A stretch of 64,000 nucleotides of DNA from Mycobacterium senriense (GTDB lineage: Bacteria; Actinomycetota; Actinomycetes; Mycobacteriales; Mycobacteriaceae), in NCBI RefSeq assembly GCF_019668465.1, contig NZ_AP024828.1:372001-436000 (forward strand), read 5' to 3'. Positions 1 to 64,000 of the stretch are shown here, piece after piece. Both the position numbers and the translations under genes were made by a program. The first letter of the stretch is position 1; the number at the start of each line of letters is the position of its first letter. A model generated the notes under the pieces. It searched no databases, was not told the origin of the DNA, and saw only the letters and a program-made list of their open reading frames with translations.

Positions 1-561
1 TCCGCGCCACCGGCCGCGGCGGCGGGTCTTGCCGGAGCGGGCACCCCCGGGTCGGCTCTGGTCAATTCGGGCTCGGGTGCGGGCCCGGGCGTCTCCGGGG
101 TATCGGCGGGAGTGGGCGAGGCGGCGTCGGTCGGCAAGCTGTCGGTGCCGCAGTCCTGGGGCACGTCCCCGGCGATTCGGCTGGCCGCCACGGCAACCGC
201 GCTGCCGAGCGCCGGGCTCGAGGGCGTCCCCCAGGCCGGGGCGGCCACACCGGGCTTCTACGGCGGCATGCCCTCGATGGGTCCGGTGGCCAGCGTGGTC
301 AACGCACCGCGCGGCGACCAGGGCCGCATCCGGGCAGGCGCGCGCCACAAGGTGGTTCCCGGACTGGCCGGCGAGACCGGCATGCACGACGACCCCGCCG
401 GCCGATGGGTCAAGCCGACCGCCGATGCGGACGACGACGCCGCCGTGGGCGAACGCGATGAGCTCAACCAACTGCGCAAGGCAATCGCCGACGTACGCCG
501 ACAACGAGACGTTCTGAAGCGCACGGCCGCGAACTTGATCAAGGAGGCGACGAACAAATAG
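1..561 (+). CDS. PPE family protein (PPE-SVP subgroup), 3' part only
   Basis: Open from the first base to a TAG, giving the last 186 residues of a gene whose N-terminal PPE domain lies outside the window. A Gly-x-x-Ser-Val-Pro-x-x-Trp motif (GKLSVPQSW, fragment residues 45-53) defines the PPE-SVP subgroup. Ala/Gly/Ser-rich sequence precedes it, as is usual. PPE proteins are type VII (ESX) secretion substrates that usually pair with a PE protein. The last 35 residues are unusual: charged, heptad-like and rich in Arg/Lys/Leu, predicted as a coiled coil (see findings). No PE or ESX gene is visible downstream. Confidence 0.85.
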   Translation, partial: SAPPAAAAGLAGAGTPGSALVNSGSGAGPGVSGVSAGVGEAASVGKLSVPQSWGTSPAIRLAATATALPSAGLEGVPQAGAATPGFYGGMPSMGPVASVVNAPRGDQGRIRAGARHKVVPGLAGETGMHDDPAGRWVKPTADADDDAAVGERDELNQLRKAIADVRRQRDVLKRTAANLIKEATNK

Positions 562-687
562 CAGCCCTGTCGCGGATCGCTCTCATCGAGCCTCAGGAAC
601 CGCAATAGCCCCCGGTTGTGAGTTGTGACATGTCGATGAACGACAGCCGATTGCCGTCCACTCGACTTGAGAAGTGAGGAAAGAGCT

Positions 688-2235
688 TTGGCCATTAACA
701 CGACGTCTGGAACCGCAAGAACACTCAAGGAAAACGCCCAGCCCCAGACCCAACCCGGCGTCGGCAGTATCCCCACGCTCGAGGACGAGGACCAGGCTCA
801 GCTCGAGGCCCTCGGCTTCCACTCCGACTTCAAGCGGGACATGAGCCCGTGGGCGAACTTCTCGCTCGGATTCACCTACCTGTCACCGGTGGTCGGCATC
901 TACACGGTGTTCGCTTTCGCGCTGGCCGCCGCCGGGCCGCCGATGATCTGGAGCCTGCTCATCGCCGGCGCCGGGCAGATGTTGGTCGCGCTGGTATTCA
1001 GCGAGGTGGTCGCGCAGTTCCCGGTGGCCGGTGGCGTCTACCCCTGGGCGCGACGGTTGTGGGGCCGCAAATGGGCGTGGATGACCGGGTGGGTCTACAT
1101 GTTCACGCTGCTGGCCCTGCTGGCCGACGCGGCCTATGGTGCTGGCCCGTACGTGGCCGACGTGTTCGGTTTCACGCCGTCCCCGCACGCCACGGTGCTG
1201 TGTGCGCTCGGCATGTTGGCGATTGCCACCGCCATCAACCTGACCGGCACCAAGATGCTGGGCTACTTCGCCATCTTCGGCTTCAGCGCCGAACTGATCG
1301 GAGCCATCGTGGTCGGCGTCTGGTTGCTGTGCACCCAGCGACACCACAACCTCGGGGTGCTGTTCCACGGCTTCGGCGCCCAAGGCAGCCACAGCTACAT
1401 GTACGCCTTTCTGGCCGCCAGCCTGATCGCGCTGTACCAGTTCTTCGGTTTCGAAGCCTGCGGCGACGTGGCCGAAGAGGTCCGCAACCCCGGCGTGCAA
1501 ATTCCCAAGGCGATGCGCCGCACCATCTACATCGGAGGCTCCGCAGCTACTTTCGTCTGCTTGAGTCTGATCCTGTCGGTCACCGACTTCGGCGCGGTGA
1601 TCAGCGGTAAGGACTCCGACCCGATCGACACCATCCTGAAGACCGCATTCGGCGGGCTCGGCGCCAAGGTCGTGCTGTGCATCGTGCTGATCTCGTTCGT
1701 GTCGTGCGCGCTGAGCCTGCAGGCCGCGGCCAGCAGGCTCATCTACTCCTACGGCCGTGACGACATGATCGTCGGCTCAAAGCTGTTGGCGCGCTTCGAT
1801 CACAAACGCCACGTGCCGCCGTACTCGCTGCTGATTGCGGTCATCATCCCGGCGTTCCTGATCATCGGTTCGCTCATCTCGAGCGACGCGCTCACCAAAC
1901 TCGTCAGCTTCGGTTCGGTCGGGGTCTACATCGCGTTCCAGATGGTGGTGCTGGCGGCCCTGCGCGCGCGGATCAAAGGCTGGGTGCCGAAGGGCAAGTA
2001 CCGGCTCGGCCGGTGGGGCGTGCCCGTGAACATCGGCGCGCTGATCTACGGAGTCGCGGCCATCGTCAACCTGTCCTGGCCGCGTGACTCCCACCAGCCC
2101 TGGTATGACGACTACATCATCGCGCTGATGTCCGTGGCCGTTGTCGGCCTCGGCATCCTGTACATGGTGTGCAGCCGGGCTTACGCCAAGAGCGACGCTC
2201 CATACGCTGACGCCGTTCCGTCGGAGTCAGCCTGA
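688..2235 (+). CDS. APC-superfamily amino acid permease
   Basis: A 515-residue polytopic membrane protein with about 12 hydrophobic segments after an 80-residue soluble N-terminus. The first membrane pair (SLGFTYLSPVVGIYTVFAFAL and the Gly-rich segment after it) and the PVAGGVYPWAR stretch following TM2 are typical of APC amino acid/polyamine permeases. The start chosen is TTG at 688, with GAGGAAAG five bases upstream; an upstream TTG at 667 lacks such a site. It stands alone between the PPE gene and a convergent operon. The substrate cannot be told from sequence; amino acid or amine uptake by proton symport is inferred from the family. Confidence 0.8.
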   Translation: MAINTTSGTARTLKENAQPQTQPGVGSIPTLEDEDQAQLEALGFHSDFKRDMSPWANFSLGFTYLSPVVGIYTVFAFALAAAGPPMIWSLLIAGAGQMLVALVFSEVVAQFPVAGGVYPWARRLWGRKWAWMTGWVYMFTLLALLADAAYGAGPYVADVFGFTPSPHATVLCALGMLAIATAINLTGTKMLGYFAIFGFSAELIGAIVVGVWLLCTQRHHNLGVLFHGFGAQGSHSYMYAFLAASLIALYQFFGFEACGDVAEEVRNPGVQIPKAMRRTIYIGGSAATFVCLSLILSVTDFGAVISGKDSDPIDTILKTAFGGLGAKVVLCIVLISFVSCALSLQAAASRLIYSYGRDDMIVGSKLLARFDHKRHVPPYSLLIAVIIPAFLIIGSLISSDALTKLVSFGSVGVYIAFQMVVLAALRARIKGWVPKGKYRLGRWGVPVNIGALIYGVAAIVNLSWPRDSHQPWYDDYIIALMSVAVVGLGILYMVCSRAYAKSDAPYADAVPSESA

Positions 2236-2292
2236 TCCCGCTCGTCCGCGGACCGCAACTCGTCGACACCGTCACAGGAGGCCCGTCCGCCG

Positions 2293-3312
2293 TCAGCAGA
2301 ACGTGACGACGACCTTGTCCGCGGCCCCCGGGGTGTGCGCCAGTTCGAGCGCCTCGCCGACGTTGTCGAACGGGATGGTGTGGCTGACGATCAGCGCGTA
2401 CTTCTCCCAGTTCGCGACGAGATCCCTTGTCACCTCGAAGATCTCGTCGGGATAGCCCATCGATCCCAGGATGGTGATCTCGTTGCTCATCACGTTGACG
2501 AACTCGACGGGCACCAATTCCTTGTGCACGCCGACGATTCCCAGGGTGGCACCCTTCTTGGCCGCGGCCAGCGCGGTGTTGATGACGGCGGGCACACCGG
2601 CGGCGTCGAGGTAGATGTCGGTGCCTGCGCGTCCGGGTAACCCGGGAATTCCGGCTTCGCCTTCGCCGTGCAGTTCGATCAGGCGCGCGACGACGTCCTC
2701 GTCGGCCGAGTTGATGATGGCGTCTGCGCCGACCTGCAGCGCCTTGTCCAGGCGGCCGGGAATCAGGTCCGCGACAACGACGTGGCTGACGCCAAGGGAT
2801 TTGAAGGCCAGTACGGCGCCCAGCCCGATCGGCCCCGCCCCGAACACGAGGACCTTATCCGTCGGTTTGGGCCGGCAGCGGTTCGCGCCGTGGCGCGCGA
2901 CGGCCATCGGTTCGTTGAGCGCGGCCACTTCCCACGGGATGTGATCCGGGATCACTTCGAGACTTGTTCCGCGGACGGCATTTTCGATGAGTAGGTAGTC
3001 GGCGAGCGCCCCGGTGGCGCCGCCGTTGCCGATGATGCCGCTGGGCGCGGCCATCGGATTGATGACGACGTGATCGCCGACGGACAACCCGGTCACCTGC
3101 GCGCCGACCTCGACGACTTCCCCGGCGGGCTCGTGCCCGAGCGGGGTATGCCCCTGGCGTGGCGGGATGCCGCCGATGGTGATGTAGAACGCGTCCGAAC
3201 CGCAGATGCCGCAGGCGCGCATCCGCACGAGGACGCCGCGCGGGCCCACGTCGGGGCGCTCGGTGTCGAGGACTTCGGCCGTGCCCGGGCCGGTCACCAC
3301 GGATGCTTTCAC
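2293..3312 (-). CDS. zinc-type alcohol dehydrogenase (MDR superfamily)
   Basis: A 339-residue medium-chain dehydrogenase. The catalytic-zinc half has CGICGSD (C34, C37) and GHE (H60-E61). The Rossmann half carries GAGPIGLGAV for NAD(P). The four-cysteine structural-zinc lobe is absent: the expected segment, around residues 85-105, is Gly/Ala-rich without cysteine. It starts at GTG, which overlaps the sulfotransferase stop as GTGA, so it is the last, translationally coupled gene of the leftward operon beginning at 6509. It probably oxidises or reduces an alcohol/aldehyde intermediate of whatever the operon processes; the substrate is unknown. Confidence 0.85.
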   Translation of the reverse strand: MKASVVTGPGTAEVLDTERPDVGPRGVLVRMRACGICGSDAFYITIGGIPPRQGHTPLGHEPAGEVVEVGAQVTGLSVGDHVVINPMAAPSGIIGNGGATGALADYLLIENAVRGTSLEVIPDHIPWEVAALNEPMAVARHGANRCRPKPTDKVLVFGAGPIGLGAVLAFKSLGVSHVVVADLIPGRLDKALQVGADAIINSADEDVVARLIELHGEGEAGIPGLPGRAGTDIYLDAAGVPAVINTALAAAKKGATLGIVGVHKELVPVEFVNVMSNEITILGSMGYPDEIFEVTRDLVANWEKYALIVSHTIPFDNVGEALELAHTPGAADKVVVTFC

Positions 3313-4493
3313 GGTGTGCCTTCCAGTTCGATGTCGAAGGTATCGAGATACTCGGCGAACGTCGGCGCGAGCTGTTCGACGGTCAGGCCGTACTCGTCGA
3401 GGCGATAGGCGTTGAGCGCGAACCGGTCCTGCGGGTGATCGGCGAGCCAATTGCGCATGCGCGCTTCGGTTTCGGCGGTCAGTGGTTCGTCCGCCCACTC
3501 GTAGATGCGCCGCATGACGTGCATCGGGTCGCGCATCATCTCGTGGTAGTACATGTGGAAGAAGCGCTCGTCGCCGATGCGTTCGCGTACCCGCAGCGGC
3601 CGGTCGACGTGGTAGCGCATCTGCCACATCGCGAGCCGGCCCATGTCCGTCTGATCGAGCAGCTCGGTGTTCATCACCAGGCTCTGCGGCAGCCGCCACA
3701 GGTTGCACAGCGAACCGGTCGCCTTGTACGGATCGCGGTGCGCCCAGATCAGCCGGGCGTCGGGGAACACCTTGAGCAGCGCCTCGATGTGCACCGAATG
3801 CGACGGCATCTTCAGGCTCCAGTTGCCCGGCGCGGTGGACTGCAGCACCTGCAGATAGCGTTTCTGGTATTCGTAGGTGCTGCTCATGTCGGCCTCGTCG
3901 AACAGCCAGCGCGCGTAACGATCCGTCGGCAGGAACGAGTCCCAGGAGAGACCCTTGAAATCCTGGTTGTGAATGAACATGTCCTCGGTCGGACCGTCGG
4001 CGTCTTCCCAGTGCGGCAGCGGCATTTTCGCCTGTGTCACCAGTTCGAGGATCTTGCGCTGCTCCTCCAGCAGGGCCAGGCACCGCGGGTCGGTGCGCAG
4101 CGTGTCGGTGCCGGCGGGCGGGATCGGGGCCACGCACTGCCAGTGCAGCAGCGATCGCCGGGACGGGTCCTGGTCGAGAAGGTAGCTGATCACCGTGGTG
4201 CCGGTGCGGGGCATGCCGAGCACGATCAGCGGCCGCTCGACGGGCGCGTCCAGCACGTCGGGATGCGTCTGGATGTAGCCGTGCACCTGCATGCGCCGCC
4301 CCAGCGCGTTGGTAGCGTCGTCGAGGACCCGCTCGCGGCCGAACGGGGTGAAGGCCGGCGAGGTGTTGAGTTCGTCGACCATGAGCTGCAGCCCGTCGCG
4401 CCATGAGTCGGAGTCGATTCCGGTGAGGCCGGTGCGCCGGGCCGCCAGCTCGAAGACGTCGTCGGCGGTCGCGATGTTGTCGAAGTCGCTCAT
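3309..4493 (-). CDS. PAPS-dependent sulfotransferase family protein
   Basis: A 394-residue cytosolic protein of the Sulfotransferase_3 type common in mycobacteria. The 5'-phosphosulfate loop is clear (GMPRTGTT, residues 93-100), and a 3'-phosphate-binding segment of the form HRDPYKATGS lies near residue 260. These enzymes move sulfate from PAPS to hydroxyls of lipids, sterols or sugars. It is third in the leftward operon: four bases after the SDR and overlapping the alcohol dehydrogenase by GTGA. Sharing an operon with a sulfatase-like MBL protein is notable. The acceptor is unknown. Confidence 0.85.
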   Translation of the reverse strand: MSDFDNIATADDVFELAARRTGLTGIDSDSWRDGLQLMVDELNTSPAFTPFGRERVLDDATNALGRRMQVHGYIQTHPDVLDAPVERPLIVLGMPRTGTTVISYLLDQDPSRRSLLHWQCVAPIPPAGTDTLRTDPRCLALLEEQRKILELVTQAKMPLPHWEDADGPTEDMFIHNQDFKGLSWDSFLPTDRYARWLFDEADMSSTYEYQKRYLQVLQSTAPGNWSLKMPSHSVHIEALLKVFPDARLIWAHRDPYKATGSLCNLWRLPQSLVMNTELLDQTDMGRLAMWQMRYHVDRPLRVRERIGDERFFHMYYHEMMRDPMHVMRRIYEWADEPLTAETEARMRNWLADHPQDRFALNAYRLDEYGLTVEQLAPTFAEYLDTFDIELEGTP

Positions 4494-4497
4494 GGCC

Positions 4498-5247
4498 CTA
4501 GACCGTCAGGTATCCACCGTCGACGGCGATGGTGCTGCCGGTGATGTACGAGGCGGCGTCGGTACACAAGAACAGCGCCGCGCCGGCGCAGTCCTGGGGA
4601 GTCCCGGGCCTGCCCAGCGGCGTGTGGAAGCCGATCTCGACGTCCATCACCTCGGGAATTCCCATGGCCGGGTGCGTCATTCGCGTGTCGATGAGCCCGG
4701 GTGCGATGGCGTTGACCCGTATCCCGTCGTTGGCCCACCGCCGCGACAGGTTCATCGTCAGGGCGATCAGGCCCATCTTCGACGAGGCGTAGCCCGGGAC
4801 GAACACCGCCGACCGGAACGCGGACATCGAGACGACGCTGACGACGCTCGCGCCGCCCGGGGCCTGACTGGATTTGAGGCGCTCGTGGCAGCGCATGGTC
4901 AGCCGCATCGGGCCCAGCATGTTCTGCGTCACCGACGCGACGTAGCCGTCCGGATCGTATTCGTCGCCGGCGGGATAGGGGCCGCCCGCGTTGTTGATCA
5001 GGATGTCCAGGTCACCCAGTGAATCGGCTAGGGCATCAATGGATTCGGGATCCTGGATCTGGCATTGGCGGTAGGTGAACGCGTCCAGTTCCGTCTCGGG
5101 ATAGTCGGCTGCCGAGCCGCGGGTGCCGGTTGCCGTGACGGCCGCCCCGGCGCCGGCGAACGCGGTCGCGATCGCGTTGCCGATGCCGCTGGTGCCGCCG
5201 GTCACCAGCACGTGGGCGCCGGTGAAATCGAAGTTGACGGAGTTCAT
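4498..5247 (-). CDS. short-chain dehydrogenase/reductase
   Basis: A 249-residue classical SDR. The cofactor motif TGGTSGIG is at 16-23, NNAG at 85-88, and the catalytic residues are S140, Y153 and K157 (YASSK). The C-terminus ends in the usual ITGSTIAVDGGY region. It probably interconverts a hydroxyl and a ketone with NAD(P)(H). Its ATG overlaps the TGA of the upstream MBL gene (ATGA), and the sulfotransferase follows after 4 bp, so it is the second gene of a coupled operon. The N-terminal motif is TGGTSGIG rather than TGxxxGIG with a basic residue, so the cofactor is not assigned. Confidence 0.88.
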   Translation of the reverse strand: MNSVNFDFTGAHVLVTGGTSGIGNAIATAFAGAGAAVTATGTRGSAADYPETELDAFTYRQCQIQDPESIDALADSLGDLDILINNAGGPYPAGDEYDPDGYVASVTQNMLGPMRLTMRCHERLKSSQAPGGASVVSVVSMSAFRSAVFVPGYASSKMGLIALTMNLSRRWANDGIRVNAIAPGLIDTRMTHPAMGIPEVMDVEIGFHTPLGRPGTPQDCAGAALFLCTDAASYITGSTIAVDGGYLTV

Positions 5248-6509
5248 TCCGAGTCCCTTTCTAAGGTCCTCAATTCGTTGATTGACTTTATGAGCCAGGC
5301 CTTTTCCCAGAAGTTTTCGGTGCCGGCCAGCAGCACCTCGTGCGCATCAGCGGCCGTCGCCCGCGCCCCCGCGTGCAGCGGCTGCGCGGCCAGGATCAAG
5401 TCGGTGAGGTGGATGGCCTGCACCGCACGGCCGACGGCCAGGTTGGCGCGGGCGGCGTCCAACAGCGCGTCTGCGCCCGCGGCGCTGACCACGTCGGCGG
5501 CAACCGAATCCGGTGCCACGTCATAGAGTTCGGTGGTGGAGCGATGCCGGAACCATCCGGTGTACATCTCCCAGATGGCCCGCACATTCCAGGAGGTCTT
5601 TCCGTAGCCCTCGCCGATGTCGAGGTGCTCGGGCATCTTGACCTCGCGCATCGCGGTGTGGAGGTCGGCGCCGGAATTCATCAGTTCGGCCGTGCGATCG
5701 TGCACGGCCTGCATTCCGTCGCGCATCGCGGTGACCTCCTCGGCGATGCGGTCGGCCCCTTCGATGGGGTCGAAGTGACCGGTGATCAGCCGCCGCGGTC
5801 CGTACTCCAGCACGGTGTTCAGAGACTCGATGTAGAGGATCGGGTCGCGATACCGATCGCCGCGGATGGTCATCAGGTTCGGGACGTGGCCGAACAGCGG
5901 ACCGAACAGGTTGCCGGTGAACAGGATTCGATCCTCGGGCAGCCACACCACCAGCGCGTCGGTGGTCTCGCCCCCGGGCGTCCACGCCAGCTCGAAGGTG
6001 CGTCCGCCAACCGTGAGGCTCATGCGCTGGTCGAACGTCGTGGTCGGCTCGGGGAACGAGAAGTCGATGGTCGCGGGGTCGATGGTCTTGAAGTGCTCGA
6101 GCACGGCGTCGGAGAACTTCTGGAAGGCGAACGACGTCTTGGGCACCCGGTAGCCCATCAGCAGGGTGTTGTCGTCGCGCCAGTACCGGTAGTTGCGGTG
6201 CATGACTACTTGGGTTTCCTCGGTGCCAGCGTCGCGCAGCGAATTCACCCCGCCCCAGTGGTCGGCGTGCCCCTGGGTGACGATGATGGCGCGCGTCGGG
6301 CCGGCCACGTCGGCAAAAGCCTTGCGGTGCAACGGGCCTTCGAAGACCAGCCCACCGTTGACGATGACCCGCCCGTCGTCGGTGCCGACCGCGTAGGAGT
6401 TGGAGACGCCAGGCGACATCCAGATGTCATCGCCAAGCGGAACCGCAGGAGTGTCGGTTGCCGCCGCCAGATCGGCGGCCCCGGGACGCTCCCGGTGAAT
6501 CCCAGCCAT
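5244..6509 (-). CDS. MBL-fold hydrolase related to alkyl sulfatases
   Basis: A 421-residue protein: an N-terminal metallo-beta-lactamase domain, then a helical C-terminal domain resembling the alkylsulfatase dimerisation domain (about residues 280-415). The metal motif reads Q79-G-H81-A-D83-H84, so the first His of HxHxDH is Gln. A GHFDP segment near 255 probably supplies a further ligand. Alkylsulfatases of the SdsA1/BDS1 type cleave sulfate esters; whether this variant does so is open. It is the first gene of the leftward operon. The ATG lies about one base from the transcription start predicted from TTGACT-N17-GAGGAT, so the mRNA is probably leaderless. Confidence 0.78.
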   Translation of the reverse strand: MAGIHRERPGAADLAAATDTPAVPLGDDIWMSPGVSNSYAVGTDDGRVIVNGGLVFEGPLHRKAFADVAGPTRAIIVTQGHADHWGGVNSLRDAGTEETQVVMHRNYRYWRDDNTLLMGYRVPKTSFAFQKFSDAVLEHFKTIDPATIDFSFPEPTTTFDQRMSLTVGGRTFELAWTPGGETTDALVVWLPEDRILFTGNLFGPLFGHVPNLMTIRGDRYRDPILYIESLNTVLEYGPRRLITGHFDPIEGADRIAEEVTAMRDGMQAVHDRTAELMNSGADLHTAMREVKMPEHLDIGEGYGKTSWNVRAIWEMYTGWFRHRSTTELYDVAPDSVAADVVSAAGADALLDAARANLAVGRAVQAIHLTDLILAAQPLHAGARATAADAHEVLLAGTENFWEKAWLIKSINELRTLERDSE

Positions 6510-6512
6510 GAC

Positions 6513-6546
6513 TTGCGATCCTCTACAGTTCTAGAGGTAAAGTCAA
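6513..6546. promoter_or_regulatory. divergent promoters with shared palindromic operator
   Basis: CCTCTA (6520-6525) and TAGAGG (6532-6537) form a perfect inverted repeat with a 6-bp gap. Leftward, TTGACT (complement of 6541-6546) and GAGGAT (complement of 6518-6523) are 17 bp apart. Rightward, TAAAGT (6538-6543) is a -10-like box 8 bp before the SDR ATG. The palindrome lies between the elements of the leftward promoter and directly against the rightward -10. It is a likely operator for the TetR encoded at 7331-7951; that assignment is inference. Confidence 0.6.
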
Positions 6547-6551
6547 TACTC

Positions 6552-7322
6552 ATGGGTCTGCGCGGTCTGGCCGACAAGGTGGCGATCGTCGTCGGTGGCG
6601 CCACCGGCATTGGTGCTGCGACGGCAGCCCGGCTGGCCGGCGAAGGCTGCCGGGTGGTCGTCGGTGACGTCGCGGCCGACGCCGCGGAGCAGACCGTCGC
6701 GGGCATCGTCGAGGCAGGCGGCACGGCCACCCACGTCGCCTTCGACCTCGCGGATCCCGCGTCGGTCTCCGGTCTGATCGATTCGGCCGCAACGACTTAC
6801 GGTGGGGTTGATCTGCTGTTCAACGTCGGCGCGGATATGAGCACGATCCGTGCCGACAGCGATGTGGTCGACATCGACTTCGACGTGTGGGATCGCGTGA
6901 TGGCCGTCAACCTGCGCGGCTACGTGGCCGCCATGAAATACGCGATCCCGAGAATGCTGGACCGCGGCGGCGGGGCGATTGTCAACATGTCCTCGGCGGC
7001 GGCGTTCCAGGGCGAGCCCGCGCGTCCGGCCTATGCCACCGCGAAAGCCGGCATCGGCGCGCTCACCCGGCATGTCGCGTCGCGATGGGGAAAGGACAAC
7101 ATCCGGTGCAACGCGGTCGCGCCCGGCTTCACCGCGACCGAGACCATCCGTTCGGTGCCGCAATGGCCGGACCTTCAGGCCGCCGCGCTCAGGCGCATCC
7201 GGGGGCCCCGCGTCGGCGATCCCGGCGACGTCGCCGCGCTGGTCGCCTTCCTGCTCTCGGCCGAGGGCGAATGGATCAACGGCCAGGTCGTCAACGTCGA
7301 CGGCGGCACGGTGCTGCGTTGA
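6552..7322 (+). CDS. short-chain dehydrogenase/reductase
   Basis: A 256-residue classical SDR with GGATGIG (15-21), S147/S148, Y161 and K165 (YATAK) and the C-terminal NGQVVNVDGG strand. The usual NNAG is NVGA (91-94). GD at the end of beta-2 (VVVGD) suggests NAD(H) preference. It is divergent from the MBL operon across a palindromic operator and is followed 8 bp later by a TetR gene, so it probably belongs to the same pathway and regulon. The ATG at 6552 is chosen because the SDR fold starts nine residues later and a -10-like box lies just upstream. Confidence 0.87.
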   Translation: MGLRGLADKVAIVVGGATGIGAATAARLAGEGCRVVVGDVAADAAEQTVAGIVEAGGTATHVAFDLADPASVSGLIDSAATTYGGVDLLFNVGADMSTIRADSDVVDIDFDVWDRVMAVNLRGYVAAMKYAIPRMLDRGGGAIVNMSSAAAFQGEPARPAYATAKAGIGALTRHVASRWGKDNIRCNAVAPGFTATETIRSVPQWPDLQAAALRRIRGPRVGDPGDVAALVAFLLSAEGEWINGQVVNVDGGTVLR

Positions 7323-7330
7323 GGACGGAG

Positions 7331-7951
7331 ATGGCCACCGACAGATCACGCAGACGCAACGGCGACGAACGCCGCCGCGATCTGTGCGATGCGGCGATCC
7401 GGGTGCTGGCCGAGCACGGCTCGCGCGGACTGACGCACGGGCAGGTCGACCGCGTCGCAGGTGTGCCCGAGGGCACCACGTCGTACTACTACCGCACGCG
7501 TGCCGCCCTGCTGCGCGGCGTCGGCAAGCGCGTCGCGGAGATCGATGTGGCCAATCTGCAATCGGTGATCGACGAGCCGGTCGATCCGCGCTCCCCCTTC
7601 GCACATCTGGCGCGGCTCACCATGTTCCAGGCCGAGGGATCGGGACTCATGCTCAACAGGGCGCGCCACGAACTGCTGCTGGGCGCCGCACGCGATCCCG
7701 GCCTGGCCGAGACGTCGCAGGTGTTCGTCGCCCGGATCAACGGCATGGCCCGTGACGCCATCGCCCACCTGCAGCCGGACACTCGCCACCCGGCACTGCT
7801 GGCCGCGCAGACCACCGCCGTCACCACGTTCATCGCCGGTGTCTTCACCCGGCTGGCCGCCGGCGACCGCAACGTCGGGGACGCCGAGCAGCTCGGCCGC
7901 CTGCTGGAAGCGGTGGCCACCGCGGTATCGCTTGCGGCCCAGCGAACTTAA
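7331..7951 (+). CDS. TetR family transcriptional regulator
   Basis: A 206-residue regulator. The basic N-terminus leads into a helix-turn-helix at about residues 35-56 (LTHGQVDRVAGVPEGTTSYYY), of the TTSYYYR type seen in mycobacterial TetR proteins, and a helical ligand-binding domain follows. GGACGGAG directly precedes the ATG, 8 bp after the SDR stop. It most simply represses the divergent promoters at 6513-6546 until an intermediate of the sulfotransferase/MBL/SDR pathway accumulates. The ligand is unknown. Confidence 0.85.
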   Translation: MATDRSRRRNGDERRRDLCDAAIRVLAEHGSRGLTHGQVDRVAGVPEGTTSYYYRTRAALLRGVGKRVAEIDVANLQSVIDEPVDPRSPFAHLARLTMFQAEGSGLMLNRARHELLLGAARDPGLAETSQVFVARINGMARDAIAHLQPDTRHPALLAAQTTAVTTFIAGVFTRLAAGDRNVGDAEQLGRLLEAVATAVSLAAQRT

Positions 7952-8031
7952 GCATCCGGCGAAAAAGCACTCCCTGGCCGGTCCATTGCGCATACCGTTA
8001 ACGCCGGTTCGTGCGCCCACAGGAGGATTGG

Positions 8032-8268
8032 ATGGACATGATACGTTTTGCCGCCGCAGGTCTGCTGGCGTTGGCGGGGCTGCTGACGATCGGCGTGGGC
8101 GTCAGCGGCGCCGACACGATTCAGACGGAGGGCAATTACCCGACGCGGGAGGCGTGTCAGAACGCCGGCCCGGGCGTCAAGGCCACCACGCCGGGGAGCT
8201 GGAACAACTTCTGGTGCGTTCCGGACCGGAACGTCAACGGCAACTGGAAGTTGGTTCTGAGCAACTGA
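8032..8268 (+). CDS. small secreted protein of unknown function
   Basis: Seventy-eight residues. It starts at ATG 8032 with AGGAGG five bases upstream; an upstream GTG at 8011 would swallow this site. Residues 1-27 form a signal peptide (hydrophobic core AAAGLLALAGLLTIGVG, likely cleaved after Ser-Gly-Ala). The mature part is about 50 residues with two cysteines (C42, C62) that could form one disulfide, and it is rich in Gly, Asn and Trp. I do not recognise the family with certainty; similar tiny exported proteins are common in mycobacteria. It has no obvious operon partner. Confidence 0.75.
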   Translation: MDMIRFAAAGLLALAGLLTIGVGVSGADTIQTEGNYPTREACQNAGPGVKATTPGSWNNFWCVPDRNVNGNWKLVLSN

Positions 8269-8375
8269 TCCGGCCGTCAGACGGGCACGCCCTTCCCGGT
8301 CCAAGCCGCTGAAATCACTTGTGTCACTGTGGTTTCAAGAGTATCTGATCGACGATTTTTGTCGGTGGGCTCCGA

Positions 8376-8381
8376 TAGTTT
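8376..8381 (+). promoter_or_regulatory. -10 element for a leaderless DUF222-HNH mRNA
   Basis: TAGTTT ends 6 bp before the ATG at 8388 and no Shine-Dalgarno sequence lies between them. This spacing places the transcription start at or next to the start codon, the usual mycobacterial leaderless arrangement. Confidence 0.45.
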
Positions 8382-8387
8382 CGGGGC

Positions 8388-9764
8388 ATGAGTTCGGGCG
8401 GCATCATCGATCGGGACGCGATCACCGCGGCCTTCGATGCGCTCGATGCCGCAGTCGAGGGCGTAGCGGACCTGAGTTTTGACGCGCTGGCTCCCCGGGA
8501 ATGCCTGGCGCTGTTGGAGCGCTCCGAAAGGGTGCGCCGACGGCTGCCGGTGGCCGAGCATAAGCTGATCAATCAGGTTGCGCGACAGGCCACCCCGGCC
8601 GAGCTGGGCGGCAAGCTGTCTCACGCGCTGGCCGAACGGATGTTGATCAGCCGCGCCGAGGCCGCGCGTCGCATCCGGGAGGCCGCCGATCTGGGACCAC
8701 GGCAGGGGCTGACCGGGGAGCCATTGGCGCCGGCACTGGCGGGCACCGCCGCGAGGCAGCGGGCGGGACAGCTCGGGGCCGGCCACGTCGCCGTCATCCG
8801 CCGGTTCTGCCACCGGCTGCCCGGCTGGATCGACCAACTCACCCGCGAGCGCGCCGAAGCCGATCTGGCCAAGCAGGGCAGTCGATATCGGCCCGAACAA
8901 CTGGACGCGCTGGCCGACACCCTGGCAGATTGCCTCAACCCCGACGGCACCTACCGCGACGAGGACCGGACCCGCCGCCGCGGGCTGACGCTTGGCAACC
9001 AACAGGCCGACGGCATGTCGCAATTGCGCGGCTGGCTCACTCCCGAACTGCGCGCCACCCTGGAAGCCGTGTTGGCCAAGCTGGCCGCACCGGGCATGTG
9101 CAACCCGTTCGACGAGACGCCGTGTGTTGACGGCGCACCCACCCAGGACGCCATCGACCGCGACCCGCGATCGGCCGCCCAGCGCAACCATGACGCACTC
9201 GGCGCCGCGCTACGCGCGCTGCTGGCCTCCGGCGAGCTGGGTCAGCACAACGGGCTGCCGGCCTCCATCGTCGTCACCACCACACTCAACGAACTGGAAG
9301 CTGCCGCAGGTAAAGGCCTCACCGGCGGCGGCACCATCCTGCCGATGAGCGACGTGATCCGCCTGGCCCGCCACGCCCGCCATTACCTGGCGATCTTCGA
9401 CAAGGGCAAGGCGCTGGCGCTCTATCACACCAAACGACTCGCCTCCCCCGGACAGCGAATTGTGTTGTACGCCAAGGATCGCGGGTGCTCGGCCCCGGGC
9501 TGCACCGTGCCCGGCTACTACTGCGAGGTCCATCACGTCACCGACTACGCCACCTGCCACAGCACCGACGTCAACGATTTGACCTTCGCCTGCGGACCCC
9601 AACACCGCCTCCTGACACCCGGAGGCTGGACCACCCGCAAGAACGCCCGCGGTGACACCGAATGGATCCCGCCCCCGCACTTAGACCGAGGCCAACCGCG
9701 CATCAACACCTTCCATCACCCCGAGAAGCTGCTGCGCGATGGAGACGACGATGAGGCGGCGTAG
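8388..9764 (+). CDS. DUF222 / HNH endonuclease-signature protein (13E12 repeat family)
   Basis: A 458-residue protein with a helical DUF222 domain (about 1-330) and a C-terminal HNH module. Cysteines near 365 and 370 precede an EVHHV motif, and CGPQHR follows about 25 residues later. These repeated genes are abundant in mycobacteria; some M. tuberculosis copies (REP13E12) hold the attB of prophage-like element phiRv1. Nuclease activity is inferred from the motif. The last eight codons and the stop lie in a 25-bp sequence repeated exactly at 10564-10588. Translation probably starts on a leaderless mRNA. Confidence 0.88.
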
Positions 9765-9765
9765 C
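9741..9765 (+). repeat. 25-bp direct repeat, left copy
   Basis: Begins GGAGACGACGATGAGG and ends GCGTAGC. It covers the 3' codons and stop of the DUF222-HNH gene and is identical over 25 bp to 10564-10588. The matching stops at once on both sides (t/c before, t/g after). Confidence 0.9.
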
Positions 9766-10008
9766 TGGAATGGTCCCATTTCCGGAATTTGAGAGGTTGT
9801 ACCGAGGTCCTAACGTGACCACGACCAGACCGGAACTTTCGGCTCGTGGCCCCAACCACAGAGCACGAATAGCGCTGTCCTATCGGAAAATCGCAACGGG
9901 ACGGGTGGCAAGAGCGGGCCACACGTCGAGGCTAAGCGGCGACGCTGGCGCTAGGAAGCCTTTACAGCGAAGTGGAGGTCGGGTGGCGAACCTACGAGAA
10001 CTTCGCAC
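9766..10008. other. non-coding segment inside the direct-repeat interval
   Basis: No credible gene. The base composition looks less GC-rich than the neighbours, and the frames lack the third-position GC bias of real mycobacterial genes. It may be debris of an element that entered at the repeat, or degenerate 13E12 sequence. Confidence 0.4.
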
Positions 10009-10440
10009 TCAGGCCGCCCATGGGCCCACGCCACCGATTTTCTCGATCGTGATGTGAGTCAGGTACCCGGGGGGTGCGTCAGGCGGCGGGAACCCCGTAC
10101 CGGGGCCGAAGATAGTCGTGGCGATCTCGTTGAGTACTTCGGGAGCACCGCCCTCCTCGACGCGCGCTGTGCCCCTGATCGACAGATAGGGCGTCTGTGG
10201 CCCGCTGCGGTCGGTGGACGCGATGGTCACCGCCACGCGGGGATCACGCCGGATGTTGCGGATCTTCTGATGCTCCTGCAGATGAGCGGTGACTAGCTCA
10301 TCACCGCCGTCGGCTGTACTTTGCACCGTCACCCAAACCAGGCTGACTTGCGGGCTGCCATCGCGATTGATCGTGACAAGCGTGGCCGGGTCGGAACCGA
10401 TCAGTTGGCGTGCGCTGTCGTTGAGCTTTGCGATGTTCAT
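10009..10440 (-). CDS. PPOX-type (FMN/F420) split-barrel protein
   Basis: A 143-residue member of the pyridoxamine-5'-phosphate-oxidase-like fold, the group that includes the F420-dependent FDOR-B proteins of actinobacteria. Supporting features are the N-terminal LATLVTINRDGSPQVSLVW-like strand pair, K/R-rich HQKIRNIRRDPRVAVTI, and a GTARVEEG strand. The family binds flavin or F420 and reduces diverse substrates. The ATG at 10440 is chosen because GGAGA lies 6 bp upstream. It is the only gene between the two 25-bp repeats and may be a cargo gene. Confidence 0.82.
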   Translation of the reverse strand: MNIAKLNDSARQLIGSDPATLVTINRDGSPQVSLVWVTVQSTADGGDELVTAHLQEHQKIRNIRRDPRVAVTIASTDRSGPQTPYLSIRGTARVEEGGAPEVLNEIATTIFGPGTGFPPPDAPPGYLTHITIEKIGGVGPWAA

Positions 10441-10563
10441 TGCGTTCTCCTGATTCGTCGTGTTTCCGGGCATCTCGGTTGTCTATCCATACGACGAAGA
10501 AGCTGTGCGCAATCCGACAGCCGGTCGTCGTGCTGCTGGCGACCAGCGAGGAACTACGGAAGC

Positions 10564-10588
10564 GGAGACGACGATGAGGCGGCGTAGC
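10564..10588 (+). repeat. 25-bp direct repeat, right copy
   Basis: Identical to 9741-9765. The bases just upstream read, with one frameshift, like E-E-L-R-K followed by GDDDEAA-stop, resembling the DUF222 C-terminus ([13 protein letters not shown]). It may therefore be the remnant of a second 13E12 gene rather than only an att-like core. Confidence 0.9.
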
Positions 10589-10601
10589 GGCTAGAGCAGC
10601 G

Positions 10602-11366
10602 CTACAGGATTTTCATCTGCTCGGGCTGCGGCTCGGCCGGCTCGAGCAACTGCGGACCGTTGTTGCGGACGTTGTTGACCAACGTCGACACCTCGCGCAT
10701 CCGGATGGCGCGGACGTCGGGCGTGCGGGCCAGCAGCTGCTCGTCGATCGCGGCGTCCGGGTCCAGCCACCGGTCCCAGTCGCGCTGGGGCAGCACCAGC
10801 GGCATCCGATCGTGAATCTGCGCCAGCTCCCCCGGCGCATCGGTGGTGATGATCGTGCAGCTCAGCAACGGCGAAGCGTCCTTGGCCGGTTTCCAGACCG
10901 ACCACAGGCCGGCCATGAACAGCGGCTCCCCGTCTTCGGAGTACATGAAGAACGGCGTCTTGCGGGTCTTCTTGCCGGCCGCGTCGTTCGAGTTGACCCG
11001 CCACTCGTAGTAGCCGTCCATCGGGATTAGGCAGCGTTTGGACTTGGCGCTGGTCCGGAAGGCGGGCGACGTGGTGACCTTGTTCGCGCGGGCGTTGATC
11101 AGCATCGGGCCCTTGGTGTCGGGCGCGCCGTCGGGGCCGGCCTTGGCCCACGGCGGCACCAAACCCCAGCGCATCAGCCGCACCCGCCGAGTCGGCTGGT
11201 CCTCGGGCTCGGAATGCCGGCTGACGACGGTCGCGATGGTCGAGGTCGGGGCGACGTTGTAGTTGGGGGCGCTCGAACCGGCGTCGGCACCGGTGGCCTC
11301 GTCAATCGCCTTGATCTTCTCGGCCAGCAGGGCCGGGTCGGTGGTCACCGCGAACCGTCCACACAT
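10602..11366 (-). CDS. SRAP domain protein (YedK/HMCES family)
   Basis: A 254-residue SRAP protein, matching Rv3226c of M. tuberculosis. The catalytic Cys must be residue 2 after Met removal, so the start is ATG 11366 (MCGRFAV), not the ATG nine bases upstream. Other conserved positions are N37 (NYNVAPT), E121 (GYYEW) and H185 (IHDRMP). The family crosslinks covalently to abasic sites in single-stranded DNA, shielding them from cleavage during replication. It is divergent from aroA, 44 bp away, as in M. tuberculosis. Confidence 0.93.
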
Positions 11367-11410
11367 GCATTCCATGGTGGCAGAAGCCGGCGACAGGCGA
11401 TGATGGACCG

Positions 11411-12706
11411 ATGAGTACGTGGACTGCCCCCTTGGCGTCGCAGCCGGTGCACGCGACCGTGACCGTTCCGGGTTCGAAGTCGCAGACCAACCGGGCCCTG
11501 GTGCTGGCGGCGCTGGCGGCCACCCAGGAACAGGGCACCCCGACGGTCAGCGGGGCGTTGCGCAGCCGTGACACCGACCTGATGATCGGGGCGCTGCGCA
11601 CTCTGGGCTTACGTATCGAAGGTGACGAGACGGAGCTGACGGTCAGCGGTCGCGTCGCACCGGAGACGCCGGCGCAAGTCGATTGCGGCCTGGCCGGCAC
11701 GGTGCTGAGGTTCGTGCCGCCGCTGGCGGCGCTCGCCGAGTCGGCGGTGGAGTTCGACGGCGACGAGCAGGCCCGGGCACGACCAATCGCGCCGCTGCTC
11801 GACGCGCTGCGCGGGCTCGGCGTCCGGATCGACGGCGCCGGTCTCCCGTTTCGGGTGTTGGGCGCCGGTTCGATCCCCGGCGGCACCGTGGAAATCGACG
11901 CCTCGGCCTCGTCGCAGTTCGTCTCGGGGTTGCTGTTGTGCGCGGCCTCGTTCGCCGAGGGCCTGACCGTGGAGCACACGGGTGCGTCGTTGCCGTCGGC
12001 GCCGCACATCGCGATGACGGTGGTGATGCTGCGTCAGGCCGGGGTTGACGTCGACGACTCCGTCACCAACCGCTGGACGGTGCGGCCCGGGCCGGTCGCG
12101 GCCCGGCACTGGGAGGTGGAGCCGGACCTGACCAACGCCGTTCCGTTCCTGGCGGCGGCGGTGGTCAGCGGCGGCACCGTGCGCATCACCGGCTGGCCGA
12201 CCGAGAGCGTGCAGCCCGCCGAGAACATCCTGGCCGTCCTGCGCAAGATGAATGCCGATGTCACACAGAATGATTCGTTCCTAGAAGTACGCGGGTCCGG
12301 GGAGTACGGCGGCTTCGACGTCGACCTGCGCGCGGTCGGCGAGCTGACGCCGTCGGTGGCCGCCCTGGCGGCGCTGGCGACGCCCGGATCGGTATCCCGG
12401 CTCACAGGCATCGGTCATCTGCGCGGCCACGAGACCGATCGGCTGGCCGCGCTGAGCGCCGAGATCAACCGCCTCGGCGGCGATTGCGCGGAAACGCCCG
12501 ACGGCCTGGAGATCACCGCGACGCCGCTGCGGGCCGGGGTGTGGCACGTGTACGCCGACCATCGGATGGCGATGGCGGGTGCGATCGTCGGGCTGCGGGT
12601 GGACGGGGTCGAGGTGAACGACATCGGCGCCACCGGCAAGACGTTGCCAGACTTTCCGCAACTGTGGGCCCGCATGCTGGAGCCCGGGGAAGAGCGCGGC
12701 ATGTGA
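11411..12706 (+). CDS. aroA: 3-phosphoshikimate 1-carboxyvinyltransferase (EPSP synthase)
   Basis: A 431-residue cytosolic enzyme of the shikimate pathway: shikimate-3-phosphate plus PEP give [13 protein letters not shown] (21-29) binds the substrates, GLAGT follows near residue 95, and DHRMAMAG near 380 completes the site. It has the two-domain repeat expected of the family and aligns with Rv3227. Its TGA overlaps the GTG of rsgA, so the pair is coupled. Confidence 0.96.
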
Positions 12707-13698
12707 AGCCCGGCGACTACGACGAGTCGGACGTCAAGATCCGCTCCGGCCGGGGTTCCCGCCCGCGGACCAAGACCCGTCCCGAGCACGCCGACGCGAA
12801 GGCCGCGATGGTGGTCAGCGTTGACCGTGGCCGCTGGGGATGCGTGCTGGGGGGCGACGTCGATCGCCGGGTCACCGCCATGCGGGCGCGCGAACTGGGC
12901 CGCACCCCGATCGTGGTGGGCGACGACGTCGACGTGGTCGGCGACCTGTCCGGTCGGCCGGACACCCTGGCCCGCATCGTGCGTCGCGGCGAGCGACGAA
13001 CGGTGTTGCGGCGCACCGCCGATGACACCGATCCGACCGAACGGGTGGTGGTCGCCAACGCCGACCAGCTGCTGATCGTGGTGGCGCTGGCCGACCCGCC
13101 GCCCCGCACCGGCCTGGTGGACCGGACGCTGATCGCCGCCTACGCCGGCGGTCTCACGCCAATTCTGTGCCTGACCAAGACCGACCTCGCCCCGCCGGAG
13201 CCGTTCGCCGAGCAGTTCATCGACCTGGACCTGACGGTGGTCGAGGCAGGCCGCGACGATCCCCTGCCCGCGGTGGCGGACCTGCTCGCGGGCAAGATCA
13301 CCGTGCTGCTCGGGCATTCCGGCGTCGGCAAGTCCACCTTGGTGAACCGCCTGGTGCCCGATGCCGACCGCGCCGTCGGCGTTGTGACCGATATCGGCAG
13401 GGGACGGCACACGTCGACGCAGTCGGTGGCGCTGCCGTTGACCGAGCCGCTGGGCACCACCGGCTGGGTGATCGACACGCCGGGCATCCGTTCCTTCGGG
13501 CTCGCGCACATCCAGCCCGACGACGTCATGATGGCGTTCTCCGACCTGGCCGAGGCCATCGCGGACTGCCCGCGCGGCTGCGGGCACATGGGGCCGCCGG
13601 CCGATCCCGAGTGCGCGCTGGACACCCTGACCGGGCCCGCCGTGCGCCGCGTCGCCGCGGCCCGCCGGCTACTGGCCGCGCTCAATCAGACTTCTTAG
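12703..13698 (+). CDS. rsgA: ribosome small-subunit-dependent GTPase
   Basis: A 331-residue circularly permuted GTPase: N-terminal OB fold, then G4 (TKTD, near 160), G1 (GHSGVGKS, 204-211), G3 (DTPG, near 258) and a C-terminal zinc finger beginning CPRGCGHMG (near 289). RsgA aids late 30S maturation. GTG overlaps the aroA stop (GTGA); the length agrees with Rv3228. Its 3' end overlaps the convergent HxlR gene by 17 bp, which marks the left edge of the accessory block. Confidence 0.94.
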
Positions 13699-14158
13699 CC
13701 AGCCGCATGCCGAGCTCATCGGGCGGCACCAGATGGCCTTCCGCGCAACGTATTTCGACGCTCGCCTCGGCGCCGCAGCCCAGGTGGATCAGCCGCAGCC
13801 GGTTGCGGCCCGGCAGATGACGCCTCCCCCATTCGAACATCGCCCACACCACCGGCATGAAGTCGATGCCGGCGTCGGTGAGCACGTACTCGTCGCGGCT
13901 GCGCTGCCCGGGCTCCTGATAACGCTGGCGCCGTAGCAGTCCCAGCTCGACCAGTTCGCTCAGCCGCGCCGAGGTGGCGGCCTTGGTGATGCCCACCCGG
14001 CGGGCGAAGTCGTCGAATCGGGTGGTGCCGTAGTACGCCTCGCGCATGATCAGCATCGCGGATTTGGTTCCGACGACCGCCATCGTCTTCTCGATCGCGC
14101 ACTCGCCCACCGCCGACCAGGCGTCGCGGTCGGCCAGCGGTCCTTGCAGCAGTGTCAT
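13682..14158 (-). CDS. HxlR family transcriptional regulator
   Basis: A 158-residue winged-helix regulator. The family core (CAIEKTMAVVGTKSAMLIMREAYYGTTRFDDFARRVGITKAATSARL in outline) spans about 19-65, followed by LVELGLLRR and a wing (DEYVLTDAG). Two cysteines in the C-terminal tail (GCGAE, RCAEG) are not in the minimal HxlR domain. GGAGGTGA precedes the ATG. It is divergent from the thiolase gene with a palindrome between them, so control of that promoter is likely. Confidence 0.88.
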   Translation of the reverse strand: MTLLQGPLADRDAWSAVGECAIEKTMAVVGTKSAMLIMREAYYGTTRFDDFARRVGITKAATSARLSELVELGLLRRQRYQEPGQRSRDEYVLTDAGIDFMPVVWAMFEWGRRHLPGRNRLRLIHLGCGAEASVEIRCAEGHLVPPDELGMRLAKKSD

Positions 14159-14218
14159 CTAAATCACCTCCGCACCTGGGTTGCTTTAAGCATACCGAGG
14201 TGTTTACCTGAATACAGT

Positions 14219-14234
14219 GATCTATACCTAGATC
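14219..14234. promoter_or_regulatory. palindrome in the HxlR/thiolase divergent promoter
   Basis: GATCTA-TACC-TAGATC, perfect 6-bp arms with a 4-bp spacer, 22 bp before the thiolase ATG. Candidate HxlR operator, by position and symmetry only. Confidence 0.45.
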
Positions 14235-14255
14235 AGCCAGACTCGAGGAGGAGTC

Positions 14256-15431
14256 ATGAACCGCGACGCCGTCATTGTCGGAGCCGTCCGCACCCCCATC
14301 GGCAAGGGCAAGGCCAGTGGCGCGCTGCACGACGTGTTGCCCGCCGATCTGCTGGCCCACAGCCTGCGCGAGCTGGTGGCGCGCACCGGCGTGGATCCGG
14401 CCCAAGTCGACGATGTCATCGCCGGCGCCGTCACCCAGGTCGGTGACCAGGCGGCCAACATCGCCCGTAATGCGCTGCTGGGCGCCGGTTTCCCGGAATC
14501 GGTTCCCGGTGTCACGATCGACCGGCAATGCGGCAGTAGCCAGCAGGCCATCAGCTTCGCCGCCCAGGGCGTGGTCGCCGGCGCCTACGACCTCGTGATC
14601 GCCGGTGGCGTCGAGTCGATGAGCCGCGTGCCGATGGGCACGCAGGTGCTGCCGGGCAGCAACCCGATGGGCGAGGACATGACCCGGCGCTACCCCGACG
14701 GCCTGGTCCCGCAGGGCATCAGCGCCGAACTGATCGCCGCGAAGTGGGGCTTCTCGCGCGTTCAGCTCGACGAGTTCTCGGCCGGCAGCCACGAGAAGGC
14801 GGCCCGCGCCACCAAGGAGGGGCTGTTCGACAACGAGCTCATTCCGATCGCCGGGCTGGCCACCGACGAAATCATCCGCCCCGGCACCACGGTCGAGACG
14901 CTAGCGGGGTTGCAGCCGGCGTTCTATAGCGATGCGGCCAAAGCCCGCTTCCCGCAGATTAATTGGGAGATCACGCCCGGTAACTCCTCGCCGCTGTCCG
15001 ATGGCAGCGCCGCGGTGCTGATCGCCAGCAGGGAGGCCGCCGGCAAGCTGGGGCTGCGTCCGCTGGCGCGGATCCACACCGCCACCGTGGTGGGCTCCGA
15101 CCCGCTGTACATGCTGACCGGCGTTATTCCCGCGACCGAGAAGGTCTTGCGCCGTGCGGGTTTGACGCTGGCCGACATCGACCTGTTCGAGGTGAACGAG
15201 GCGTTCGCGCCCGTCGTGCTGGCCTGGGCCCAGGACACCGGGGCGGATCTGGCCAAGACCAACGTCAACGGCGGCGCGATCGCGATCGGTCACCCGTTGG
15301 GCGCCAGCGGCGCTCGGCTGATGACGACTCTGGTCAACGCGCTGGAACAGCGTGGTGGACGGTACGGGCTGCAGACGATGTGTGAGGGCGGCGGCATGGC
15401 CAACGCCACCATCATCGAGCGGTTGGGCTGA
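14256..15431 (+). CDS. acetyl-CoA C-acyltransferase (thiolase, FadA type)
   Basis: A 391-residue degradative-type thiolase. Catalytic residues: nucleophile C92 (DRQCGSS), NEAFAP near 315, GHPLGASG near 345 (His) and C375 (MCEGGGMA). It cleaves 3-ketoacyl-CoA to acyl-CoA plus acetyl-CoA, or runs in reverse. GAGGAGGAG sits 5-13 bp before the ATG. It is followed after 4 bp by a DUF302 gene, and no other beta-oxidation genes are adjacent, so the substrate is unclear. Mycobacteria have several fadA paralogues, so no number is assigned. Confidence 0.92.
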   Translation: MNRDAVIVGAVRTPIGKGKASGALHDVLPADLLAHSLRELVARTGVDPAQVDDVIAGAVTQVGDQAANIARNALLGAGFPESVPGVTIDRQCGSSQQAISFAAQGVVAGAYDLVIAGGVESMSRVPMGTQVLPGSNPMGEDMTRRYPDGLVPQGISAELIAAKWGFSRVQLDEFSAGSHEKAARATKEGLFDNELIPIAGLATDEIIRPGTTVETLAGLQPAFYSDAAKARFPQINWEITPGNSSPLSDGSAAVLIASREAAGKLGLRPLARIHTATVVGSDPLYMLTGVIPATEKVLRRAGLTLADIDLFEVNEAFAPVVLAWAQDTGADLAKTNVNGGAIAIGHPLGASGARLMTTLVNALEQRGGRYGLQTMCEGGGMANATIIERLG

Positions 15432-15435
15432 GATC

Positions 15436-15927
15436 ATGCAAGAGACGAAATTCGACGGCGTGCGGGTGCGCTATAACAGCGCCAAGAGCTACGACGAACT
15501 ACGTGCCGCGTTGCTCGCCGACATCGGCGAGCAACCGGTGCCTATCAACGACATCGCGACGTCCACCGGCGATTGGCAGTCCTACCAGCAGCGCGTCGAA
15601 TCCCACGTCGGCCCAAGCGGATTCATGCTGTTCGGCGTGGTAGACCACGGCGCCTGGATCCCCAAGGCCGGCATCGACCGCAAGGCGCTGCGCGTCATCC
15701 TCGGCAATCCGCTGATTGCCATCACCATGCTGCGCCACGACGTAACGGCCGGATTGTTCGCCCCGGTCGAGCTGCTGTTGCTCGAGGAGGACGACGGACA
15801 CAGCAGCCTGACCTACGTCAAGCCGTCGTCGCTGATGGTCGTCGAACCCAATCCGGAATTGCTCAGCGCGGCAGAGAAACTCGACGTGAAATTGGCGGCG
15901 CTGGCCGCCAAGGTGACCGGCGACTAG
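15436..15927 (+). CDS. DUF302 family protein
   Basis: A 163-residue soluble protein. The centre (SGFMLFGVVDHGAWIPKAGI, then LGNPLIAITMLRHDVTAGLFAPVELLLLEED) fits the DUF302 alpha/beta fold, whose biochemical role is unknown. It starts 4 bp after the thiolase stop and is almost certainly co-transcribed with it. No signal peptide or membrane segment is evident. Confidence 0.78.
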   Translation: MQETKFDGVRVRYNSAKSYDELRAALLADIGEQPVPINDIATSTGDWQSYQQRVESHVGPSGFMLFGVVDHGAWIPKAGIDRKALRVILGNPLIAITMLRHDVTAGLFAPVELLLLEEDDGHSSLTYVKPSSLMVVEPNPELLSAAEKLDVKLAALAAKVTGD

Positions 15928-16042
15928 TCGACTTCACAGGACGAGAACGGGTTCGCAGGCCCTGGTCACGACTTTGGAAGCGATTGGGCGCACGGCTAGC
16001 GTGGTCGAGCCACGCGACCAGGTGTGCAATGCCGCTCAATCA

Positions 16043-16381
16043 TCACGCATCGGCCTTCACCACTTCGTCGGCGGCCGTGCCGTTCAAACAGGCATCCGGA
16101 CCAGTCAAAGCGGGGCTGAACTTGAGAGCATCGACAAGTTCGTCGATGGCTGTTGGCCCGTGTCCACCCAGGACGGCCTGCGAGAAGCATGTTTCCAAAT
16201 GGTTGTGCAGCATCACCCTGTTCGTTCGCTCTAGCGCGGACTGCACCGCAGAGATCTGCTTCATCACGTCGACACAGTAGGCGTCAGCTTCGAGCATGCG
16301 AACGATGGCGTCGAGATGACCCCGGACCGTCTTTAGCCGGTTGAGCGCCGCATGCTTTTTCGCAGTCAGTTCCTGCGCCAT
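16043..16381 (-). CDS. CsoR/RicR-type copper-sensing repressor
   Basis: A 112-residue all-helical repressor. The Cu(I) triad C36, H61, C65 (AYCVD and HNHLETC) falls at the same numbers as in M. tuberculosis CsoR. The ATG at 16381 is supported by AAGGAGG 6-7 bp upstream; an in-frame GTG farther upstream is not. Apo-protein binds GC-rich palindromes and Cu(I) releases it. It is divergent from a Met-rich membrane protein with a matching palindrome between them (16471-16489). The C-terminal tail has a further cysteine (DACLN). Confidence 0.9.
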   Translation of the reverse strand: MAQELTAKKHAALNRLKTVRGHLDAIVRMLEADAYCVDVMKQISAVQSALERTNRVMLHNHLETCFSQAVLGGHGPTAIDELVDALKFSPALTGPDACLNGTAADEVVKADA

Positions 16382-16403
16382 CAATCGCCTCCTTCCGGCA
16401 GCC

Positions 16404-16435
16404 ATTGTCACCGACACCAATTGTCACCGACACCA
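16404..16435. repeat. perfect tandem 16-bp duplication in the csoR-type leader
   Basis: ATTGTCACCGACACCA occurs twice back to back (16404-16419 and 16420-16435), between the promoter region and the ribosome-binding site of the copper repressor gene. Probably a recent slippage duplication; any effect on expression is unknown. Confidence 0.85.
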
Positions 16436-16460
16436 CCCCGACTGGGCTGCGCCGATTTCA

Positions 16461-16494
16461 ACTCTACCCCACCCCTCCCCGGGAGGGGTAGCAT
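16461..16494. promoter_or_regulatory. CsoR-type operator with back-to-back promoters
   Basis: ACCCCTCCCCGGGAGGGGT (16471-16489) is a perfect palindrome around one central C, preceded by TACCCC. TAGCAT (16489-16494) is a rightward -10 and TAGAGT (complement of 16461-16466) a leftward -10. TACCC/GGGTA-type palindromes are the known targets of CsoR and RicR, so Cu(I) derepression of both genes is expected. Confidence 0.7.
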
Positions 16495-16532
16495 GGCGGC
16501 AGTCGATCAAACTCACTCCAGGAGGCGAACCC

Positions 16533-16937
16533 ATGCCTAGTTCGACCGATGCAGGAATTGAATCCAGCACACCCGCAGACACCCACCCCTCTGTCGAGCC
16601 GGTGGGCGGTGTCCAGCCGAGTCGCCTCAAGCAAGCGTTGGCATGGGTGGGCATCGTCAGTGGGGGCTTGTTCATTGCCGCGGCGATCTTCTTCTCCGGG
16701 TTCTTCCTGAGTTGGTGGGGCAACGGCGGTCACCACGCGGGGCCGGACAAGATGGACTGCTGTAGCCAGATGAAATCCGGGGAACACACGGCACAGGGCG
16801 CAATGACGGGGCCCGCGAACCAGAAGACGCCAAGCGGCCAGATGGGACCAGGTAGCCCGATGACACCCGGACCGATGATGCCCAGCATGACGATGGGTCC
16901 CGGCGGGATGGGCTCGGGGATGATGGGGCCGCGCTGA
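16533..16937 (+). CDS. methionine-rich single-span membrane protein, probable copper handling
   Basis: A 134-residue protein with a 40-residue soluble N-terminus, one transmembrane segment (about 47-70) and an outer tail. The tail has DCC and then a Met/Gly/Pro-rich run with about a dozen Met in the last 55 residues (QM, MT, MM, SMTM, GMGSGMM). Met-rich and Cys-Cys motifs bind Cu(I). GGAGG lies 7 bp before the ATG. The shared operator with the CsoR-type gene supports a role in copper chelation or transfer at the outer membrane face. I do not recognise a named family. Confidence 0.75.
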   Translation: MPSSTDAGIESSTPADTHPSVEPVGGVQPSRLKQALAWVGIVSGGLFIAAAIFFSGFFLSWWGNGGHHAGPDKMDCCSQMKSGEHTAQGAMTGPANQKTPSGQMGPGSPMTPGPMMPSMTMGPGGMGSGMMGPR

Positions 16938-17290
16938 GCTGAAACCGCGCCCGGCGCCCACCATCATTCCCGGAGACACAGCTTCTCCCCTGTGGTGCCG
17001 GCCGGGCACAGGACACTGGAGCCGGAAGGCGCTGGGCCACTCGGGCGATGGCCGGTGCGCTGCGCCGCAGCCTGATCGGACGGATGACTCAGCGACTGCC
17101 GAGAGAGACCGCATCGAGACCCGAAATCGCCGCCTAATTGTCATCGATTGTGGCGCGAGGTTTTTCGGATGGACACCCTCGCCCGTCGTGCTGCCGCCGA
17201 TTTTCACTGTTGACGGTGAATTATGTCGCCGATAGAGTCAACTACCTGATATCAACTACTTGACACTGCGGTCTAGGTAGGAGTCGCGCC
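16938..17290. other. 353-bp intergenic region
   Basis: No convincing gene on either strand. The first 200 bp are GC-rich and without clear structure. The last 120 bp are AT-richer and hold the tandem direct repeat at 17238-17265 and a probable promoter for the membrane gene at 17291. Confidence 0.5.
17238..17265 (+). promoter_or_regulatory. tandem 14-bp direct repeats upstream of membrane gene
   Basis: TCAACTACCTGATA and TCAACTACTTGACA are adjacent and match at 12 of 14 positions. The second ends in TTGACA, a possible -35 box. Direct repeats of this spacing suit a regulator bound as a tandem dimer; no regulator is identified. Confidence 0.4.
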
Positions 17291-18094
17291 ATGGAATCAC
17301 CGGAGCTTGCCCGCCCCTTTGCGCCGCACCGCCAACGTGCCTACATCGGTCTCCTTTCCGTCGTTGGGGTCGTCTTCATCTTCATGACCATCGCCGAGGC
17401 CACCAGGCTGCTGCCTCCGACGCTGACCGTGGATGTGGCGGCGAACCTGATCTTCGGCATCCCCGTATTGCTGCTGCCGCTCATCTTGTTCTGGAAGGCA
17501 CGAGGTGAGCAGCAATCGCGTTTACAGCTAGCGTCGGAACTGACGCTGATCTACATACCTTTGACGGCAGGTAGCCAGCTGACATATGAGTTGCCGTTTC
17601 TGCTCGGCCACCCGTTCAACCTGTGGACTCTCACGACCGACCCCGGCTGGCGGTGGCTGTGGTGGCAATACGGCTTGGCCGACACCCGCTACCGCAGCAA
17701 CGATCCCTGGATCTTCGGATTGGAATTCGCCGCGGTGCTCGTCGGCGTCGTGCTCACGATCTCGTGGTTGCGCCTGTTGCGCAAGGGTTTACCCGACGAG
17801 TCGCGGATCAAGAGTCTGTGGTTGGTGTTCTTCGGCATCACGGTCCTGCTCACCGGAACCGTCGTGTACTACGTCACCGAGATCCGGGCGGGCTTCAACG
17901 ACATCGGTCAGGGAGCTTACGGCCTGTGGTTCAAGCTGGTCGGCGAGAACGTCCCCTACATGATCCTGCCGGTATTCGTGCTCTATGCCGTGTACCTTCA
18001 GGTCGATTACCTGACCAGACGCGCCGGAGCGACGGCACGCACGGCCGCATCTGTCAGCACCGGAACCGATTCCGCGGCATCCGTGCCCGCGTGA
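17291..18094 (+). CDS. polytopic membrane protein of unknown function
   Basis: A 267-residue protein with about six or seven hydrophobic helices (near 17-38, 48-66, 79-101, 136-158, 174-195, 217-237) and a short Ala/Thr/Ser tail. Charged and aromatic residues sit within or near the helices (ELTLIYIPLT, PWIFGLE), weakly recalling EXPERA/emopamil-binding proteins, but I would not assign it. GGTAGGAG precedes the ATG. It ends 4 bp from the convergent TetR gene. No transporter signature is seen. Confidence 0.6.
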   Translation: MESPELARPFAPHRQRAYIGLLSVVGVVFIFMTIAEATRLLPPTLTVDVAANLIFGIPVLLLPLILFWKARGEQQSRLQLASELTLIYIPLTAGSQLTYELPFLLGHPFNLWTLTTDPGWRWLWWQYGLADTRYRSNDPWIFGLEFAAVLVGVVLTISWLRLLRKGLPDESRIKSLWLVFFGITVLLTGTVVYYVTEIRAGFNDIGQGAYGLWFKLVGENVPYMILPVFVLYAVYLQVDYLTRRAGATARTAASVSTGTDSAASVPA

Positions 18095-18098
18095 TGCG

Positions 18099-18932
18099 TC
18101 AATCGGCAGCTACGGCTCGCACGAAGTTTGCGGTGAATGCCTCGCACGTAGTGTCCATGTCAGGCACATCGATCACAGCGGCGGCCGATAGCGCGGGTCG
18201 GCCAAGCATGTGCAGCAGCATCGGGCCCATCAGTTGCTGAATGAGCAACGGCGTGGGCGAATCGCGTAGCCGTCCTCGTTGCACTTGTGTATTCAGCCAG
18301 GTGCCAAGCACTTCCAGCATCCGCGGAATGGCGTGTTGGGCAAGTGTCTGGACGGTCGGGCTGGTGGGACGGGCGAACACCTCGGCGAGGATCGCCGGCG
18401 CGACCCGGGGTTCGCGACCCAGTGCTGTCGCCAGCGCCTGATACAGGCGCCGCACCGTAGCGGTCAGGTCGTCAGTGGCGGTGTCGAGGACATCCTCGAG
18501 ATCAGGGATGGGACTGTGGTGTTCGAACACGATCCGCAGTAGTTCATCGCGACTGCCGAAGGCCATGTAGAGACTGTGCGCCGCACAGTCGGCACGCGCG
18601 GCGATGGCCTCCAAAGTCGCTGCTGCTAAACCGGATTCGCTGATCAACGCGGCCGCCGCAGCCAACGCCCGGGCCCGGACAGGCAACTGTCCACCTGGGT
18701 CCACCCCGACAGCGCGGACAGCCTCGTCCAACGCGGCCCGAGTGCCGCCAAGACGGCGCAGCAGAGTGCTACGCGAGATCCCAGCCTCACGCGCGATAGC
18801 CAGCACCGGCACATCGGCTACGTCCATGCCCCGCTTCTCGGCAGCCCGTAGTGCCGCCTGCACGAGTTCCTTGGCAACCGGGAGTTCCTCAACATCAGGG
18901 CGGCTGTCGAGCCTAGATGGCGCGGCAGTCAT
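18099..18932 (-). CDS. TetR-like regulator with two helix-turn-helix modules
   Basis: A 277-residue protein, longer than usual. A first TetR-like HTH lies at about 20-75 (LAIAREAGISRSTLLRRLGGTRAAL) and a second, more canonical one at 86-135 (LEAIAARADCAAHSLYMAFGSRDELL), followed by a single ligand-binding domain. The ATG at 18932 has GAGGAG 8 bp upstream. It is divergent from mmpS-mmpL, the classic layout for a TetR controlling an MmpS/MmpL exporter (as with MmpR5 or Rv1353c-like genes, although those families differ). Confidence 0.82.
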   Translation of the reverse strand: MTAAPSRLDSRPDVEELPVAKELVQAALRAAEKRGMDVADVPVLAIAREAGISRSTLLRRLGGTRAALDEAVRAVGVDPGGQLPVRARALAAAAALISESGLAAATLEAIAARADCAAHSLYMAFGSRDELLRIVFEHHSPIPDLEDVLDTATDDLTATVRRLYQALATALGREPRVAPAILAEVFARPTSPTVQTLAQHAIPRMLEVLGTWLNTQVQRGRLRDSPTPLLIQQLMGPMLLHMLGRPALSAAAVIDVPDMDTTCEAFTANFVRAVAAD

Positions 18933-18970
18933 GCTATAAACTCCTCTGGAATTAGATACAAGCCGCAATT

Positions 18971-19016
18971 ACTGTCTGTACCAGTTAGGTTAACACGGTG
19001 AGACGATGCTTCACCG
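18971..19016. promoter_or_regulatory. inverted repeats in the TetR/mmpS divergent region
   Basis: ACTG-N7-CAGT (18971-18985) and CGGTGA-N9-TCACCG (18996-19016) both lie between the TetR gene and mmpS. Either could be the operator; the second is longer and nearer mmpS. Confidence 0.35.
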
Positions 19017-19054
19017 CGATGTCGCCACCGCGCAGCTGAATGAGAACGGGACCC

Positions 19055-19498
19055 ATGAAGAGGCTTTCGATCGGCCGCCGGCTCCAACGGTCCTGGGTCG
19101 TTCTGGTCGCGCTCATTGTGGTCGCCGCCGCGGGCTCGGGCGTCTATCGACTGCATCGCATCTTCGGCTCGAATAATGACACCTCGACCCCCGGCCCCAT
19201 CGGCAACGACGTCAACTACAACCCAAAGCACATCACCTTGCAGGTGTTCGGCGACCCCGGAACGGTGGCCACCATCAACTATCTCGACATCAACGTGCAG
19301 CCGCAGAAGGTCATGAACGCACCCCTGCCGTGGTCGCTGCAGATGGTAACCACCCAGCCCGGGGCCTTCACCAACCTTGTGGCACAAGGCAATAGCAACA
19401 CACTGGGCTGCCGCATCATCGTGGACGGCGAAGTCAAAGACGAAAGGACCGTCAACACCGTGAACGCGTACACGTTCTGCCTGGTGAAGTCCGCATGA
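19055..19498 (+). CDS. MmpS family membrane protein
   Basis: A 147-residue MmpS protein: basic cytoplasmic N-terminus, one membrane helix (about 14-36), then a periplasmic beta-rich domain with the family pattern YNPKHITLQVFGDPGT and two late cysteines (CRIIVDGEV and TFCLVKSA). MmpS proteins are accessory subunits of MmpL transporters that export siderophores or lipids. Its TGA overlaps the mmpL ATG (ATGA). ATG 19055 is preferred because the basic pre-membrane segment begins there. Confidence 0.92.
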   Translation: MKRLSIGRRLQRSWVVLVALIVVAAAGSGVYRLHRIFGSNNDTSTPGPIGNDVNYNPKHITLQVFGDPGTVATINYLDINVQPQKVMNAPLPWSLQMVTTQPGAFTNLVAQGNSNTLGCRIIVDGEVKDERTVNTVNAYTFCLVKSA

Positions 19499-22407
19499 GC
19501 GATCGTGACGAGCCGCGGCGCTCGGTACCGCGGATGCTGCTGCGGTTCTCGGTGCCAATCGCGGCTTTCTGGCTTGCCGTAGCGGTCGTCACCAATGTTT
19601 ATGTGCCGCAACTGGAAAAGGTCGCCCAGGCACACAACGTGGCACAAAGCCCACAGGACGCACCGGCGCTGCTGGCCAGTAAACGCATCGGCAAGGTGTT
19701 CAAGCAATTCGATTCCGACAGCGCAGCGATGATCGTGTTGGAAGGCGATCAGCCGCTCGGAGCCGACGCACACCACTACTACGACGGCCTGATCAAGAAG
19801 CTCGCGCAGGACACCAAGCATGTACAGCACATCCAGGATTTCTGGGGGGACCCGCTGACCGCCTCGGGGTCCCAGAGCGACGACGGTAAGGCCGCCCTGG
19901 TGCAGGTGAACCTCGCCGGTAACCAGGGCCAGTCGCTCGCCAATCAGTCGGTAGATTCGGTGCGCGACATCGTGGCTCACTCGTCGCCGCCGCCGGGGGT
20001 GAAGGTGTATGTCACCGGCGCCGCCCCGCTGGTCACCGATCAGTTCGAGGTGGGCAGCAAAGGTACTTTGATGGTCACGTTGATCACCATCGCGGTGATC
20101 ATAGTCATGCTGTTCTGGGTCTACCGTTCTCTGGTCACCGCGATTCTCGTGCTGTTCACGGTGATGATCGAGTTGACCGCGTCCCGCGGAGTCGTCGCCC
20201 TGTTGGCGAACTCCGGAATCATCGGGCTCTCAACGTACTCGACGAATCTGCTGACTCTGCTGGTGATCGCCGCCGGAACGGACTATGCGATCTTCATCCT
20301 TGGCCGCTATCACGAAGCACGCCATATCGGCCAAGATCGGCAGACCGCCTTCTACACGATGTACCGCGGGACCGCACACATCATCTTGGGCTCGGGTCTC
20401 ACGGTCGTGGGCGCGGTGTTCTGTCTGCACTTCACCAGGCTTCCCTACTTTCAGACCATGGCCATTCCAGCTGCGACCGGCGTCCTTGTCGCGCTGGCAG
20501 CCGCATTGACCCTGGCGCCGGCGATTTTGGCCGTCGGCCGCCATTTCGGTCTGTTCGACCCCAAACGCGCGATGCGCACCCGCGGCTGGCGGCGCATCGG
20601 AACCGGCATCGTGCGCTGGCCCGGCCCCATCCTTGTCGCCACGGTCGCGGTGGCGCTGATCGGCCTGCTGGCACTGCCCGGATACACGACGAGCTACGAC
20701 GCCCGCAAGTACATGCCCGCCGATTCGCCGGCCAACCTCGGCTACGCCGCCGCCGAGCGACATTTCGGCGAAGCCCGACTCAATCCCGAACTGCTGATGG
20801 TCGAGGCCGACCACGATATGCGCAATCCCGCCGACATGCTCGTCGTCGAACGGATCGCCAGAGCCATCTTCCACCTGCCCGGCATTCAGAAAGTGCAGGG
20901 GCTCACCCGGCCGCAGGGAACCCCAATCGTGCACACCTCGATACCGTTTCAGATCAGCGCGGGAAACGTCGGGAACATCGAGAACCTGCAGTACCAGAAA
21001 GACCGTGCAGACGACCTGCTCAAGCAGGCCGACCAGATACGCCACACCGTCGGCATCCTGAATCAGCAGTACGCACTGCAGAAGAACCTTGCCGCCTCTA
21101 CCCACGACGAGACCCAAAGCTTTCATGACACCATCGGTACCATCAACGAACTGCGCGACGAGATCGCCGATTTCGACGACTTCTTGCGCCCGATTCGCAG
21201 CTATTTCTACTGGGAAAAACACTGCTACGACATCCCGGCCTGCTCGGCGATCAGAAACGTCTTCAACGCCATCGACGGGATCGACCAACTCAGCCAACAA
21301 TTCACCACACTCACAGCGAGTCTGGACAAGCTGGATGCGGGCCAACAAAAACTCGTGACGCTGCTACCACCGCAGATCGCCGATCAGGAGAAAAATTTAC
21401 GGCTGACGCTGTCCAACTACGCCACCAACTCGGGAATCAACGCCCAAACCCGGGCCAACACCGACACCGCGACCGCGCTGGGTCAGGCGTATGACGCCGC
21501 CAAGATCGACGACTCCTTCTTCCTGCCGCCCGAGGCCTTTGCCAACCCCGAGTTCCAACGCGGCCTGAAACTGTTCTTCTCCCCGGACGGCAAAGCCACC
21601 CAAATGATCATCACCCACGAGGGCGATCCCGCCACCCCACGCGGCATCGCCAGCATCGACCAGATCAGAAATGCGGCCAAAGACGCGGTGAAGGGCACCA
21701 TATTGGCCGGCTCCCACATCTACCTTTCCGGCACCGCCGCGACCTATAAGGACATCCAAGAAGGGGCGACCTACGACCTGATGATCGCGGCAATGGCGGC
21801 GCTGAGCCTGATTTTCTTGATCATGTTGTTCATCACGCGAAGCCTGATCGCCGCGATCGTCATCGTGGGTACCGTCGCCCTGTCGCTGGGCGCCTCGTTC
21901 GGCCTATCGGTGCTGCTCTGGCAGGACATACTCGGCATCCAGTTGTACTGGATCGTGCTGGCGCTGGCCGTCATCCTGCTACTGGCGGTGGGATCGGACT
22001 ACAACTTGTTGCTCATCTCCCGGTTCAAAGAAGAAGTCCACGCCGGAATCAATACCGGCATCATTCGCGCCATCGCCGGCAGCGGATCAGTGGTCACCTC
22101 CGCCGGCCTCGTGTTCGCGGCCACCATGGCCTCCTTCGTGTTTGCCGACCTACGCGTGCTCGGTCAGATCGGGACCACCATCGCGCTGGGTCTGCTGTTC
22201 GACACCCTGATCGTGCGCGCATTCATGACACCGTCCATCGCCGCGCTGCTGGGGCGCTGGTTCTGGTGGCCGCTGCGGGTGCGACCGCGCCCGGCCAGCA
22301 CGATGCTGCGTCCCTACGGACCGCGCCCCGCGGTACGCCAGCTGCTGCTCTGGGAAGACGGAGACCCAGTGGTGACCCCTGACGGCGCCGTCACCACCCA
22401 AAGATAG
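19495..22407 (+). CDS. MmpL family RND transporter
   Basis: A 970-residue proton-driven exporter with 12 predicted membrane helices in two halves. Each half has the MmpL proton-relay signature: GTDYAIFILGRYHE near 261 and GSDYNLLLISRFKEE near 831. A large periplasmic domain with coiled-coil character lies between helices 7 and 8 (about 480-700), as in MmpL4/MmpL5. It follows mmpS with an ATGA overlap and precedes a small membrane gene by 9 bp. The pairing suggests siderophore, drug or lipid export; cargo is unknown. Confidence 0.94.
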   Translation: MSDRDEPRRSVPRMLLRFSVPIAAFWLAVAVVTNVYVPQLEKVAQAHNVAQSPQDAPALLASKRIGKVFKQFDSDSAAMIVLEGDQPLGADAHHYYDGLIKKLAQDTKHVQHIQDFWGDPLTASGSQSDDGKAALVQVNLAGNQGQSLANQSVDSVRDIVAHSSPPPGVKVYVTGAAPLVTDQFEVGSKGTLMVTLITIAVIIVMLFWVYRSLVTAILVLFTVMIELTASRGVVALLANSGIIGLSTYSTNLLTLLVIAAGTDYAIFILGRYHEARHIGQDRQTAFYTMYRGTAHIILGSGLTVVGAVFCLHFTRLPYFQTMAIPAATGVLVALAAALTLAPAILAVGRHFGLFDPKRAMRTRGWRRIGTGIVRWPGPILVATVAVALIGLLALPGYTTSYDARKYMPADSPANLGYAAAERHFGEARLNPELLMVEADHDMRNPADMLVVERIARAIFHLPGIQKVQGLTRPQGTPIVHTSIPFQISAGNVGNIENLQYQKDRADDLLKQADQIRHTVGILNQQYALQKNLAASTHDETQSFHDTIGTINELRDEIADFDDFLRPIRSYFYWEKHCYDIPACSAIRNVFNAIDGIDQLSQQFTTLTASLDKLDAGQQKLVTLLPPQIADQEKNLRLTLSNYATNSGINAQTRANTDTATALGQAYDAAKIDDSFFLPPEAFANPEFQRGLKLFFSPDGKATQMIITHEGDPATPRGIASIDQIRNAAKDAVKGTILAGSHIYLSGTAATYKDIQEGATYDLMIAAMAALSLIFLIMLFITRSLIAAIVIVGTVALSLGASFGLSVLLWQDILGIQLYWIVLALAVILLLAVGSDYNLLLISRFKEEVHAGINTGIIRAIAGSGSVVTSAGLVFAATMASFVFADLRVLGQIGTTIALGLLFDTLIVRAFMTPSIAALLGRWFWWPLRVRPRPASTMLRPYGPRPAVRQLLLWEDGDPVVTPDGAVTTQR

Positions 22408-22416
22408 GAGCGACGC

Positions 22417-22905
22417 ATGGCCTTCGGTTTGTATAGCTTTCTCACCATAGTCGTTGCGGCGCTAGGACTTACGTTTATCGGCTGCGCGTTCCTGTTCATC
22501 AGTCGGTTAGAGGCTCGAAAGCCCGCCGCGTTGGGCGAAACAGTAGGCGCTCACAAAACGGTTCTAGCGAAACTCCGTAAGCGCCAACCCATGTCGCAGG
22601 ACGAGCTCGACTACGCGCGCGAAATCGTTTCTGATTGCCGCTCACCGCTCGCCCTCGCGATACCGGCCACCCTGTTTTCAATGGCATGCTTCTATGTGTT
22701 CGGCTGTCTGCAGCAACTCCACGGTGCCCCACCGTCGATTCGGACATTCATCGGGGGGCTCCCCGCGATCGGCGCCACCAACCTGACCATGCAGCTGCTC
22801 AGGGTCGCGCGGCTGAAAGGGCGGCTCCAGGAGGCGATTGCCACCGCGCGCGTCGCCCGATGTGCTGACCAAGGCGTAGCCGGCCCGCCATTCATGTCTG
22901 GCTGA
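22417..22905 (+). CDS. small membrane protein in the mmpS-mmpL operon
   Basis: A 162-residue protein with a first helix at about 5-28, a charged cytoplasmic segment (LGETVGAHKTVLAKLRKRQPMSQDELDYAREIV), then two helices near 76-98 and 106-126. AGGAG precedes the ATG and it starts 9 bp after mmpL, so it is co-transcribed. I recall similar proteins beside some mmpL genes of non-tuberculous mycobacteria but know no function. A third subunit or stabiliser of the transporter is the simplest guess. Confidence 0.65.
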   Translation: MAFGLYSFLTIVVAALGLTFIGCAFLFISRLEARKPAALGETVGAHKTVLAKLRKRQPMSQDELDYAREIVSDCRSPLALAIPATLFSMACFYVFGCLQQLHGAPPSIRTFIGGLPAIGATNLTMQLLRVARLKGRLQEAIATARVARCADQGVAGPPFMSG

Positions 22906-22968
22906 TGTATGCACATTCCCTAAATTCTTTCCGAGGCCGGGGGTCACGGGCAGGGCCAGGATGGGCAC

Positions 22969-23487
22969 ATGGTTGCATGGTCACCCATGAGCGACGCCGA
23001 CGCAGCATCGATCCGAGCTGCGCGAAGTGACTGGATCAGCGAGCACCTCGAGACGTATTTGTCTTCGGGTGGCGCGCGGGGCCACATCATGGATGTGAGC
23101 GCCGTCGGGGGTCGCGAACTGACCACGCACTGCCTGATCAAGGTTGTGGGTCGCAAGTCGGGGCAGAGCTATGTCAGACCGTTGATCTACGGCAACGTCG
23201 GCGGCGAAATCGTGATCGTCGCTTCCAAGGGAGGCGCCGACTCGCATCCGCAGTGGTACTTGAATGTCCGACAGAGCAACACGATCGGCGTTCAGATCGC
23301 CACCCAGGCATTCGAGGCCACTTGGCGGGAGCCCGAAGGCGAGGAACGCCACGAGGCATGGGCGTACATGGCTCACCTGTACCCGCCGTACCTCACCTAC
23401 CAGAGGTCGACGAGTCGTCAGATCCCGCTGGTGATGTTGGCGCCCGTGCGGGCAATCGACGTCTTCTCTGCCGAGGACTTGGGGTAG
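22969..23487 (+). CDS. Ddn-like deazaflavin (F420)-dependent nitroreductase family protein
   Basis: A 172-residue split-barrel protein. KVVGRKSGQSYVRPLIYG (about 58-75), VIVASKGGADSHPQWYLNV (82-100) and WREPEGEERHEAW are the hallmarks of the DUF385/Ddn family that uses F420H2. The second ATG (22987) is possible; 22969 has AGGATGGG just upstream. Natural substrates include menaquinone-like compounds in characterised members. F420 supply would come from genes such as fbiA/fbiB at the far end of this window. Confidence 0.87.
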   Translation: MVAWSPMSDADAASIRAARSDWISEHLETYLSSGGARGHIMDVSAVGGRELTTHCLIKVVGRKSGQSYVRPLIYGNVGGEIVIVASKGGADSHPQWYLNVRQSNTIGVQIATQAFEATWREPEGEERHEAWAYMAHLYPPYLTYQRSTSRQIPLVMLAPVRAIDVFSAEDLG

Positions 23488-23584
23488 CCGTCACTCGGCG
23501 ATAGCAGAGACATCACCACTTGTGATGTGATAGGACGCGATCCATTCGTCCGCGCTGTCGCAGCCTCCGGAAGCGAAGAACACA

Positions 23585-24814
23585 ATGACCGAACCGAGAT
23601 CCACCACCTGCGCGATTGCCGGGGGTGGTCCCGCCGGAATGATTCTCGGCCTGCTGCTGGCTCGGGCCGGTGTCGAGGTCACCGTATTCGAGAAGCACGC
23701 CGACTTCCTTCGTGACTTTCGCGGTGACACCGTGCACCCGGTCACCTTGCGATTGCTCGACGAACTTGGGTTGTTCTCCCGCTTCGATGGGCTGCCGCAC
23801 AGCAAGTTCAAAAAGGCCGAGTTTGAAATTAATGGACGCCAAGTCACTTTCGTCGACTTCGGCCGCCTGCGCCTACCCCATCGCTATATCGCGTTGGTGC
23901 CTCAATGGGATCTCCTCGACCTGCTCGCCGAGGCCGGCAAGGACGAACCAACGTTCACCCTGCGGATGCAGACCGAGGTTACCGGGCTGCTGCGCGACGG
24001 TGACACCATCACCGGTGTGCGCTACCAGGGACCCGACGGCCCCGGAGAACTGCGCGCCGACCTCACGGTGGGTTGCGACGGCCGTACCTCGACCGTGCGC
24101 CGCGAAGCCGGGCTGGCCGCGCGCGAGTATCCAGTCCCGTTTGATGTCGGGTGGTTTCGACTCGACGCCAAGGAGGAAGTGAAATATCAACTCACACCAC
24201 GCACATCGCCGACCTTGACGCTGCTGCTGATACCGCGGGAAGGCTACTTCCAGGCCGGGTGCTTCCTGCCCAAAGGCGGCGAGCAACAATTGCACGCCCG
24301 CGGAATCGACACCTTTCGTGCTGAGGTAGCCGACCTGGTCCCCGAAGCCTCGGTGCAGAACCTCACATCGTGGGACGACGTCAAAGTTCTTGACGTTCGG
24401 GTGAACCGGCTCCGTCGTTGGTACCGGGAGGGACTGCTGTGTATCGGGGACGCCGCCCACGCGATGTCTCCGGCCGGCGGAGTCGGGATCAACCTTGCGA
24501 TCGCCGACGCCGTGGCCGCGGCACGACTGCTGGCCGGCCCCCTGTTGGCGCATCGGCTCACCACCCGTGATCTGGGCGGCGTCCAGCGACGCCGATACCT
24601 CCCCGCGGCCGTGACGCAGACCGTGCAGCAGGCCGCGGCGCGATTCCTGATCCCCGTCGTCCTGCGTGGCGAGGTCAAGCCGCCGCCACCCATTGTCATC
24701 AACTCTGTCGCAAGGCTTTTCGGGTGGATTCCGTCGCTGGCGGCCGTCCCCGCCTATGCCATCGGCGTCGGCTTACTCCCGGAGCATGCTCCCCAGTTCG
24801 CACGCCGGAACTGA
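23585..24814 (+). CDS. FAD-dependent aromatic-type monooxygenase (FAD_binding_3)
   Basis: A 409-residue group A flavoprotein. GGGPAGM (13-19) binds the ADP moiety, the RxxGDTVHP segment (45-52) and VGCDGRTSTVRR (about 158-169, DG motif) follow, and GDAAHAMSPAGGVGINLAI near 288 contacts the flavin ribityl. It probably hydroxylates an aromatic or polycyclic substrate with NAD(P)H and O2. The C-terminus has a hydrophobic, possibly membrane-associated stretch. The ribosome-binding site is weak. Substrate unknown. Confidence 0.88.
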   Translation: MTEPRSTTCAIAGGGPAGMILGLLLARAGVEVTVFEKHADFLRDFRGDTVHPVTLRLLDELGLFSRFDGLPHSKFKKAEFEINGRQVTFVDFGRLRLPHRYIALVPQWDLLDLLAEAGKDEPTFTLRMQTEVTGLLRDGDTITGVRYQGPDGPGELRADLTVGCDGRTSTVRREAGLAAREYPVPFDVGWFRLDAKEEVKYQLTPRTSPTLTLLLIPREGYFQAGCFLPKGGEQQLHARGIDTFRAEVADLVPEASVQNLTSWDDVKVLDVRVNRLRRWYREGLLCIGDAAHAMSPAGGVGINLAIADAVAAARLLAGPLLAHRLTTRDLGGVQRRRYLPAAVTQTVQQAAARFLIPVVLRGEVKPPPPIVINSVARLFGWIPSLAAVPAYAIGVGLLPEHAPQFARRN

Positions 24815-24853
24815 TTCACGATGGACCTGCGCCTTCAGGGACCGTCTGGCCTC

Positions 24854-25234
24854 TCATTCGATACGTTCGACCCACTGAGCCCGTGACGGCCCCGGCTCGA
24901 AAGGGTCGCCGAAGTACTGGGTCTCGTGGACCACTTCCCCGCCCTCGAATTCCATGATGCTGACCGTATAGAACGGTTGCGCGTCATAGGTCAGGACGAG
25001 TTCACTGATCCAGAGGTCCGCGCCGCCGAGCATTCGTCGCACGGTGAACCGTTTCGTGTTCGGCTGGGCGGCGCGTGACGCATGGATGTTGGCCCGGCCC
25101 CGGATCCGTTCGCCCGATTGGGGATAGTCCAAAACCGCATCAGCTCGGTAGATTTCGTGTTCCGCCGCAAAGTCGTTGGCATCGGAGGCCGCCCAATGCC
25201 GCCGGAGCGCATTCCGCACGTCGTCATCACTCAT
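24854..25234 (-). CDS. SnoaL-like / NTF2-fold protein
   Basis: A 126-residue single-domain protein. DDDVRNALRRHWAASDANDFAAEHEIYRADAVLDYPQSGERIRG is typical of SnoaL-like NTF2 folds, which act as cyclases, isomerases, hydrolases or binding proteins. ATG 25234 has GAGGGA upstream. It is convergent with the FAD monooxygenase and divergent from the next SDR. No catalytic role can be read from the residues. Confidence 0.78.
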   Translation of the reverse strand: MSDDDVRNALRRHWAASDANDFAAEHEIYRADAVLDYPQSGERIRGRANIHASRAAQPNTKRFTVRRMLGGADLWISELVLTYDAQPFYTVSIMEFEGGEVVHETQYFGDPFEPGPSRAQWVERIE

Positions 25235-25413
25235 GGCTATCCCTCTTCCCAGCGGATGCATCAACGCCGATCCCGCACCATAGCCCTCACAGCGGCCACC
25301 CGGGTTAACAACGCCTGAAGAGGTGTCACATGCGCTGACGCCGCCTTTACCGAGGTCTACCGCAGGCGTATCGTTCCGGCTGGCCGTTGGGACTTGCCAG
25401 GGAGGGACCGCTG

Positions 25414-26157
25414 ATGAGTCGTGTCGCGGTGATCACCGGGGCGAGCCGGGGAATCGGCGCGGCGACCGCACTAGTCCTCGCGGAGCGCGGGTTTCGGGTG
25501 GTGGTCAACTACCGGTCCAGCGCCCAAGAAGCGGACGACGTGGTCAACGCCGCGACCTCGGCCGGGGGTGAGGCCGTCGCGATTCGGGCCGACGTCACCG
25601 AACCCGACGATGTCGCCGCGCTGGTCAACGAGACCAACGAAAAGTGGGGCCGTGTCGATGCGCTGGTCCACAACGCATTGATCCCCTACGACGTCACCTC
25701 GTTCGCGGATCTGAGCTGGGAGCACCTCGGCGGCAAGCTGGACCGGGAGCTGCACGCCGCCTTCCTGGTTACCAAAGCCGTTGTACCGGACATGATTTCC
25801 CGTAATTACGGCCGCCTGGTCTATCTCACCACAATATTGTCCCGGCGGCCCCGAGCCGGCATGATCACGGTGGGCACCGCGAAGGCGGCGATGGATCAGT
25901 TTGTCCGCTACGTCGCACTCGAGCTGGCGCCGCACGGAATCACCGCCAATCTGGTGTCGCCCGCCACGGTCGGCGATGCAACGGCGAACTCGCTGCTGGC
26001 GAGCGACGAGGTGCGTCAGCTGGGCGCCGCCAACCCGATGGGTCGCCTGGTCCGTCCCGACGAGGTGGCGAAGACGGTTGCCTTTTTGGCTAGTGAGGAT
26101 TCCGGGTTCACCACCGGCCATTGCCTGGAGGTCAACGGCGGCCTCGCGATGAATTGA
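25414..26157 (+). CDS. SDR-family protein with altered active site
   Basis: A 247-residue SDR. The cofactor loop TGASRGIG (8-15) is intact and R12 and the VNYRSS loop suggest NADP(H). The catalytic centre is not canonical: the Tyr of YxxxK is V153 (K157 remains), the Ser position is T139/T140, and NNAG is HNAL (87-90). Residual activity, a changed mechanism or a binding role are all possible. GGGAGGGA supports ATG 25414. It precedes the NMT1-like gene by 27 bp, so the two are probably co-transcribed. Confidence 0.85.
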   Translation: MSRVAVITGASRGIGAATALVLAERGFRVVVNYRSSAQEADDVVNAATSAGGEAVAIRADVTEPDDVAALVNETNEKWGRVDALVHNALIPYDVTSFADLSWEHLGGKLDRELHAAFLVTKAVVPDMISRNYGRLVYLTTILSRRPRAGMITVGTAKAAMDQFVRYVALELAPHGITANLVSPATVGDATANSLLASDEVRQLGAANPMGRLVRPDEVAKTVAFLASEDSGFTTGHCLEVNGGLAMN

Positions 26158-26184
26158 CGGCGGGTCGCCGGGAAAGGGGTCGGC

Positions 26185-27048
26185 GTGCAGACCATCGATC
26201 TCGCTTACGTCGGGCGGGGCATCCACGAAGAGCTGGTCGCCCACGTGGCCGACCAGGAGGGCTATTACGAGGATGAAGATGTCCACGTGGCCATCCGCGA
26301 CGGGGTTGGCTGGCCGGCAGAGCGACTGCGCCGCGGCGCGGTGATCGGCCTGGGCCGCACACTGTTGTCGCGGCTGACCGACGGGATCGATTGGAAAGCG
26401 GTCAGCGTCAACACCGATCGCCCGCTGTTCTGGTTTCTCGGCAACGCCGAGGTCACAACTATGGCGGACCTAGCCGGGCGGCGGCTGGCCGTCCATGCCG
26501 CCAGTAGCCCGCCCGGCACCTTCGCCCGGATCGTCCTGCGAAAGCATGGCCTGGACCCCGACCGCGACCTGGAGTGCGTGGTGCGGCATCCGGGTGACTA
26601 CCAGATGGACCTGCGCCGGCTCCGGGACGGCTCGATCGATGCCGCCTACGTGGGCAGCACCCTGTCCCCCGAACAGGTCGCCGAGGAGGAGGGGTTTCAC
26701 CCGCTGGCCTGGGTCGGCGATCACTTCCAGATCCCCACGGTGGGCGTCGCCGTCGACCCCGTGCACATCCCGCTGGACAGCGCCGCGCTGCGGTCCCTGT
26801 TGCGGGCCAATGAACGGGCGCTGCGTACCCTTGCCGAACGACCCAGCCTCGCAGTCGATTACATCAACTGGTTCCTCGACCGGCTCACCCGTGATGAAGC
26901 GGAGCGCTACTACGAGCGCTACGTCGGGCCGTACTTCCTCCCCGGCCGCGAGGTGGACCCGCTCGTCGCGCAGCGATCGCTCAACGCGGTCGCCGACGAA
27001 CTCGGTGTCGCCTCAACAGCCGCAGCGGACTTTTATCAGACCGGCTAG
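26185..27048 (+). CDS. NMT1/THI5-like periplasmic-binding-fold protein without signal peptide
   Basis: A 287-residue two-lobed binding fold of the NMT1/THI5 or SsuA type: DLAYVGRGIHEELVAHVADQEGYYEDEDVHV at the start, TMADLAGRRLAVHAASSPPGTFARIVLRKHGLDPDRDLE in the middle, then DAAYVGSTLSPEQ. It starts at GTG with neither signal peptide nor lipobox, and no ABC permease or ATPase is nearby. A soluble cytosolic sensor or an enzyme with the binding-protein fold is more likely than a transporter subunit. It ends 22 bp from the convergent desA3 gene. Confidence 0.75.
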   Translation: MQTIDLAYVGRGIHEELVAHVADQEGYYEDEDVHVAIRDGVGWPAERLRRGAVIGLGRTLLSRLTDGIDWKAVSVNTDRPLFWFLGNAEVTTMADLAGRRLAVHAASSPPGTFARIVLRKHGLDPDRDLECVVRHPGDYQMDLRRLRDGSIDAAYVGSTLSPEQVAEEEGFHPLAWVGDHFQIPTVGVAVDPVHIPLDSAALRSLLRANERALRTLAERPSLAVDYINWFLDRLTRDEAERYYERYVGPYFLPGREVDPLVAQRSLNAVADELGVASTAAADFYQTG

Positions 27049-27070
27049 CCGACGCAGTTAGCCGCGGTAA

Positions 27071-28354
27071 TCAGGCCGCCAGGCCTTCGCCGGCAGGGCG
27101 TGCCACTGCCGTCCGCTTCCCGCGCCGCCAACCACGCACCGCTGCGATCGCGGACTTCAGGCCGCGGCGGCGGCCGGTGGCCGGGTCGGTGCCCAGGAAG
27201 CCGGGCTCGAGCTCGGCGAACATCCGCTCGCTGCGGGTCTCCGGCGCATTGTCGGCGTCGTCGCGCAGGTACTTGTTCGGCAGCGAGAGCTTGGCCAGCG
27301 TGCGCCACGTCTTGGCGTACTGGAACAGGAAAGAGCCTGTGGTGTAAGGCAAGTCGTACTTGTCGCACACCTCGCGCACCCGCACCGAGATCTCGGCGTA
27401 CCGGTTGCTCGGCAGATCGGGGAACAGGTGATGTTCGATCTGATGGCACAGGTTGCCGCTCATGAACCGCAGCGCCGGCCCGGCCTCGAAATTGGCGCTG
27501 CCCAGCATCTGCCTCAGATACCACTGCCCCTTGGACTCGCCGATCATGTCCGTCTTGGTGAATTTCTCTGCGCCGTCAGGGAAATGGCCGCAGAAGATCA
27601 CCGCGTTGGCCCACACGTTGCGGATCACGTTGGCTGTTGCGTTGGCCGTCAGGGTCGACCGGTAGGTCGCCCCGGGTGACAACGAGGTCAGCGCCGGGAA
27701 CGCGACATAGTCCTTGAGCACCTGCCGCCCCGCCTTGGCCAAGAACTCGTCGACCCGCTGTCGGGCTTCGTCGTTGTCCATGCGGTGCTTTGCGATCTTG
27801 CCGAGCTCCACATGCTGCAGGCCCACTCCCCACTCGAAGAGCAGTGCGAGCAGGGTGTTGTACACCAGGTTGAAGATGTTGAAGCGCTTCCAGCGCTGGT
27901 CGCGGGTGACGCGCAGCAGGCCGTAGCCCACGTCGTCGTCCATCCCGAGGATGTTCGTGTACTTGTGGTGCACGAAGTTGTGGGTGTAGCGCCAGTGCTT
28001 GGACGACCCGCTCATGTCCCACTCCCACGCCGAGGAGTGAATCTCTGGGTCGTTCATCCAGTCCCACTGGCCGTGCATGACGTTGTGGCCGATCTCCATG
28101 TTCTCGACGATCTTGGCCACGCCCAGGGTGACGGTCCCCGCCCACCAGGCCGAGCGCCGCGAGCTGGCGGCCAGCAGCAGTCGGCCGGTCACCTCCAGCG
28201 CGCGCTGGGCCGCGATGGTGCGGCGGATGTAGCGAGCGTCCCGCTCGCCGCGTGAGTCTTCTACGTCCTGGCGGATGGCATCGAGCTCAACGGCCAGGTT
28301 TTCGATATCGGCATCCGTCAGATGGGCGAATACGTCGACGTCGGTGATTGCCAT
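27071..28354 (-). CDS. desA3: membrane acyl-CoA desaturase (DesA3 type)
   Basis: A 427-residue desaturase matching Rv3229c in length and motifs. Three histidine boxes bind the diiron centre: HNVMH (90-94), HNFVHH (125-130) and HQIEHH (304-309). DesA3 introduces the delta-9 double bond in stearoyl-CoA, giving oleate for membrane lipid and triacylglycerol. The partner reductase lies just upstream at 28450-29652. The promoter has a 24-bp perfect palindrome within a 30-bp motif shared with the reductase promoter. Confidence 0.93.
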   Translation of the reverse strand: MAITDVDVFAHLTDADIENLAVELDAIRQDVEDSRGERDARYIRRTIAAQRALEVTGRLLLAASSRRSAWWAGTVTLGVAKIVENMEIGHNVMHGQWDWMNDPEIHSSAWEWDMSGSSKHWRYTHNFVHHKYTNILGMDDDVGYGLLRVTRDQRWKRFNIFNLVYNTLLALLFEWGVGLQHVELGKIAKHRMDNDEARQRVDEFLAKAGRQVLKDYVAFPALTSLSPGATYRSTLTANATANVIRNVWANAVIFCGHFPDGAEKFTKTDMIGESKGQWYLRQMLGSANFEAGPALRFMSGNLCHQIEHHLFPDLPSNRYAEISVRVREVCDKYDLPYTTGSFLFQYAKTWRTLAKLSLPNKYLRDDADNAPETRSERMFAELEPGFLGTDPATGRRRGLKSAIAAVRGWRRGKRTAVARPAGEGLAA

Positions 28355-28401
28355 CGTCGTGATCTCCCTGCGGTCGATTGTCGGTCTTAACGTGTTCCAG
28401 A

Positions 28402-28436
28402 CCTACGCTATCGTAACCTACGAAGCCGTAGGTTAC
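28402..28436. promoter_or_regulatory. bipartite operator upstream of desA3
   Basis: GTAACCTACG and CGTAGGTTAC are perfect inverted arms around aagc (28413-28436). The overlapping half-site CTACGctatCGTA is immediately to the left. The 30 bp at 28402-28431 match 25 of 30 bases at 29683-29712, in front of the reductase gene. Confidence 0.7.
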
Positions 28437-28449
28437 CTATGAGTAGCCT

Positions 28450-29652
28450 TTAAATGTCGAGCACGCAATCGCCGGAAGCCGCGGACACGCAGGTCTGCAC
28501 CCGAGTCCCCGGGTCGTGCTCCTGGCCGGTGCGCAGATCGCGAACGTGACCCTCGACGAGGCCGACCACACACGACTGGCAGATCCCCATGCGGCACCCG
28601 AAGGGCATCTGCACGCCGACACTTTCGCCCGCGTCCATCAGCGACGTCGCCGCGTCGGCGTCAGCGGTGCGTCCGGTTCGGGCGAAGGTGACGGTGCCGC
28701 CGGCGCCGGCGGGCGCGGCCTTGGACACCGCGAACCGCTCGAGGTGCAAGCGCTCACCGATACCTGCGGCCGTCCATACCCGCTCGGCCTCGGCGAGCAT
28801 GCCTTCCGGACCACAGGCCCAGGTCTGGCGTTCGCGCCAGTCCGGCACCTCCTGGTCCAGCACGGAAAGGTCCAGCCGGCCCTGGGCGCGCGTCTCGCGC
28901 AGCCGCATCCGATAGCCGGGGTGCTCGGCGGCCAGCGCGGACAACTCTGCGCGAAACATGACGTCGGACTGGGTAGGTGCCGAGTGCAGATGGGCAATGT
29001 CGCCGATTTGGTTGCGGCGCACCAGGGTTCGCAGCATCGATATCACCGGCGTGATCCCCGAGCCGGCGGTGAGGAACAGGATCGACGCGGGAGCCGGATC
29101 GGGCAGCACGAAGTTGCCCTGCGGCGCGGCCAGCCGGACGATGGTGCCCGGCTCGACACCGGCAACCAGGTGCGACGACAGGAAGCCCTCCGGCATCGCC
29201 TTCACGGTGATGGTCACGGTGCGCGCCGAACCGGAGTCGGGGCGCGAGCCTCCGCCGGCCGGGGCCGAGGTGAGCGAGTACGACCGCCAGCGCCAGCGAC
29301 CGTCCATCAGCAGTCCGATGCCGATGTACTGGCCCGGCTGGTAGTCGAAGTTGAAGCCCCAGCCCGGCTTGATGACCAGCGTCGCGGAATCTTCCGTCTC
29401 GCGGCGCACCTGCAGGATGCGGCCCCGCAGTTCACGCGCCGACCAGAGCGGGTTGGCCAGGTGCAGATAGTCATCGGGCAACAGCGGCGTCGTGATGCGT
29501 GCGGCGAGCTTGCGCAGCGCATGCCAGCCGGGGTGCCGGTCAGCGCCGGCGACAACGGGTCGCCTGGTGTCGACAACGTTGCCCGTGATCGATGGGTTAC
29601 GTCTGCCCAGGGGAAGCTCCTGCTCACGATGCGGCGTGTGGCTTGCGCTCAC
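28450..29652 (-). CDS. ferredoxin-type oxidoreductase, electron donor to DesA3 (Rv3230c-like)
   Basis: A 400-residue fusion: FAD domain with RSYSLTS (about 124-130), NAD-binding domain with [13 protein letters not shown] and CGPEGML, and a C-terminal plant-type 2Fe-2S domain with CRMGICQSC (Cys ligands near 353, 358 and 361, with a fourth in TCVSA). In M. tuberculosis, Rv3230c passes electrons from NADPH to DesA3. The annotated start is GTG; the first 35 residues are variable and a later start is possible. Its own copy of the bipartite operator suggests it can be transcribed separately. Confidence 0.9.
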
Positions 29653-29682
29653 ATTGTGATCGATTCTGTGCGCTTCACGAAA

Positions 29683-29712
29683 CCTACGGTACCGTAACCT
29701 ACGGTGTCGTAG
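29683..29712. promoter_or_regulatory. bipartite operator upstream of the desaturase reductase
   Basis: TACGGTACCGTA (29685-29696) is a 12-bp perfect palindrome; CTACGgtgtCGTAG follows at once. Same architecture and 25 of 30 identical bases as the desA3 site, hence the same regulator, probably TetR-like. Confidence 0.65.
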
Positions 29713-29756
29713 CTAGCGCAGCTGCCTGGTTTGCCTCACATTCGGCCGCTGGTCTT

Positions 29757-30272
29757 TCACATCAGCTCCAGCAGGAACGGCAGCTCCTGGTTGGCGTACC
29801 AGGCCAGATCGTGGTCCTGCGCATCCCCGACAATCAGGTCGGCGTCCTCATCGCCCAGGTCGGCGGCGTCGACCGCCTCGATGGCCCTCGCCACCGCCGG
29901 TTCGGCCCCGGCGTTGTCGACGTAGGCGGCGATCACATGGTCGATTGGCACCGGCCCGGACAGTCTGACCACGGCGTCGTCGAGGTCGGGCCGGTACGTG
30001 ACGTCCTCGACCTCGGCGACCAGCACCGCGCGGCGGGGCGGCGGGGACTCCGACGGCTCGCCGCCCCCTTCCGCCGCCGCCAGCAGCCGCAGCGACGCCA
30101 GCGCCGCCTCGCGCAGCGCCACGTCGGCGAGCTCGTCGTCGTCGCCCTCGGCGTAGGCCTCGCGCAGCCTCGGGGTCAGTGCGAACGCGGTGCCGCTGAC
30201 CGGCCACAACGAGCCGTCGGCGACGAGCTGCGCCAACATGGGCAGCGTGGCAGGGATATAGACGACCGTCAT
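29757..30272 (-). CDS. DUF6912-type conserved hypothetical (Rv3231c-like)
   Basis: A 171-residue acidic soluble protein with no membrane segment. TVVYIPATLPMLAQLVADGSLWPVSGTAFALTPRLREAYAEGDDDELADVALREAA opens the protein and HVIAAYVDNAGAEPAVARAIEAV lies in the C-terminal half; both look conserved with Rv3231c. No catalytic motif is apparent and no function is assigned. It lies between the desaturase reductase and ppk2. Confidence 0.75.
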   Translation of the reverse strand: MTVVYIPATLPMLAQLVADGSLWPVSGTAFALTPRLREAYAEGDDDELADVALREAALASLRLLAAAEGGGEPSESPPPRRAVLVAEVEDVTYRPDLDDAVVRLSGPVPIDHVIAAYVDNAGAEPAVARAIEAVDAADLGDEDADLIVGDAQDHDLAWYANQELPFLLELM

Positions 30273-30286
30273 GTCGCGCCTCGATT

Positions 30287-30331
30287 GTGGCGACCCCCTG
30301 CGACCGGCCGTGCCGCTCTTGCGATCGCCAC
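30287..30331 (-). repeat. 45-bp dispersed palindromic repeat, copy A
   Basis: Arms GTGGCGA and TCGCCAC enclose 31 bp and GCGATCGC is present. It sits in the 61-bp gap between ppk2 and the DUF6912-type gene, ending 2 bp before the ppk2 stop triplet. It is the most diverged copy inside the loop. Confidence 0.8.
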
Positions 30332-30333
30332 GG

Positions 30334-31212
30334 CTAGATCAGCGTGGCCGCGTAGTCGACATACGTCGACAGCTCACGCGCCGGGCGCTGGTAGTTGCCA
30401 CTGACGACGGGATGCGCAGGCAGCTTGACCTTGGGCGTCTCGACATCGCGGTAGGGGACGGTGGATAACAAATGGGCCATCATGTTCAGTCGGGCGTGCT
30501 TCTTGATATCGGACTCCACGACATACCACGGACTCGCCGGGGTGTCGGTGTGCACCATCATCTCGTCCTTGGCGCGTGAATAGTCCTCCCACCGGTATAC
30601 CGATTCCAGGTCGATCGGGGACAGCTTCCATCGCCGGACCGGGTCATTCAGCCGTGCTTTGAACCGGCGCAGCTGTTCGGCCTCGGAGACCGAGAACCAG
30701 TATTTGCGCAGCAGAATCCCGTCATCGGTGAGCATCTGCTCGAAGATCGGCGTCTGCCGCAAAAACAGCGCATACTCCTGCGGCGTGCAGAACTCCATGA
30801 CTTTCTCGATGCCCGCCCGGTTGTACCACGACCGGTCGAACAGCACGATCTCGCCTTTGCTGGGTAAATGGGCGATGTAGCGCTGGAAATACCACTGACC
30901 GCGTTCGCGATCTGTCGGCACCGGCAGTGCGGCTATCCGTGCAACGCGTGGGCTGAGGTATTCGGTAACCCGTTTGATGGCACCGCCCTTGCCCGCGGCA
31001 TCACGACCTTCGAACAACACCACCAGCCGCGCCCCGGACTGCCGCAGCCACTCCTGCAGCTTCACCAATTCCGTTTGCAGCCTGAACAATTCGGCGTCGT
31101 AGACCTCATCGGAGATCCTGGGCACAGTCGGCCCCGCCGACTTCTTCTTGCTCGGCTTCGCCGGCGCGCCATCACGTTTCGCGGTGCTCACAGAAACGAA
31201 TACTAGCCCCAC
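30334..31212 (-). CDS. ppk2: polyphosphate kinase 2 family enzyme
   Basis: A 292-residue PPK2, like Rv3232c. Walker A is GRDAAGKGG (69-77), Walker B/lid FDRSWYNR (125-132), and RYIAHLP, YWFSVSEAEQ and VVESDIKKHARLN are family signatures. PPK2 makes GTP or ATP from polyphosphate and NDP. The N-terminal 30 residues are basic and disordered. GTG 31212 aligns with the M. tuberculosis start, but GTG 31191 is equally possible as neither has a clear ribosome-binding site. Confidence 0.93.
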   Translation of the reverse strand: MGLVFVSVSTAKRDGAPAKPSKKKSAGPTVPRISDEVYDAELFRLQTELVKLQEWLRQSGARLVVLFEGRDAAGKGGAIKRVTEYLSPRVARIAALPVPTDRERGQWYFQRYIAHLPSKGEIVLFDRSWYNRAGIEKVMEFCTPQEYALFLRQTPIFEQMLTDDGILLRKYWFSVSEAEQLRRFKARLNDPVRRWKLSPIDLESVYRWEDYSRAKDEMMVHTDTPASPWYVVESDIKKHARLNMMAHLLSTVPYRDVETPKVKLPAHPVVSGNYQRPARELSTYVDYAATLI

Positions 31213-31232
31213 GCAGGGGTTTTCAACGCCGA

Positions 31233-32654
31233 CTAGGACCGGGAGGCCTCCAGCAGTTCTTCGAGCGCCTGGTTCAGCAGTCCGGGCAGCAGCTCGACAT
31301 CGCTCATGGCTTCGCGATCGGCGTTGATTCCGTAATAGAGCTCACCGTTATACGACGTCACGCCGATGGCCAGCGCCTGATTGTGCAGCAGCGGCGGCAC
31401 CGCGTAGGTCTCCAGCAGTTTGGTGCCGGCGACGTACATCTGCGACTGGGCGCCCGGGGCGTTGGTGATGAGCAGGTTGAACGTGCGCTTGGAGAAGCTC
31501 GGGAAACTGGTCGCCACCCGGATGCCCATGGCGTGCAGCGTCGGTGGGGCAAAACCCGACAGCGTGACGATGGTCCTGGCGTCGACCAACTGGGCGGCCG
31601 TCGGGTTCGACTCGGTGGCGTGCGCGATCTGCGACAGCCGCACCACGGCATTGGGCTCCCCCACCGGCAGGTCGACCAGGAACGGCATCACCTGGCTGAT
31701 CGCCTGTCCGGGGCCGCTCGCGTCGAGGTCGCCGTTGGCGTACACCGACAGTGGAGCCATCGCCCGCACCGTCGCGGTCGCCGGGGCCGCCACCCCACGC
31801 GACATCAGCCAGTTACCCAGCGCGCCGGCGATGACCGCGAGCACCACGTCGTTGACGTCGCAGTCATACCGCGCACGCACGGTGCGATAGTCGTCGAGGC
31901 TGCCCCGTGCGACGGTGAAGCGCCGGTGACGCGACACGGTGGCGTTGAGCGGGCTGCTGGGCGCGGTGCCCCGGGTCACGGTGCGCACGAAATCGACGGC
32001 CCGGCGGCCGGCGTCGAGCAGCTCGCCGTGGTTGGTCACCAGCCCACCGATCATCGAGCCGACGGCCTGCAGCTGCGCGCCCGGTCCCGTGAACCATTCG
32101 CCGACCGCGCCCAGCATCAGCCGGGTGTACCCAGGGTCACGCTCCGGTACCCAGATGTCCTCGGGAAAGGGTGCCGGGCGTTTGGTCCGGTCGGCGATGA
32201 CGTGATTGATCTCCAGCGCCGACATGCCGTTGATCAGCGCCTGGTGCGACTTCGTGTAGAGGGCGACCCGGTTCTTGGACAGTCCTTCGACCAGGTACAT
32301 CTCCCAGAGCGGCCGGGACTTGTCCAGTGGTCGTGCGGCCAGCCGCGCGATCAGTTCGTGCAGCTGCTCGTCGCTGCCGGGCGAGGGCAGCGCCGAGCGG
32401 CGCACGTGGTAGGTGATGTCGAAGTCGTTGTCGTCGAGCCACACCGGCCGGGCCGTGCCGACCCGCACCTCGCGCACCTTCTGCCGATAGCGCGGTATCT
32501 GCGGCAGCCGCTGTTCGACGGTGGCCAGCAGGGTCTCGTAGCTCAAGCCGGCACGCGGGCGGCGCAGGATCGACAGCGATCCGACGTACATGGGGGTGGC
32601 CGTGTTTTCCAGCCGGTAGAACGACGCGTCCGACGGCGACAAGCGACTCACCAT
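31233..32654 (-). CDS. tgs3: WS/DGAT-type O-acyltransferase (Tgs3-like)
   Basis: A 473-residue wax ester synthase/diacylglycerol acyltransferase with LDKSRPLWEMYLVEGL (110-125), the condensation motif and VNDVVLAVIAGAL in the second half. The HHxxxDG motif reads H137-Q-A-L-I-N142-G, so the second His and the Asp are replaced. In M. tuberculosis this locus is two ORFs (Rv3233c/Rv3234c); here it is one intact gene. A triacylglycerol or wax ester role is expected from the family but needs care given the motif. AGGAGG lies upstream of the ATG. Confidence 0.87.
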   Translation of the reverse strand: MVSRLSPSDASFYRLENTATPMYVGSLSILRRPRAGLSYETLLATVEQRLPQIPRYRQKVREVRVGTARPVWLDDNDFDITYHVRRSALPSPGSDEQLHELIARLAARPLDKSRPLWEMYLVEGLSKNRVALYTKSHQALINGMSALEINHVIADRTKRPAPFPEDIWVPERDPGYTRLMLGAVGEWFTGPGAQLQAVGSMIGGLVTNHGELLDAGRRAVDFVRTVTRGTAPSSPLNATVSRHRRFTVARGSLDDYRTVRARYDCDVNDVVLAVIAGALGNWLMSRGVAAPATATVRAMAPLSVYANGDLDASGPGQAISQVMPFLVDLPVGEPNAVVRLSQIAHATESNPTAAQLVDARTIVTLSGFAPPTLHAMGIRVATSFPSFSKRTFNLLITNAPGAQSQMYVAGTKLLETYAVPPLLHNQALAIGVTSYNGELYYGINADREAMSDVELLPGLLNQALEELLEASRS

Positions 32655-32853
32655 GCGGCGCTGTCCTCCTGGTCACTTCGTCGCGTGCGTTGGTGCAAAG
32701 GGCCCGATGTCCCGCCCACGGTAATCGCCTGAGCCGTGCGCTAGTCAGCGCGGGTACGCGTGCGGTCGAGTTGTGCCATGATGGCCACTGACTAACCACT
32801 GTCTGCCCCTCTCCAGCAGGCTCCCGGTCCGGCCGAAGAGTTGGAGAGTGCGC

Positions 32854-33408
32854 GTGAACACTGGTCCCGTTGCGAATCCATCTGACGCTTTCACCGTCAT
32901 ACCACTGATTGATTACGAGCCGCCGGCGCAGGAGGTTTCGCGCACCGTCGCGCCGTGCCGGCCATCGTCGCGTCCCCCGTCGCGCCGCGGCAGCAGCCAC
33001 GCGCCGCCGCGTTCCTACACCGGGCAGCCCAGCAGGGCGCCGGATCCGGGCGCGGTCATGTCTCCGCGACTGCGTCAAGCGGCCGTCTTCGCCGACGCGG
33101 CGCTGCGCCGGGTGCTGGAGGTCATCGATCGCCGCCGGCCGGCGGCCCAGTTGAATCCGATGTTGGCGCCGAGCCTGGTGGATTCGGTAGCCGCGGTTGG
33201 CCGTTCGGCCGCGGGCCGTAACCGAGGCGCCGCGGTGTTGCGCCGCATGCGGCTACAGGCCGCAGGTCACCGCGACCCGGACTCGGCGGCCGAGGTCTTC
33301 GGTTCCTACAGCCGCGGGAACCGGATCCACGCCATCGCCTGCCGGGTCGAGCAGGTCAGCGCCGCGGGCGGCACCCGGTGGATGGTGGTGGCCCTGCACA
33401 TCGGATGA
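32854..33408 (+). CDS. Rv3235-family conserved hypothetical
   Basis: A 184-residue protein. A Pro/Arg/Ser-rich, probably disordered N-terminus (about 1-70) is followed by a compact helical and beta domain (SPRLRQAAVFADAALRRVLEVIDRRRP, then EVFGSYSRGNRIHAIACRVEQV, MVVALHIG). It aligns with Rv3235; the family is often encoded next to secA1 in actinobacteria. GTG 32854 is preferred over GTG 32848 because GGAGA is spaced 6 bp from it. No enzyme motif is seen. Confidence 0.72.
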   Translation: MNTGPVANPSDAFTVIPLIDYEPPAQEVSRTVAPCRPSSRPPSRRGSSHAPPRSYTGQPSRAPDPGAVMSPRLRQAAVFADAALRRVLEVIDRRRPAAQLNPMLAPSLVDSVAAVGRSAAGRNRGAAVLRRMRLQAAGHRDPDSAAEVFGSYSRGNRIHAIACRVEQVSAAGGTRWMVVALHIG

Positions 33409-33421
33409 CGGCGGCCACCGG

Positions 33422-34579
33422 TCAGGCCGCCGGCGCGGCGCCGGCCGGGCGCGGACCACCCGTGTAGCGGGTGAGGATGGGTCCCGCAATCGCCATGATG
33501 AAAACGTAGGACGTCGCCAGCGCCGCGACCGCGGGCAGCGACTTGCCGGCCAATCCGATGATGATCAACGAGAACTCGCCGCGTGCGATCAGCGCGGTGC
33601 CCGCGCGCAGCTGCCCGCGCCGCGCCACCCCGTCGTGCCGCGCGGCGAAGATCCCGGTGGCCACCTTGGTCGCCGCGGTCACCGCGGCCAGAACCAGCGC
33701 CGCCGGAAGCATCGGGACCAACTCGTGTGGGTCCACCGAGTAGCCGATCGCCAGGAAGAAGATGGCGGCGAACAGGTCGCGCAGCGGGCTCAGCACCTGA
33801 CGGGCCCGCTCGGCCGTCTCGCCGGTCAGGGTCAGGCCCACCAGGAACGCGCCTACCGCGGCCGAGGCGTGCAGGGACTCCGCCACCGCCGCCACGATCA
33901 GGGTGATGCCCAGGACCCGGAGCATCAGCTGTTCGGAGTCGGGGTGTTGCACGAGCCGCTCTACGTGGTGACCCCACCGGTAGGACGCGGCGAACGCCGC
34001 CACCAGGGCGCCCACCGCCACGGCCATGCCGCCCACAGCGTGCAGCCATCCGCCGCCCGACGCCAGGACCGCGAAGAGCGGCAGATACGCGGCCATCGCG
34101 AAGTCTTCGAGCACCAGTACCGACAGCACCGCCGGCGTCTCCCGGTTGCCGAGCCGCTGCAGGTCCTCCAGCAGCCGTGCGATGACGCCCGAGGAGGAGA
34201 TGTAGGTGACGCCGGCCAGACACAGGATGGCCACGCCGTCCAATCCCAGTAGCCAGCCGGCGATCGCGCCGGGCGCGGCGTTGAGCACGATGTCCACGGC
34301 CGCCGACGGCAGGTGGTGGCGCATGCTGGAAGAGAATTCGGCCACCGAGAACTCGCAGCCCAGGGTCAGCAGCAGCAACACGACGCCGATGGGCGCGCTG
34401 GTGGTGATGAACTGGCCGCCTGCGGCCATCGGCAGGATGCCGCCGTTGCCCAAGGCCAATCCCGCCAGCAGGTACACGGGGATGGGCGACAACGCGAATC
34501 GCCTTGCGGCGGCGCCCAATACGGCCAGAGTGGCCAGGAGGGCGCCGAGTTGCAAAAGCAGCGTCCCCGAAATCTGCAC
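33422..34579 (-). CDS. CPA2-family cation/proton antiporter (KefB-like)
   Basis: A 385-residue membrane protein with about 11 helices and the Na+/H+-exchanger fold: PVYLLAGLALGNGG, LLLLTLGCEFS, VLEDFAMAAYLPLFAVL and AFLVGLTL, plus GTALIARGEFSL. It corresponds to Rv3236c. It starts at GTG, 4 bp after the regulator gene for a KhtT-type subunit, and lacks the C-terminal RCK domain of true KefB. It probably exchanges K+ or Na+ for H+. Confidence 0.9.
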   Translation of the reverse strand: MQISGTLLLQLGALLATLAVLGAAARRFALSPIPVYLLAGLALGNGGILPMAAGGQFITTSAPIGVVLLLLTLGCEFSVAEFSSSMRHHLPSAAVDIVLNAAPGAIAGWLLGLDGVAILCLAGVTYISSSGVIARLLEDLQRLGNRETPAVLSVLVLEDFAMAAYLPLFAVLASGGGWLHAVGGMAVAVGALVAAFAASYRWGHHVERLVQHPDSEQLMLRVLGITLIVAAVAESLHASAAVGAFLVGLTLTGETAERARQVLSPLRDLFAAIFFLAIGYSVDPHELVPMLPAALVLAAVTAATKVATGIFAARHDGVARRGQLRAGTALIARGEFSLIIIGLAGKSLPAVAALATSYVFIMAIAGPILTRYTGGPRPAGAAPAA

Positions 34580-34583
34580 CGGC

Positions 34584-35066
34584 TCAGCCTTTGTCGATAA
34601 TCTTCTCGACGCCTGCGATGCCGTCTTCGGTGCCGATCACGATCAGAACGTCTTGGACGTGCAGCATCTCGGCGGGTCCGGGTGAGGCGAGCACTTGCTC
34701 GTTGCGCACGATCGCCACGATGGATGCGCCGGTACGGGTGCGCGCCCGGGTGTCACCCAGCGGGTGATCCACGAAGGGGCTGCCGGCCAGGATGTGCACC
34801 TGGCCGGTCTCGAGCCCGGGGACCTCGCTGGCCAGCTCGGTGAATCGCTCCGCGATCCGCGGCGCACCCAGGATCTGGGCGACGGCCTCGGCCTCCTGGT
34901 CGTTGAGGTGCAGCAGCGGCCGGGCCTCGTCCGGATCTTCGCGGGCGTACACGACGACATCGAAATCGCCGCTGCGCCGCGCGATGATGCCGATGCGGTC
35001 GCCCCTCTGATCGGTGAATTCGTAGCGAAGACCGACCCCGGGGAGCAACACCTCCTTGACATCCAT
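34584..35066 (-). CDS. KhtT/TrkA-C regulatory subunit of the cation antiporter
   Basis: A 160-residue cytosolic protein: an N-terminal KhtT-like domain (about 1-70, LPGVGLRYEFTDQRGDRIGII) and a C-terminal RCK_C domain (about 75-160, ending VQDVLIVIGTEDG). It matches Rv3237c. Such subunits gate a partner CPA2 antiporter in response to ligand or pH. It lies 4 bp upstream of the antiporter gene in the same operon. Confidence 0.88.
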   Translation of the reverse strand: MDVKEVLLPGVGLRYEFTDQRGDRIGIIARRSGDFDVVVYAREDPDEARPLLHLNDQEAEAVAQILGAPRIAERFTELASEVPGLETGQVHILAGSPFVDHPLGDTRARTRTGASIVAIVRNEQVLASPGPAEMLHVQDVLIVIGTEDGIAGVEKIIDKG

Positions 35067-35122
35067 ACGTCAATCCTGACAGGTCGCCGGGCGCTGCCGA
35101 AAGCGGATGAACGCAAAGATGC

Positions 35123-35896
35123 TCAGCCCGGGGCGGGCCGGCCGGCCGGCCGGCTGGGGCCGCCGCGCGGCCGGCGCCCTAGCGGTAGCAACCTCGGTAC
35201 CTCGCGGCGGTAGCTGAGATAGTCCTCGCCGAGCGCCTCCACCAGGTCGTGTTCCTCGATCCGGGTGGCGACCAGGATGTAACCCGTCATGGCTATGGAG
35301 AACAGCAGATGCCCGGCCGTCATGGTGGGGGCCGCCCAGAAGGCGATGATGAAACCGAGCATGAGCGGGTGGCGTACCAGCCGGTAAAGCATCCGAACGT
35401 GAAAAGCGATGTGTGTGTACGGTTTTCCCCGCCACGCCAGATACACCTGCCGGAGCCCGAACAGGTCGAAATGGTTGATCATGAACGTCGACGCCAGGGC
35501 GATCACCCAGCCGAGCCAGAACAGCGTCCACAACACCAGGCGCCCGGCCGGTAGTTCCACCTTCCAGATGACGGCGGGCATCGTTCGCCATTGCCAATAC
35601 AGCAGCACCAGCACGGCGTTGGACAGCATCACGTATGTGCTGCGCTCTATCGACGACGGCACCACCCGCGTCCACCACGCCTTGAACCCGGGGCGCGCCA
35701 TGACGCTGTGCTGCAGGCCGAACACCGCGAGCAGCACCATGTTGATCAACACGGCCTGGCCGATGGGCGCCGACAGCCCACGGTCGACCGTCCGCGGCAC
35801 CCAGAAGTTGCCGACGAACGCGACAAGGTACAGAAATACGGCAAGAAAGAGCAGATAAGCGGCCACGCCATAGCCGACCGTCAGGTAACGCTTCAT
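35123..35896 (-). CDS. NnrU/MddA-type membrane S-methyltransferase
   Basis: A 257-residue protein with five or six helices, matching Rv3238c. The C-terminal HVRMLYRLVRHPLMLGFIIAFWAAP and EEHDLVEALGEDYLSYRREVPRLLP segments are those of the isoprenylcysteine-methyltransferase-like superfamily, in which MddA methylates methanethiol to dimethylsulfide. I recall the M. tuberculosis homologue being linked to this activity, so the call is likely but rests on homology. The tail is Pro/Arg/Gly-rich. It is divergent from the ABC gene across a palindrome-rich region. Confidence 0.78.
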   Translation of the reverse strand: MKRYLTVGYGVAAYLLFLAVFLYLVAFVGNFWVPRTVDRGLSAPIGQAVLINMVLLAVFGLQHSVMARPGFKAWWTRVVPSSIERSTYVMLSNAVLVLLYWQWRTMPAVIWKVELPAGRLVLWTLFWLGWVIALASTFMINHFDLFGLRQVYLAWRGKPYTHIAFHVRMLYRLVRHPLMLGFIIAFWAAPTMTAGHLLFSIAMTGYILVATRIEEHDLVEALGEDYLSYRREVPRLLPLGRRPRGGPSRPAGRPAPG

Positions 35897-35933
35897 TTGC
35901 TGATTGTGCGCCTCATCGGCGCGCGCGCATATA

Positions 35934-36012
35934 GGTCATTTGCCTCAATTTCAGCGGGGCGAGCCCAGGCATTGTTGGCCGACCCGTCCGGTCATTTGAG
36001 GCAAACGCCTCA
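35934..36012. promoter_or_regulatory. repeat and palindrome cluster between MddA-type and ABC genes
   Basis: GGTCATTTG occurs at 35934-35942 and 35990-35998. TTTGCCTCAA (35939-35948) has its complement TTGAGGCAAA at 35996-36005. TGAGGC-AAAC-GCCTCA (35997-36012) is a perfect palindrome. The cluster sits in the 187-bp divergent promoter region and looks like a multi-site operator. Confidence 0.5.
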
Positions 36013-36083
36013 TGCGGCGGCTCGAGCGCTGGACCGATGATCGGCCGTGACAGGCCCACATCGAGAAAGCACGGAGACGGATC

Positions 36084-37805
36084 ATGAACGAATCGCTATG
36101 CAGCGCCACAGCCATCGAGCTGCTCGGGGCTCGCCCAGCGCAGGCGCCGGACGGCGCACGCATCGACGCGATCGACGTCGGCCGGCGCGTCAGTGGCCGT
36201 CAACTTCTGCAGAACATGTCGCTTTCGGTGGAGCCCGGCGAATTGGTCGCCATCGCCGGCGGCAGCGGGGCAGGCAAGACCACCTTGCTGGAAATCCTCG
36301 CCGGACTGCAACCCCCGTCCGCCGGGGAGGTTCGGCACGACGGCGTCGTTCCCCGTAGCCGGGCTCGCGCCGGCGCGACGGTGGGCTATGTGCCCCAGGA
36401 CGACATCATCCACCTCGAGATGCCGCTGCGTCGTACGCTTCGCTACGCGGCGCTGCTCCGGCTGCCCGGCGGCACCCCCGCTGTCGAAGCGGAGCGGATC
36501 GTCAACGAAACCATGCAAGACCTCGACTTGGCCGACCGGGCCGACGTGCCGGTGCGTGCGCTGTCGGGCGGCCAGCGCAAGCGGGCCAGTATCGCCGTGG
36601 AGCTGCTGACCCGGCCGCGCGTCTTCTTCCTCGACGAACCGACATCCGGGCTCGATCCCTCGACCGCCGCTGACGTGATGCGCCTGCTGCGTCGCCTCAG
36701 CCAACGCGGTGTCACCGTCGTCCTCACCACTCACGAGCCCGCCGCCATCGACCAATGCGACCGAGTGATCTTCCTGGCCCGCGACGGCCACCTGGCTTTC
36801 ACCGGCACTCCCGTTGCGGCCCGGCGCTACTTCGGCGTGCAAAACCTCACGGAGGTGTACGAGCGCCTGGCTCAAGAGCACACGCCGCGGATCTGGGCGG
36901 ATCGATTCATGGAAAGCCGCGAGAAGCCCCCGACCCGGCCCGACTCCTCTCGAAAGGCTTTGTCGGCCAAGCGGTATGACGTCAGTCGCACGGGCATGGT
37001 CAGGCAATGGTGGCTGCTCACCCGGCGCAACATCGACGTCGTGTTCCGCAATCGGCTGACCCTGACGATCCTGCTCGGCTCACCGGTGCTCGTGACGGCG
37101 ATGATGGCGACATTGTTCAAGCGAGGTGCGTTCGATCCGGGCGACGCCACCGGCGTCGGCCCGGCCCAGATCGTGTTCTGGATTGCCTTCGACGGCTTCT
37201 TCTTTGGGCTCACCTATGGCCTGCTGCAGATCGTCGGCGAGATGGCGGTCTTCCGGCGCGAACGCCTGGCGGGGCTGCGCGTGGGCGCCTACGTGGCATC
37301 GAAGGTGACCGCGCTGCTCCCGGTTCTGGCGGGAGTGAGCGCGGTGCTGCTGGTGGTGCTGCGCGCGCTCGGCCGGCTCCCGGCTCTCGGCTGGCACGTG
37401 TACGCCTTGCTGTTCGCGACGATTGTGATCGAAGCGATCTCGGCGCTGGCCCTGGGTCTTTTCGCATCGGCCGCCGTCTCCAACGCCGCACAGGCGGCAC
37501 TCGCCCTGCCGATGCTGTGCTTCCCTCAGGTCCTCTTCGGTGGTGCCATCGTCCCCGTCGACCAGATGGCCACGCCCGGGCGACTGATGAGTCTGGTGCT
37601 GTCCAGCCGCCACGCCTTCGACGCGTTGGGCCGCAACCTGCAACTCGACCGCTACACGACCACGCTACCGGCAATGTCCGCCTACCGGCAGACCTTTCAG
37701 GGAGGCAACGCCGTAAGCCTCATCGCGCTCGCGTCATTCGCCGTCGGCCTCACGCTGTCCACCGCGTGGTTGCTGGACCGGCGATCCCGGCCAGGCGCTT
37801 CCTAG
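36084..37805 (+). CDS. ABCG-type half transporter (ATPase fused to ABC-2 membrane domain)
   Basis: A 573-residue fusion. ATPase domain: Walker A GGSGAGKTT (59-67), signature LSGGQ (160-164), Walker B FFLDEPT (181-187), and a switch His in TTHEP. The ABC-2 membrane domain has about six helices from residue 335 to the end. The order and length match ABCG half transporters, which dimerise and export lipids or hydrophobic compounds. GGAG precedes the ATG. It is not part of the M. tuberculosis gene order here and ends 1 bp from the convergent HD-GYP gene. Cargo unknown. Confidence 0.88.
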   Translation: MNESLCSATAIELLGARPAQAPDGARIDAIDVGRRVSGRQLLQNMSLSVEPGELVAIAGGSGAGKTTLLEILAGLQPPSAGEVRHDGVVPRSRARAGATVGYVPQDDIIHLEMPLRRTLRYAALLRLPGGTPAVEAERIVNETMQDLDLADRADVPVRALSGGQRKRASIAVELLTRPRVFFLDEPTSGLDPSTAADVMRLLRRLSQRGVTVVLTTHEPAAIDQCDRVIFLARDGHLAFTGTPVAARRYFGVQNLTEVYERLAQEHTPRIWADRFMESREKPPTRPDSSRKALSAKRYDVSRTGMVRQWWLLTRRNIDVVFRNRLTLTILLGSPVLVTAMMATLFKRGAFDPGDATGVGPAQIVFWIAFDGFFFGLTYGLLQIVGEMAVFRRERLAGLRVGAYVASKVTALLPVLAGVSAVLLVVLRALGRLPALGWHVYALLFATIVIEAISALALGLFASAAVSNAAQAALALPMLCFPQVLFGGAIVPVDQMATPGRLMSLVLSSRHAFDALGRNLQLDRYTTTLPAMSAYRQTFQGGNAVSLIALASFAVGLTLSTAWLLDRRSRPGAS

Positions 37806-37806
37806 C

Positions 37807-39357
37807 TCAGTCGGGTACGCCGCCGGTCAGTCCGTGCCGGGTCGCGTACAAGCTGGCCCCGATCCGGTTCGAGACCCCGATCTTAGCGTAGATATGTTCG
37901 ACATGATTGCGCACGGTTTTCTCGGAAATCCAGAGCGCCGACGCGATCTGCTTGTTGGAAAGCCCTTGTGCGACATGGAATAACACCTCGGCCTCGCGGG
38001 GAGTCAACCCCGCCGGCCTGGCGGCTCTGCGCGACGGCCGGTGGCCCGCGGCCTGCAACACGGCTTCGACCGCGGCGCCGTCCAGGCGGCCCCGGACCGC
38101 TTCGTCTCGAAGTTTCCTGGCCGAGGCGTCCCCGTCCCGCGCCGCGCGATAAGGTCGCGGCTCCATCGAGGAGCAATAGCTTTCGGCGGCAGCGAGCACG
38201 CGGTCACGAACCGACAGGTCGTCACCGCGCAAACCGTTGGGATAGCCCGAGCCGTCCAGTCGCTCATGATGGTTCACCGCGGCCTCGCGGACGGCCTTCA
38301 GTCCACCGACCCGGGCCAAAATCCTGCCCGTCAGATAGGGATGCAAATGCACGCGCTCGCGTTCGACATGGGTCAATTCGCCCGGCTTCTCCCACACCCG
38401 GTTCGACACACCGATGCGACCGAGATCGTGAACGTAGCCCGCACGACGCAGGATGTCGATTTCGTCTTGCGGCAACCCGGCGCATTTCCCGGCGCTCTCC
38501 GCAAGCTGCGCAACGGCGCGCGAATGACCAAGAGTGAACGGGCATTTCAGATCCGCGAAGTCACCTATCGCGCACAGGAGCCGGTCCAGCGCGGGACCGC
38601 TCAGCGCTTCACCCGGATCTGGGGCCAAACCGGCGGCGGTCGACCACACGTCTTCGTTCTCGCGCAGCAGGTCATCGGCGGCTGCGGTGAATACCGCGAC
38701 AATATCCGGGTCGAACTGTTTGCCGCTGCGACGGCGAATTTCCGCGACCGCGGCGCTCGCGCCGTAAGCGCGATGGTGCACGTCGGCGATGTCAGAGATC
38801 TGCGCCACCCGCATCGCCACGGGTATCTGGTTTCCGGCGGCCCCGGCGGGAAGACCGCTGCCGTCCCACCGTTCGTACGCGTAGGGCAGCGCTTTGGCCA
38901 CATCGACGCCCAGCCCCATCTCCTCGGCGAGCAGCGCAGCCGACAGACAATGGGATTGCACCAATGCGCCGAGATTCCCGCGTGCGTCCCAGAAAACCTT
39001 GGCCGCCAATTGCGCTCGCTTCGGCAACGTCGCCCCACGGCCCAGATTGCTCATGAGAAATCGACGGTATGGCGCGCCGGACCAGTCGATGTAGTGGCTG
39101 TCATGTCGCACCGCGATGTCGTCGCCGAACCACTGCGCATACTCATGCGAGTCGGCGTGACAGCCGATCCACATCACCAGGGCCGTGTAGAAAACGGTCC
39201 CGCAATCGCGCTCGTCGAGTCCCAGCCGCGTCGCCAATCTCGAGCCCATCGCCGCCGACCGCAGCATGTGATCCATCGGCTGCCCGAGGCCGAGGTCGAT
39301 CGCCAGGGACAGCGCCGCCAGGACGTCAGTCCGCGACACGGCTCGGTCGAAGGGCAT
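37807..39357 (-). CDS. tandem HD-GYP domain / LuxR-type HTH regulator
   Basis: A 516-residue cytosolic protein. The first HD-GYP module is degenerate: no HD pair, but ERWDGSGLPAG survives at 162-172. The second keeps HD (310-311, YVHDLGRIG), the HHERLDGSGYP motif (363-373) and flanking histidines (HLHP). A LuxR/GerE HTH follows (about 451-505, LTPREAEVLFHVAQGLSNKQIASAL). Intact HD-GYP domains hydrolyse c-di-GMP, so this may couple c-di-GMP turnover to DNA binding. ATG 39357 has AAGGGACGAG upstream; GTG 39381 is the alternative. Confidence 0.85.
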   Translation of the reverse strand: MPFDRAVSRTDVLAALSLAIDLGLGQPMDHMLRSAAMGSRLATRLGLDERDCGTVFYTALVMWIGCHADSHEYAQWFGDDIAVRHDSHYIDWSGAPYRRFLMSNLGRGATLPKRAQLAAKVFWDARGNLGALVQSHCLSAALLAEEMGLGVDVAKALPYAYERWDGSGLPAGAAGNQIPVAMRVAQISDIADVHHRAYGASAAVAEIRRRSGKQFDPDIVAVFTAAADDLLRENEDVWSTAAGLAPDPGEALSGPALDRLLCAIGDFADLKCPFTLGHSRAVAQLAESAGKCAGLPQDEIDILRRAGYVHDLGRIGVSNRVWEKPGELTHVERERVHLHPYLTGRILARVGGLKAVREAAVNHHERLDGSGYPNGLRGDDLSVRDRVLAAAESYCSSMEPRPYRAARDGDASARKLRDEAVRGRLDGAAVEAVLQAAGHRPSRRAARPAGLTPREAEVLFHVAQGLSNKQIASALWISEKTVRNHVEHIYAKIGVSNRIGASLYATRHGLTGGVPD

Positions 39358-39464
39358 GAAACTCGTCCCTTTCTCGGCCACTCATCGGCGCGGCGTCGGT
39401 ATAGCCACACAAAAGCCGATGCCTGATAAGCCTAGGGCATGGGCGTTGCTGCCGGGTCGCTGTC

Positions 39465-39524
39465 GCCGAGTGTGAAGTTAGGCGCACGCTCGCCGCCGAG
39501 CGTGAAGATAACTTCACACTCGGC
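39465..39524. repeat. inverted-repeat cluster downstream of secA1, probable terminator
   Basis: GCCGAGTGTGAAGTTA (39465-39480) has its exact complement at 39509-39524, and a near copy GCCGAGCGTGAAG lies at 39496-39508, adjoining it. In the leftward direction the inner pair makes a stem of about 13 bp with a 4-base loop just after the secA1 stop. No U tract follows, as is common in mycobacteria. Confidence 0.7.
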
Positions 39525-39548
39525 GCAGGGCGGCCAGGCCAGAAGCGG

Positions 39549-42377
<2,829 letters not shown>

Positions 42378-42454
42378 AGCTATGTCCCCTGTTGGTAGGA
42401 GTCTTGCATTGAGCGACTCCCATGGTAGGCGACGAGCCCGTGGGTACCGCCGTA

Positions 42455-42497
42455 GCGGCGATCGCAAGCGCGGCAACGCCGCGCAGCGGGTCGCCGC
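42455..42497 (+). repeat. 45-bp-type dispersed palindromic repeat, copy B
   Basis: GCGGCGATCGC at the left and GGGTCGCCGC at the right; 43 bp, two bases shorter than the other copies. It lies between the hpf stop (42511) and the secA1 start. Confidence 0.75.
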
Positions 42498-42510
42498 CCG
42501 AGGACCCCGT

Positions 42511-43191
42511 TCAGGAGAGCCTGATCAGCCCGTAGTCGTAGGCGTGCCGACGGTAGACCACGCAGGGCCGCTCGGTCTGCTTGTCGTGGAACAAGAAGAA
42601 GTCGTGTCCGACGAGCTCCATCTCGTAGAGCGCGTCGTCGACCGTCATCGGCGTGGCCGGGTGCTCCTTGGTCCGCACGATCCGTCCGGGTTCGTGGTCG
42701 GTATCGGCGCCTTCGGCCGGGGCAGCGTGCTCGGCCGGCGGGGGCTGCGGGGCGGGTGGCACCACCGCGGTCGCGGCGGCCAGTGACACCGGGGTCTTGT
42801 CCCCGTAGTGAACCTTGCGGCGATCCTTCACGCGGCGCAGCCGGTTCTCCAGCTTGTCGACCGCGGACTCGAAGGCCGCGTAGAAACTGTTGGCACATGC
42901 CTCTGCCCGGGTCACCGGGCCGCGGCCGCGGGCGGTGATCTCGACGCGCTGACAGGATTTGCGCTGACGCCGATTGGGCGCGTGCTTGAGCTCGACATCG
43001 AAAAGATAAATGGAGCGATCCAACCGCTCGAGACGGGCGAGTTTTTGCGAGACGTACAGACGGTAATGATCGGGGATTTCTACGTTGCGGCCCTTGAACA
43101 CAACGTCGGCGGTGGTTGTCGGTTGGGCTTGCCCATCGGGGACGGGCGGTTGGTCCAGAATCTGACCGGAATCCACGGATAGCCTTGACAT
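42511..43191 (-). CDS. hpf: long-form ribosome hibernation promoting factor
   Basis: A 226-residue protein like Rv3241c. The N-terminal S30AE domain spans about 30-140 ([28 protein letters not shown], then [14 protein letters not shown]), followed by a Pro/Ala-rich linker and the C-terminal dimerisation domain ([44 protein letters not shown]). Long HPF dimerises 70S or 100S ribosomes in stationary phase or hypoxia. ATG 43191 is chosen; a GTG at 43176 and a TTG at 43200 are alternatives. Confidence 0.92.
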
Positions 43192-43484
43192 ACGTGACAA
43201 CTCGTTTCTCTCTTCACGTCACACGCGCCCTGCGTGCCCGAGTGCTTAATGCACCGACGAGGTGGGAGCGGTTCGAGACTGGCTACCGCCGCAGGCTGCC
43301 CGCCGGAGCAAGGTGTCGATTACTCACCCCTTCCCGCGGATGGGTCTCACCTGGAAATTTGGCGACCAGTGAGTCAGACCGATGAGTCGTTCTTCGTTGT
43401 TCTCGACGTTAGCTCGTGTTCGCCTGCCGATGCCACTAATTTGGTCGAGCTGTTGCGAGTTCTTCACATCCTCTTGGCTCGTTC
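43192..43484. other. intergenic region upstream of hpf
   Basis: About 290 bp with no credible gene. AT-richer sequence, consistent with the hpf promoter and leader (transcribed leftward), lies at 43350-43480. No recognised riboswitch or small RNA was identified. Confidence 0.5.
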
Positions 43485-43509
43485 ATGGGTTCGGTGTAGC
43501 CGAACCCAT
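43485..43509 (-). terminator. hairpin terminator after the comF-like gene
   Basis: ATGGGTTCGG and CCGAACCCAT form a perfect 10-bp stem with a 5-base loop, directly after the stop codon at 43510-43512. There is no U tract, which is usual for mycobacterial hairpin terminators. Confidence 0.7.
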
Positions 43510-44142
43510 TCACACCGCGGCGATCGCGAGCACCGCGGCGACCCGAAGCCCGGCGGCGTGCAGGATCCGCACCGACTCTCGCGCCGTCGCGCCGGTGGTG
43601 ACGATGTCGTCGACGACCATGACTTCGGTGCGCGGCGGCTCACCGCGCAGCACCACCCGGCCGGCGACGTTGCGCTCGCGCGCGGCGCTGCCCAGCCCCA
43701 CCGAGTCACGCGTCAGCGCCTTGAGCCGCAAGACCGGCGCGACCGTGATGTCCGGATGCCGCGCCACCGCGGCGCGCGCCAACCGGGCGACGGGATCACC
43801 GCCGCGCCGGCGTGCGGCCGAGCGCCGGGTCGGTGCGGGCACGACCGTCAGCGGTGTCGGCACGATCCCCCACCACAACAGGCGGTGCACGCCGACGGCC
43901 AGGGCGTGCGCCAGCGGGTAGACGAGGTCGGCGCGGCCCTGCTCCTTGAGTGCCAGGATCGCGTGCCGACGGGCGTTGGCGTAGCGGCCGAGCGCGAACA
44001 CCGGGACTCCAGGGTCGATGCGCGGGTTCACCACATGCGGCTGGTCGGCGGCCACCGACAGCTCGCCGGCGCACGCGTCGCACCAACGGGTCGACGGCGC
44101 CCCGCAGCCACCGCATTCGGCCGGCAGGAACAGGTCGAGCAT
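43510..44142 (-). CDS. ComF-family phosphoribosyltransferase-like protein (Rv3242c-like)
   Basis: A 210-residue protein: an N-terminal zinc ribbon (CGGC 10-13, CDAC 21-24), then a type I PRT fold with the PRPP motif VMVVDDIVTTGAT near 173-185. In naturally competent bacteria ComF aids DNA uptake; in mycobacteria the role is unknown. It is downstream of lpqB, separated from it by three tandem palindromic repeats. Confidence 0.87.
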   Translation of the reverse strand: MLDLFLPAECGGCGAPSTRWCDACAGELSVAADQPHVVNPRIDPGVPVFALGRYANARRHAILALKEQGRADLVYPLAHALAVGVHRLLWWGIVPTPLTVVPAPTRRSAARRRGGDPVARLARAAVARHPDITVAPVLRLKALTRDSVGLGSAARERNVAGRVVLRGEPPRTEVMVVDDIVTTGATARESVRILHAAGLRVAAVLAIAAV

Positions 44143-44192
44143 GGCGCCAGTGTGGCGGTCGGGTGTGACACCTGAGCGATATCAGCCCGATG

Positions 44193-44344
44193 GTGGCGAC
44201 CCGCTGCGCCCGGCTTCGCCTCGCTGGCGATCGCCACCCGATGGTGGTGACCCGCTGCGCCCGGCTTCGCCGCGCTGGCGATCGCCACTACACCCCATGG
44301 TGGCGACCCGCTGCGCCCGGCTTCGCCACGCTGGCGATCGCCAC
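44193..44344 (-). repeat. three tandem copies of the 45-bp palindromic repeat (C1-C3)
   Basis: Units at 44193-44237, 44244-44288 and 44300-44344, separated by 6 and 11 bp and each preceded by GATG or CATG. They differ at only a few positions; C2 has GTGGTGA as its left arm. Each contains GGCGATCGCCAC. The array fills the gap between lpqB and the comF-like gene, and C3 touches the lpqB stop. Confidence 0.9.
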
Positions 44345-46101
44345 TACCCGGGCAGCACCGGGGCCGCCCCGGGCACCGTCAGCCCGGGCACTTCCGACCA
44401 GCCCTGCTGACCGTCGGCCGACGGCGAATACTGCAGCACCCCTTGGGGACCCGCGACGTAGGCCGTCGACGGGTTGGCGGCCACCGTCGTCACCGGCATC
44501 TGCAAACCGTGCGGCGGAGCATCCGAGTTCACCCCGTCGATGTTCACGTAGGAGACCGGATGGCTGGCGTCGGTGCGCGTCACCACGATGTCGTCGCCGG
44601 TCCGCCACGACAGCGACACCACCGAATTGCCCAACCCGAAACCGAGCCGGCGCGGGAAGGTCAGGGCGTACTGCCCGGCCTGGGTCTGCTCGACGCTGGC
44701 GAGAATCACCTGGCCGCCGATCACCATCGCGGCGCGGGTGCTGTCGCGGGACAGCTGCAGGTCGGTGATCGGGCCCGGGAACCGGGTGGCCACCGCCACC
44801 GAATCCACCGGAAGGCGCGCGGGTTGCCCGGAGGCCGGCTCCTGGATGGCCCGCAGCACGTTGTTGCCGTCGACCACCACCCAGACCACGTCGTCCAGCG
44901 ACCAGGTGGGCCGCGACAGGTTGTGCCCGTCGGCGGCCTGCACGGCTTCCTGGCCGAGGTCACCGATCCACAGGGACGCCGCCATGTCCGGGGCGCCGCG
45001 GTGCAGCGTCACCACCGACGCCACCTGCCGGCCGGTCCGCGACAGCGCGGCGCCGGTCTGGTCCCCCACCCGTCCGAACGCGCCGGGCACCATCACGGTG
45101 TGCTGGCCGTCCAGGGACACCAGCGAGCCGTTCACCAGGGCGTGCAGCCCCGCGCCCGCGCCGTCGGCCGCGCCGGGATCGGTGGCCGCGACGTCGGAGG
45201 TGGTCCACCCGTCGCGGAACCGGTCGTCCAGCGGCGCACCGTCGGCGCTGATCACGTACGGGCCCCGGATGTCGGCCCTGGCCAGTGTCCAAATGATTTG
45301 CGCCGCAAGCAATTGCCGGCTGTGCGGATCGGTGGTGGACAGCTTCTCCAGGTCGACGCGCGCCCCGCCGTAACCGCGCCCGATGCCGCTCTTGCCGCCG
45401 TCGGCCCGGGTCACCGGCCCGCGCAGCCGCAGCGGCGGGGCGAGCAGATTGCGGACCGTGTGCGCCATCTCGGGCCGCGGTCCGCCGATCAGCTTGGAGA
45501 TCAGCTCGGTGGCCAACTGGTCGTGGTCGGGCACCGCGACGTAACGCGGGTCAGGAACCACCGTCTTGCCGGTCGGGTCGGCGAAGTAGAGCGTGTTGCG
45601 TTTGTAGGTGGACTGGAACTGCTGCCAGTCCAGGAAGACGCCGTTGGGCAGCCGGTCGATGCGCCAGCCGCCCGAGGTCTTGACCAATTCGATCGGCCCG
45701 GGGTCGGGCAGCACGCCCTCGGCGGTCTCGAACACGCCCATGTCGGACAGCGAGCCCAGCACGTCCGCCCGCATGGTCGTCGAAACCCGTTCGGCCGCAC
45801 GGGTTTCGACGAACACGACGTGGTCGATCAGCAGCGCGCTACCGGCGTCGTCCCAGGCGTTGGACGCCGACTGGGTGAGGAACTGGCGGGCGGCCAGGTG
45901 CCGGTTCGCGGGATCGGCTGTGGCCTTGAGGAATTCGCGCAGCAGCACGTCGGGGTCCATGCCCGGGGTGGGCTTGGGCAGGTTCGACGGCGCGGGCCGC
46001 TCGACGGTGCCGATGGCCTGCGGCGCCGACGAGCTGGGCACCCCCGCGCAGCCGGCGAGCAGCATGGCCAGCATCAGCAGGGGAAGAAACCGCCGCATCA
46101 C
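44344..46101 (-). CDS. lpqB: lipoprotein LpqB, accessory to MtrAB
   Basis: A 585-residue lipoprotein (Rv3244c-like). Type II signal peptide with lipobox LAGC (C18). A GerMN-like domain (about 60-200) and a beta-propeller-like C-terminal half follow. LpqB binds the extracytoplasmic domain of MtrB and tunes MtrA phosphorylation, affecting cell division and surface motility. Its ATG overlaps the mtrB TGA (ATGA), so it is translated with mtrB. Confidence 0.95.
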
Positions 46102-47774
46102 AGGGCCCTCTCGGCGTGCTCACGCTGGCGCTGACGGTCTTTGGCGTGCTGCGGGCCGGTCGGGGCGGGTTGCGGGATCGGCTTCATGGGCAGCGGGCTG
46201 GTGGTCACTTTGTGGCCGCGCACCAGCGGCAGCGTCAGCCGGAAGCACGAGCCGTCGCCGGGCTCGCCCCACGCCTCCAGCCGGCCCTGGTGCAGGCGCG
46301 CGTCCTCGATGCTGATCGCCAGGCCCAGGCCGGTACCGCCGGAGCGGCGAACCCGCGAGGGGTCGGCCCGCCAGAACCGGCTGAACACCAGCTTCTCCTC
46401 ACCCGGTCGCAGCCCGACACCGTAGTCGCGGACCGTGACGGCGACCGTGTCCTCGTCGGCGGCCATCCGGATCTTCACGGGCTTGTGCTCGGCGTGGTCG
46501 ATGGCGTTGGCGATCAGGTTGCGCAGGATGCGCTCCACCCGGCGGGTGTCGACCTCGGCGATCACCTCTTCGGTCGGCAGGTCCACCTTCAGCTCGATGC
46601 CGGCGTCCTCGGCCAGGTGTCCCACGTTGCCCAGCGCGCTCTGCACCGTGGTGCGCAGGTCGACCGCCTCGACGGACAGCTCGGCGACACCGGCGTCGTG
46701 CCGGGAGATTTCGAGCAGGTCGTTGAGCAGCGACTCGAACCGGTCCAGCTCGTTGACCATCAGCTCGGTGGAGCGCGCCAGCGTCGGGTCCAGGTCGGCG
46801 CTGTGGTCATAGATCAGGTCGGCCGCCATCCGCACCGTGGTCAACGGGGTGCGCAGTTCGTGGCTCACGTCAGAAGTGAAGCGGCGCTGCAGATTACCGA
46901 ACTCCTCCAGCTGGGTGATCTGGCGCGACAGGCTCTCGGCCATGTCGTTGAACGACATGGCCAGCCGTGCCATGTCGTCCTCGCCGCGCACCGGCATGCG
47001 TTCGGACAGGTGCCCTTCGGCGAACCGCTCGGCGATGCGCGACGCCGACCGCACCGGCACCACCACCTGCCGCGACACCAGCAACGCGATCCCGGCCAGC
47101 AGCACCAGCAGCACCGCGCCGCCGGTGATCATGGTGCCGCGCACCAGCTGGATGGTGGCCTGCTCGTTCTTCAGCGGGAAGATCAGGTACAGCTCCAGGT
47201 TGGCCACCTGAGACGACGCCGGCGTGCCGACGATCAGCGCGGGCCCGGAGAACCCGTCGGTGTGCACGGTGGCGTACTGGTAGGACGCCTGGCCCGCCTT
47301 GACGAAGCCGCGCAGGGAACCGGGCACCTGGTCGACGGGCCCGGCGGTGGTCGCGGCGCGCGGGCCGTCGCCGGGCACCATCAGCACCGCGTCGAAGGCG
47401 CCGGCCATCCCCGCACCGGAGGCCGGGTCGGTCTTGGAGGTCAGCGTGTTGCGCGCCAGCTGCAGGCTGCTGTCCAACGAGCGCGCCTCTTCGCCGTTGA
47501 CGATCCCGCCCACCGTGGTGCGTGCCCGCTCGATCTGCTCGATGGCGGCCTTTACCTTGACGTCGAGCACGCGATTGGTGACCTGACTGGTCAATACGAA
47601 GCCGAGCGCCAAAATGACCGCCAGGGACAGCCCCAGGGTCAGCGCCACCACCCGCAGCTGCAGCGAGCGCCGCCACGCAATGGCCACGGCGCGACTCACC
47701 GCGCCCATGCCACGAGTCATGGGGCCGGAGCGTCCCCAGCGGCTTCGAGTGCGTCGCCGGGAACCCCAGATCAC
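46098..47774 (-). CDS. mtrB: sensor histidine kinase MtrB
   Basis: A 558-residue kinase (Rv3245c-like): TM1 at 42-62, an extracytoplasmic domain (63-214), TM2 at 215-235, HAMP, phospho-acceptor H305 ([10 protein letters not shown]), N box [10 protein letters not shown], and G boxes DYGVGL and GGTGLGL. The last 40 residues are Pro/Lys/Gln-rich. MtrB acts at the septum and phosphorylates MtrA. Alternative starts lie near the N-terminus (M19, M23). It lies between mtrA and lpqB. Confidence 0.96.
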
Positions 47775-47820
47775 TGCAGGTGCTCCTCCCTAACGCGACG
47801 CTTTACAACGTCGCCGCCGG

Positions 47821-48507
47821 TCACGGAGGTCCGGCCTTGTAACCCACTCCTCGAACGGTCAACACTACGGTCGGGTTTTCAGGGTCTTTCTCAACCTTGG
47901 CGCGCAGACGCTGGACGTGCACGTTCACCAGGCGGGTATCCGCCGGGTGACGATAGCCCCACACCTGTTCGAGCAGCACATCACGAGTAAACACCTGCCG
48001 CGGTTTGCGCGCCAACGCCACCAGCAAGTCGAATTCCAGCGGTGTCAGGGAGATCTGCTCGCCGTTGCGCGTGACCTTGTGCGCCGGCACGTCGATCTCG
48101 ACGTCGGCGATGGACAGCATCTCGGCGGGCTCGTCGTCGTTGCGCCGCAGCCGCGCCCGCACCCGGGCCACCAGCTCCTTCGGCTTGAACGGCTTCATGA
48201 TGTAGTCGTCGGCACCCGACTCGAGGCCCAGGACCACGTCGACGGTGTCGGTCTTGGCGGTCAGCATCACGATCGGCACGCCGGAATCGGCGCGCAACAC
48301 CCGGCACACGTCGATGCCGTTCATGCCGGGCAGCATCAGGTCCAACAACACCAGATCGGGGCGCAGCTCGCGCACCGCAGTCAGGGCCTGGGTGCCGTCA
48401 CCGATGACCGCAGTGTCGAAACCCTCACCCCGCAACACGATGGTCAACATCTCGGCGAGCGAAGCGTCGTCATCGACGACGAGAATCCTTTGCCTCATGG
48501 AGTCCAT
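47821..48507 (-). CDS. mtrA: response regulator MtrA
   Basis: A 228-residue OmpR-type regulator, nearly identical to M. tuberculosis MtrA. Receiver with D13-D14 and the phospho-acceptor D56 (LLDLMLPG), K105-type lysine in MKPFKPKEL, and a C-terminal winged helix. ATG 48507 (MDSMRQRILVVDDD) matches the known start. It controls cell-division and envelope genes and is essential in M. tuberculosis. Confidence 0.97.
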   Translation of the reverse strand: MDSMRQRILVVDDDASLAEMLTIVLRGEGFDTAVIGDGTQALTAVRELRPDLVLLDLMLPGMNGIDVCRVLRADSGVPIVMLTAKTDTVDVVLGLESGADDYIMKPFKPKELVARVRARLRRNDDEPAEMLSIADVEIDVPAHKVTRNGEQISLTPLEFDLLVALARKPRQVFTRDVLLEQVWGYRHPADTRLVNVHVQRLRAKVEKDPENPTVVLTVRGVGYKAGPP

Positions 48508-48618
48508 GGTGTCACCAGATCGGGACAAACTTGGGGCGCCACACGGGCGTTTCGTGGCCCGATGGCCAATTTTGGATGCAAATGCCGTGAAATTCGGTGT
48601 TTCGGCCGCCCCGGCGGA

Positions 48619-49275
48619 TCAGTCCCGCGCCGCCTGGGCGCCCTCGGAGCCGGTCAACGCGGCGGCCAGCCGGCCCGGATCGACGTCCGCGTCGACGCTC
48701 AGCCACCGACCACCCCAGCCCGCGGCGGCCAGTTGGGCGTAGACCGCCGCGGTGCGTTGCTGCAGCCCGTCGTCGCGTTCGTAGCTGTCGCGCGCACGGC
48801 CCGGATCGGCCTCGGCCCGGCTCCGGGCGCGCTGCCCGGCCAGCTCGGCCGTCACCGCGAGTAGCACCTGCCAGTCGGGCGCGGGCAGCCCGAGCCGCCG
48901 GTACTCCAGGTCGTGTATCCATTCCACGGCCGGCCCGGTCGCATCCTGGTGCAGACGTGCGGCGGTATAGGCCGCGTTGGAGGCGACGTAGCGATCCATG
49001 ATCACCACGTCGTGCTCGCGGCGCAGCGCATCGATTTCGTCGACCGCCCCGGCACGGTCCAGCGCGAAGAGCGTCGCCATCGCATAGACCGACGACGCGA
49101 GGTCACCGTGCTCGCCGTGCAGGGCCTCGGCGGCGATGTCGGCCGCCACCGATCGCCCGTAGCGCGGGAAGGCAAGCATGGCCACCGACTTGCCGTCCGC
49201 ATGAAAAAGGTTGCGAAGCTTGTCCGTCAGCGTCCGCTTGCCGGCGCCGTCGATGCCCTCGATCGCGATCAGCAC
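48619..49275 (-). CDS. tmk: thymidylate kinase
   Basis: A 218-residue dTMP kinase (Rv3247c-like): P-loop GIDGAGKRT (7-15), FPRYGRS (36-42), and DR (94-95) in the MDRYVASNAAY segment. It makes dTDP from dTMP and ATP. It starts at GTG 49275, 59 bp after the sahH stop with a hairpin between. It is 111 bp upstream of mtrA. Confidence 0.95.
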   Translation of the reverse strand: MLIAIEGIDGAGKRTLTDKLRNLFHADGKSVAMLAFPRYGRSVAADIAAEALHGEHGDLASSVYAMATLFALDRAGAVDEIDALRREHDVVIMDRYVASNAAYTAARLHQDATGPAVEWIHDLEYRRLGLPAPDWQVLLAVTAELAGQRARSRAEADPGRARDSYERDDGLQQRTAAVYAQLAAAGWGGRWLSVDADVDPGRLAAALTGSEGAQAARD

Positions 49276-49290
49276 GGCGCGAGCCTATCG

Positions 49291-49324
49291 CCGCCGAGCG
49301 CCCCGCTGGCGCGACACTCGGCGG
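49291..49324 (-). terminator. hairpin between sahH and tmk
   Basis: CCGCCGAG (49291-49298) and CTCGGCGG (49317-49324) pair perfectly around an 18-base loop, just after the sahH stop. Possible attenuator between sahH and tmk. Confidence 0.5.
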
Positions 49325-49333
49325 CCGGGCGGC

Positions 49334-50806
<1,473 letters not shown>

Positions 50807-50904
50807 AACGTGTTCTTCCTTTTTCGGCTCGCTCGGATCCAAGCGGTATTTAGCTTAGGTATGTTCTTGCGCCACTGTAGTCGCGGGCAGCCGCGCCTCG
50901 CGGG

Positions 50905-51591
50905 TCAGGGAACGTTGATGACGCCGTGACGCTCGGCGAACGGCGTCATCAACCGGGCCAGATCGGCCGCCACGTCATGGTCCGCCTCCGGCGGCATCGA
51001 CACGTAGCTCAGCGCCAGCCGCACGATGGCCCGCGCCAGCACCCCGGCGTCCTCGTCGCTGGTGGCCACCCAGCTGTGGGTCAGCGCCGTGGTCAGCCGT
51101 TCGGAGGCGCGGTTGATGATGGGGGCGCTGTCGGTGGTGATGAGCTGCAACAGGTCCGGCTTGGCCACGCCGGTGAGCAGCGAGATCACCAGCGGGTCCG
51201 CCGACAACTCCGTGAACAGGTCGCGGAAGCCCTGCAGGAACGCCTGAAAGATGTTGCCGACGTTGGCTTCCAGCGCGGCGTTGACGGCGTCGACCAGCCG
51301 GTCGGCCAGGCGCAGGCCGTACCCCTGCGCCAGGCCCTGCCGGGAACCGAACTCGTTGTAGATCGTCTGCCGGCTGATGCCCGCGGCGCGCGCCACGTCG
51401 GACAGGGTGACGGCCGACCAGTCCCGGGTCAGCAGCAGATCGCGCATCGCGTCCAGCACCGAGTCGCGCAGCAGGGCACGCGACGCTTCGGCGTAGGGCA
51501 TCCGCTTCACAGGCGCGACAATAGCGGCTCGGGCCCCGGAATCGGTTTTTTCGCGCACGTCGGCCTGCTCGGCAGCGTTGACTGCGATCAC
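50905..51591 (-). CDS. TetR family regulator of the alkB operon (Rv3249c-like)
   Basis: A TetR regulator of 228 residues if read from GTG 51591, which overlaps the rubB stop as GTGA; GTG 51510 or ATG 51501 would give about 200. The HTH is [25 protein letters not shown]. Last gene of alkB-rubA-rubB-tetR, as in M. tuberculosis. It probably represses the operon through the 26-bp inverted repeat at 53246-53271 and responds to alkanes or fatty acids (inference). Confidence 0.85.
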
Positions 51592-51773
51592 GAACGGGCG
51601 ATCTCCACCATCTCGAAGTCGGTCTTGGCCGCACCGCAATCCGGGCAACTCCAGTCCTCGGGGATGTCGTCCCACCGGGTGCCGGGGGCGATGCCGTCTT
51701 CCGGCCAGCCCTTGGCCTCGTCGTACTCGAATCCGCACTGCACGCAGATGAAGAGTTTGAAGTCGTCGCTCAT
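51588..51773 (-). CDS. rubB: rubredoxin RubB
   Basis: Sixty-one residues with two CxxC pairs (C10/C13 and C43/C46) that bind one iron, and the rubredoxin core [25 protein letters not shown]. It carries electrons from rubredoxin reductase to AlkB. Its ATG overlaps the rubA TGA (ATGA). Confidence 0.94.
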
Positions 51774-51943
51774 CGATTCGCTCCTATCGTTTCGAAATCG
51801 GCCTTCTCGAGCACCGCGCAATCGGGGCAGCACCAGTCTTCGGGGATGTCCGCGAAGGGCGTGCCCGCGGGAAACCCTTCCCGCGGTGCGCCTTTCGCTT
51901 CGTCGTAGGTGTAGTCGCAGCCGGGGCAGCGATATGCGCTCAC
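51770..51943 (-). CDS. rubA: rubredoxin RubA
   Basis: Fifty-seven residues starting at GTG, which overlaps the alkB stop (GTGA). Iron ligands C6/C9 and C39/C42; C38 is an extra adjacent cysteine. The core [25 protein letters not shown] is typical of the alkane hydroxylase rubredoxins. Its sequence differs enough from RubB for the two to have distinct roles: AlkG1- and AlkG2-type rubredoxins are not interchangeable in other systems. Confidence 0.93.
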
Positions 51944-53190
51944 GCCGCACCCGCCTGCGGGGCCCCGTAGCGTGCCAGCAGCTTCTCGCGCAGCCTGGGT
52001 TGCACATTGACCCGGGTGATGTCGCCGTCGTAGTGCGCCAGCACCCGGTGATCCATCACCTTGCGCCACAGCGGCGGGAAGTAGGTGAGCGAGATCATCG
52101 ACGCGTAGCCGCTCGGCAGGTTGGGCGCGCCCTCCATGCTGCGCAGCGTCTGGTAGCGCCGGGTCGGGTTGGCGTGATGGTCGCTGTGCCGCTGCAGGTG
52201 GTAGAGGAACAGGTTGGTCACCACGTGGTCGGAGTTCCAGCTGTGCACCGGGGTGCAGCGCTCGTAGCGCCCGCTCGAATTCTTCTGCCGAAGCAGGCCG
52301 TAGTGCTCCAGGTAGTTCACCGATTCCAGCAGGCTGAAGCCGAAGACCGCCTGGATGATCACGAAGGGGATCAGCGCCGGGCCGAAGATCGCGATCAGCG
52401 CCCCCCACAGCACCACCGACAGCAGCCAGGCGTTGAGGACGTCGTTGGACGCGTACGTCTTGGGGTGCCACGGGCTGGCGCCCTGCCGGCGGATCCGTTG
52501 CGCCTCCAGCCGCAGCGACGAGCGCAGGCTGCCGAACACGCTGCGCGGCAAGAACTCCCAGAAGGTCTCACCGAAGCGCGCCGACGCGGGGTCTTCCGGG
52601 GTGGCGACCCGCACGTGGTGGCCGCGGTTGTGCTCGATGTAGAAGTGCCCGTAGCAGGTCTGCGCCAGGGTGATCTTGGACAGCCAGCGCTCCAGCGAGT
52701 CCTTCTTGTGGCCCATCTCGTGGGCGGTGTTGATGCCGACGCCGCCGAGCACGCCCACCGACAGCGCCAGCCCGAGCTTGCCCGCCCAGCTGAGCGCGCC
52801 GTCGAAGCCGAGCCAGCTCAGGTTCGAGGCGGTGAACAGGTAGGCGCCGAAGATGACGCTGAGGTACTGGAACGGGATGTAGACGTAGGTGCAGTAGCGG
52901 TAGTACTTGTCGTTCTCCAGCCGCTCCATGACCTCGTCGGGCGGGTTCTGCCCGTCGGGCCCGAAACGCAGGTCGAGGATCGGCAGCAGGACCCAGAGCA
53001 GGATCGGCCCGATCCACAGCGGCACCTGCGCGGCGGCGTGCCAGCCCAGCCGGTTCAGGCCCCACATCAGCGGCAGCATCACGAACAACGCCGTCGGGGC
53101 GATCAGCCCCATCAGCCACAGGCGGCGCTTCTTGTCCCGCCAGGCGAGCGGCTCGGATTCCCGGTTCAGTTGCGGTTCGAATGTGGTCAT
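51940..53190 (-). CDS. alkB: alkane 1-monooxygenase AlkB
   Basis: A 416-residue membrane diiron hydroxylase (Rv3252c-like) with about six helices. His boxes: HEMGH (157-161), EHNRGHH (186-192) and HSDHH (335-339), plus the HYG motif NYLEHYG (292-298). It oxidises medium or long n-alkanes to 1-alkanols with O2 and electrons from the rubredoxins downstream. ATG 53190 has GGAGG 8 bp upstream. Confidence 0.95.
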
Positions 53191-53245
53191 ATGCCAAACC
53201 TCCTTGTGAGTCACACCACGTTGAGGTTGGACAATACCGACCTTC

Positions 53246-53271
53246 GCGTCTTCTGTCTAGACAAAGGACGC
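53246..53271. promoter_or_regulatory. 26-bp inverted repeat at the alkB promoter
   Basis: Centred on TGTCTAGACA with outer GCGTC/GACGC arms; 22 of 26 positions are symmetric. On the leftward strand, TTTACA and TAGACA are spaced 17 bp apart and overlap it. It is the best candidate operator for the TetR encoded at the end of the operon. Confidence 0.65.
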
Positions 53272-53290
53272 TAGTTTGTAAAGCGCGTGG

Positions 53291-54808
53291 CTAGGGCACC
53301 GGGCTGCGCGGGTCGGCCTCGAGAGCTTCGCCGTGTTCGGTCTCCCCCTCCCCCCGTCGGCCCTGCACCGAGTGCCAGTAGCCGTAGCCGGCGTAGATCG
53401 CCGTGCCGACCACCAGCCACACGCCGAACCGTACCCAGGTGAGCGCGGTGAGGTTGAGCATCAGCCACAGGCATGCGGCGATCGCGGCAATGGGGAGCAA
53501 CGGCACCCACGGCACCGTGAAACCGCGCTCCAGGTCGGGCCGGGTCCGGCGCAGGACCATCACGCCGGCCGAGACCAAGACGAAGGCGAACAGGGTCCCG
53601 ACGTTCACCATCTCCTCGAGCTTGGTGATGGGAAACACCGATGCCGTCACGGCAACCACCACGGCGACCAGCACGGTGATCCGCACCGGGGTCCCATGCG
53701 AGCCCGTCTTGGCCAGCGACCGCGGCAACAGCCCGTCGCGCGCCATGGCGAACAGGACCCGGCACTGGCCGAGCATCAGCACCATCACCACGGTGGTCAG
53801 TCCGGCCAGCGCGCCGATGGAAATGATCTTGCTCGCCCAGTGGATGCCGTTCGCGGTGAAGGCGGTGGCCAGGTTCGCCTGACCGGCGCCCGGGACGGTC
53901 TTGAGTTGGGTGTAGGACACCATGCCGGACAGCACGATCGCGACCGCGACATACAGCAGGGTCACGATGCCCAGCGACGCCAGAATTCCCCGCGGCACGT
54001 CGCGCTGTGGGTTCTTGGTCTCCTCGGCCATGGTGGCCACGATGTCGAACCCGACGAACGCGAAGAACACGATGGACGCCCCCGCCAACACGCCGTACCA
54101 GCCGTAGTGGCTGCTGTGCGCGCCGGTCAGCAACGACAGGACGGACTGATCGATGCCCTTGGCCTCGCTCCCGGCTTCCGCCTTGGGGATGAACGGCGAG
54201 TAGTTGGCGCGCTTGATGTAGAAGACGCCGACCACCACCACGAAGAGCACGACCGACACCTTGATCGCGGTGACCACCGCGGAGAACCTGGACGACAACT
54301 TGGTGCCCAGCGCGATCAGGGTCGCCACTCCCACGACGATCACCAGCGCCCCCCAGTCCACCTGGGCCGAGCCGAAGTTGGCCGTGCCGCCCGCGAATCC
54401 GAACACCGTGCCCAGGTAGCTCGACCAGCCCTTGGCCACCACGGCCGCGCCGATCGCCAATTCCAGCACCAGGTTCCAGCCGATGATCCAGGCCAGGAAC
54501 TCGCCGAAGGTGGCGTAGGAGAAGGTGTAGGCGCTACCGGCCACCGGCAGCATCGAGGCGAACTCGGCGTAACACAGCGCGGCCAGCGCGCAGGTGCCCG
54601 CCGCGATCACGAACGACACCCAGATCGCCGGGCCGGTGATGTCGCCCGTCGTCGACGCGGTGACCGTGAAAATACCGGCGCCGATCACCACCGCGACGCC
54701 GAAGACGACCAGGTCCCGCCAGGTCAGTTCCTTGCGTAGCTTGGTGCCCGGCTCGTCGGTATCGGCGATTGATTGCTCGATCGACTTGGTCCGCCATCGA
54801 TTGGCCAT
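53291..54808 (-). CDS. cationic amino acid transporter-type APC permease (Rv3253c-like)
   Basis: A 505-residue permease with about 12-14 helices. FGVAVVIGAGIFTVTA (helix 1), YAEFASMLPVAGSAYTFSYATFGE and FFAFVGFDIVATMAEETKNPQRDVPRGI are the CAT-subfamily signatures. ATG 54808 has AAGGGCGA upstream. It is separated from alkB by about 100 bp holding the alkB operator, with both genes leftward. Substrate unknown. Confidence 0.9.
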   Translation of the reverse strand: MANRWRTKSIEQSIADTDEPGTKLRKELTWRDLVVFGVAVVIGAGIFTVTASTTGDITGPAIWVSFVIAAGTCALAALCYAEFASMLPVAGSAYTFSYATFGEFLAWIIGWNLVLELAIGAAVVAKGWSSYLGTVFGFAGGTANFGSAQVDWGALVIVVGVATLIALGTKLSSRFSAVVTAIKVSVVLFVVVVGVFYIKRANYSPFIPKAEAGSEAKGIDQSVLSLLTGAHSSHYGWYGVLAGASIVFFAFVGFDIVATMAEETKNPQRDVPRGILASLGIVTLLYVAVAIVLSGMVSYTQLKTVPGAGQANLATAFTANGIHWASKIISIGALAGLTTVVMVLMLGQCRVLFAMARDGLLPRSLAKTGSHGTPVRITVLVAVVVAVTASVFPITKLEEMVNVGTLFAFVLVSAGVMVLRRTRPDLERGFTVPWVPLLPIAAIAACLWLMLNLTALTWVRFGVWLVVGTAIYAGYGYWHSVQGRRGEGETEHGEALEADPRSPVP

Positions 54809-54854
54809 GCATTCGCCCTTTCCCAACGCACCATTGGTCCGTCACAGTACTGGG

Positions 54855-54860
54855 TACTCT
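54855..54860 (+). promoter_or_regulatory. -10 element for a leaderless FAD-protein mRNA
   Basis: TACTCT ends 6 bp before ATG 54867, with no Shine-Dalgarno sequence between them, which predicts transcription starting at the start codon. Confidence 0.45.
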
Positions 54861-54866
54861 CCGCGA

Positions 54867-56318
54867 ATGCCGGACAGCACAGCAACGGCCAGAGACCATG
54901 CCGTGGTCATCGGGGGCAGCATCGCCGGTCTTTGCGCGGCGCGGGTGCTGTCCGATTCGTATACGCGGGTGACGATCTATGAGCGCGACGAGTTACCGGC
55001 CGAACCGGCGAACCGGGCGACGGTGCCCCAGGACCGGCACCTGCACATGCTGATGGCCCGCGGGGCCAACGAATTCGAGGACCTTTTCCCGGGCCTGCTG
55101 GACGACATGGTGGACGCCGGCGTGCTCAAACTCGAGAACCGGCCCGACTGCATTCACCTGGGCGCCGCGGGTCACGTGCTGGGCACCGGGCAGACCCTGC
55201 GCGACGAGTTCACCGCTTATGTGCCCAGCCGTCCGCACCTGGAATGGCAGTTGCGCAAAAGGGTTCGCAACCTTGACAACGTCACCGTGGCGCGCCGCTC
55301 GGTGGCCGAGCCCCGGTTCGACCGCGCGCGGCAACGGGTGACCGGCGTGCTGCTGGATTCCGCCGGCCCCGACGGCGACGACCCGGAGTTCGTCGCCGCG
55401 GACCTCGTCGTCGACGCGGCCGGCCGCGGGACCCGGCTGCCGGCGTGGCTGACGGATTGGGGATTCGAGCGCCCGGTCGAGCAGGCGGTGGACATCGGCA
55501 TTCATTACGCCACCCAGCGGTTCGCCATCCCCGATGGGCTGATCGCCGAGAAGGTGGTGGTCGCCGGCGCTTCCCATGACCAGTCGCTGGGGCTGGGCAT
55601 GCTGTGCTACGAGGACCGCACCTGGGTGCTGACCACATTCGGCGTGGCAAACGCCAAACCGCCGAGGACGTTTCCGGAGATGCTGGAGTTGGCCCGGCGG
55701 CTGCTGCCCTCCCACTTCCACGCCGCGCTGATGCGGGCCGAGCCGCTGGGCGACCCGGCGTTTCACGCCTTCCCGGCCAGCAAGTGGCGGCGCTACGACA
55801 AGCTGGACCGCCTGCCGGCCGGCATCATCGCCTTCGGCGACGCGGTGGCCAGCTTCAATCCCACCTTCGGCCAGGGCATGACGATGACCTCGCTGCAGGC
55901 CGCGCATCTGCGGCGCGCGCTGCAGTTCCCCGACGATCGGGTTGCCGCGGAACTGAATCGGGCCACCGCAAAGAGCACCTTCCCGGTGTGGATGATGAAC
56001 GCGATCGCTGACGTCACGTTCCACCATGCCGGCACCAAGGGGCCGATCCCCTGGTGGTGGCGGCCCTCAGGTGGCCTGTTCGATCAGTTCCTGGGCGCCG
56101 CGGAGACCGAACCCGTTCTGGCGGAATGGTTTCTGCGACGGTTCTCGCTGCTCGACAGCCTCTATTTGGTTCCGCCGCCGCGGATCATCGGCCGCGCGAT
56201 GGCGCACAACCTGCGGCTATGGCTCAGCGAACGGCGCGACGCCGCCAAACGGCGGCGGGCCGTGGCGATCGCAAGCGTGGCGCAGCCGGGCGAAGCGGGT
56301 CGCCACCATCAGAGCTAG
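54867..56318 (+). CDS. FAD-dependent oxidoreductase (Rv3254-like) with repeat-derived C-terminus
   Basis: A 483-residue flavoprotein. The dinucleotide site is VVIGGSIAGLCAARVL (13-28), GGSIAG replacing GxGxxG. A DAAGRGTRLPAWL segment is near 187 and AFGDAVASFNPTFGQGM near 322 contacts FAD. The family resembles geranylgeranyl-reductase/monooxygenase-like proteins. The last 19 residues (AVAIASVAQPGEAGRHHQS) are encoded by a copy of the 45-bp dispersed repeat, so the native C-terminus is probably shorter. Substrate unknown. Confidence 0.85.
   Translation: MPDSTATARDHAVVIGGSIAGLCAARVLSDSYTRVTIYERDELPAEPANRATVPQDRHLHMLMARGANEFEDLFPGLLDDMVDAGVLKLENRPDCIHLGAAGHVLGTGQTLRDEFTAYVPSRPHLEWQLRKRVRNLDNVTVARRSVAEPRFDRARQRVTGVLLDSAGPDGDDPEFVAADLVVDAAGRGTRLPAWLTDWGFERPVEQAVDIGIHYATQRFAIPDGLIAEKVVVAGASHDQSLGLGMLCYEDRTWVLTTFGVANAKPPRTFPEMLELARRLLPSHFHAALMRAEPLGDPAFHAFPASKWRRYDKLDRLPAGIIAFGDAVASFNPTFGQGMTMTSLQAAHLRRALQFPDDRVAAELNRATAKSTFPVWMMNAIADVTFHHAGTKGPIPWWWRPSGGLFDQFLGAAETEPVLAEWFLRRFSLLDSLYLVPPPRIIGRAMAHNLRLWLSERRDAAKRRRAVAIASVAQPGEAGRHHQS
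56262..56306 (+). repeat. 45-bp dispersed palindromic repeat, copy D
   Basis: GTGGCGATCGC at the left and GGGTCGCCAC at the right, followed by CATC. It lies wholly within the reading frame of the FAD protein, immediately before its stop. Confidence 0.88.
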
Positions 56319-56320
56319 CC

Positions 56321-57547
56321 TCACAGCCCAACCGTCGCCCTGAACAGCTTGGTGGGTTCGTGCGCGACCAGCCGGATCGGGGCGTCGTCGGCGGCCACCC
56401 ACGCGGCCATCCCCCGCTTCAGCGTCAGCGACCCGGACTTGCCGCACACCGTCGTGGAACCCTGGCTGCACAACAGGATCTGCGGACCGTCGTGGCTGCA
56501 CGTCGCGTCCACCTCGTGGCCGACGTACTCGTCGTCGAGCTCCAGCAGCGCGACGGCGAACTCGTCGGCCTTGGTCTCATAGATCAGCCCGAAGCCCTCG
56601 CGACGGATGCGCGGCCGCAGCTGCTCCTCGGTGGTGGGGGTGAAGTCCAGCACCCGCAACAGCTCGGGCACGTCGACGTGCTTCGGGGTCAGGCCGCCAC
56701 GTAACACGTTGTCAGAGTTGGCCATCACTTCCACCGCGAAGCCCCGCAGGTAGGTGTGCAGGTTGCCGGCGGAGACGAAGATGGCCTCGCCGGGCGCCAG
56801 GCTGACGCGGTTCAGCAGCAGTGCCGCCAGCACGCCCGCGTCACCGGGATAGCGTTCGCCGAGCTCGAGCACCGTCTTGGCCTCGGCGGCGAATTCGGTT
56901 GCCCCCGAACTGAGGTAGGCGATGGCGCCGTCCAGCACGGCCGTCACCAGCACGTCGATGTCGGGCTGCGGGGCGGTGATCCAGGTGGTGAACAGCGCGC
57001 GCAGACCGTCGGCGTCGGACTGGTCGTTCAGCAGATCGATGTAGGGGTCGAGGTCGGAGACGGCCAGGGCCCGCAACAACTCGACGGTGCGCGAGGCCTG
57101 CCGGAATCCGGCCAGCGCCTCGAACGGGTGCAGCGCGACCAGCAGCTCGGGCTTGTGCGACATGTCGCGGTAGTTGCGCACCGGCGAGTTCAGCGGGATG
57201 CCGACCCGCTCCTCGCGCATGTAGCCCTCGGCCGCCTGCGCGGCGCTCGGGTGGGCCTGCAGGGACAGCGGCTCGTCGGCGGCCAGCACCTTCACCAGGA
57301 ACGGCAACACGTCGCCGAAGCGCGCCCGCGACACCGGTCCGAGCTGTCCCTCCGGGTCCTCGCCGAGCGCCTCGAGCAACGTGATTTCGCCGTTGTCCGT
57401 CTCCAGCCACGCCGGATCGCCGGGGTGCGCCCCGAACCAGAGCTCCGCCTCGGGGTGCGCCGCCGGCACCGGACGCTCGGTGAATTCGGCGATGGCAGTA
57501 CGCGAACCCCAGGCGTACGTTCTCAAGGCACCGCGAAGCAGTTCCAC
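56321..57547 (-). CDS. manA: mannose-6-phosphate isomerase
   Basis: A 408-residue zinc enzyme (Rv3255c-like) interconverting fructose-6-P and mannose-6-P. Ligands: Q97 and H99 (LQAHPS), E134 (HKPE) and the His of GNLHTYLRG near 264. It feeds GDP-mannose for PIM, LM/LAM and glycolipids. It starts at GTG, 8 bp after the SIS gene, and converges on the FAD gene with a 2-bp gap. Confidence 0.94.
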   Translation of the reverse strand: MELLRGALRTYAWGSRTAIAEFTERPVPAAHPEAELWFGAHPGDPAWLETDNGEITLLEALGEDPEGQLGPVSRARFGDVLPFLVKVLAADEPLSLQAHPSAAQAAEGYMREERVGIPLNSPVRNYRDMSHKPELLVALHPFEALAGFRQASRTVELLRALAVSDLDPYIDLLNDQSDADGLRALFTTWITAPQPDIDVLVTAVLDGAIAYLSSGATEFAAEAKTVLELGERYPGDAGVLAALLLNRVSLAPGEAIFVSAGNLHTYLRGFAVEVMANSDNVLRGGLTPKHVDVPELLRVLDFTPTTEEQLRPRIRREGFGLIYETKADEFAVALLELDDEYVGHEVDATCSHDGPQILLCSQGSTTVCGKSGSLTLKRGMAAWVAADDAPIRLVAHEPTKLFRATVGL

Positions 57548-57555
57548 TGTTGTAT

Positions 57556-58656
57556 CTATCCCCGCACCAGTCGCATATAAACCGCGGCCATTTCCAGCCG
57601 GACGGCCAATACTGCCAGTTGCTGCTCGGGGCTACCGGGGCCCCCCAGCGCCGGCGAAACGCCGTAGCCGGCCGCGCCGCCGGGCCCGTCGGGGACATCC
57701 TCGGCGGCGAGCAGGTAGACGTTGTCCAGCCCGGCGGTCCGGGCGGCCACGGCCGCCTGGTCGGCCGCCAGAACGACGGCCAGCACCCGCAACCGCGCCG
57801 GCAGCGGGCCGTCGATCTCTTCGTCGTGAAACAGGGCGGCGTCGGGATCCTCGAAGCCGTCCGACGCCGCGCCGTGCAGCGCCACCAGCGCGTCCGACAG
57901 CCCGGTAGCCGGGGTCACCTGGTTCGCGACCCGCAACAGCACCGAGCTGCCGTGCCGGGCCAGAGCCAACGTCGCGGCGCCGTCGCCCGCCAGCGCCACC
58001 TGACGCTCGGCGATACGCGCGGCCAGCAGCTTGGCCGGATTGGTGAAAAGCTCGCGGGCGGCGCTGTTACGCAGCGCCTCGGCGTCCAGCTCATCGGCGA
58101 GCAACCCCAGGTGGACGGCCGGTCGCGGATCCAGGGCGTGCACCACGGCCAGTCCGGCCGCCAGATACCGGCACAGCCCGAATTCGTCGGGAACCGACAG
58201 CCGGGGCGCCAGTACCGCCGCGCGCCCGGCGGTGGCGTCTCGCAGCGGGCCTTCATAGGGCGCCGTCACCACCACCCGGGCGCCGCGGCGCAACCCGGTG
58301 TCGGCCGCTGCGGCCAGCGCGGGATCGCCCGCGTCGCCGCCCGCGACGACCAGCACATCGAGCGGACCCACCCACGGCGGTGCCTCGTTGGCGACAGTGA
58401 AGGGCTGGGAAGCGGTTCCACCCATGGTCGCGGCCAGCATCGTTCCGGCGGTCTCGGCGGTTCCGCGGCCGGCCACCCAGATGATGCTGCGCGGACGGTC
58501 GTCGGCGCGCAGCGGATCCAGCGCACCCTCGGCGACCGCGGTGGCGATCGCCCGCACCTGGGCACCGGCCGACGACGCGGCGCGCAGCAGGCCGTCGCGG
58601 TCGGCGCCCAGCAGGCCCTCGGTGTCCTCGAGATCGATCGCCTGGGTGGCGTTCAC
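57556..58656 (-). CDS. SIS-domain protein, phosphoglucose/mannose isomerase-like (Rv3256c)
   Basis: A 366-residue protein, sometimes annotated TobH. IIWVAGRGTAETAGTMLAATMGG and VGPLDVLVVAGGDAGDPALAAAADTGLRRGARVVVTAP form a SIS-type sugar-phosphate fold, and the C-terminus resembles the bifunctional phosphoglucose/phosphomannose isomerase C-terminal domain. GTG overlaps the manB stop (GTGA). Its place between manA and manB implies sugar-phosphate metabolism, but activity is unproven. Confidence 0.8.
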   Translation of the reverse strand: MNATQAIDLEDTEGLLGADRDGLLRAASSAGAQVRAIATAVAEGALDPLRADDRPRSIIWVAGRGTAETAGTMLAATMGGTASQPFTVANEAPPWVGPLDVLVVAGGDAGDPALAAAADTGLRRGARVVVTAPYEGPLRDATAGRAAVLAPRLSVPDEFGLCRYLAAGLAVVHALDPRPAVHLGLLADELDAEALRNSAARELFTNPAKLLAARIAERQVALAGDGAATLALARHGSSVLLRVANQVTPATGLSDALVALHGAASDGFEDPDAALFHDEEIDGPLPARLRVLAVVLAADQAAVAARTAGLDNVYLLAAEDVPDGPGGAAGYGVSPALGGPGSPEQQLAVLAVRLEMAAVYMRLVRG

Positions 58657-60050
58657 GGCGCGGCCCTCACGCCAGCCGTCATCGCGGTGATCTCGGCACT
58701 GATCTGGGCGACCACCGCGGTCACGTCCTCGGCCGTGCGGGCCTCCACGTTCAGCCGCAGCAACGGCTCGGTATTGGAGCTGCGCAGGTTGAACCAGCTG
58801 CCGTCGCCCAGGTCGGCCGTCACCCCGTCGACGTGGTCGAGGGAGTGAATCCGGGTGCCGAACGACTTCAGCACCGCCTCGGTGCACTGCCCGGCGTCGG
58901 AGACGGTGAAGTTGATTTCGCCGGACGATTCGTAGCGCTGGTAGTCCGCGGTCACCTCGGACAGCGGGCGATCCTGCTCGCCGAGGGCGGCCAGCACGTA
59001 CAACGCCGCCAGCATCCCGGAGTCGGCGCCCCAGAAGTCGCGGAAGTAGTAGTGCGCCGAATGCTCACCGCCGAAGATGGCGCCGGTGTCGGCCATCAGC
59101 GCCTTGATATACGAGTGGCCCACCCGGGACCGCAGCGGAGTGCCGCCGCGCTCGGCGACGAGTTCGGGCACCGCGCGCGAGGTGATCACGTTGTGGATGA
59201 TCGTCGCGCCGATCTCCCGGCCCAGCTCGCGGGCGGCCACCAGACTGGTCACCGTCGACGGCGACACGGCGTTGCCGCGTTCGTCGACCACGAAGCAGCG
59301 GTCGGCGTCGCCGTCGAAGGCCAGCCCGATGTCGGCGCCGGTCTTGCGCACATAGGCCTGCAGGTCCACCAGGTTGGCGGGGTCCAGCGGGTTGGCCTCG
59401 TGATTCGGAAACGAGCCGTCGAGCTCGAAGTACAACGGCTCCAACGTGATCGAGCCGATCGGGCCGAGCACGGCGGGCGTGGTCAGACCGGCCATGCCGT
59501 TGCCGGCGTCCACGGCCACCCGCAGCGGGCGCAGCCCGGAGGTGTTCACCAGCGAGCGCAGGAACTGGCCGTAGTCGGCCAGCACGTCGCGATCGCTCAC
59601 GCTGCCCGGTTCCCCGTTGTAAACCTCGACGCCGGCGATCACGTCCTCGGCGACAAGGCGCAGGCCGGTCTCGGCTCCGACCGGTTTGGCCCCCGCCCGG
59701 CACAGCTTGATGCCGTTGTAGGCCGCCGGGTTGTGGCTCGCGGTGAACATGGCGCCGGGGCAGTCCAGCAGCCCGGAGGCGAAGTAGAGCTGATCGGTGG
59801 ACGCCAGGCCGATGCGCACCACGTCCAGTCCCTGGCCGATCACGCCGGCCGCGAACGCGGCGGCCAGCGTGGGCGAACTGTCGCGCATGTCGTGGCCGAT
59901 CACGACCTGGCCGGCGCCCTCGCCGCGCACGAGTTTGGCGAACGCTGCGCCGAGATCGGTGACCAGCGGCTGGTCGAGCTCTTCGCCGACTAGCCCACGC
60001 ACGTCGTAAGCCTTGACGACACGGTGGACAGTCGCGGCGGGCCGAGACAT
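58653..60050 (-). CDS. manB: phosphomannomutase/phosphoglucomutase
   Basis: A 465-residue alpha-D-phosphohexomutase (Rv3257c-like, also called pmmA). Phosphoserine S105 (TASHNP), Mg loop DGDADR (246-251), substrate motif GGEHSAHYYF and phosphate loop RSSNTEP are intact. It converts mannose-6-P to mannose-1-P for GDP-mannose. First gene of manB-SIS-manA. Confidence 0.95.
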   Translation of the reverse strand: MSRPAATVHRVVKAYDVRGLVGEELDQPLVTDLGAAFAKLVRGEGAGQVVIGHDMRDSSPTLAAAFAAGVIGQGLDVVRIGLASTDQLYFASGLLDCPGAMFTASHNPAAYNGIKLCRAGAKPVGAETGLRLVAEDVIAGVEVYNGEPGSVSDRDVLADYGQFLRSLVNTSGLRPLRVAVDAGNGMAGLTTPAVLGPIGSITLEPLYFELDGSFPNHEANPLDPANLVDLQAYVRKTGADIGLAFDGDADRCFVVDERGNAVSPSTVTSLVAARELGREIGATIIHNVITSRAVPELVAERGGTPLRSRVGHSYIKALMADTGAIFGGEHSAHYYFRDFWGADSGMLAALYVLAALGEQDRPLSEVTADYQRYESSGEINFTVSDAGQCTEAVLKSFGTRIHSLDHVDGVTADLGDGSWFNLRSSNTEPLLRLNVEARTAEDVTAVVAQISAEITAMTAGVRAAP

Positions 60051-60176
60051 GCGGGACTCCTGACGACGTGAACTCTTGGCCGTCAGCCTATCGGGCTACG
60101 GAGAACTCGAGCCCTCGCGGTGCGTGGGGATTTCACGTCCGGCCGGTCAGGGCCACCATTGCCACCCGCATGGCTC

Positions 60177-60221
60177 GTGGCGATCGCAAGCGCGGCGCAG
60201 CCGGGCGCAGCGGGTCGCCAC
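60177..60221 (+). repeat. 45-bp dispersed palindromic repeat, copy E
   Basis: Same arms, orientation and length as copy D, followed by CATCTGG. It lies between manB and the DUF3499 gene, 8 bp from the DUF3499 stop codon. Confidence 0.88.
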
Positions 60222-60229
60222 CATCTGGA

Positions 60230-60664
60230 CTAGTCGCTGGGATCGGGCAACACACGCAGGTGTCCGCGGCGCCGTCCGGAGCGATGCTCGGGCGGTGCCA
60301 GCACGCTGCTGCTGGGCGCGGTGGCCTGGGACCCGCCGTGATGGATGTGCGCGTCGGCGAAGCCGTTCACCGGCGTCGCCGCGTACGGCGCACCGCGATC
60401 GCCGCCCTCGCGCACCGCGTCGGCCAGGGCGACCAGGTCGTCCTCGTCGGGATGGGTGGGCAGCGGGCCGGCATGGCGCACCAGCTCCCACCCGCGGGGC
60501 GCGGTGATCCGGCCGGCATGGTTGACGCACAAGTCCCAGGAATGCGGTTCCCGCGCGGTCGCCAACGGACCGACGACTGCCGTCGAGTCCGAATAGACGA
60601 ACGTCAGGGTCGCCACGGCGTAGTGCGGGCACCCGGGCCGGCAACAGCGACGGGGAACGTTCAC
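60230..60664 (-). CDS. DUF3499 family protein (Rv3258c-like)
   Basis: A 144-residue protein. CCRPGCPHYAVATLTFVYSDSTAVVGPL near the N-terminus and DLCVNHAGRITAPRGWELV near 50 give a C-x3-C / C-x2-H arrangement likely to bind zinc. The C-terminal half is less conserved and polar. It starts at GTG 60664. The function is unknown, though the family is co-located with manB and whiB2 across actinobacteria. Confidence 0.8.
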   Translation of the reverse strand: MNVPRRCCRPGCPHYAVATLTFVYSDSTAVVGPLATAREPHSWDLCVNHAGRITAPRGWELVRHAGPLPTHPDEDDLVALADAVREGGDRGAPYAATPVNGFADAHIHHGGSQATAPSSSVLAPPEHRSGRRRGHLRVLPDPSD

Positions 60665-60741
60665 GGTCGAAAGGCTATCGTGCGCAAACGCCGCCGAAGC
60701 GCCGGACACGCGCAACTGGCCGGCCCTCGATGTGCAACCGT

Positions 60742-60747
60742 TACCAT
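60742..60747 (+). promoter_or_regulatory. -10 element before the Rv3259-like gene
   Basis: TACCAT ends 6 bp before GTG 60754, which would make that mRNA leaderless. This is the main reason for choosing that start. Confidence 0.4.
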
Positions 60748-60753
60748 CGGCGC

Positions 60754-61275
60754 GTGGGTGATTCGCGCAGCTCCCCGCGAAGAGATCGGTTTTCCGACGG
60801 TTCGGCTCCGCGCCGCACCGCTACCCATCGACTCTTCCGCAGGGGCCGCGATATGCGCGGCCCGCTGTTGCCCCCGACCGTGCCGGGGTGGCGCAGCCGC
60901 GCGGAGCGGTTCGACATGGCGGTGCTGGAGGCCTACGAACCCATCGAGCGGAGCTGGCAGGACCGGCTGACCGAACTGGACGTGGCGGTCGACGAGATTC
61001 CGCGCATCTCGGCCAAGGATCCCGAGAGTGTGCAGTGGCCACCCGAGGTGATCGCCGATGGGCCGATCCCGCTGGCCCGGTTGATCCCGGCCGGCGTCGA
61101 CATCCGCGGCAACTCCACGCGGGCGCGAATTGTGTTGTTCCGCAAGCCAATTGAGCGACGGGCTAAAGACACCGTCGAACTCGGCGACCTGCTGCACGAA
61201 ATCCTGGTGGCCCAGGTCGCCATCTACCTCGACGTTGAGCCGTCGGTCATCGATCCGACGATCGACGACGAATAA
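60754..61275 (+). CDS. metallopeptidase-like family protein (Rv3259-like), zinc motif degenerate
   Basis: A 173-residue protein if read from GTG 60754. M. tuberculosis Rv3259 is about 140 residues, matching ATG 60853 (MRGPLLPP), so the N-terminal 33 residues are uncertain. The conserved core is FDMAVLEAYEPIERSWQDRLTELDVAVDEIPRI. The expected HExxH reads H-E-I-L-V, so the second zinc His is missing. It is probably not an active zincin. It is convergent with whiB2. Confidence 0.75.
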   Translation: MGDSRSSPRRDRFSDGSAPRRTATHRLFRRGRDMRGPLLPPTVPGWRSRAERFDMAVLEAYEPIERSWQDRLTELDVAVDEIPRISAKDPESVQWPPEVIADGPIPLARLIPAGVDIRGNSTRARIVLFRKPIERRAKDTVELGDLLHEILVAQVAIYLDVEPSVIDPTIDDE

Positions 61276-61284
61276 CTTCTCGTT

Positions 61285-61313
61285 GCGCGTTGGACGATGA
61301 GGGCTCAACGCGC
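61285..61313. terminator. hairpin between the convergent Rv3259-like and whiB2 genes
   Basis: GCGCGTTG (61285-61292) pairs perfectly with CAACGCGC (61306-61313). It lies between two converging genes and could stop transcription from both sides. Confidence 0.6.
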
Positions 61314-61330
61314 GTTGCGATCAGCGTGCG

Positions 61331-61696
61331 TCAGATTATGCCGCGCTTGAGGCGACGGCGCTCGCGTTCGGACAAACCGCCCCAGATTCCGAAGCGCTCG
61401 TCGTGCTCGAGGGCGTACTCGAGGCACTCATGACGCACCTCGCAACCCAGGCAGATCTTCTTCGCCTCGCGGGTGGAACCACCCTTCTCCGGGAAGAAGG
61501 CCTCGGGGTCGGTCTGGGCGCACAGCGCGCGGTCCTGCCACTGGTCGGCGGCCGGGTCCGGCAAGGGCTCGGGCTCGAAAGCCATTGGCGCATCAGGGAC
61601 CACGGTCAGATGCGGCCGAGCGGGGCGGTCCAGCGCCGGGTCGATGTCGGTGTGCGGCGTGCTCGCCATGGCGCCTCGAAACGTTTCGTAAGACAT
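61331..61696 (-). CDS. whiB2: WhiB2 iron-sulfur transcription regulator
   Basis: A 121-residue WhiB protein. [4Fe-4S] cysteines C59, C82, C85, C91; GIWGG turn at 103-107; basic tail RERRRLKRGII. From residue 51 it is almost identical to M. tuberculosis WhiB2 (Rv3260c, 89 residues, which starts near residue 33 here). ATG 61696 is preceded by AGGAGG (11 bp). WhiB2 (WhmD) is needed for septation. Confidence 0.94.
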   Translation of the reverse strand: MSYETFRGAMASTPHTDIDPALDRPARPHLTVVPDAPMAFEPEPLPDPAADQWQDRALCAQTDPEAFFPEKGGSTREAKKICLGCEVRHECLEYALEHDERFGIWGGLSERERRRLKRGII

Positions 61697-61838
61697 ACGG
61701 TCGTCCGCCTCCTCAGCTTGATTGAGAGAGAGTGATTGGTTTCCCACTGTTCTGATGTACAGACAATTCGAACAAGTGATCGAATCTCGGTCTGCGACAC
61801 CGGAGTCGGCCGGCCAACCGGGAAATGACACTGTTGTG

Positions 61839-61867
61839 ATTAGACACGGGTTGACCTGCCTGGTCAA
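61839..61867 (-). promoter_or_regulatory. whiB2: whiB2 promoter with palindrome over the -35
   Basis: Leftward TTGACC-N17-TCTAAT; the -35 is the right arm of TTGACC-TGCCT-GGTCAA (61851-61867), a perfect inverted repeat that may be a regulator site. Confidence 0.45.
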
Positions 61868-61970
61868 GCACTTCGGCGCATTTCCATACCATCTCGTGAT
61901 CGAATTTCGGCGTTTCTGTTGTGTTGGGCCTTCGGCGTGTCGATCACAGGGCCCTCAACTGTCCCACAAG

Positions 61971-61979
61971 TTGTCCACA
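61971..61979 (+). promoter_or_regulatory. DnaA-box match
   Basis: TTGTCCACA agrees exactly with the mycobacterial DnaA-box consensus. A single site; it could link expression of whiB2 or fbiA to DnaA, or be chance. Confidence 0.3.
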
Positions 61980-62044
61980 ACCGCTGGGGAACCGCAACTT
62001 TGAGGCACCCCCAATGGGCCCGTCACAGCACCGCGGCCGGGCAG

Positions 62045-62050
62045 TACTGT
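62045..62050 (+). promoter_or_regulatory. fbiA: -10 element for fbiA
   Basis: TACTGT lies 8 bp before GTG 62059, with no Shine-Dalgarno sequence; a leaderless transcript is likely. Confidence 0.4.
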
Positions 62051-62058
62051 CGTGCAAT

Positions 62059-63060
62059 GTGAAGGTCACCGTTCTGGTCGGTGGGGTTGGCGGCGCCCGC
62101 TTCCTGCTGGGGGTTCAACAGCTGTTCGGGCTCGGTCAATTTCAATCGCAGCGGCGTCCGGACGCGGCGGCCGGCAGTCACGAGCTGACGGCGATCGTCA
62201 ACATTGGCGATGACGCCTGGATCCACGGACTGCGAGTCTGCCCCGATTTGGACACCTGCATGTACACCTTAGGTGGAGGTGTAGATCCGGTGCGAGGGTG
62301 GGGGCACCGCGACGAAACTTGGCACGCCAAAGAGGAATTGGCGCGCTACGGCGTGCAGCCCGATTGGTTCGGACTCGGCGACCGTGACCTGGGCACCCAC
62401 CTGGTGCGCACCCAGATGCTCAACGCCGGCTACCCCCTCTCGCAGATCACCACCGCGCTGTGCGACCGCTGGCAACCCGGCGCGCGGCTGCTGCCCGCCA
62501 GCGATGATCGGTGCGAGACCCACGTGGTGATAACCGATCCCGACGACGGCGGCCGGCGGGCCATCCACTTCCAGGAGTGGTGGGTCCGCTACCGGGCCCA
62601 GGTGCCCACGCACAGCTTCGCCTTCGTCGGCGCCGAAAAGGCGGCCGCCACAACTGATGCCACGGCGGCCATCGCGGACGCCGACGTGATACTGCTGGCG
62701 CCGTCGAACCCGGTGGTGAGCGTCGGCGCCATCCTGGCCGTGCCCGGCATTCGCGGCGCGTTGCGCGCGGCGCGCGCACCGATCGTCGGCTACTCGCCGA
62801 TCATCGGTGGAAAGCCATTGCGCGGCATGGCCGATGCCTGCCTGTCCGTGATCGGGGTCAAGTCGACCGCCGAGGCGGTCGGCCGGCACTACGGCGCGCG
62901 GCGCGACACCGGCATCCTGGACGGCTGGCTGGTGAGCGAGGACGACCGCGCCGACATCGACGGCGTCGAGGTGCGCTCGGTGCCGCTGGTGATGACCGAC
63001 CCGGCAGCGACGGCCGAGATGGTCCGGGCCGGGCTGGACCTGGCGGGGGTAAGCCCATGA
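62059..63060 (+). CDS. fbiA: 2-phospho-L-lactate transferase (F420 biosynthesis)
   Basis: A 333-residue CofD-family enzyme (Rv3261-like). [13 protein letters not shown] at the N-terminus, [26 protein letters not shown] and [15 protein letters not shown] are family motifs. In mycobacteria it joins enolpyruvyl-diphospho-guanosine to Fo, giving dehydro-F420-0. GTG 62059 aligns with the M. tuberculosis start. Its TGA overlaps the fbiB ATG (ATGA). Confidence 0.95.
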
Positions 63061-64000
63061 CCGCTGTGCCCGGCGAGCACGGCAGCGCCGCCGCCATCGA
63101 AATCCTGCCCGTCGCCGGGCTGCCCGAGTTCCGGCCCGGCGACGATCTGGGCGCGGCCGTCGCCGCGGCCGCGCCGTGGCTGCGCGACGGTGACGTCGTC
63201 GTGGTCACCAGCAAGGCGGTGTCCAAGTGTGAGGGCCGGCTGGTGCCGGCGCCGCGGGATCCCGAGGAGCGCGACGCACTGCGGCGCAAGCTGGTTGACG
63301 ACGAAGCCGTCCGGGTGCTCGCCCGCAAGGGCCGAACCCTGATCACCGAGAACCGGATCGGCCTGGTGCAGGCCGCCGCGGGCGTGGACGGATCCAACGT
63401 CGGCCGTGACGAACTGGCGCTGCTGCCGGTCGACCCGGACGGCAGCGCCGCGGCGTTGCGCGCCGGGCTGGGCGAGCGGCTCGGCGTCGAGGTCGCCGTG
63501 GTCATCACCGACACAATGGGGCGCGCCTGGCGCAACGGCCAGACCGACGCGGCCGTGGGCGCGTCGGGTCTGGCTGTGCTGCACGGCTATTCGGGGGCCG
63601 TCGATCAGCACGGCAACGAGCTGCTGGTCACCGAGGTCGCGATCGCCGACGAGATCGCCGCGGCGGCCGATCTGGTCAAGGGCAAACTGACCGCGATGCC
63701 GGTGGCGGTGCTGCGCGGCCTGTCCGTGACCGACGACGGCTCCACGGCGCGGCAGTTGCTGCGACCCGGCACCGAGGACCTGTTCTGGCTCGGCACCGCC
63801 GAGGCCCTGGAGATGGGCCGCCGCGAGGCGCAGCTGCTGCGCCGATCGGTGCGCCGGTTCAGCGCCGAGCCGGTGCCCGCCGATCTGCTGGAGGCCGCCG
63901 TCGCCGAGGCGCTGACCGCACCGGCGCCGCACCACACCCGCCCGGTGCGGTTCGTCTGGCTGCGTACCCCGGCCACCCGGACCCGGCTGCTGGACCGCAT
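63057..64000 (+). CDS. fbiB: F420-0:gamma-glutamyl ligase / reductase (partial, runs off the window)
   Basis: Open from ATG 63057 to the end of the window without a stop: 314 codons of a protein of about 450. The CofE-like domain is complete ([17 protein letters not shown] near 45, [19 protein letters not shown] near 152). The reductase (nitroreductase-fold) domain begins near residue 260 ([13 protein letters not shown]) and is cut off. FbiB adds the poly-glutamate tail and reduces dehydro-F420. Coupled to fbiA by the ATGA overlap. Confidence 0.95.

Follow-up and report, generated by a model that had tools for sequence, protein, structure and literature searches.

A short sequence of about 48 bp that is scattered through the genome of Mycobacterium senriense, an ATG followed by a 45-nt hairpin, is probably a miniature, non-autonomous mobile element that targets CTAGNCC-like words and duplicates about 7-8 nt of them. 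Direct support for this reading comes from differences between sites with and without the element, from local duplication at some sites, from one copy lodged inside another and from compensated base pairs in the stem. Throughout, the window denotes the whole stretch of 64,000 nucleotides that was analysed, whose features are collected in Table 1.

The hairpin unit and its distribution

The unit is an imperfect hairpin of 45 nt (43 nt in one window copy), often with ATG directly on its 5' side. All seven palindromic copies that the initial annotation had placed at five loci of the window were recovered at their positions, while the common length and arms ascribed to them hold for most but not all: the copy at 42455-42497 has 43 nt, and exact GTGGCGA/TCGCCAC arms are found in five of the seven, the copy at 42455 having GCGGCGA/TCGCCGC and that at 44244 GTGGTGA. 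The four bases 5' of the hairpin, read in the orientation of the element, are GATG in four window copies and GATT, CATG and TCGG in the rest; genome-wide, GATG stands at the 5' foot of 46 of 97 copies, followed by AATG with 7. The CATC or GATG seen earlier at copy boundaries is partly the element itself, the foot bases ATG belonging to it, and its ends can be described as a 7-bp outer stem serving as terminal inverted repeats, plus ATG on one side. The octamer GCGATCGC, for which a likeness to HIP1 had been proposed, is a portion of the hairpin's 3' arm; within the window it is mildly over-represented, occurring 21 times against 6.9 expected, 7 times inside copies and 14 times outside. No curated RNA family in Rfam matched the window at gathering score.

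Since the covariance model, R1, was trained on the seven window copies, the remaining genome serves as the independent test. In the unfiltered window these copies score 65-75 bits, compared with 17.5 bits for the best match elsewhere when both strands of the copies are excluded, a gap that chance does not account for. Across the genome, the model finds at least 97 copies (E < 0.01) at 67 places, 90 of them outside the training set, a lower bound in that scoring covered only 150 candidates from a first look and misses short variants. The family is thus dispersed, as had been suggested, and not limited to seven members. In a model-fitted alignment of 82 distinct rows, changes on both sides of the stem occur in 45 cells, compared with 15.2 in shuffles, and the base pairs of the stem are compensated.

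Carriers make up 64 of the 148 species sampled in the genus, and other genera gave weak single matches only. The exact consensus occurs in 31 stretches among 84,980 species genomes, all of them Mycobacterium or Mycolicibacterium, and the hairpin has so far been seen in mycobacteria only. No match was found among 50,697 phage records, and no viral contig contained the exact degenerate pattern of the element; one of 72,556 plasmid records, a plasmid of M. riyadhense, carries it at two places.

Contrary to the earlier view that no mycobacterial family of this sequence had been named, pieces of it are in use as rep-PCR primers. Primers 1, 2, 4 and 5, published in 2023 for M. intracellulare ATCC 13950, are exact fragments of the element, namely GATG plus the 5' arm, the 3' arm, and two variants that we also find here; they are reported at more than 31 to 63 loci per primer, and primer 2 is recorded in M. 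tuberculosis, M. kansasii, M. avium and others (PMC10117815). The passages of that paper considered here handle them as separate intragenic repeats and describe neither palindrome nor unit, target or mobility. Fragments of the sequence turn up in six papers, that one included, and another of the six concerns M. leprae (PMC2753549).

Table 1 Copies of the element in the window and their immediate surroundings (in sequences, - marks a boundary between parts)
Feature	Position	Strand	Details
Copy 1, 45-nt hairpin	30287..30331	+	65.3 bits; preceded by GATT
Right side of copy 1			GG-CTAG; its CTA supplies the TAG stop of gene 30334-31191 (predicted, - strand)
Copy 2, 43-nt hairpin	42455..42497	-	GCGGCGA/TCGCCGC arms; 65.6 bits; flanked by two predicted - strand genes
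Copy 3	44193..44237	+	First of three units in a direct array; TCAGCCCG-ATG before the unit
Copy 4	44244..44288	+	Array unit 2; spacer CCGATG before the unit
Copy 5	44300..44344	+	Array unit 3; spacer TACACCCCATG before the unit
End of copy 5			Last C and the TA after it form the stop of gene 44344-46074 (predicted, - strand)
Duplicated target word, right-hand copy	44345..44351	+	TACCCGG; flank of the array at 44193
Copy 6	56262..56306	-	71 bits
Gene across copy 6	54945-56318	+	Predicted; runs through copy 6, with the target word's TAG as its stop
Left flank of copy 6 (element orientation)	56307..56318	-	CTAGCTCTG-ATG; empty relative G017: CTAGTCCTG
Copy 7	60177..60221	-	75.4 bits
Left flank of copy 7	60222..60233	-	CTAGTCCAG-ATG; empty G054: CTAGGCGAC; empty G045: CTAGGCCGG
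TAG in left flank of copy 7			Serves as stop for gene 60230-60616 (predicted, - strand)

Empty sites, filled sites and target duplication

At three places, a CTAG-containing word that is single in some empty relatives is found with 7-8 nt doubled around ATG and hairpin (H) in filled genomes. Site 486661 reads CTAGTCCCG-ATG-[H]-TAGTCCCGGGCGTG in our genome, CTAGTCCCGTGCGTG in the empty relative G062 and CTAGTCGCGGGCGTG in G075 and G007. Site 1288977 holds two units, CTAGGCCCG-ATG-[H]-TAGGCCCG-ATG-[H]-TAGGCCCG, and reads CTAGGCCTCGG in the empty G062. At site 44193, the target word is single in the empty G017 and G075 (CTAGCCCG; wider stretch CTAGCCCGGCAGC), and the filled G064 has C-TAACCCG-ATG-[H]-TAACCCG-ATG-[H]-TAACCCGGCAGC. 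The ATG is missing from the empty sites compared at all three places, and the variable base N of the word agrees with that of empty relatives at 486661 (G062, G064, G075, G007, G047), 44193 (G017, G075) and 1288977 (G062).

Across all 67 sites, the two flanks match in at least 6 of 7 bases at 14, compared with 2.3 in shuffles (maximum 8 in 500 shuffles), and a stricter test of flank duplication gives 7 sites against 0.45. TA stands on either side of the element at 13 sites; N is identical in 9 of these where 4.5 would be expected (p 0.005), including one, 416193, whose register is doubtful. A duplication test at fixed offset is weak, with z of 2.0 at offset 11, 1.4 at 10 and an unexplained 4.2 at 14. 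Fewer than 6 of 7 bases are duplicated at 53 of the sites, the ATG before the first unit is missing at 33, and an intact CTAG nearby is missing at 32. Nor is the word present in every empty relative: at 1288977 the others have CTAG with a different next base (G064, G001, G045, G047) or no CTAG (G054, G052), at 486661 several lack it (e.g. G023, G010, G063), as does the empty G054 at 44193 and the empty relatives at window sites 30287 and 42455, and at window site 56262 it is found in G017 alone among the empties. The element at 486661 is present in G001 and G054 and absent in G062, G064 and G075. The empty sites could instead be losses, since precise removal by misalignment is possible between duplicated flanks.

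According to the mechanism that we propose, an element with inverted ends GYGGCGA...TCGCCRC would favour existing CTAGNCC-like words as insertion sites and duplicate some 7-8 nt of the word (TAGNCC[C]G). The product would be C-TAGNCCCG-ATG-hairpin-TAGNCCCG, with the final C of the hairpin and the following TAG remaking CTAG on the right. Misalignment of the duplicated flanks could then amplify word and element together into head-to-tail arrays.

Arrays and nested copies

Single copies occupy 50 of the 67 sites and arrays the other 17, all of them direct and none of mixed orientation. Their period is 51-57 nt, most commonly 56 nt (16 of 30 steps), and identity is 97.8% within arrays (43 pairs) versus 85.1% between sites (1553 pairs); the arrays are amplified locally. 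Unit number at 44193 varies between relatives, with three units in our genome, two in each of G064 and G052, one full and one shortened unit in G001, and none in G054, G017 and G075. As for CRISPR, inspection ruled it out, the array spacers being 6-12 nt long and near-identical inside one array. The copy at 4133282 is inserted in an otherwise near-complete copy, with GGCC duplicated, and the copy at 2879633 adjoins a truncated one, between TGAACGCGA and TAAACGCGA.

One could speculate from the local homogeneity and the varying unit number that the repeat is a MIRU-like minisatellite with a unit of about 56 bp, spread by slippage and chance recombination only. MIRU of M. tuberculosis is an interspersed unit of roughly 50-80 bp that forms tandem arrays and inserts at overlapping stop and start codons, whereas the present element is a hairpin that targets CTAG and occurs mostly singly. 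Primer 3 of the rep-PCR set is a 23-mer that we take to be MIRU-like and that stood in for an authentic MIRU reference; even with 3 mismatches allowed, the window contains no match to it. Given the predominance of single copies, and given that insertion is needed to explain the nested copy and the flank words specific to each locus, we regard this explanation as rather improbable.

Gene ends and the mobilising enzyme

Copies lie mostly outside predicted genes (58 of 67 sites) and in both orientations (30 + and 37 -), much as the initial annotation had them between genes or at gene 3' sides. At least one predicted stop codon adjoins 48 of the 58 intergenic sites. The last base of the hairpin belongs to the stop codon of a convergent gene at 19 sites, and the stop of the upstream gene lies 6-8 nt before the hairpin at 11; one or the other arrangement is seen at 27. 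These placements, together with the covariation of the stem, are what would be expected of a functional RNA or DNA hairpin selected at gene 3' ends as a terminator or mRNA 3' stabiliser, with mobility a minor matter. The TRIT motif of the RNIE paper (Gardner et al. 2011), reportedly a conserved structured motif enriched at M. tuberculosis gene ends, speaks in the same direction. That TRIT includes the element is a guess; if so, it would be a second departure from the absence of a named family. PMC3526491 names the TRIT model. The element shares with TRIT and intrinsic terminators the hairpin at gene 3' ends, but not the U tract: at least 5 T in the 10 nt past the hairpin are found at 1 of 67 sites on one strand and 0 of 67 on the other. 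Mycobacterial terminators may do without a U tract. RNA from the element strand is more stable than RNA from the reverse strand in only 4 of 64 distinct copies, the means being -21.8 and -26.4 kcal/mol, respectively. Cells with G-U number 15 to 28 with A-C, which at most hints that the reverse strand is the selected RNA strand.

Against selection as the main cause, 10 of the 58 intergenic sites adjoin gene starts only, and selection alone leaves the copying of 45 nt between loci and the flank duplications unexplained. Moreover, genes seldom contain CTAG, and the word is more frequent at stop codons or past them (of 38 in the window, 10 are stop codons and 18 intergenic); this can account for the 3'-end placement, so that stop-codon positions are predicted by CTAG without further cause. 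We therefore consider a mainly selected hairpin unlikely. Under insertion at CTAG, the preference would spare genes and often land the element at stop codons. At the mRNA 3' ends there, the hairpin would probably act as a structure or simply do no harm, and the continued pairing of the stem would follow from this; a putative role there is plausible.

As to what moves it, the element was earlier likened to REP/BIME and a REP-associated transposase suggested as mover, and it does resemble them in its short imperfect hairpin, foot tetranucleotide (GATG in 46 of 97) and some 100 mostly extragenic copies. A REP or REPIN moved by such a tyrosine (Y1) transposase is nevertheless largely refuted and very improbable, for the Y1 transposase PF01797 has no match in our genome, the foot is GATG and not the GT(A/G)G that heads REP at the hairpin's 5' foot, none of the 17 arrays is mixed, and target duplication is seen where IS200/IS605 enzymes, in the parts of PMC2817692 that describe both these enzymes and the REP head, make no larger ones. 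Carriage of the element is not associated with that of PF01797: among the 64 carrier species 11 have the family, and among the 84 non-carriers 15 do (two surveys of 148 genomes of the genus each, assumed to be the identical set).

The element is closer to bacterial MITEs, being short, with inverted ends, a target duplication and an enzyme presumed to act in trans, but differs from them in ends unequal by ATG and in the lack of a parent found in its own genome. A length of 48 bp is very short for a MITE, and unequal ends are unusual for a DDE element. A search of the genome for the end patterns gave 37 left-end and 17 right-end matches, 12 of them unpaired with any copy; leaving aside those at 2774974 and 3137837, no autonomous parent was found among the other 10, of which four are short or truncated variants (L276, L278, L279, L280) and six lie in predicted genes (L273, L274, L275, L277, L281, L282); a diverged parent may have escaped these patterns. 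The enzyme would be encoded elsewhere, and a DDE type is our guess from the duplication.

More tentatively, and with less confidence than in mobility itself, it is possible that this 48-bp hairpin is among the smallest target-duplicating mobile elements known, is moved by an enzyme, uses CTAG as a safe harbour in the overlapping stops of convergent genes, giving each gene its own stop, and seeds minisatellites in mycobacteria including pathogens. If the mobile reading is true, a repeat met so far as primer sites, and perhaps as a terminator motif, would turn out to be mobile and to follow a target rule; the rule would explain its position at gene ends and hint at the origin of some mycobacterial tandem repeats, and the missing enzyme should be findable as a gene that tracks recent copies across carrier species.

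A hairpin family in the genome and the genus

The seven copies listed in the initial annotation are all present at exactly the positions it gave, and they align without gaps, apart from 2 nt in the copy at 42455, close to the consensus GTGGCGACCCGCTGCGCCCGGCTTCGCCGCGCTTGCGATCGCCAC. In an unfiltered search of the window with covariance model R1, built from these copies, they score 65–75 bits, the top match outside them and their reverse strands reaching 17.5 bits. Further copies were found as well: across the three contigs of the genome (5.83 Mb in all) the model gave 104 matches with E no higher than 10 and, from 150 scored candidates, at least 97 at E < 0.01. These 97 group into 67 sites, of which 50 hold a single copy, 8 a pair, 7 three units and 2 five, and within every array all units point the same way. 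A period of 56 nt is seen in 16 of the 30 steps within arrays, and the higher identity of units within arrays (97.8%, 43 pairs) than between sites (85.1%, 1553 pairs) indicates that arrays grow locally.

The hairpin is imperfect: in an alignment of 82 distinct copies fitted to the model, on which these counts rest, 92.1% of stem cells pair and in 45 both partners have changed, where shuffles give 15.2, the commonest types at pair 2–47 being TA (39) and CG (27). ATG directly precedes 56 of the 97 copies (GATG in 46), and CTAGNCC upstream and TAG downstream are frequent flanks. The octamer GCGATCGC is by itself mildly over-abundant in the window, occurring 21 times, 14 of them outside the seven copies, where dinucleotide shuffles predict 6.9. 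Four shorter or cut-down relatives of the hairpin with similar ends, three with CTAG after them and one with CTAGGCCCGATG before it, may constitute a shorter subfamily.

Within the genus, 64 of 148 sampled species carry the element when at most 42 candidates are scored per genome, three of them with a single match; two carriers (G091, G131) have genomes of 3.3 Mb. Sixteen genomes of other genera held no strong match, and in five of them a single weak one appeared (E 1.2e-4 to 0.007). The exact consensus occurs in 31 stretches of an 84,980-species collection, all titled Mycobacterium or Mycolicibacterium, including M. kyorinense, M. celatum, M. fragae, M. shimoidei, M. terramassiliense, M. colombiense, M. 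europaeum and M. asiaticum. The sole matching record among 72,556 plasmids is a 473 kb plasmid of Mycobacterium riyadhense.

In the open-licence PMC literature searched, we found no description of the repeat as a mobile palindrome. Primers 1, 2, 4 and 5 of PMC10117815 are pieces of the element, presented there as separate repeats, PMC2267715 treats the M. tuberculosis stem-loop families Myt-1 and Myt-8, and PMC3526491 names a TRIT model credited to Gardner 2011.

Empty sites and target duplication

At sites 486661, 1288977 and 44193, some empty relatives hold a single CTAGNCC-like word where the filled site reads word, ATG, hairpin and word again; since the ATG is absent from these empties, it is part of the element.

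Sites and other features (empty, orthologous site without the element; G-numbers, other genomes)
Feature	Start or range	Observation
Window site	30287	No CTAG in any empty relative compared
Window site	42455	No CTAG in any empty relative compared
Window array	44193	Units: 3 in window, 2 in G064 and G052, one full and one shortened in G001, none in G054, G017, G075; empty G054 without CTAG; G045 with 938 nt of other sequence; G062 rearranged
Window site	56262	Among empties, CTAG in G017 only
Window site	60177	CTAG in empties G054, G045, G001, G017
Genome site	486661	Empties: CTAG with same next base in G062, G075, G007, G047; CTAA in G064; none in others
Genome site	1288977	Empties: full CTAGGCC in G062 only; CTAG with other bases in G064, G001, G045, G047; no CTAG in G054, G052
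Nested copy	4133282	
Short hairpin L276	G000:C1 5298369	
Short hairpin L278	G000:C1 2273408	
Short hairpin L279	G000:C1 2463203	
Short hairpin L280	G000:C1 3906579	
M. riyadhense plasmid	NZ_OY970457.1 46543-46655	Two places matching array
Inverted repeat	window 39464-39525	29-nt arms, 86% complementary, 4 nt between
Similar stretches	window 51635-51725, 51817-51907	91 nt each, 70% alike, starts 182 nt apart

Genome-wide, at least 6 of 7 duplicated flank bases are kept at 14 of 67 sites, where 2.3 would be expected, and the other 53 fall below this level. Testing for duplication at a fixed offset gave a weak signal (z 2.0 at offset 11), as variable spacer length would probably cause; offset 14 gave an unexplained z of 4.2. 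One copy is nested within a second, which would be near-complete without the insert. On sequence comparison, we read the empty and filled sites, together with the nested copy, as the outcome of transposition that duplicates its target, the duplication then decaying. Misalignment of the duplicates could also remove a copy precisely, so that any one site may have changed in either direction.

As to an enzyme for transposition, we infer a DDE type, solely from the target duplication. The REP-associated transposase proposed earlier did not hold up: PF01797, the Y1 transposase family, has no match in the M. senriense genome, and occurs in 11 of 64 carriers and 15 of 84 non-carriers (two draws of 148 genomes, taken as the same set), showing no association with carriage; REP and IS200/IS605 features are described in PMC2817692. 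Searches of the M. senriense genome with the element ends found no full-length parent element.

In the G062 orthologue of 42455 (L194), a different stretch of ~86 nt, which contains a long inverted repeat and perhaps belongs to another palindromic family, takes the hairpin's place. The separate strong inverted repeat of the window lies between two predicted minus-strand genes, and a 12-nt piece of it has no exact match in 282 loci. The two similar 91-nt stretches may be tandem rubredoxin genes.

Gene ends, CTAG and the predicted hairpin RNA

Judged by genes predicted simply from codon usage (55 in the window) rather than curated annotation, 58 of 67 sites lie outside genes, and seven of the nine overlaps are near a gene's 3' end (one is near a predicted start, one inside), which largely bears out the placement between genes or at 3' sides noted originally. 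The last C of the hairpin forms part of a convergent gene's stop codon at 19 sites, an upstream gene stops 6–8 nt before the hairpin at 11, and 27 show either arrangement. CTAG itself occurs 38 times in the window against 194 expected from base composition, some flanking the copies themselves; 10 of the 38 serve as stop codons, 18 fall between genes and only 10 within them, although predicted genes cover 84%. At seven loci in element-free genomes (34 kb in total), six CTAG are intergenic and one is in a gene. This distribution can account for the placement at stop codons and gene ends, without a separate stop-codon preference.

A U tract follows the hairpin at no more than 1 of the 67 genome sites. 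Among 64 distinct copies, RNA of the element strand is more stable than that of the reverse strand in only 4, and a convergent gene with its stop codon against the hairpin reads the reverse strand. Such stability of the reverse-strand RNA, taken with its reading by convergent genes, fits a possible role of the hairpin at 3' ends, although the copies are related.
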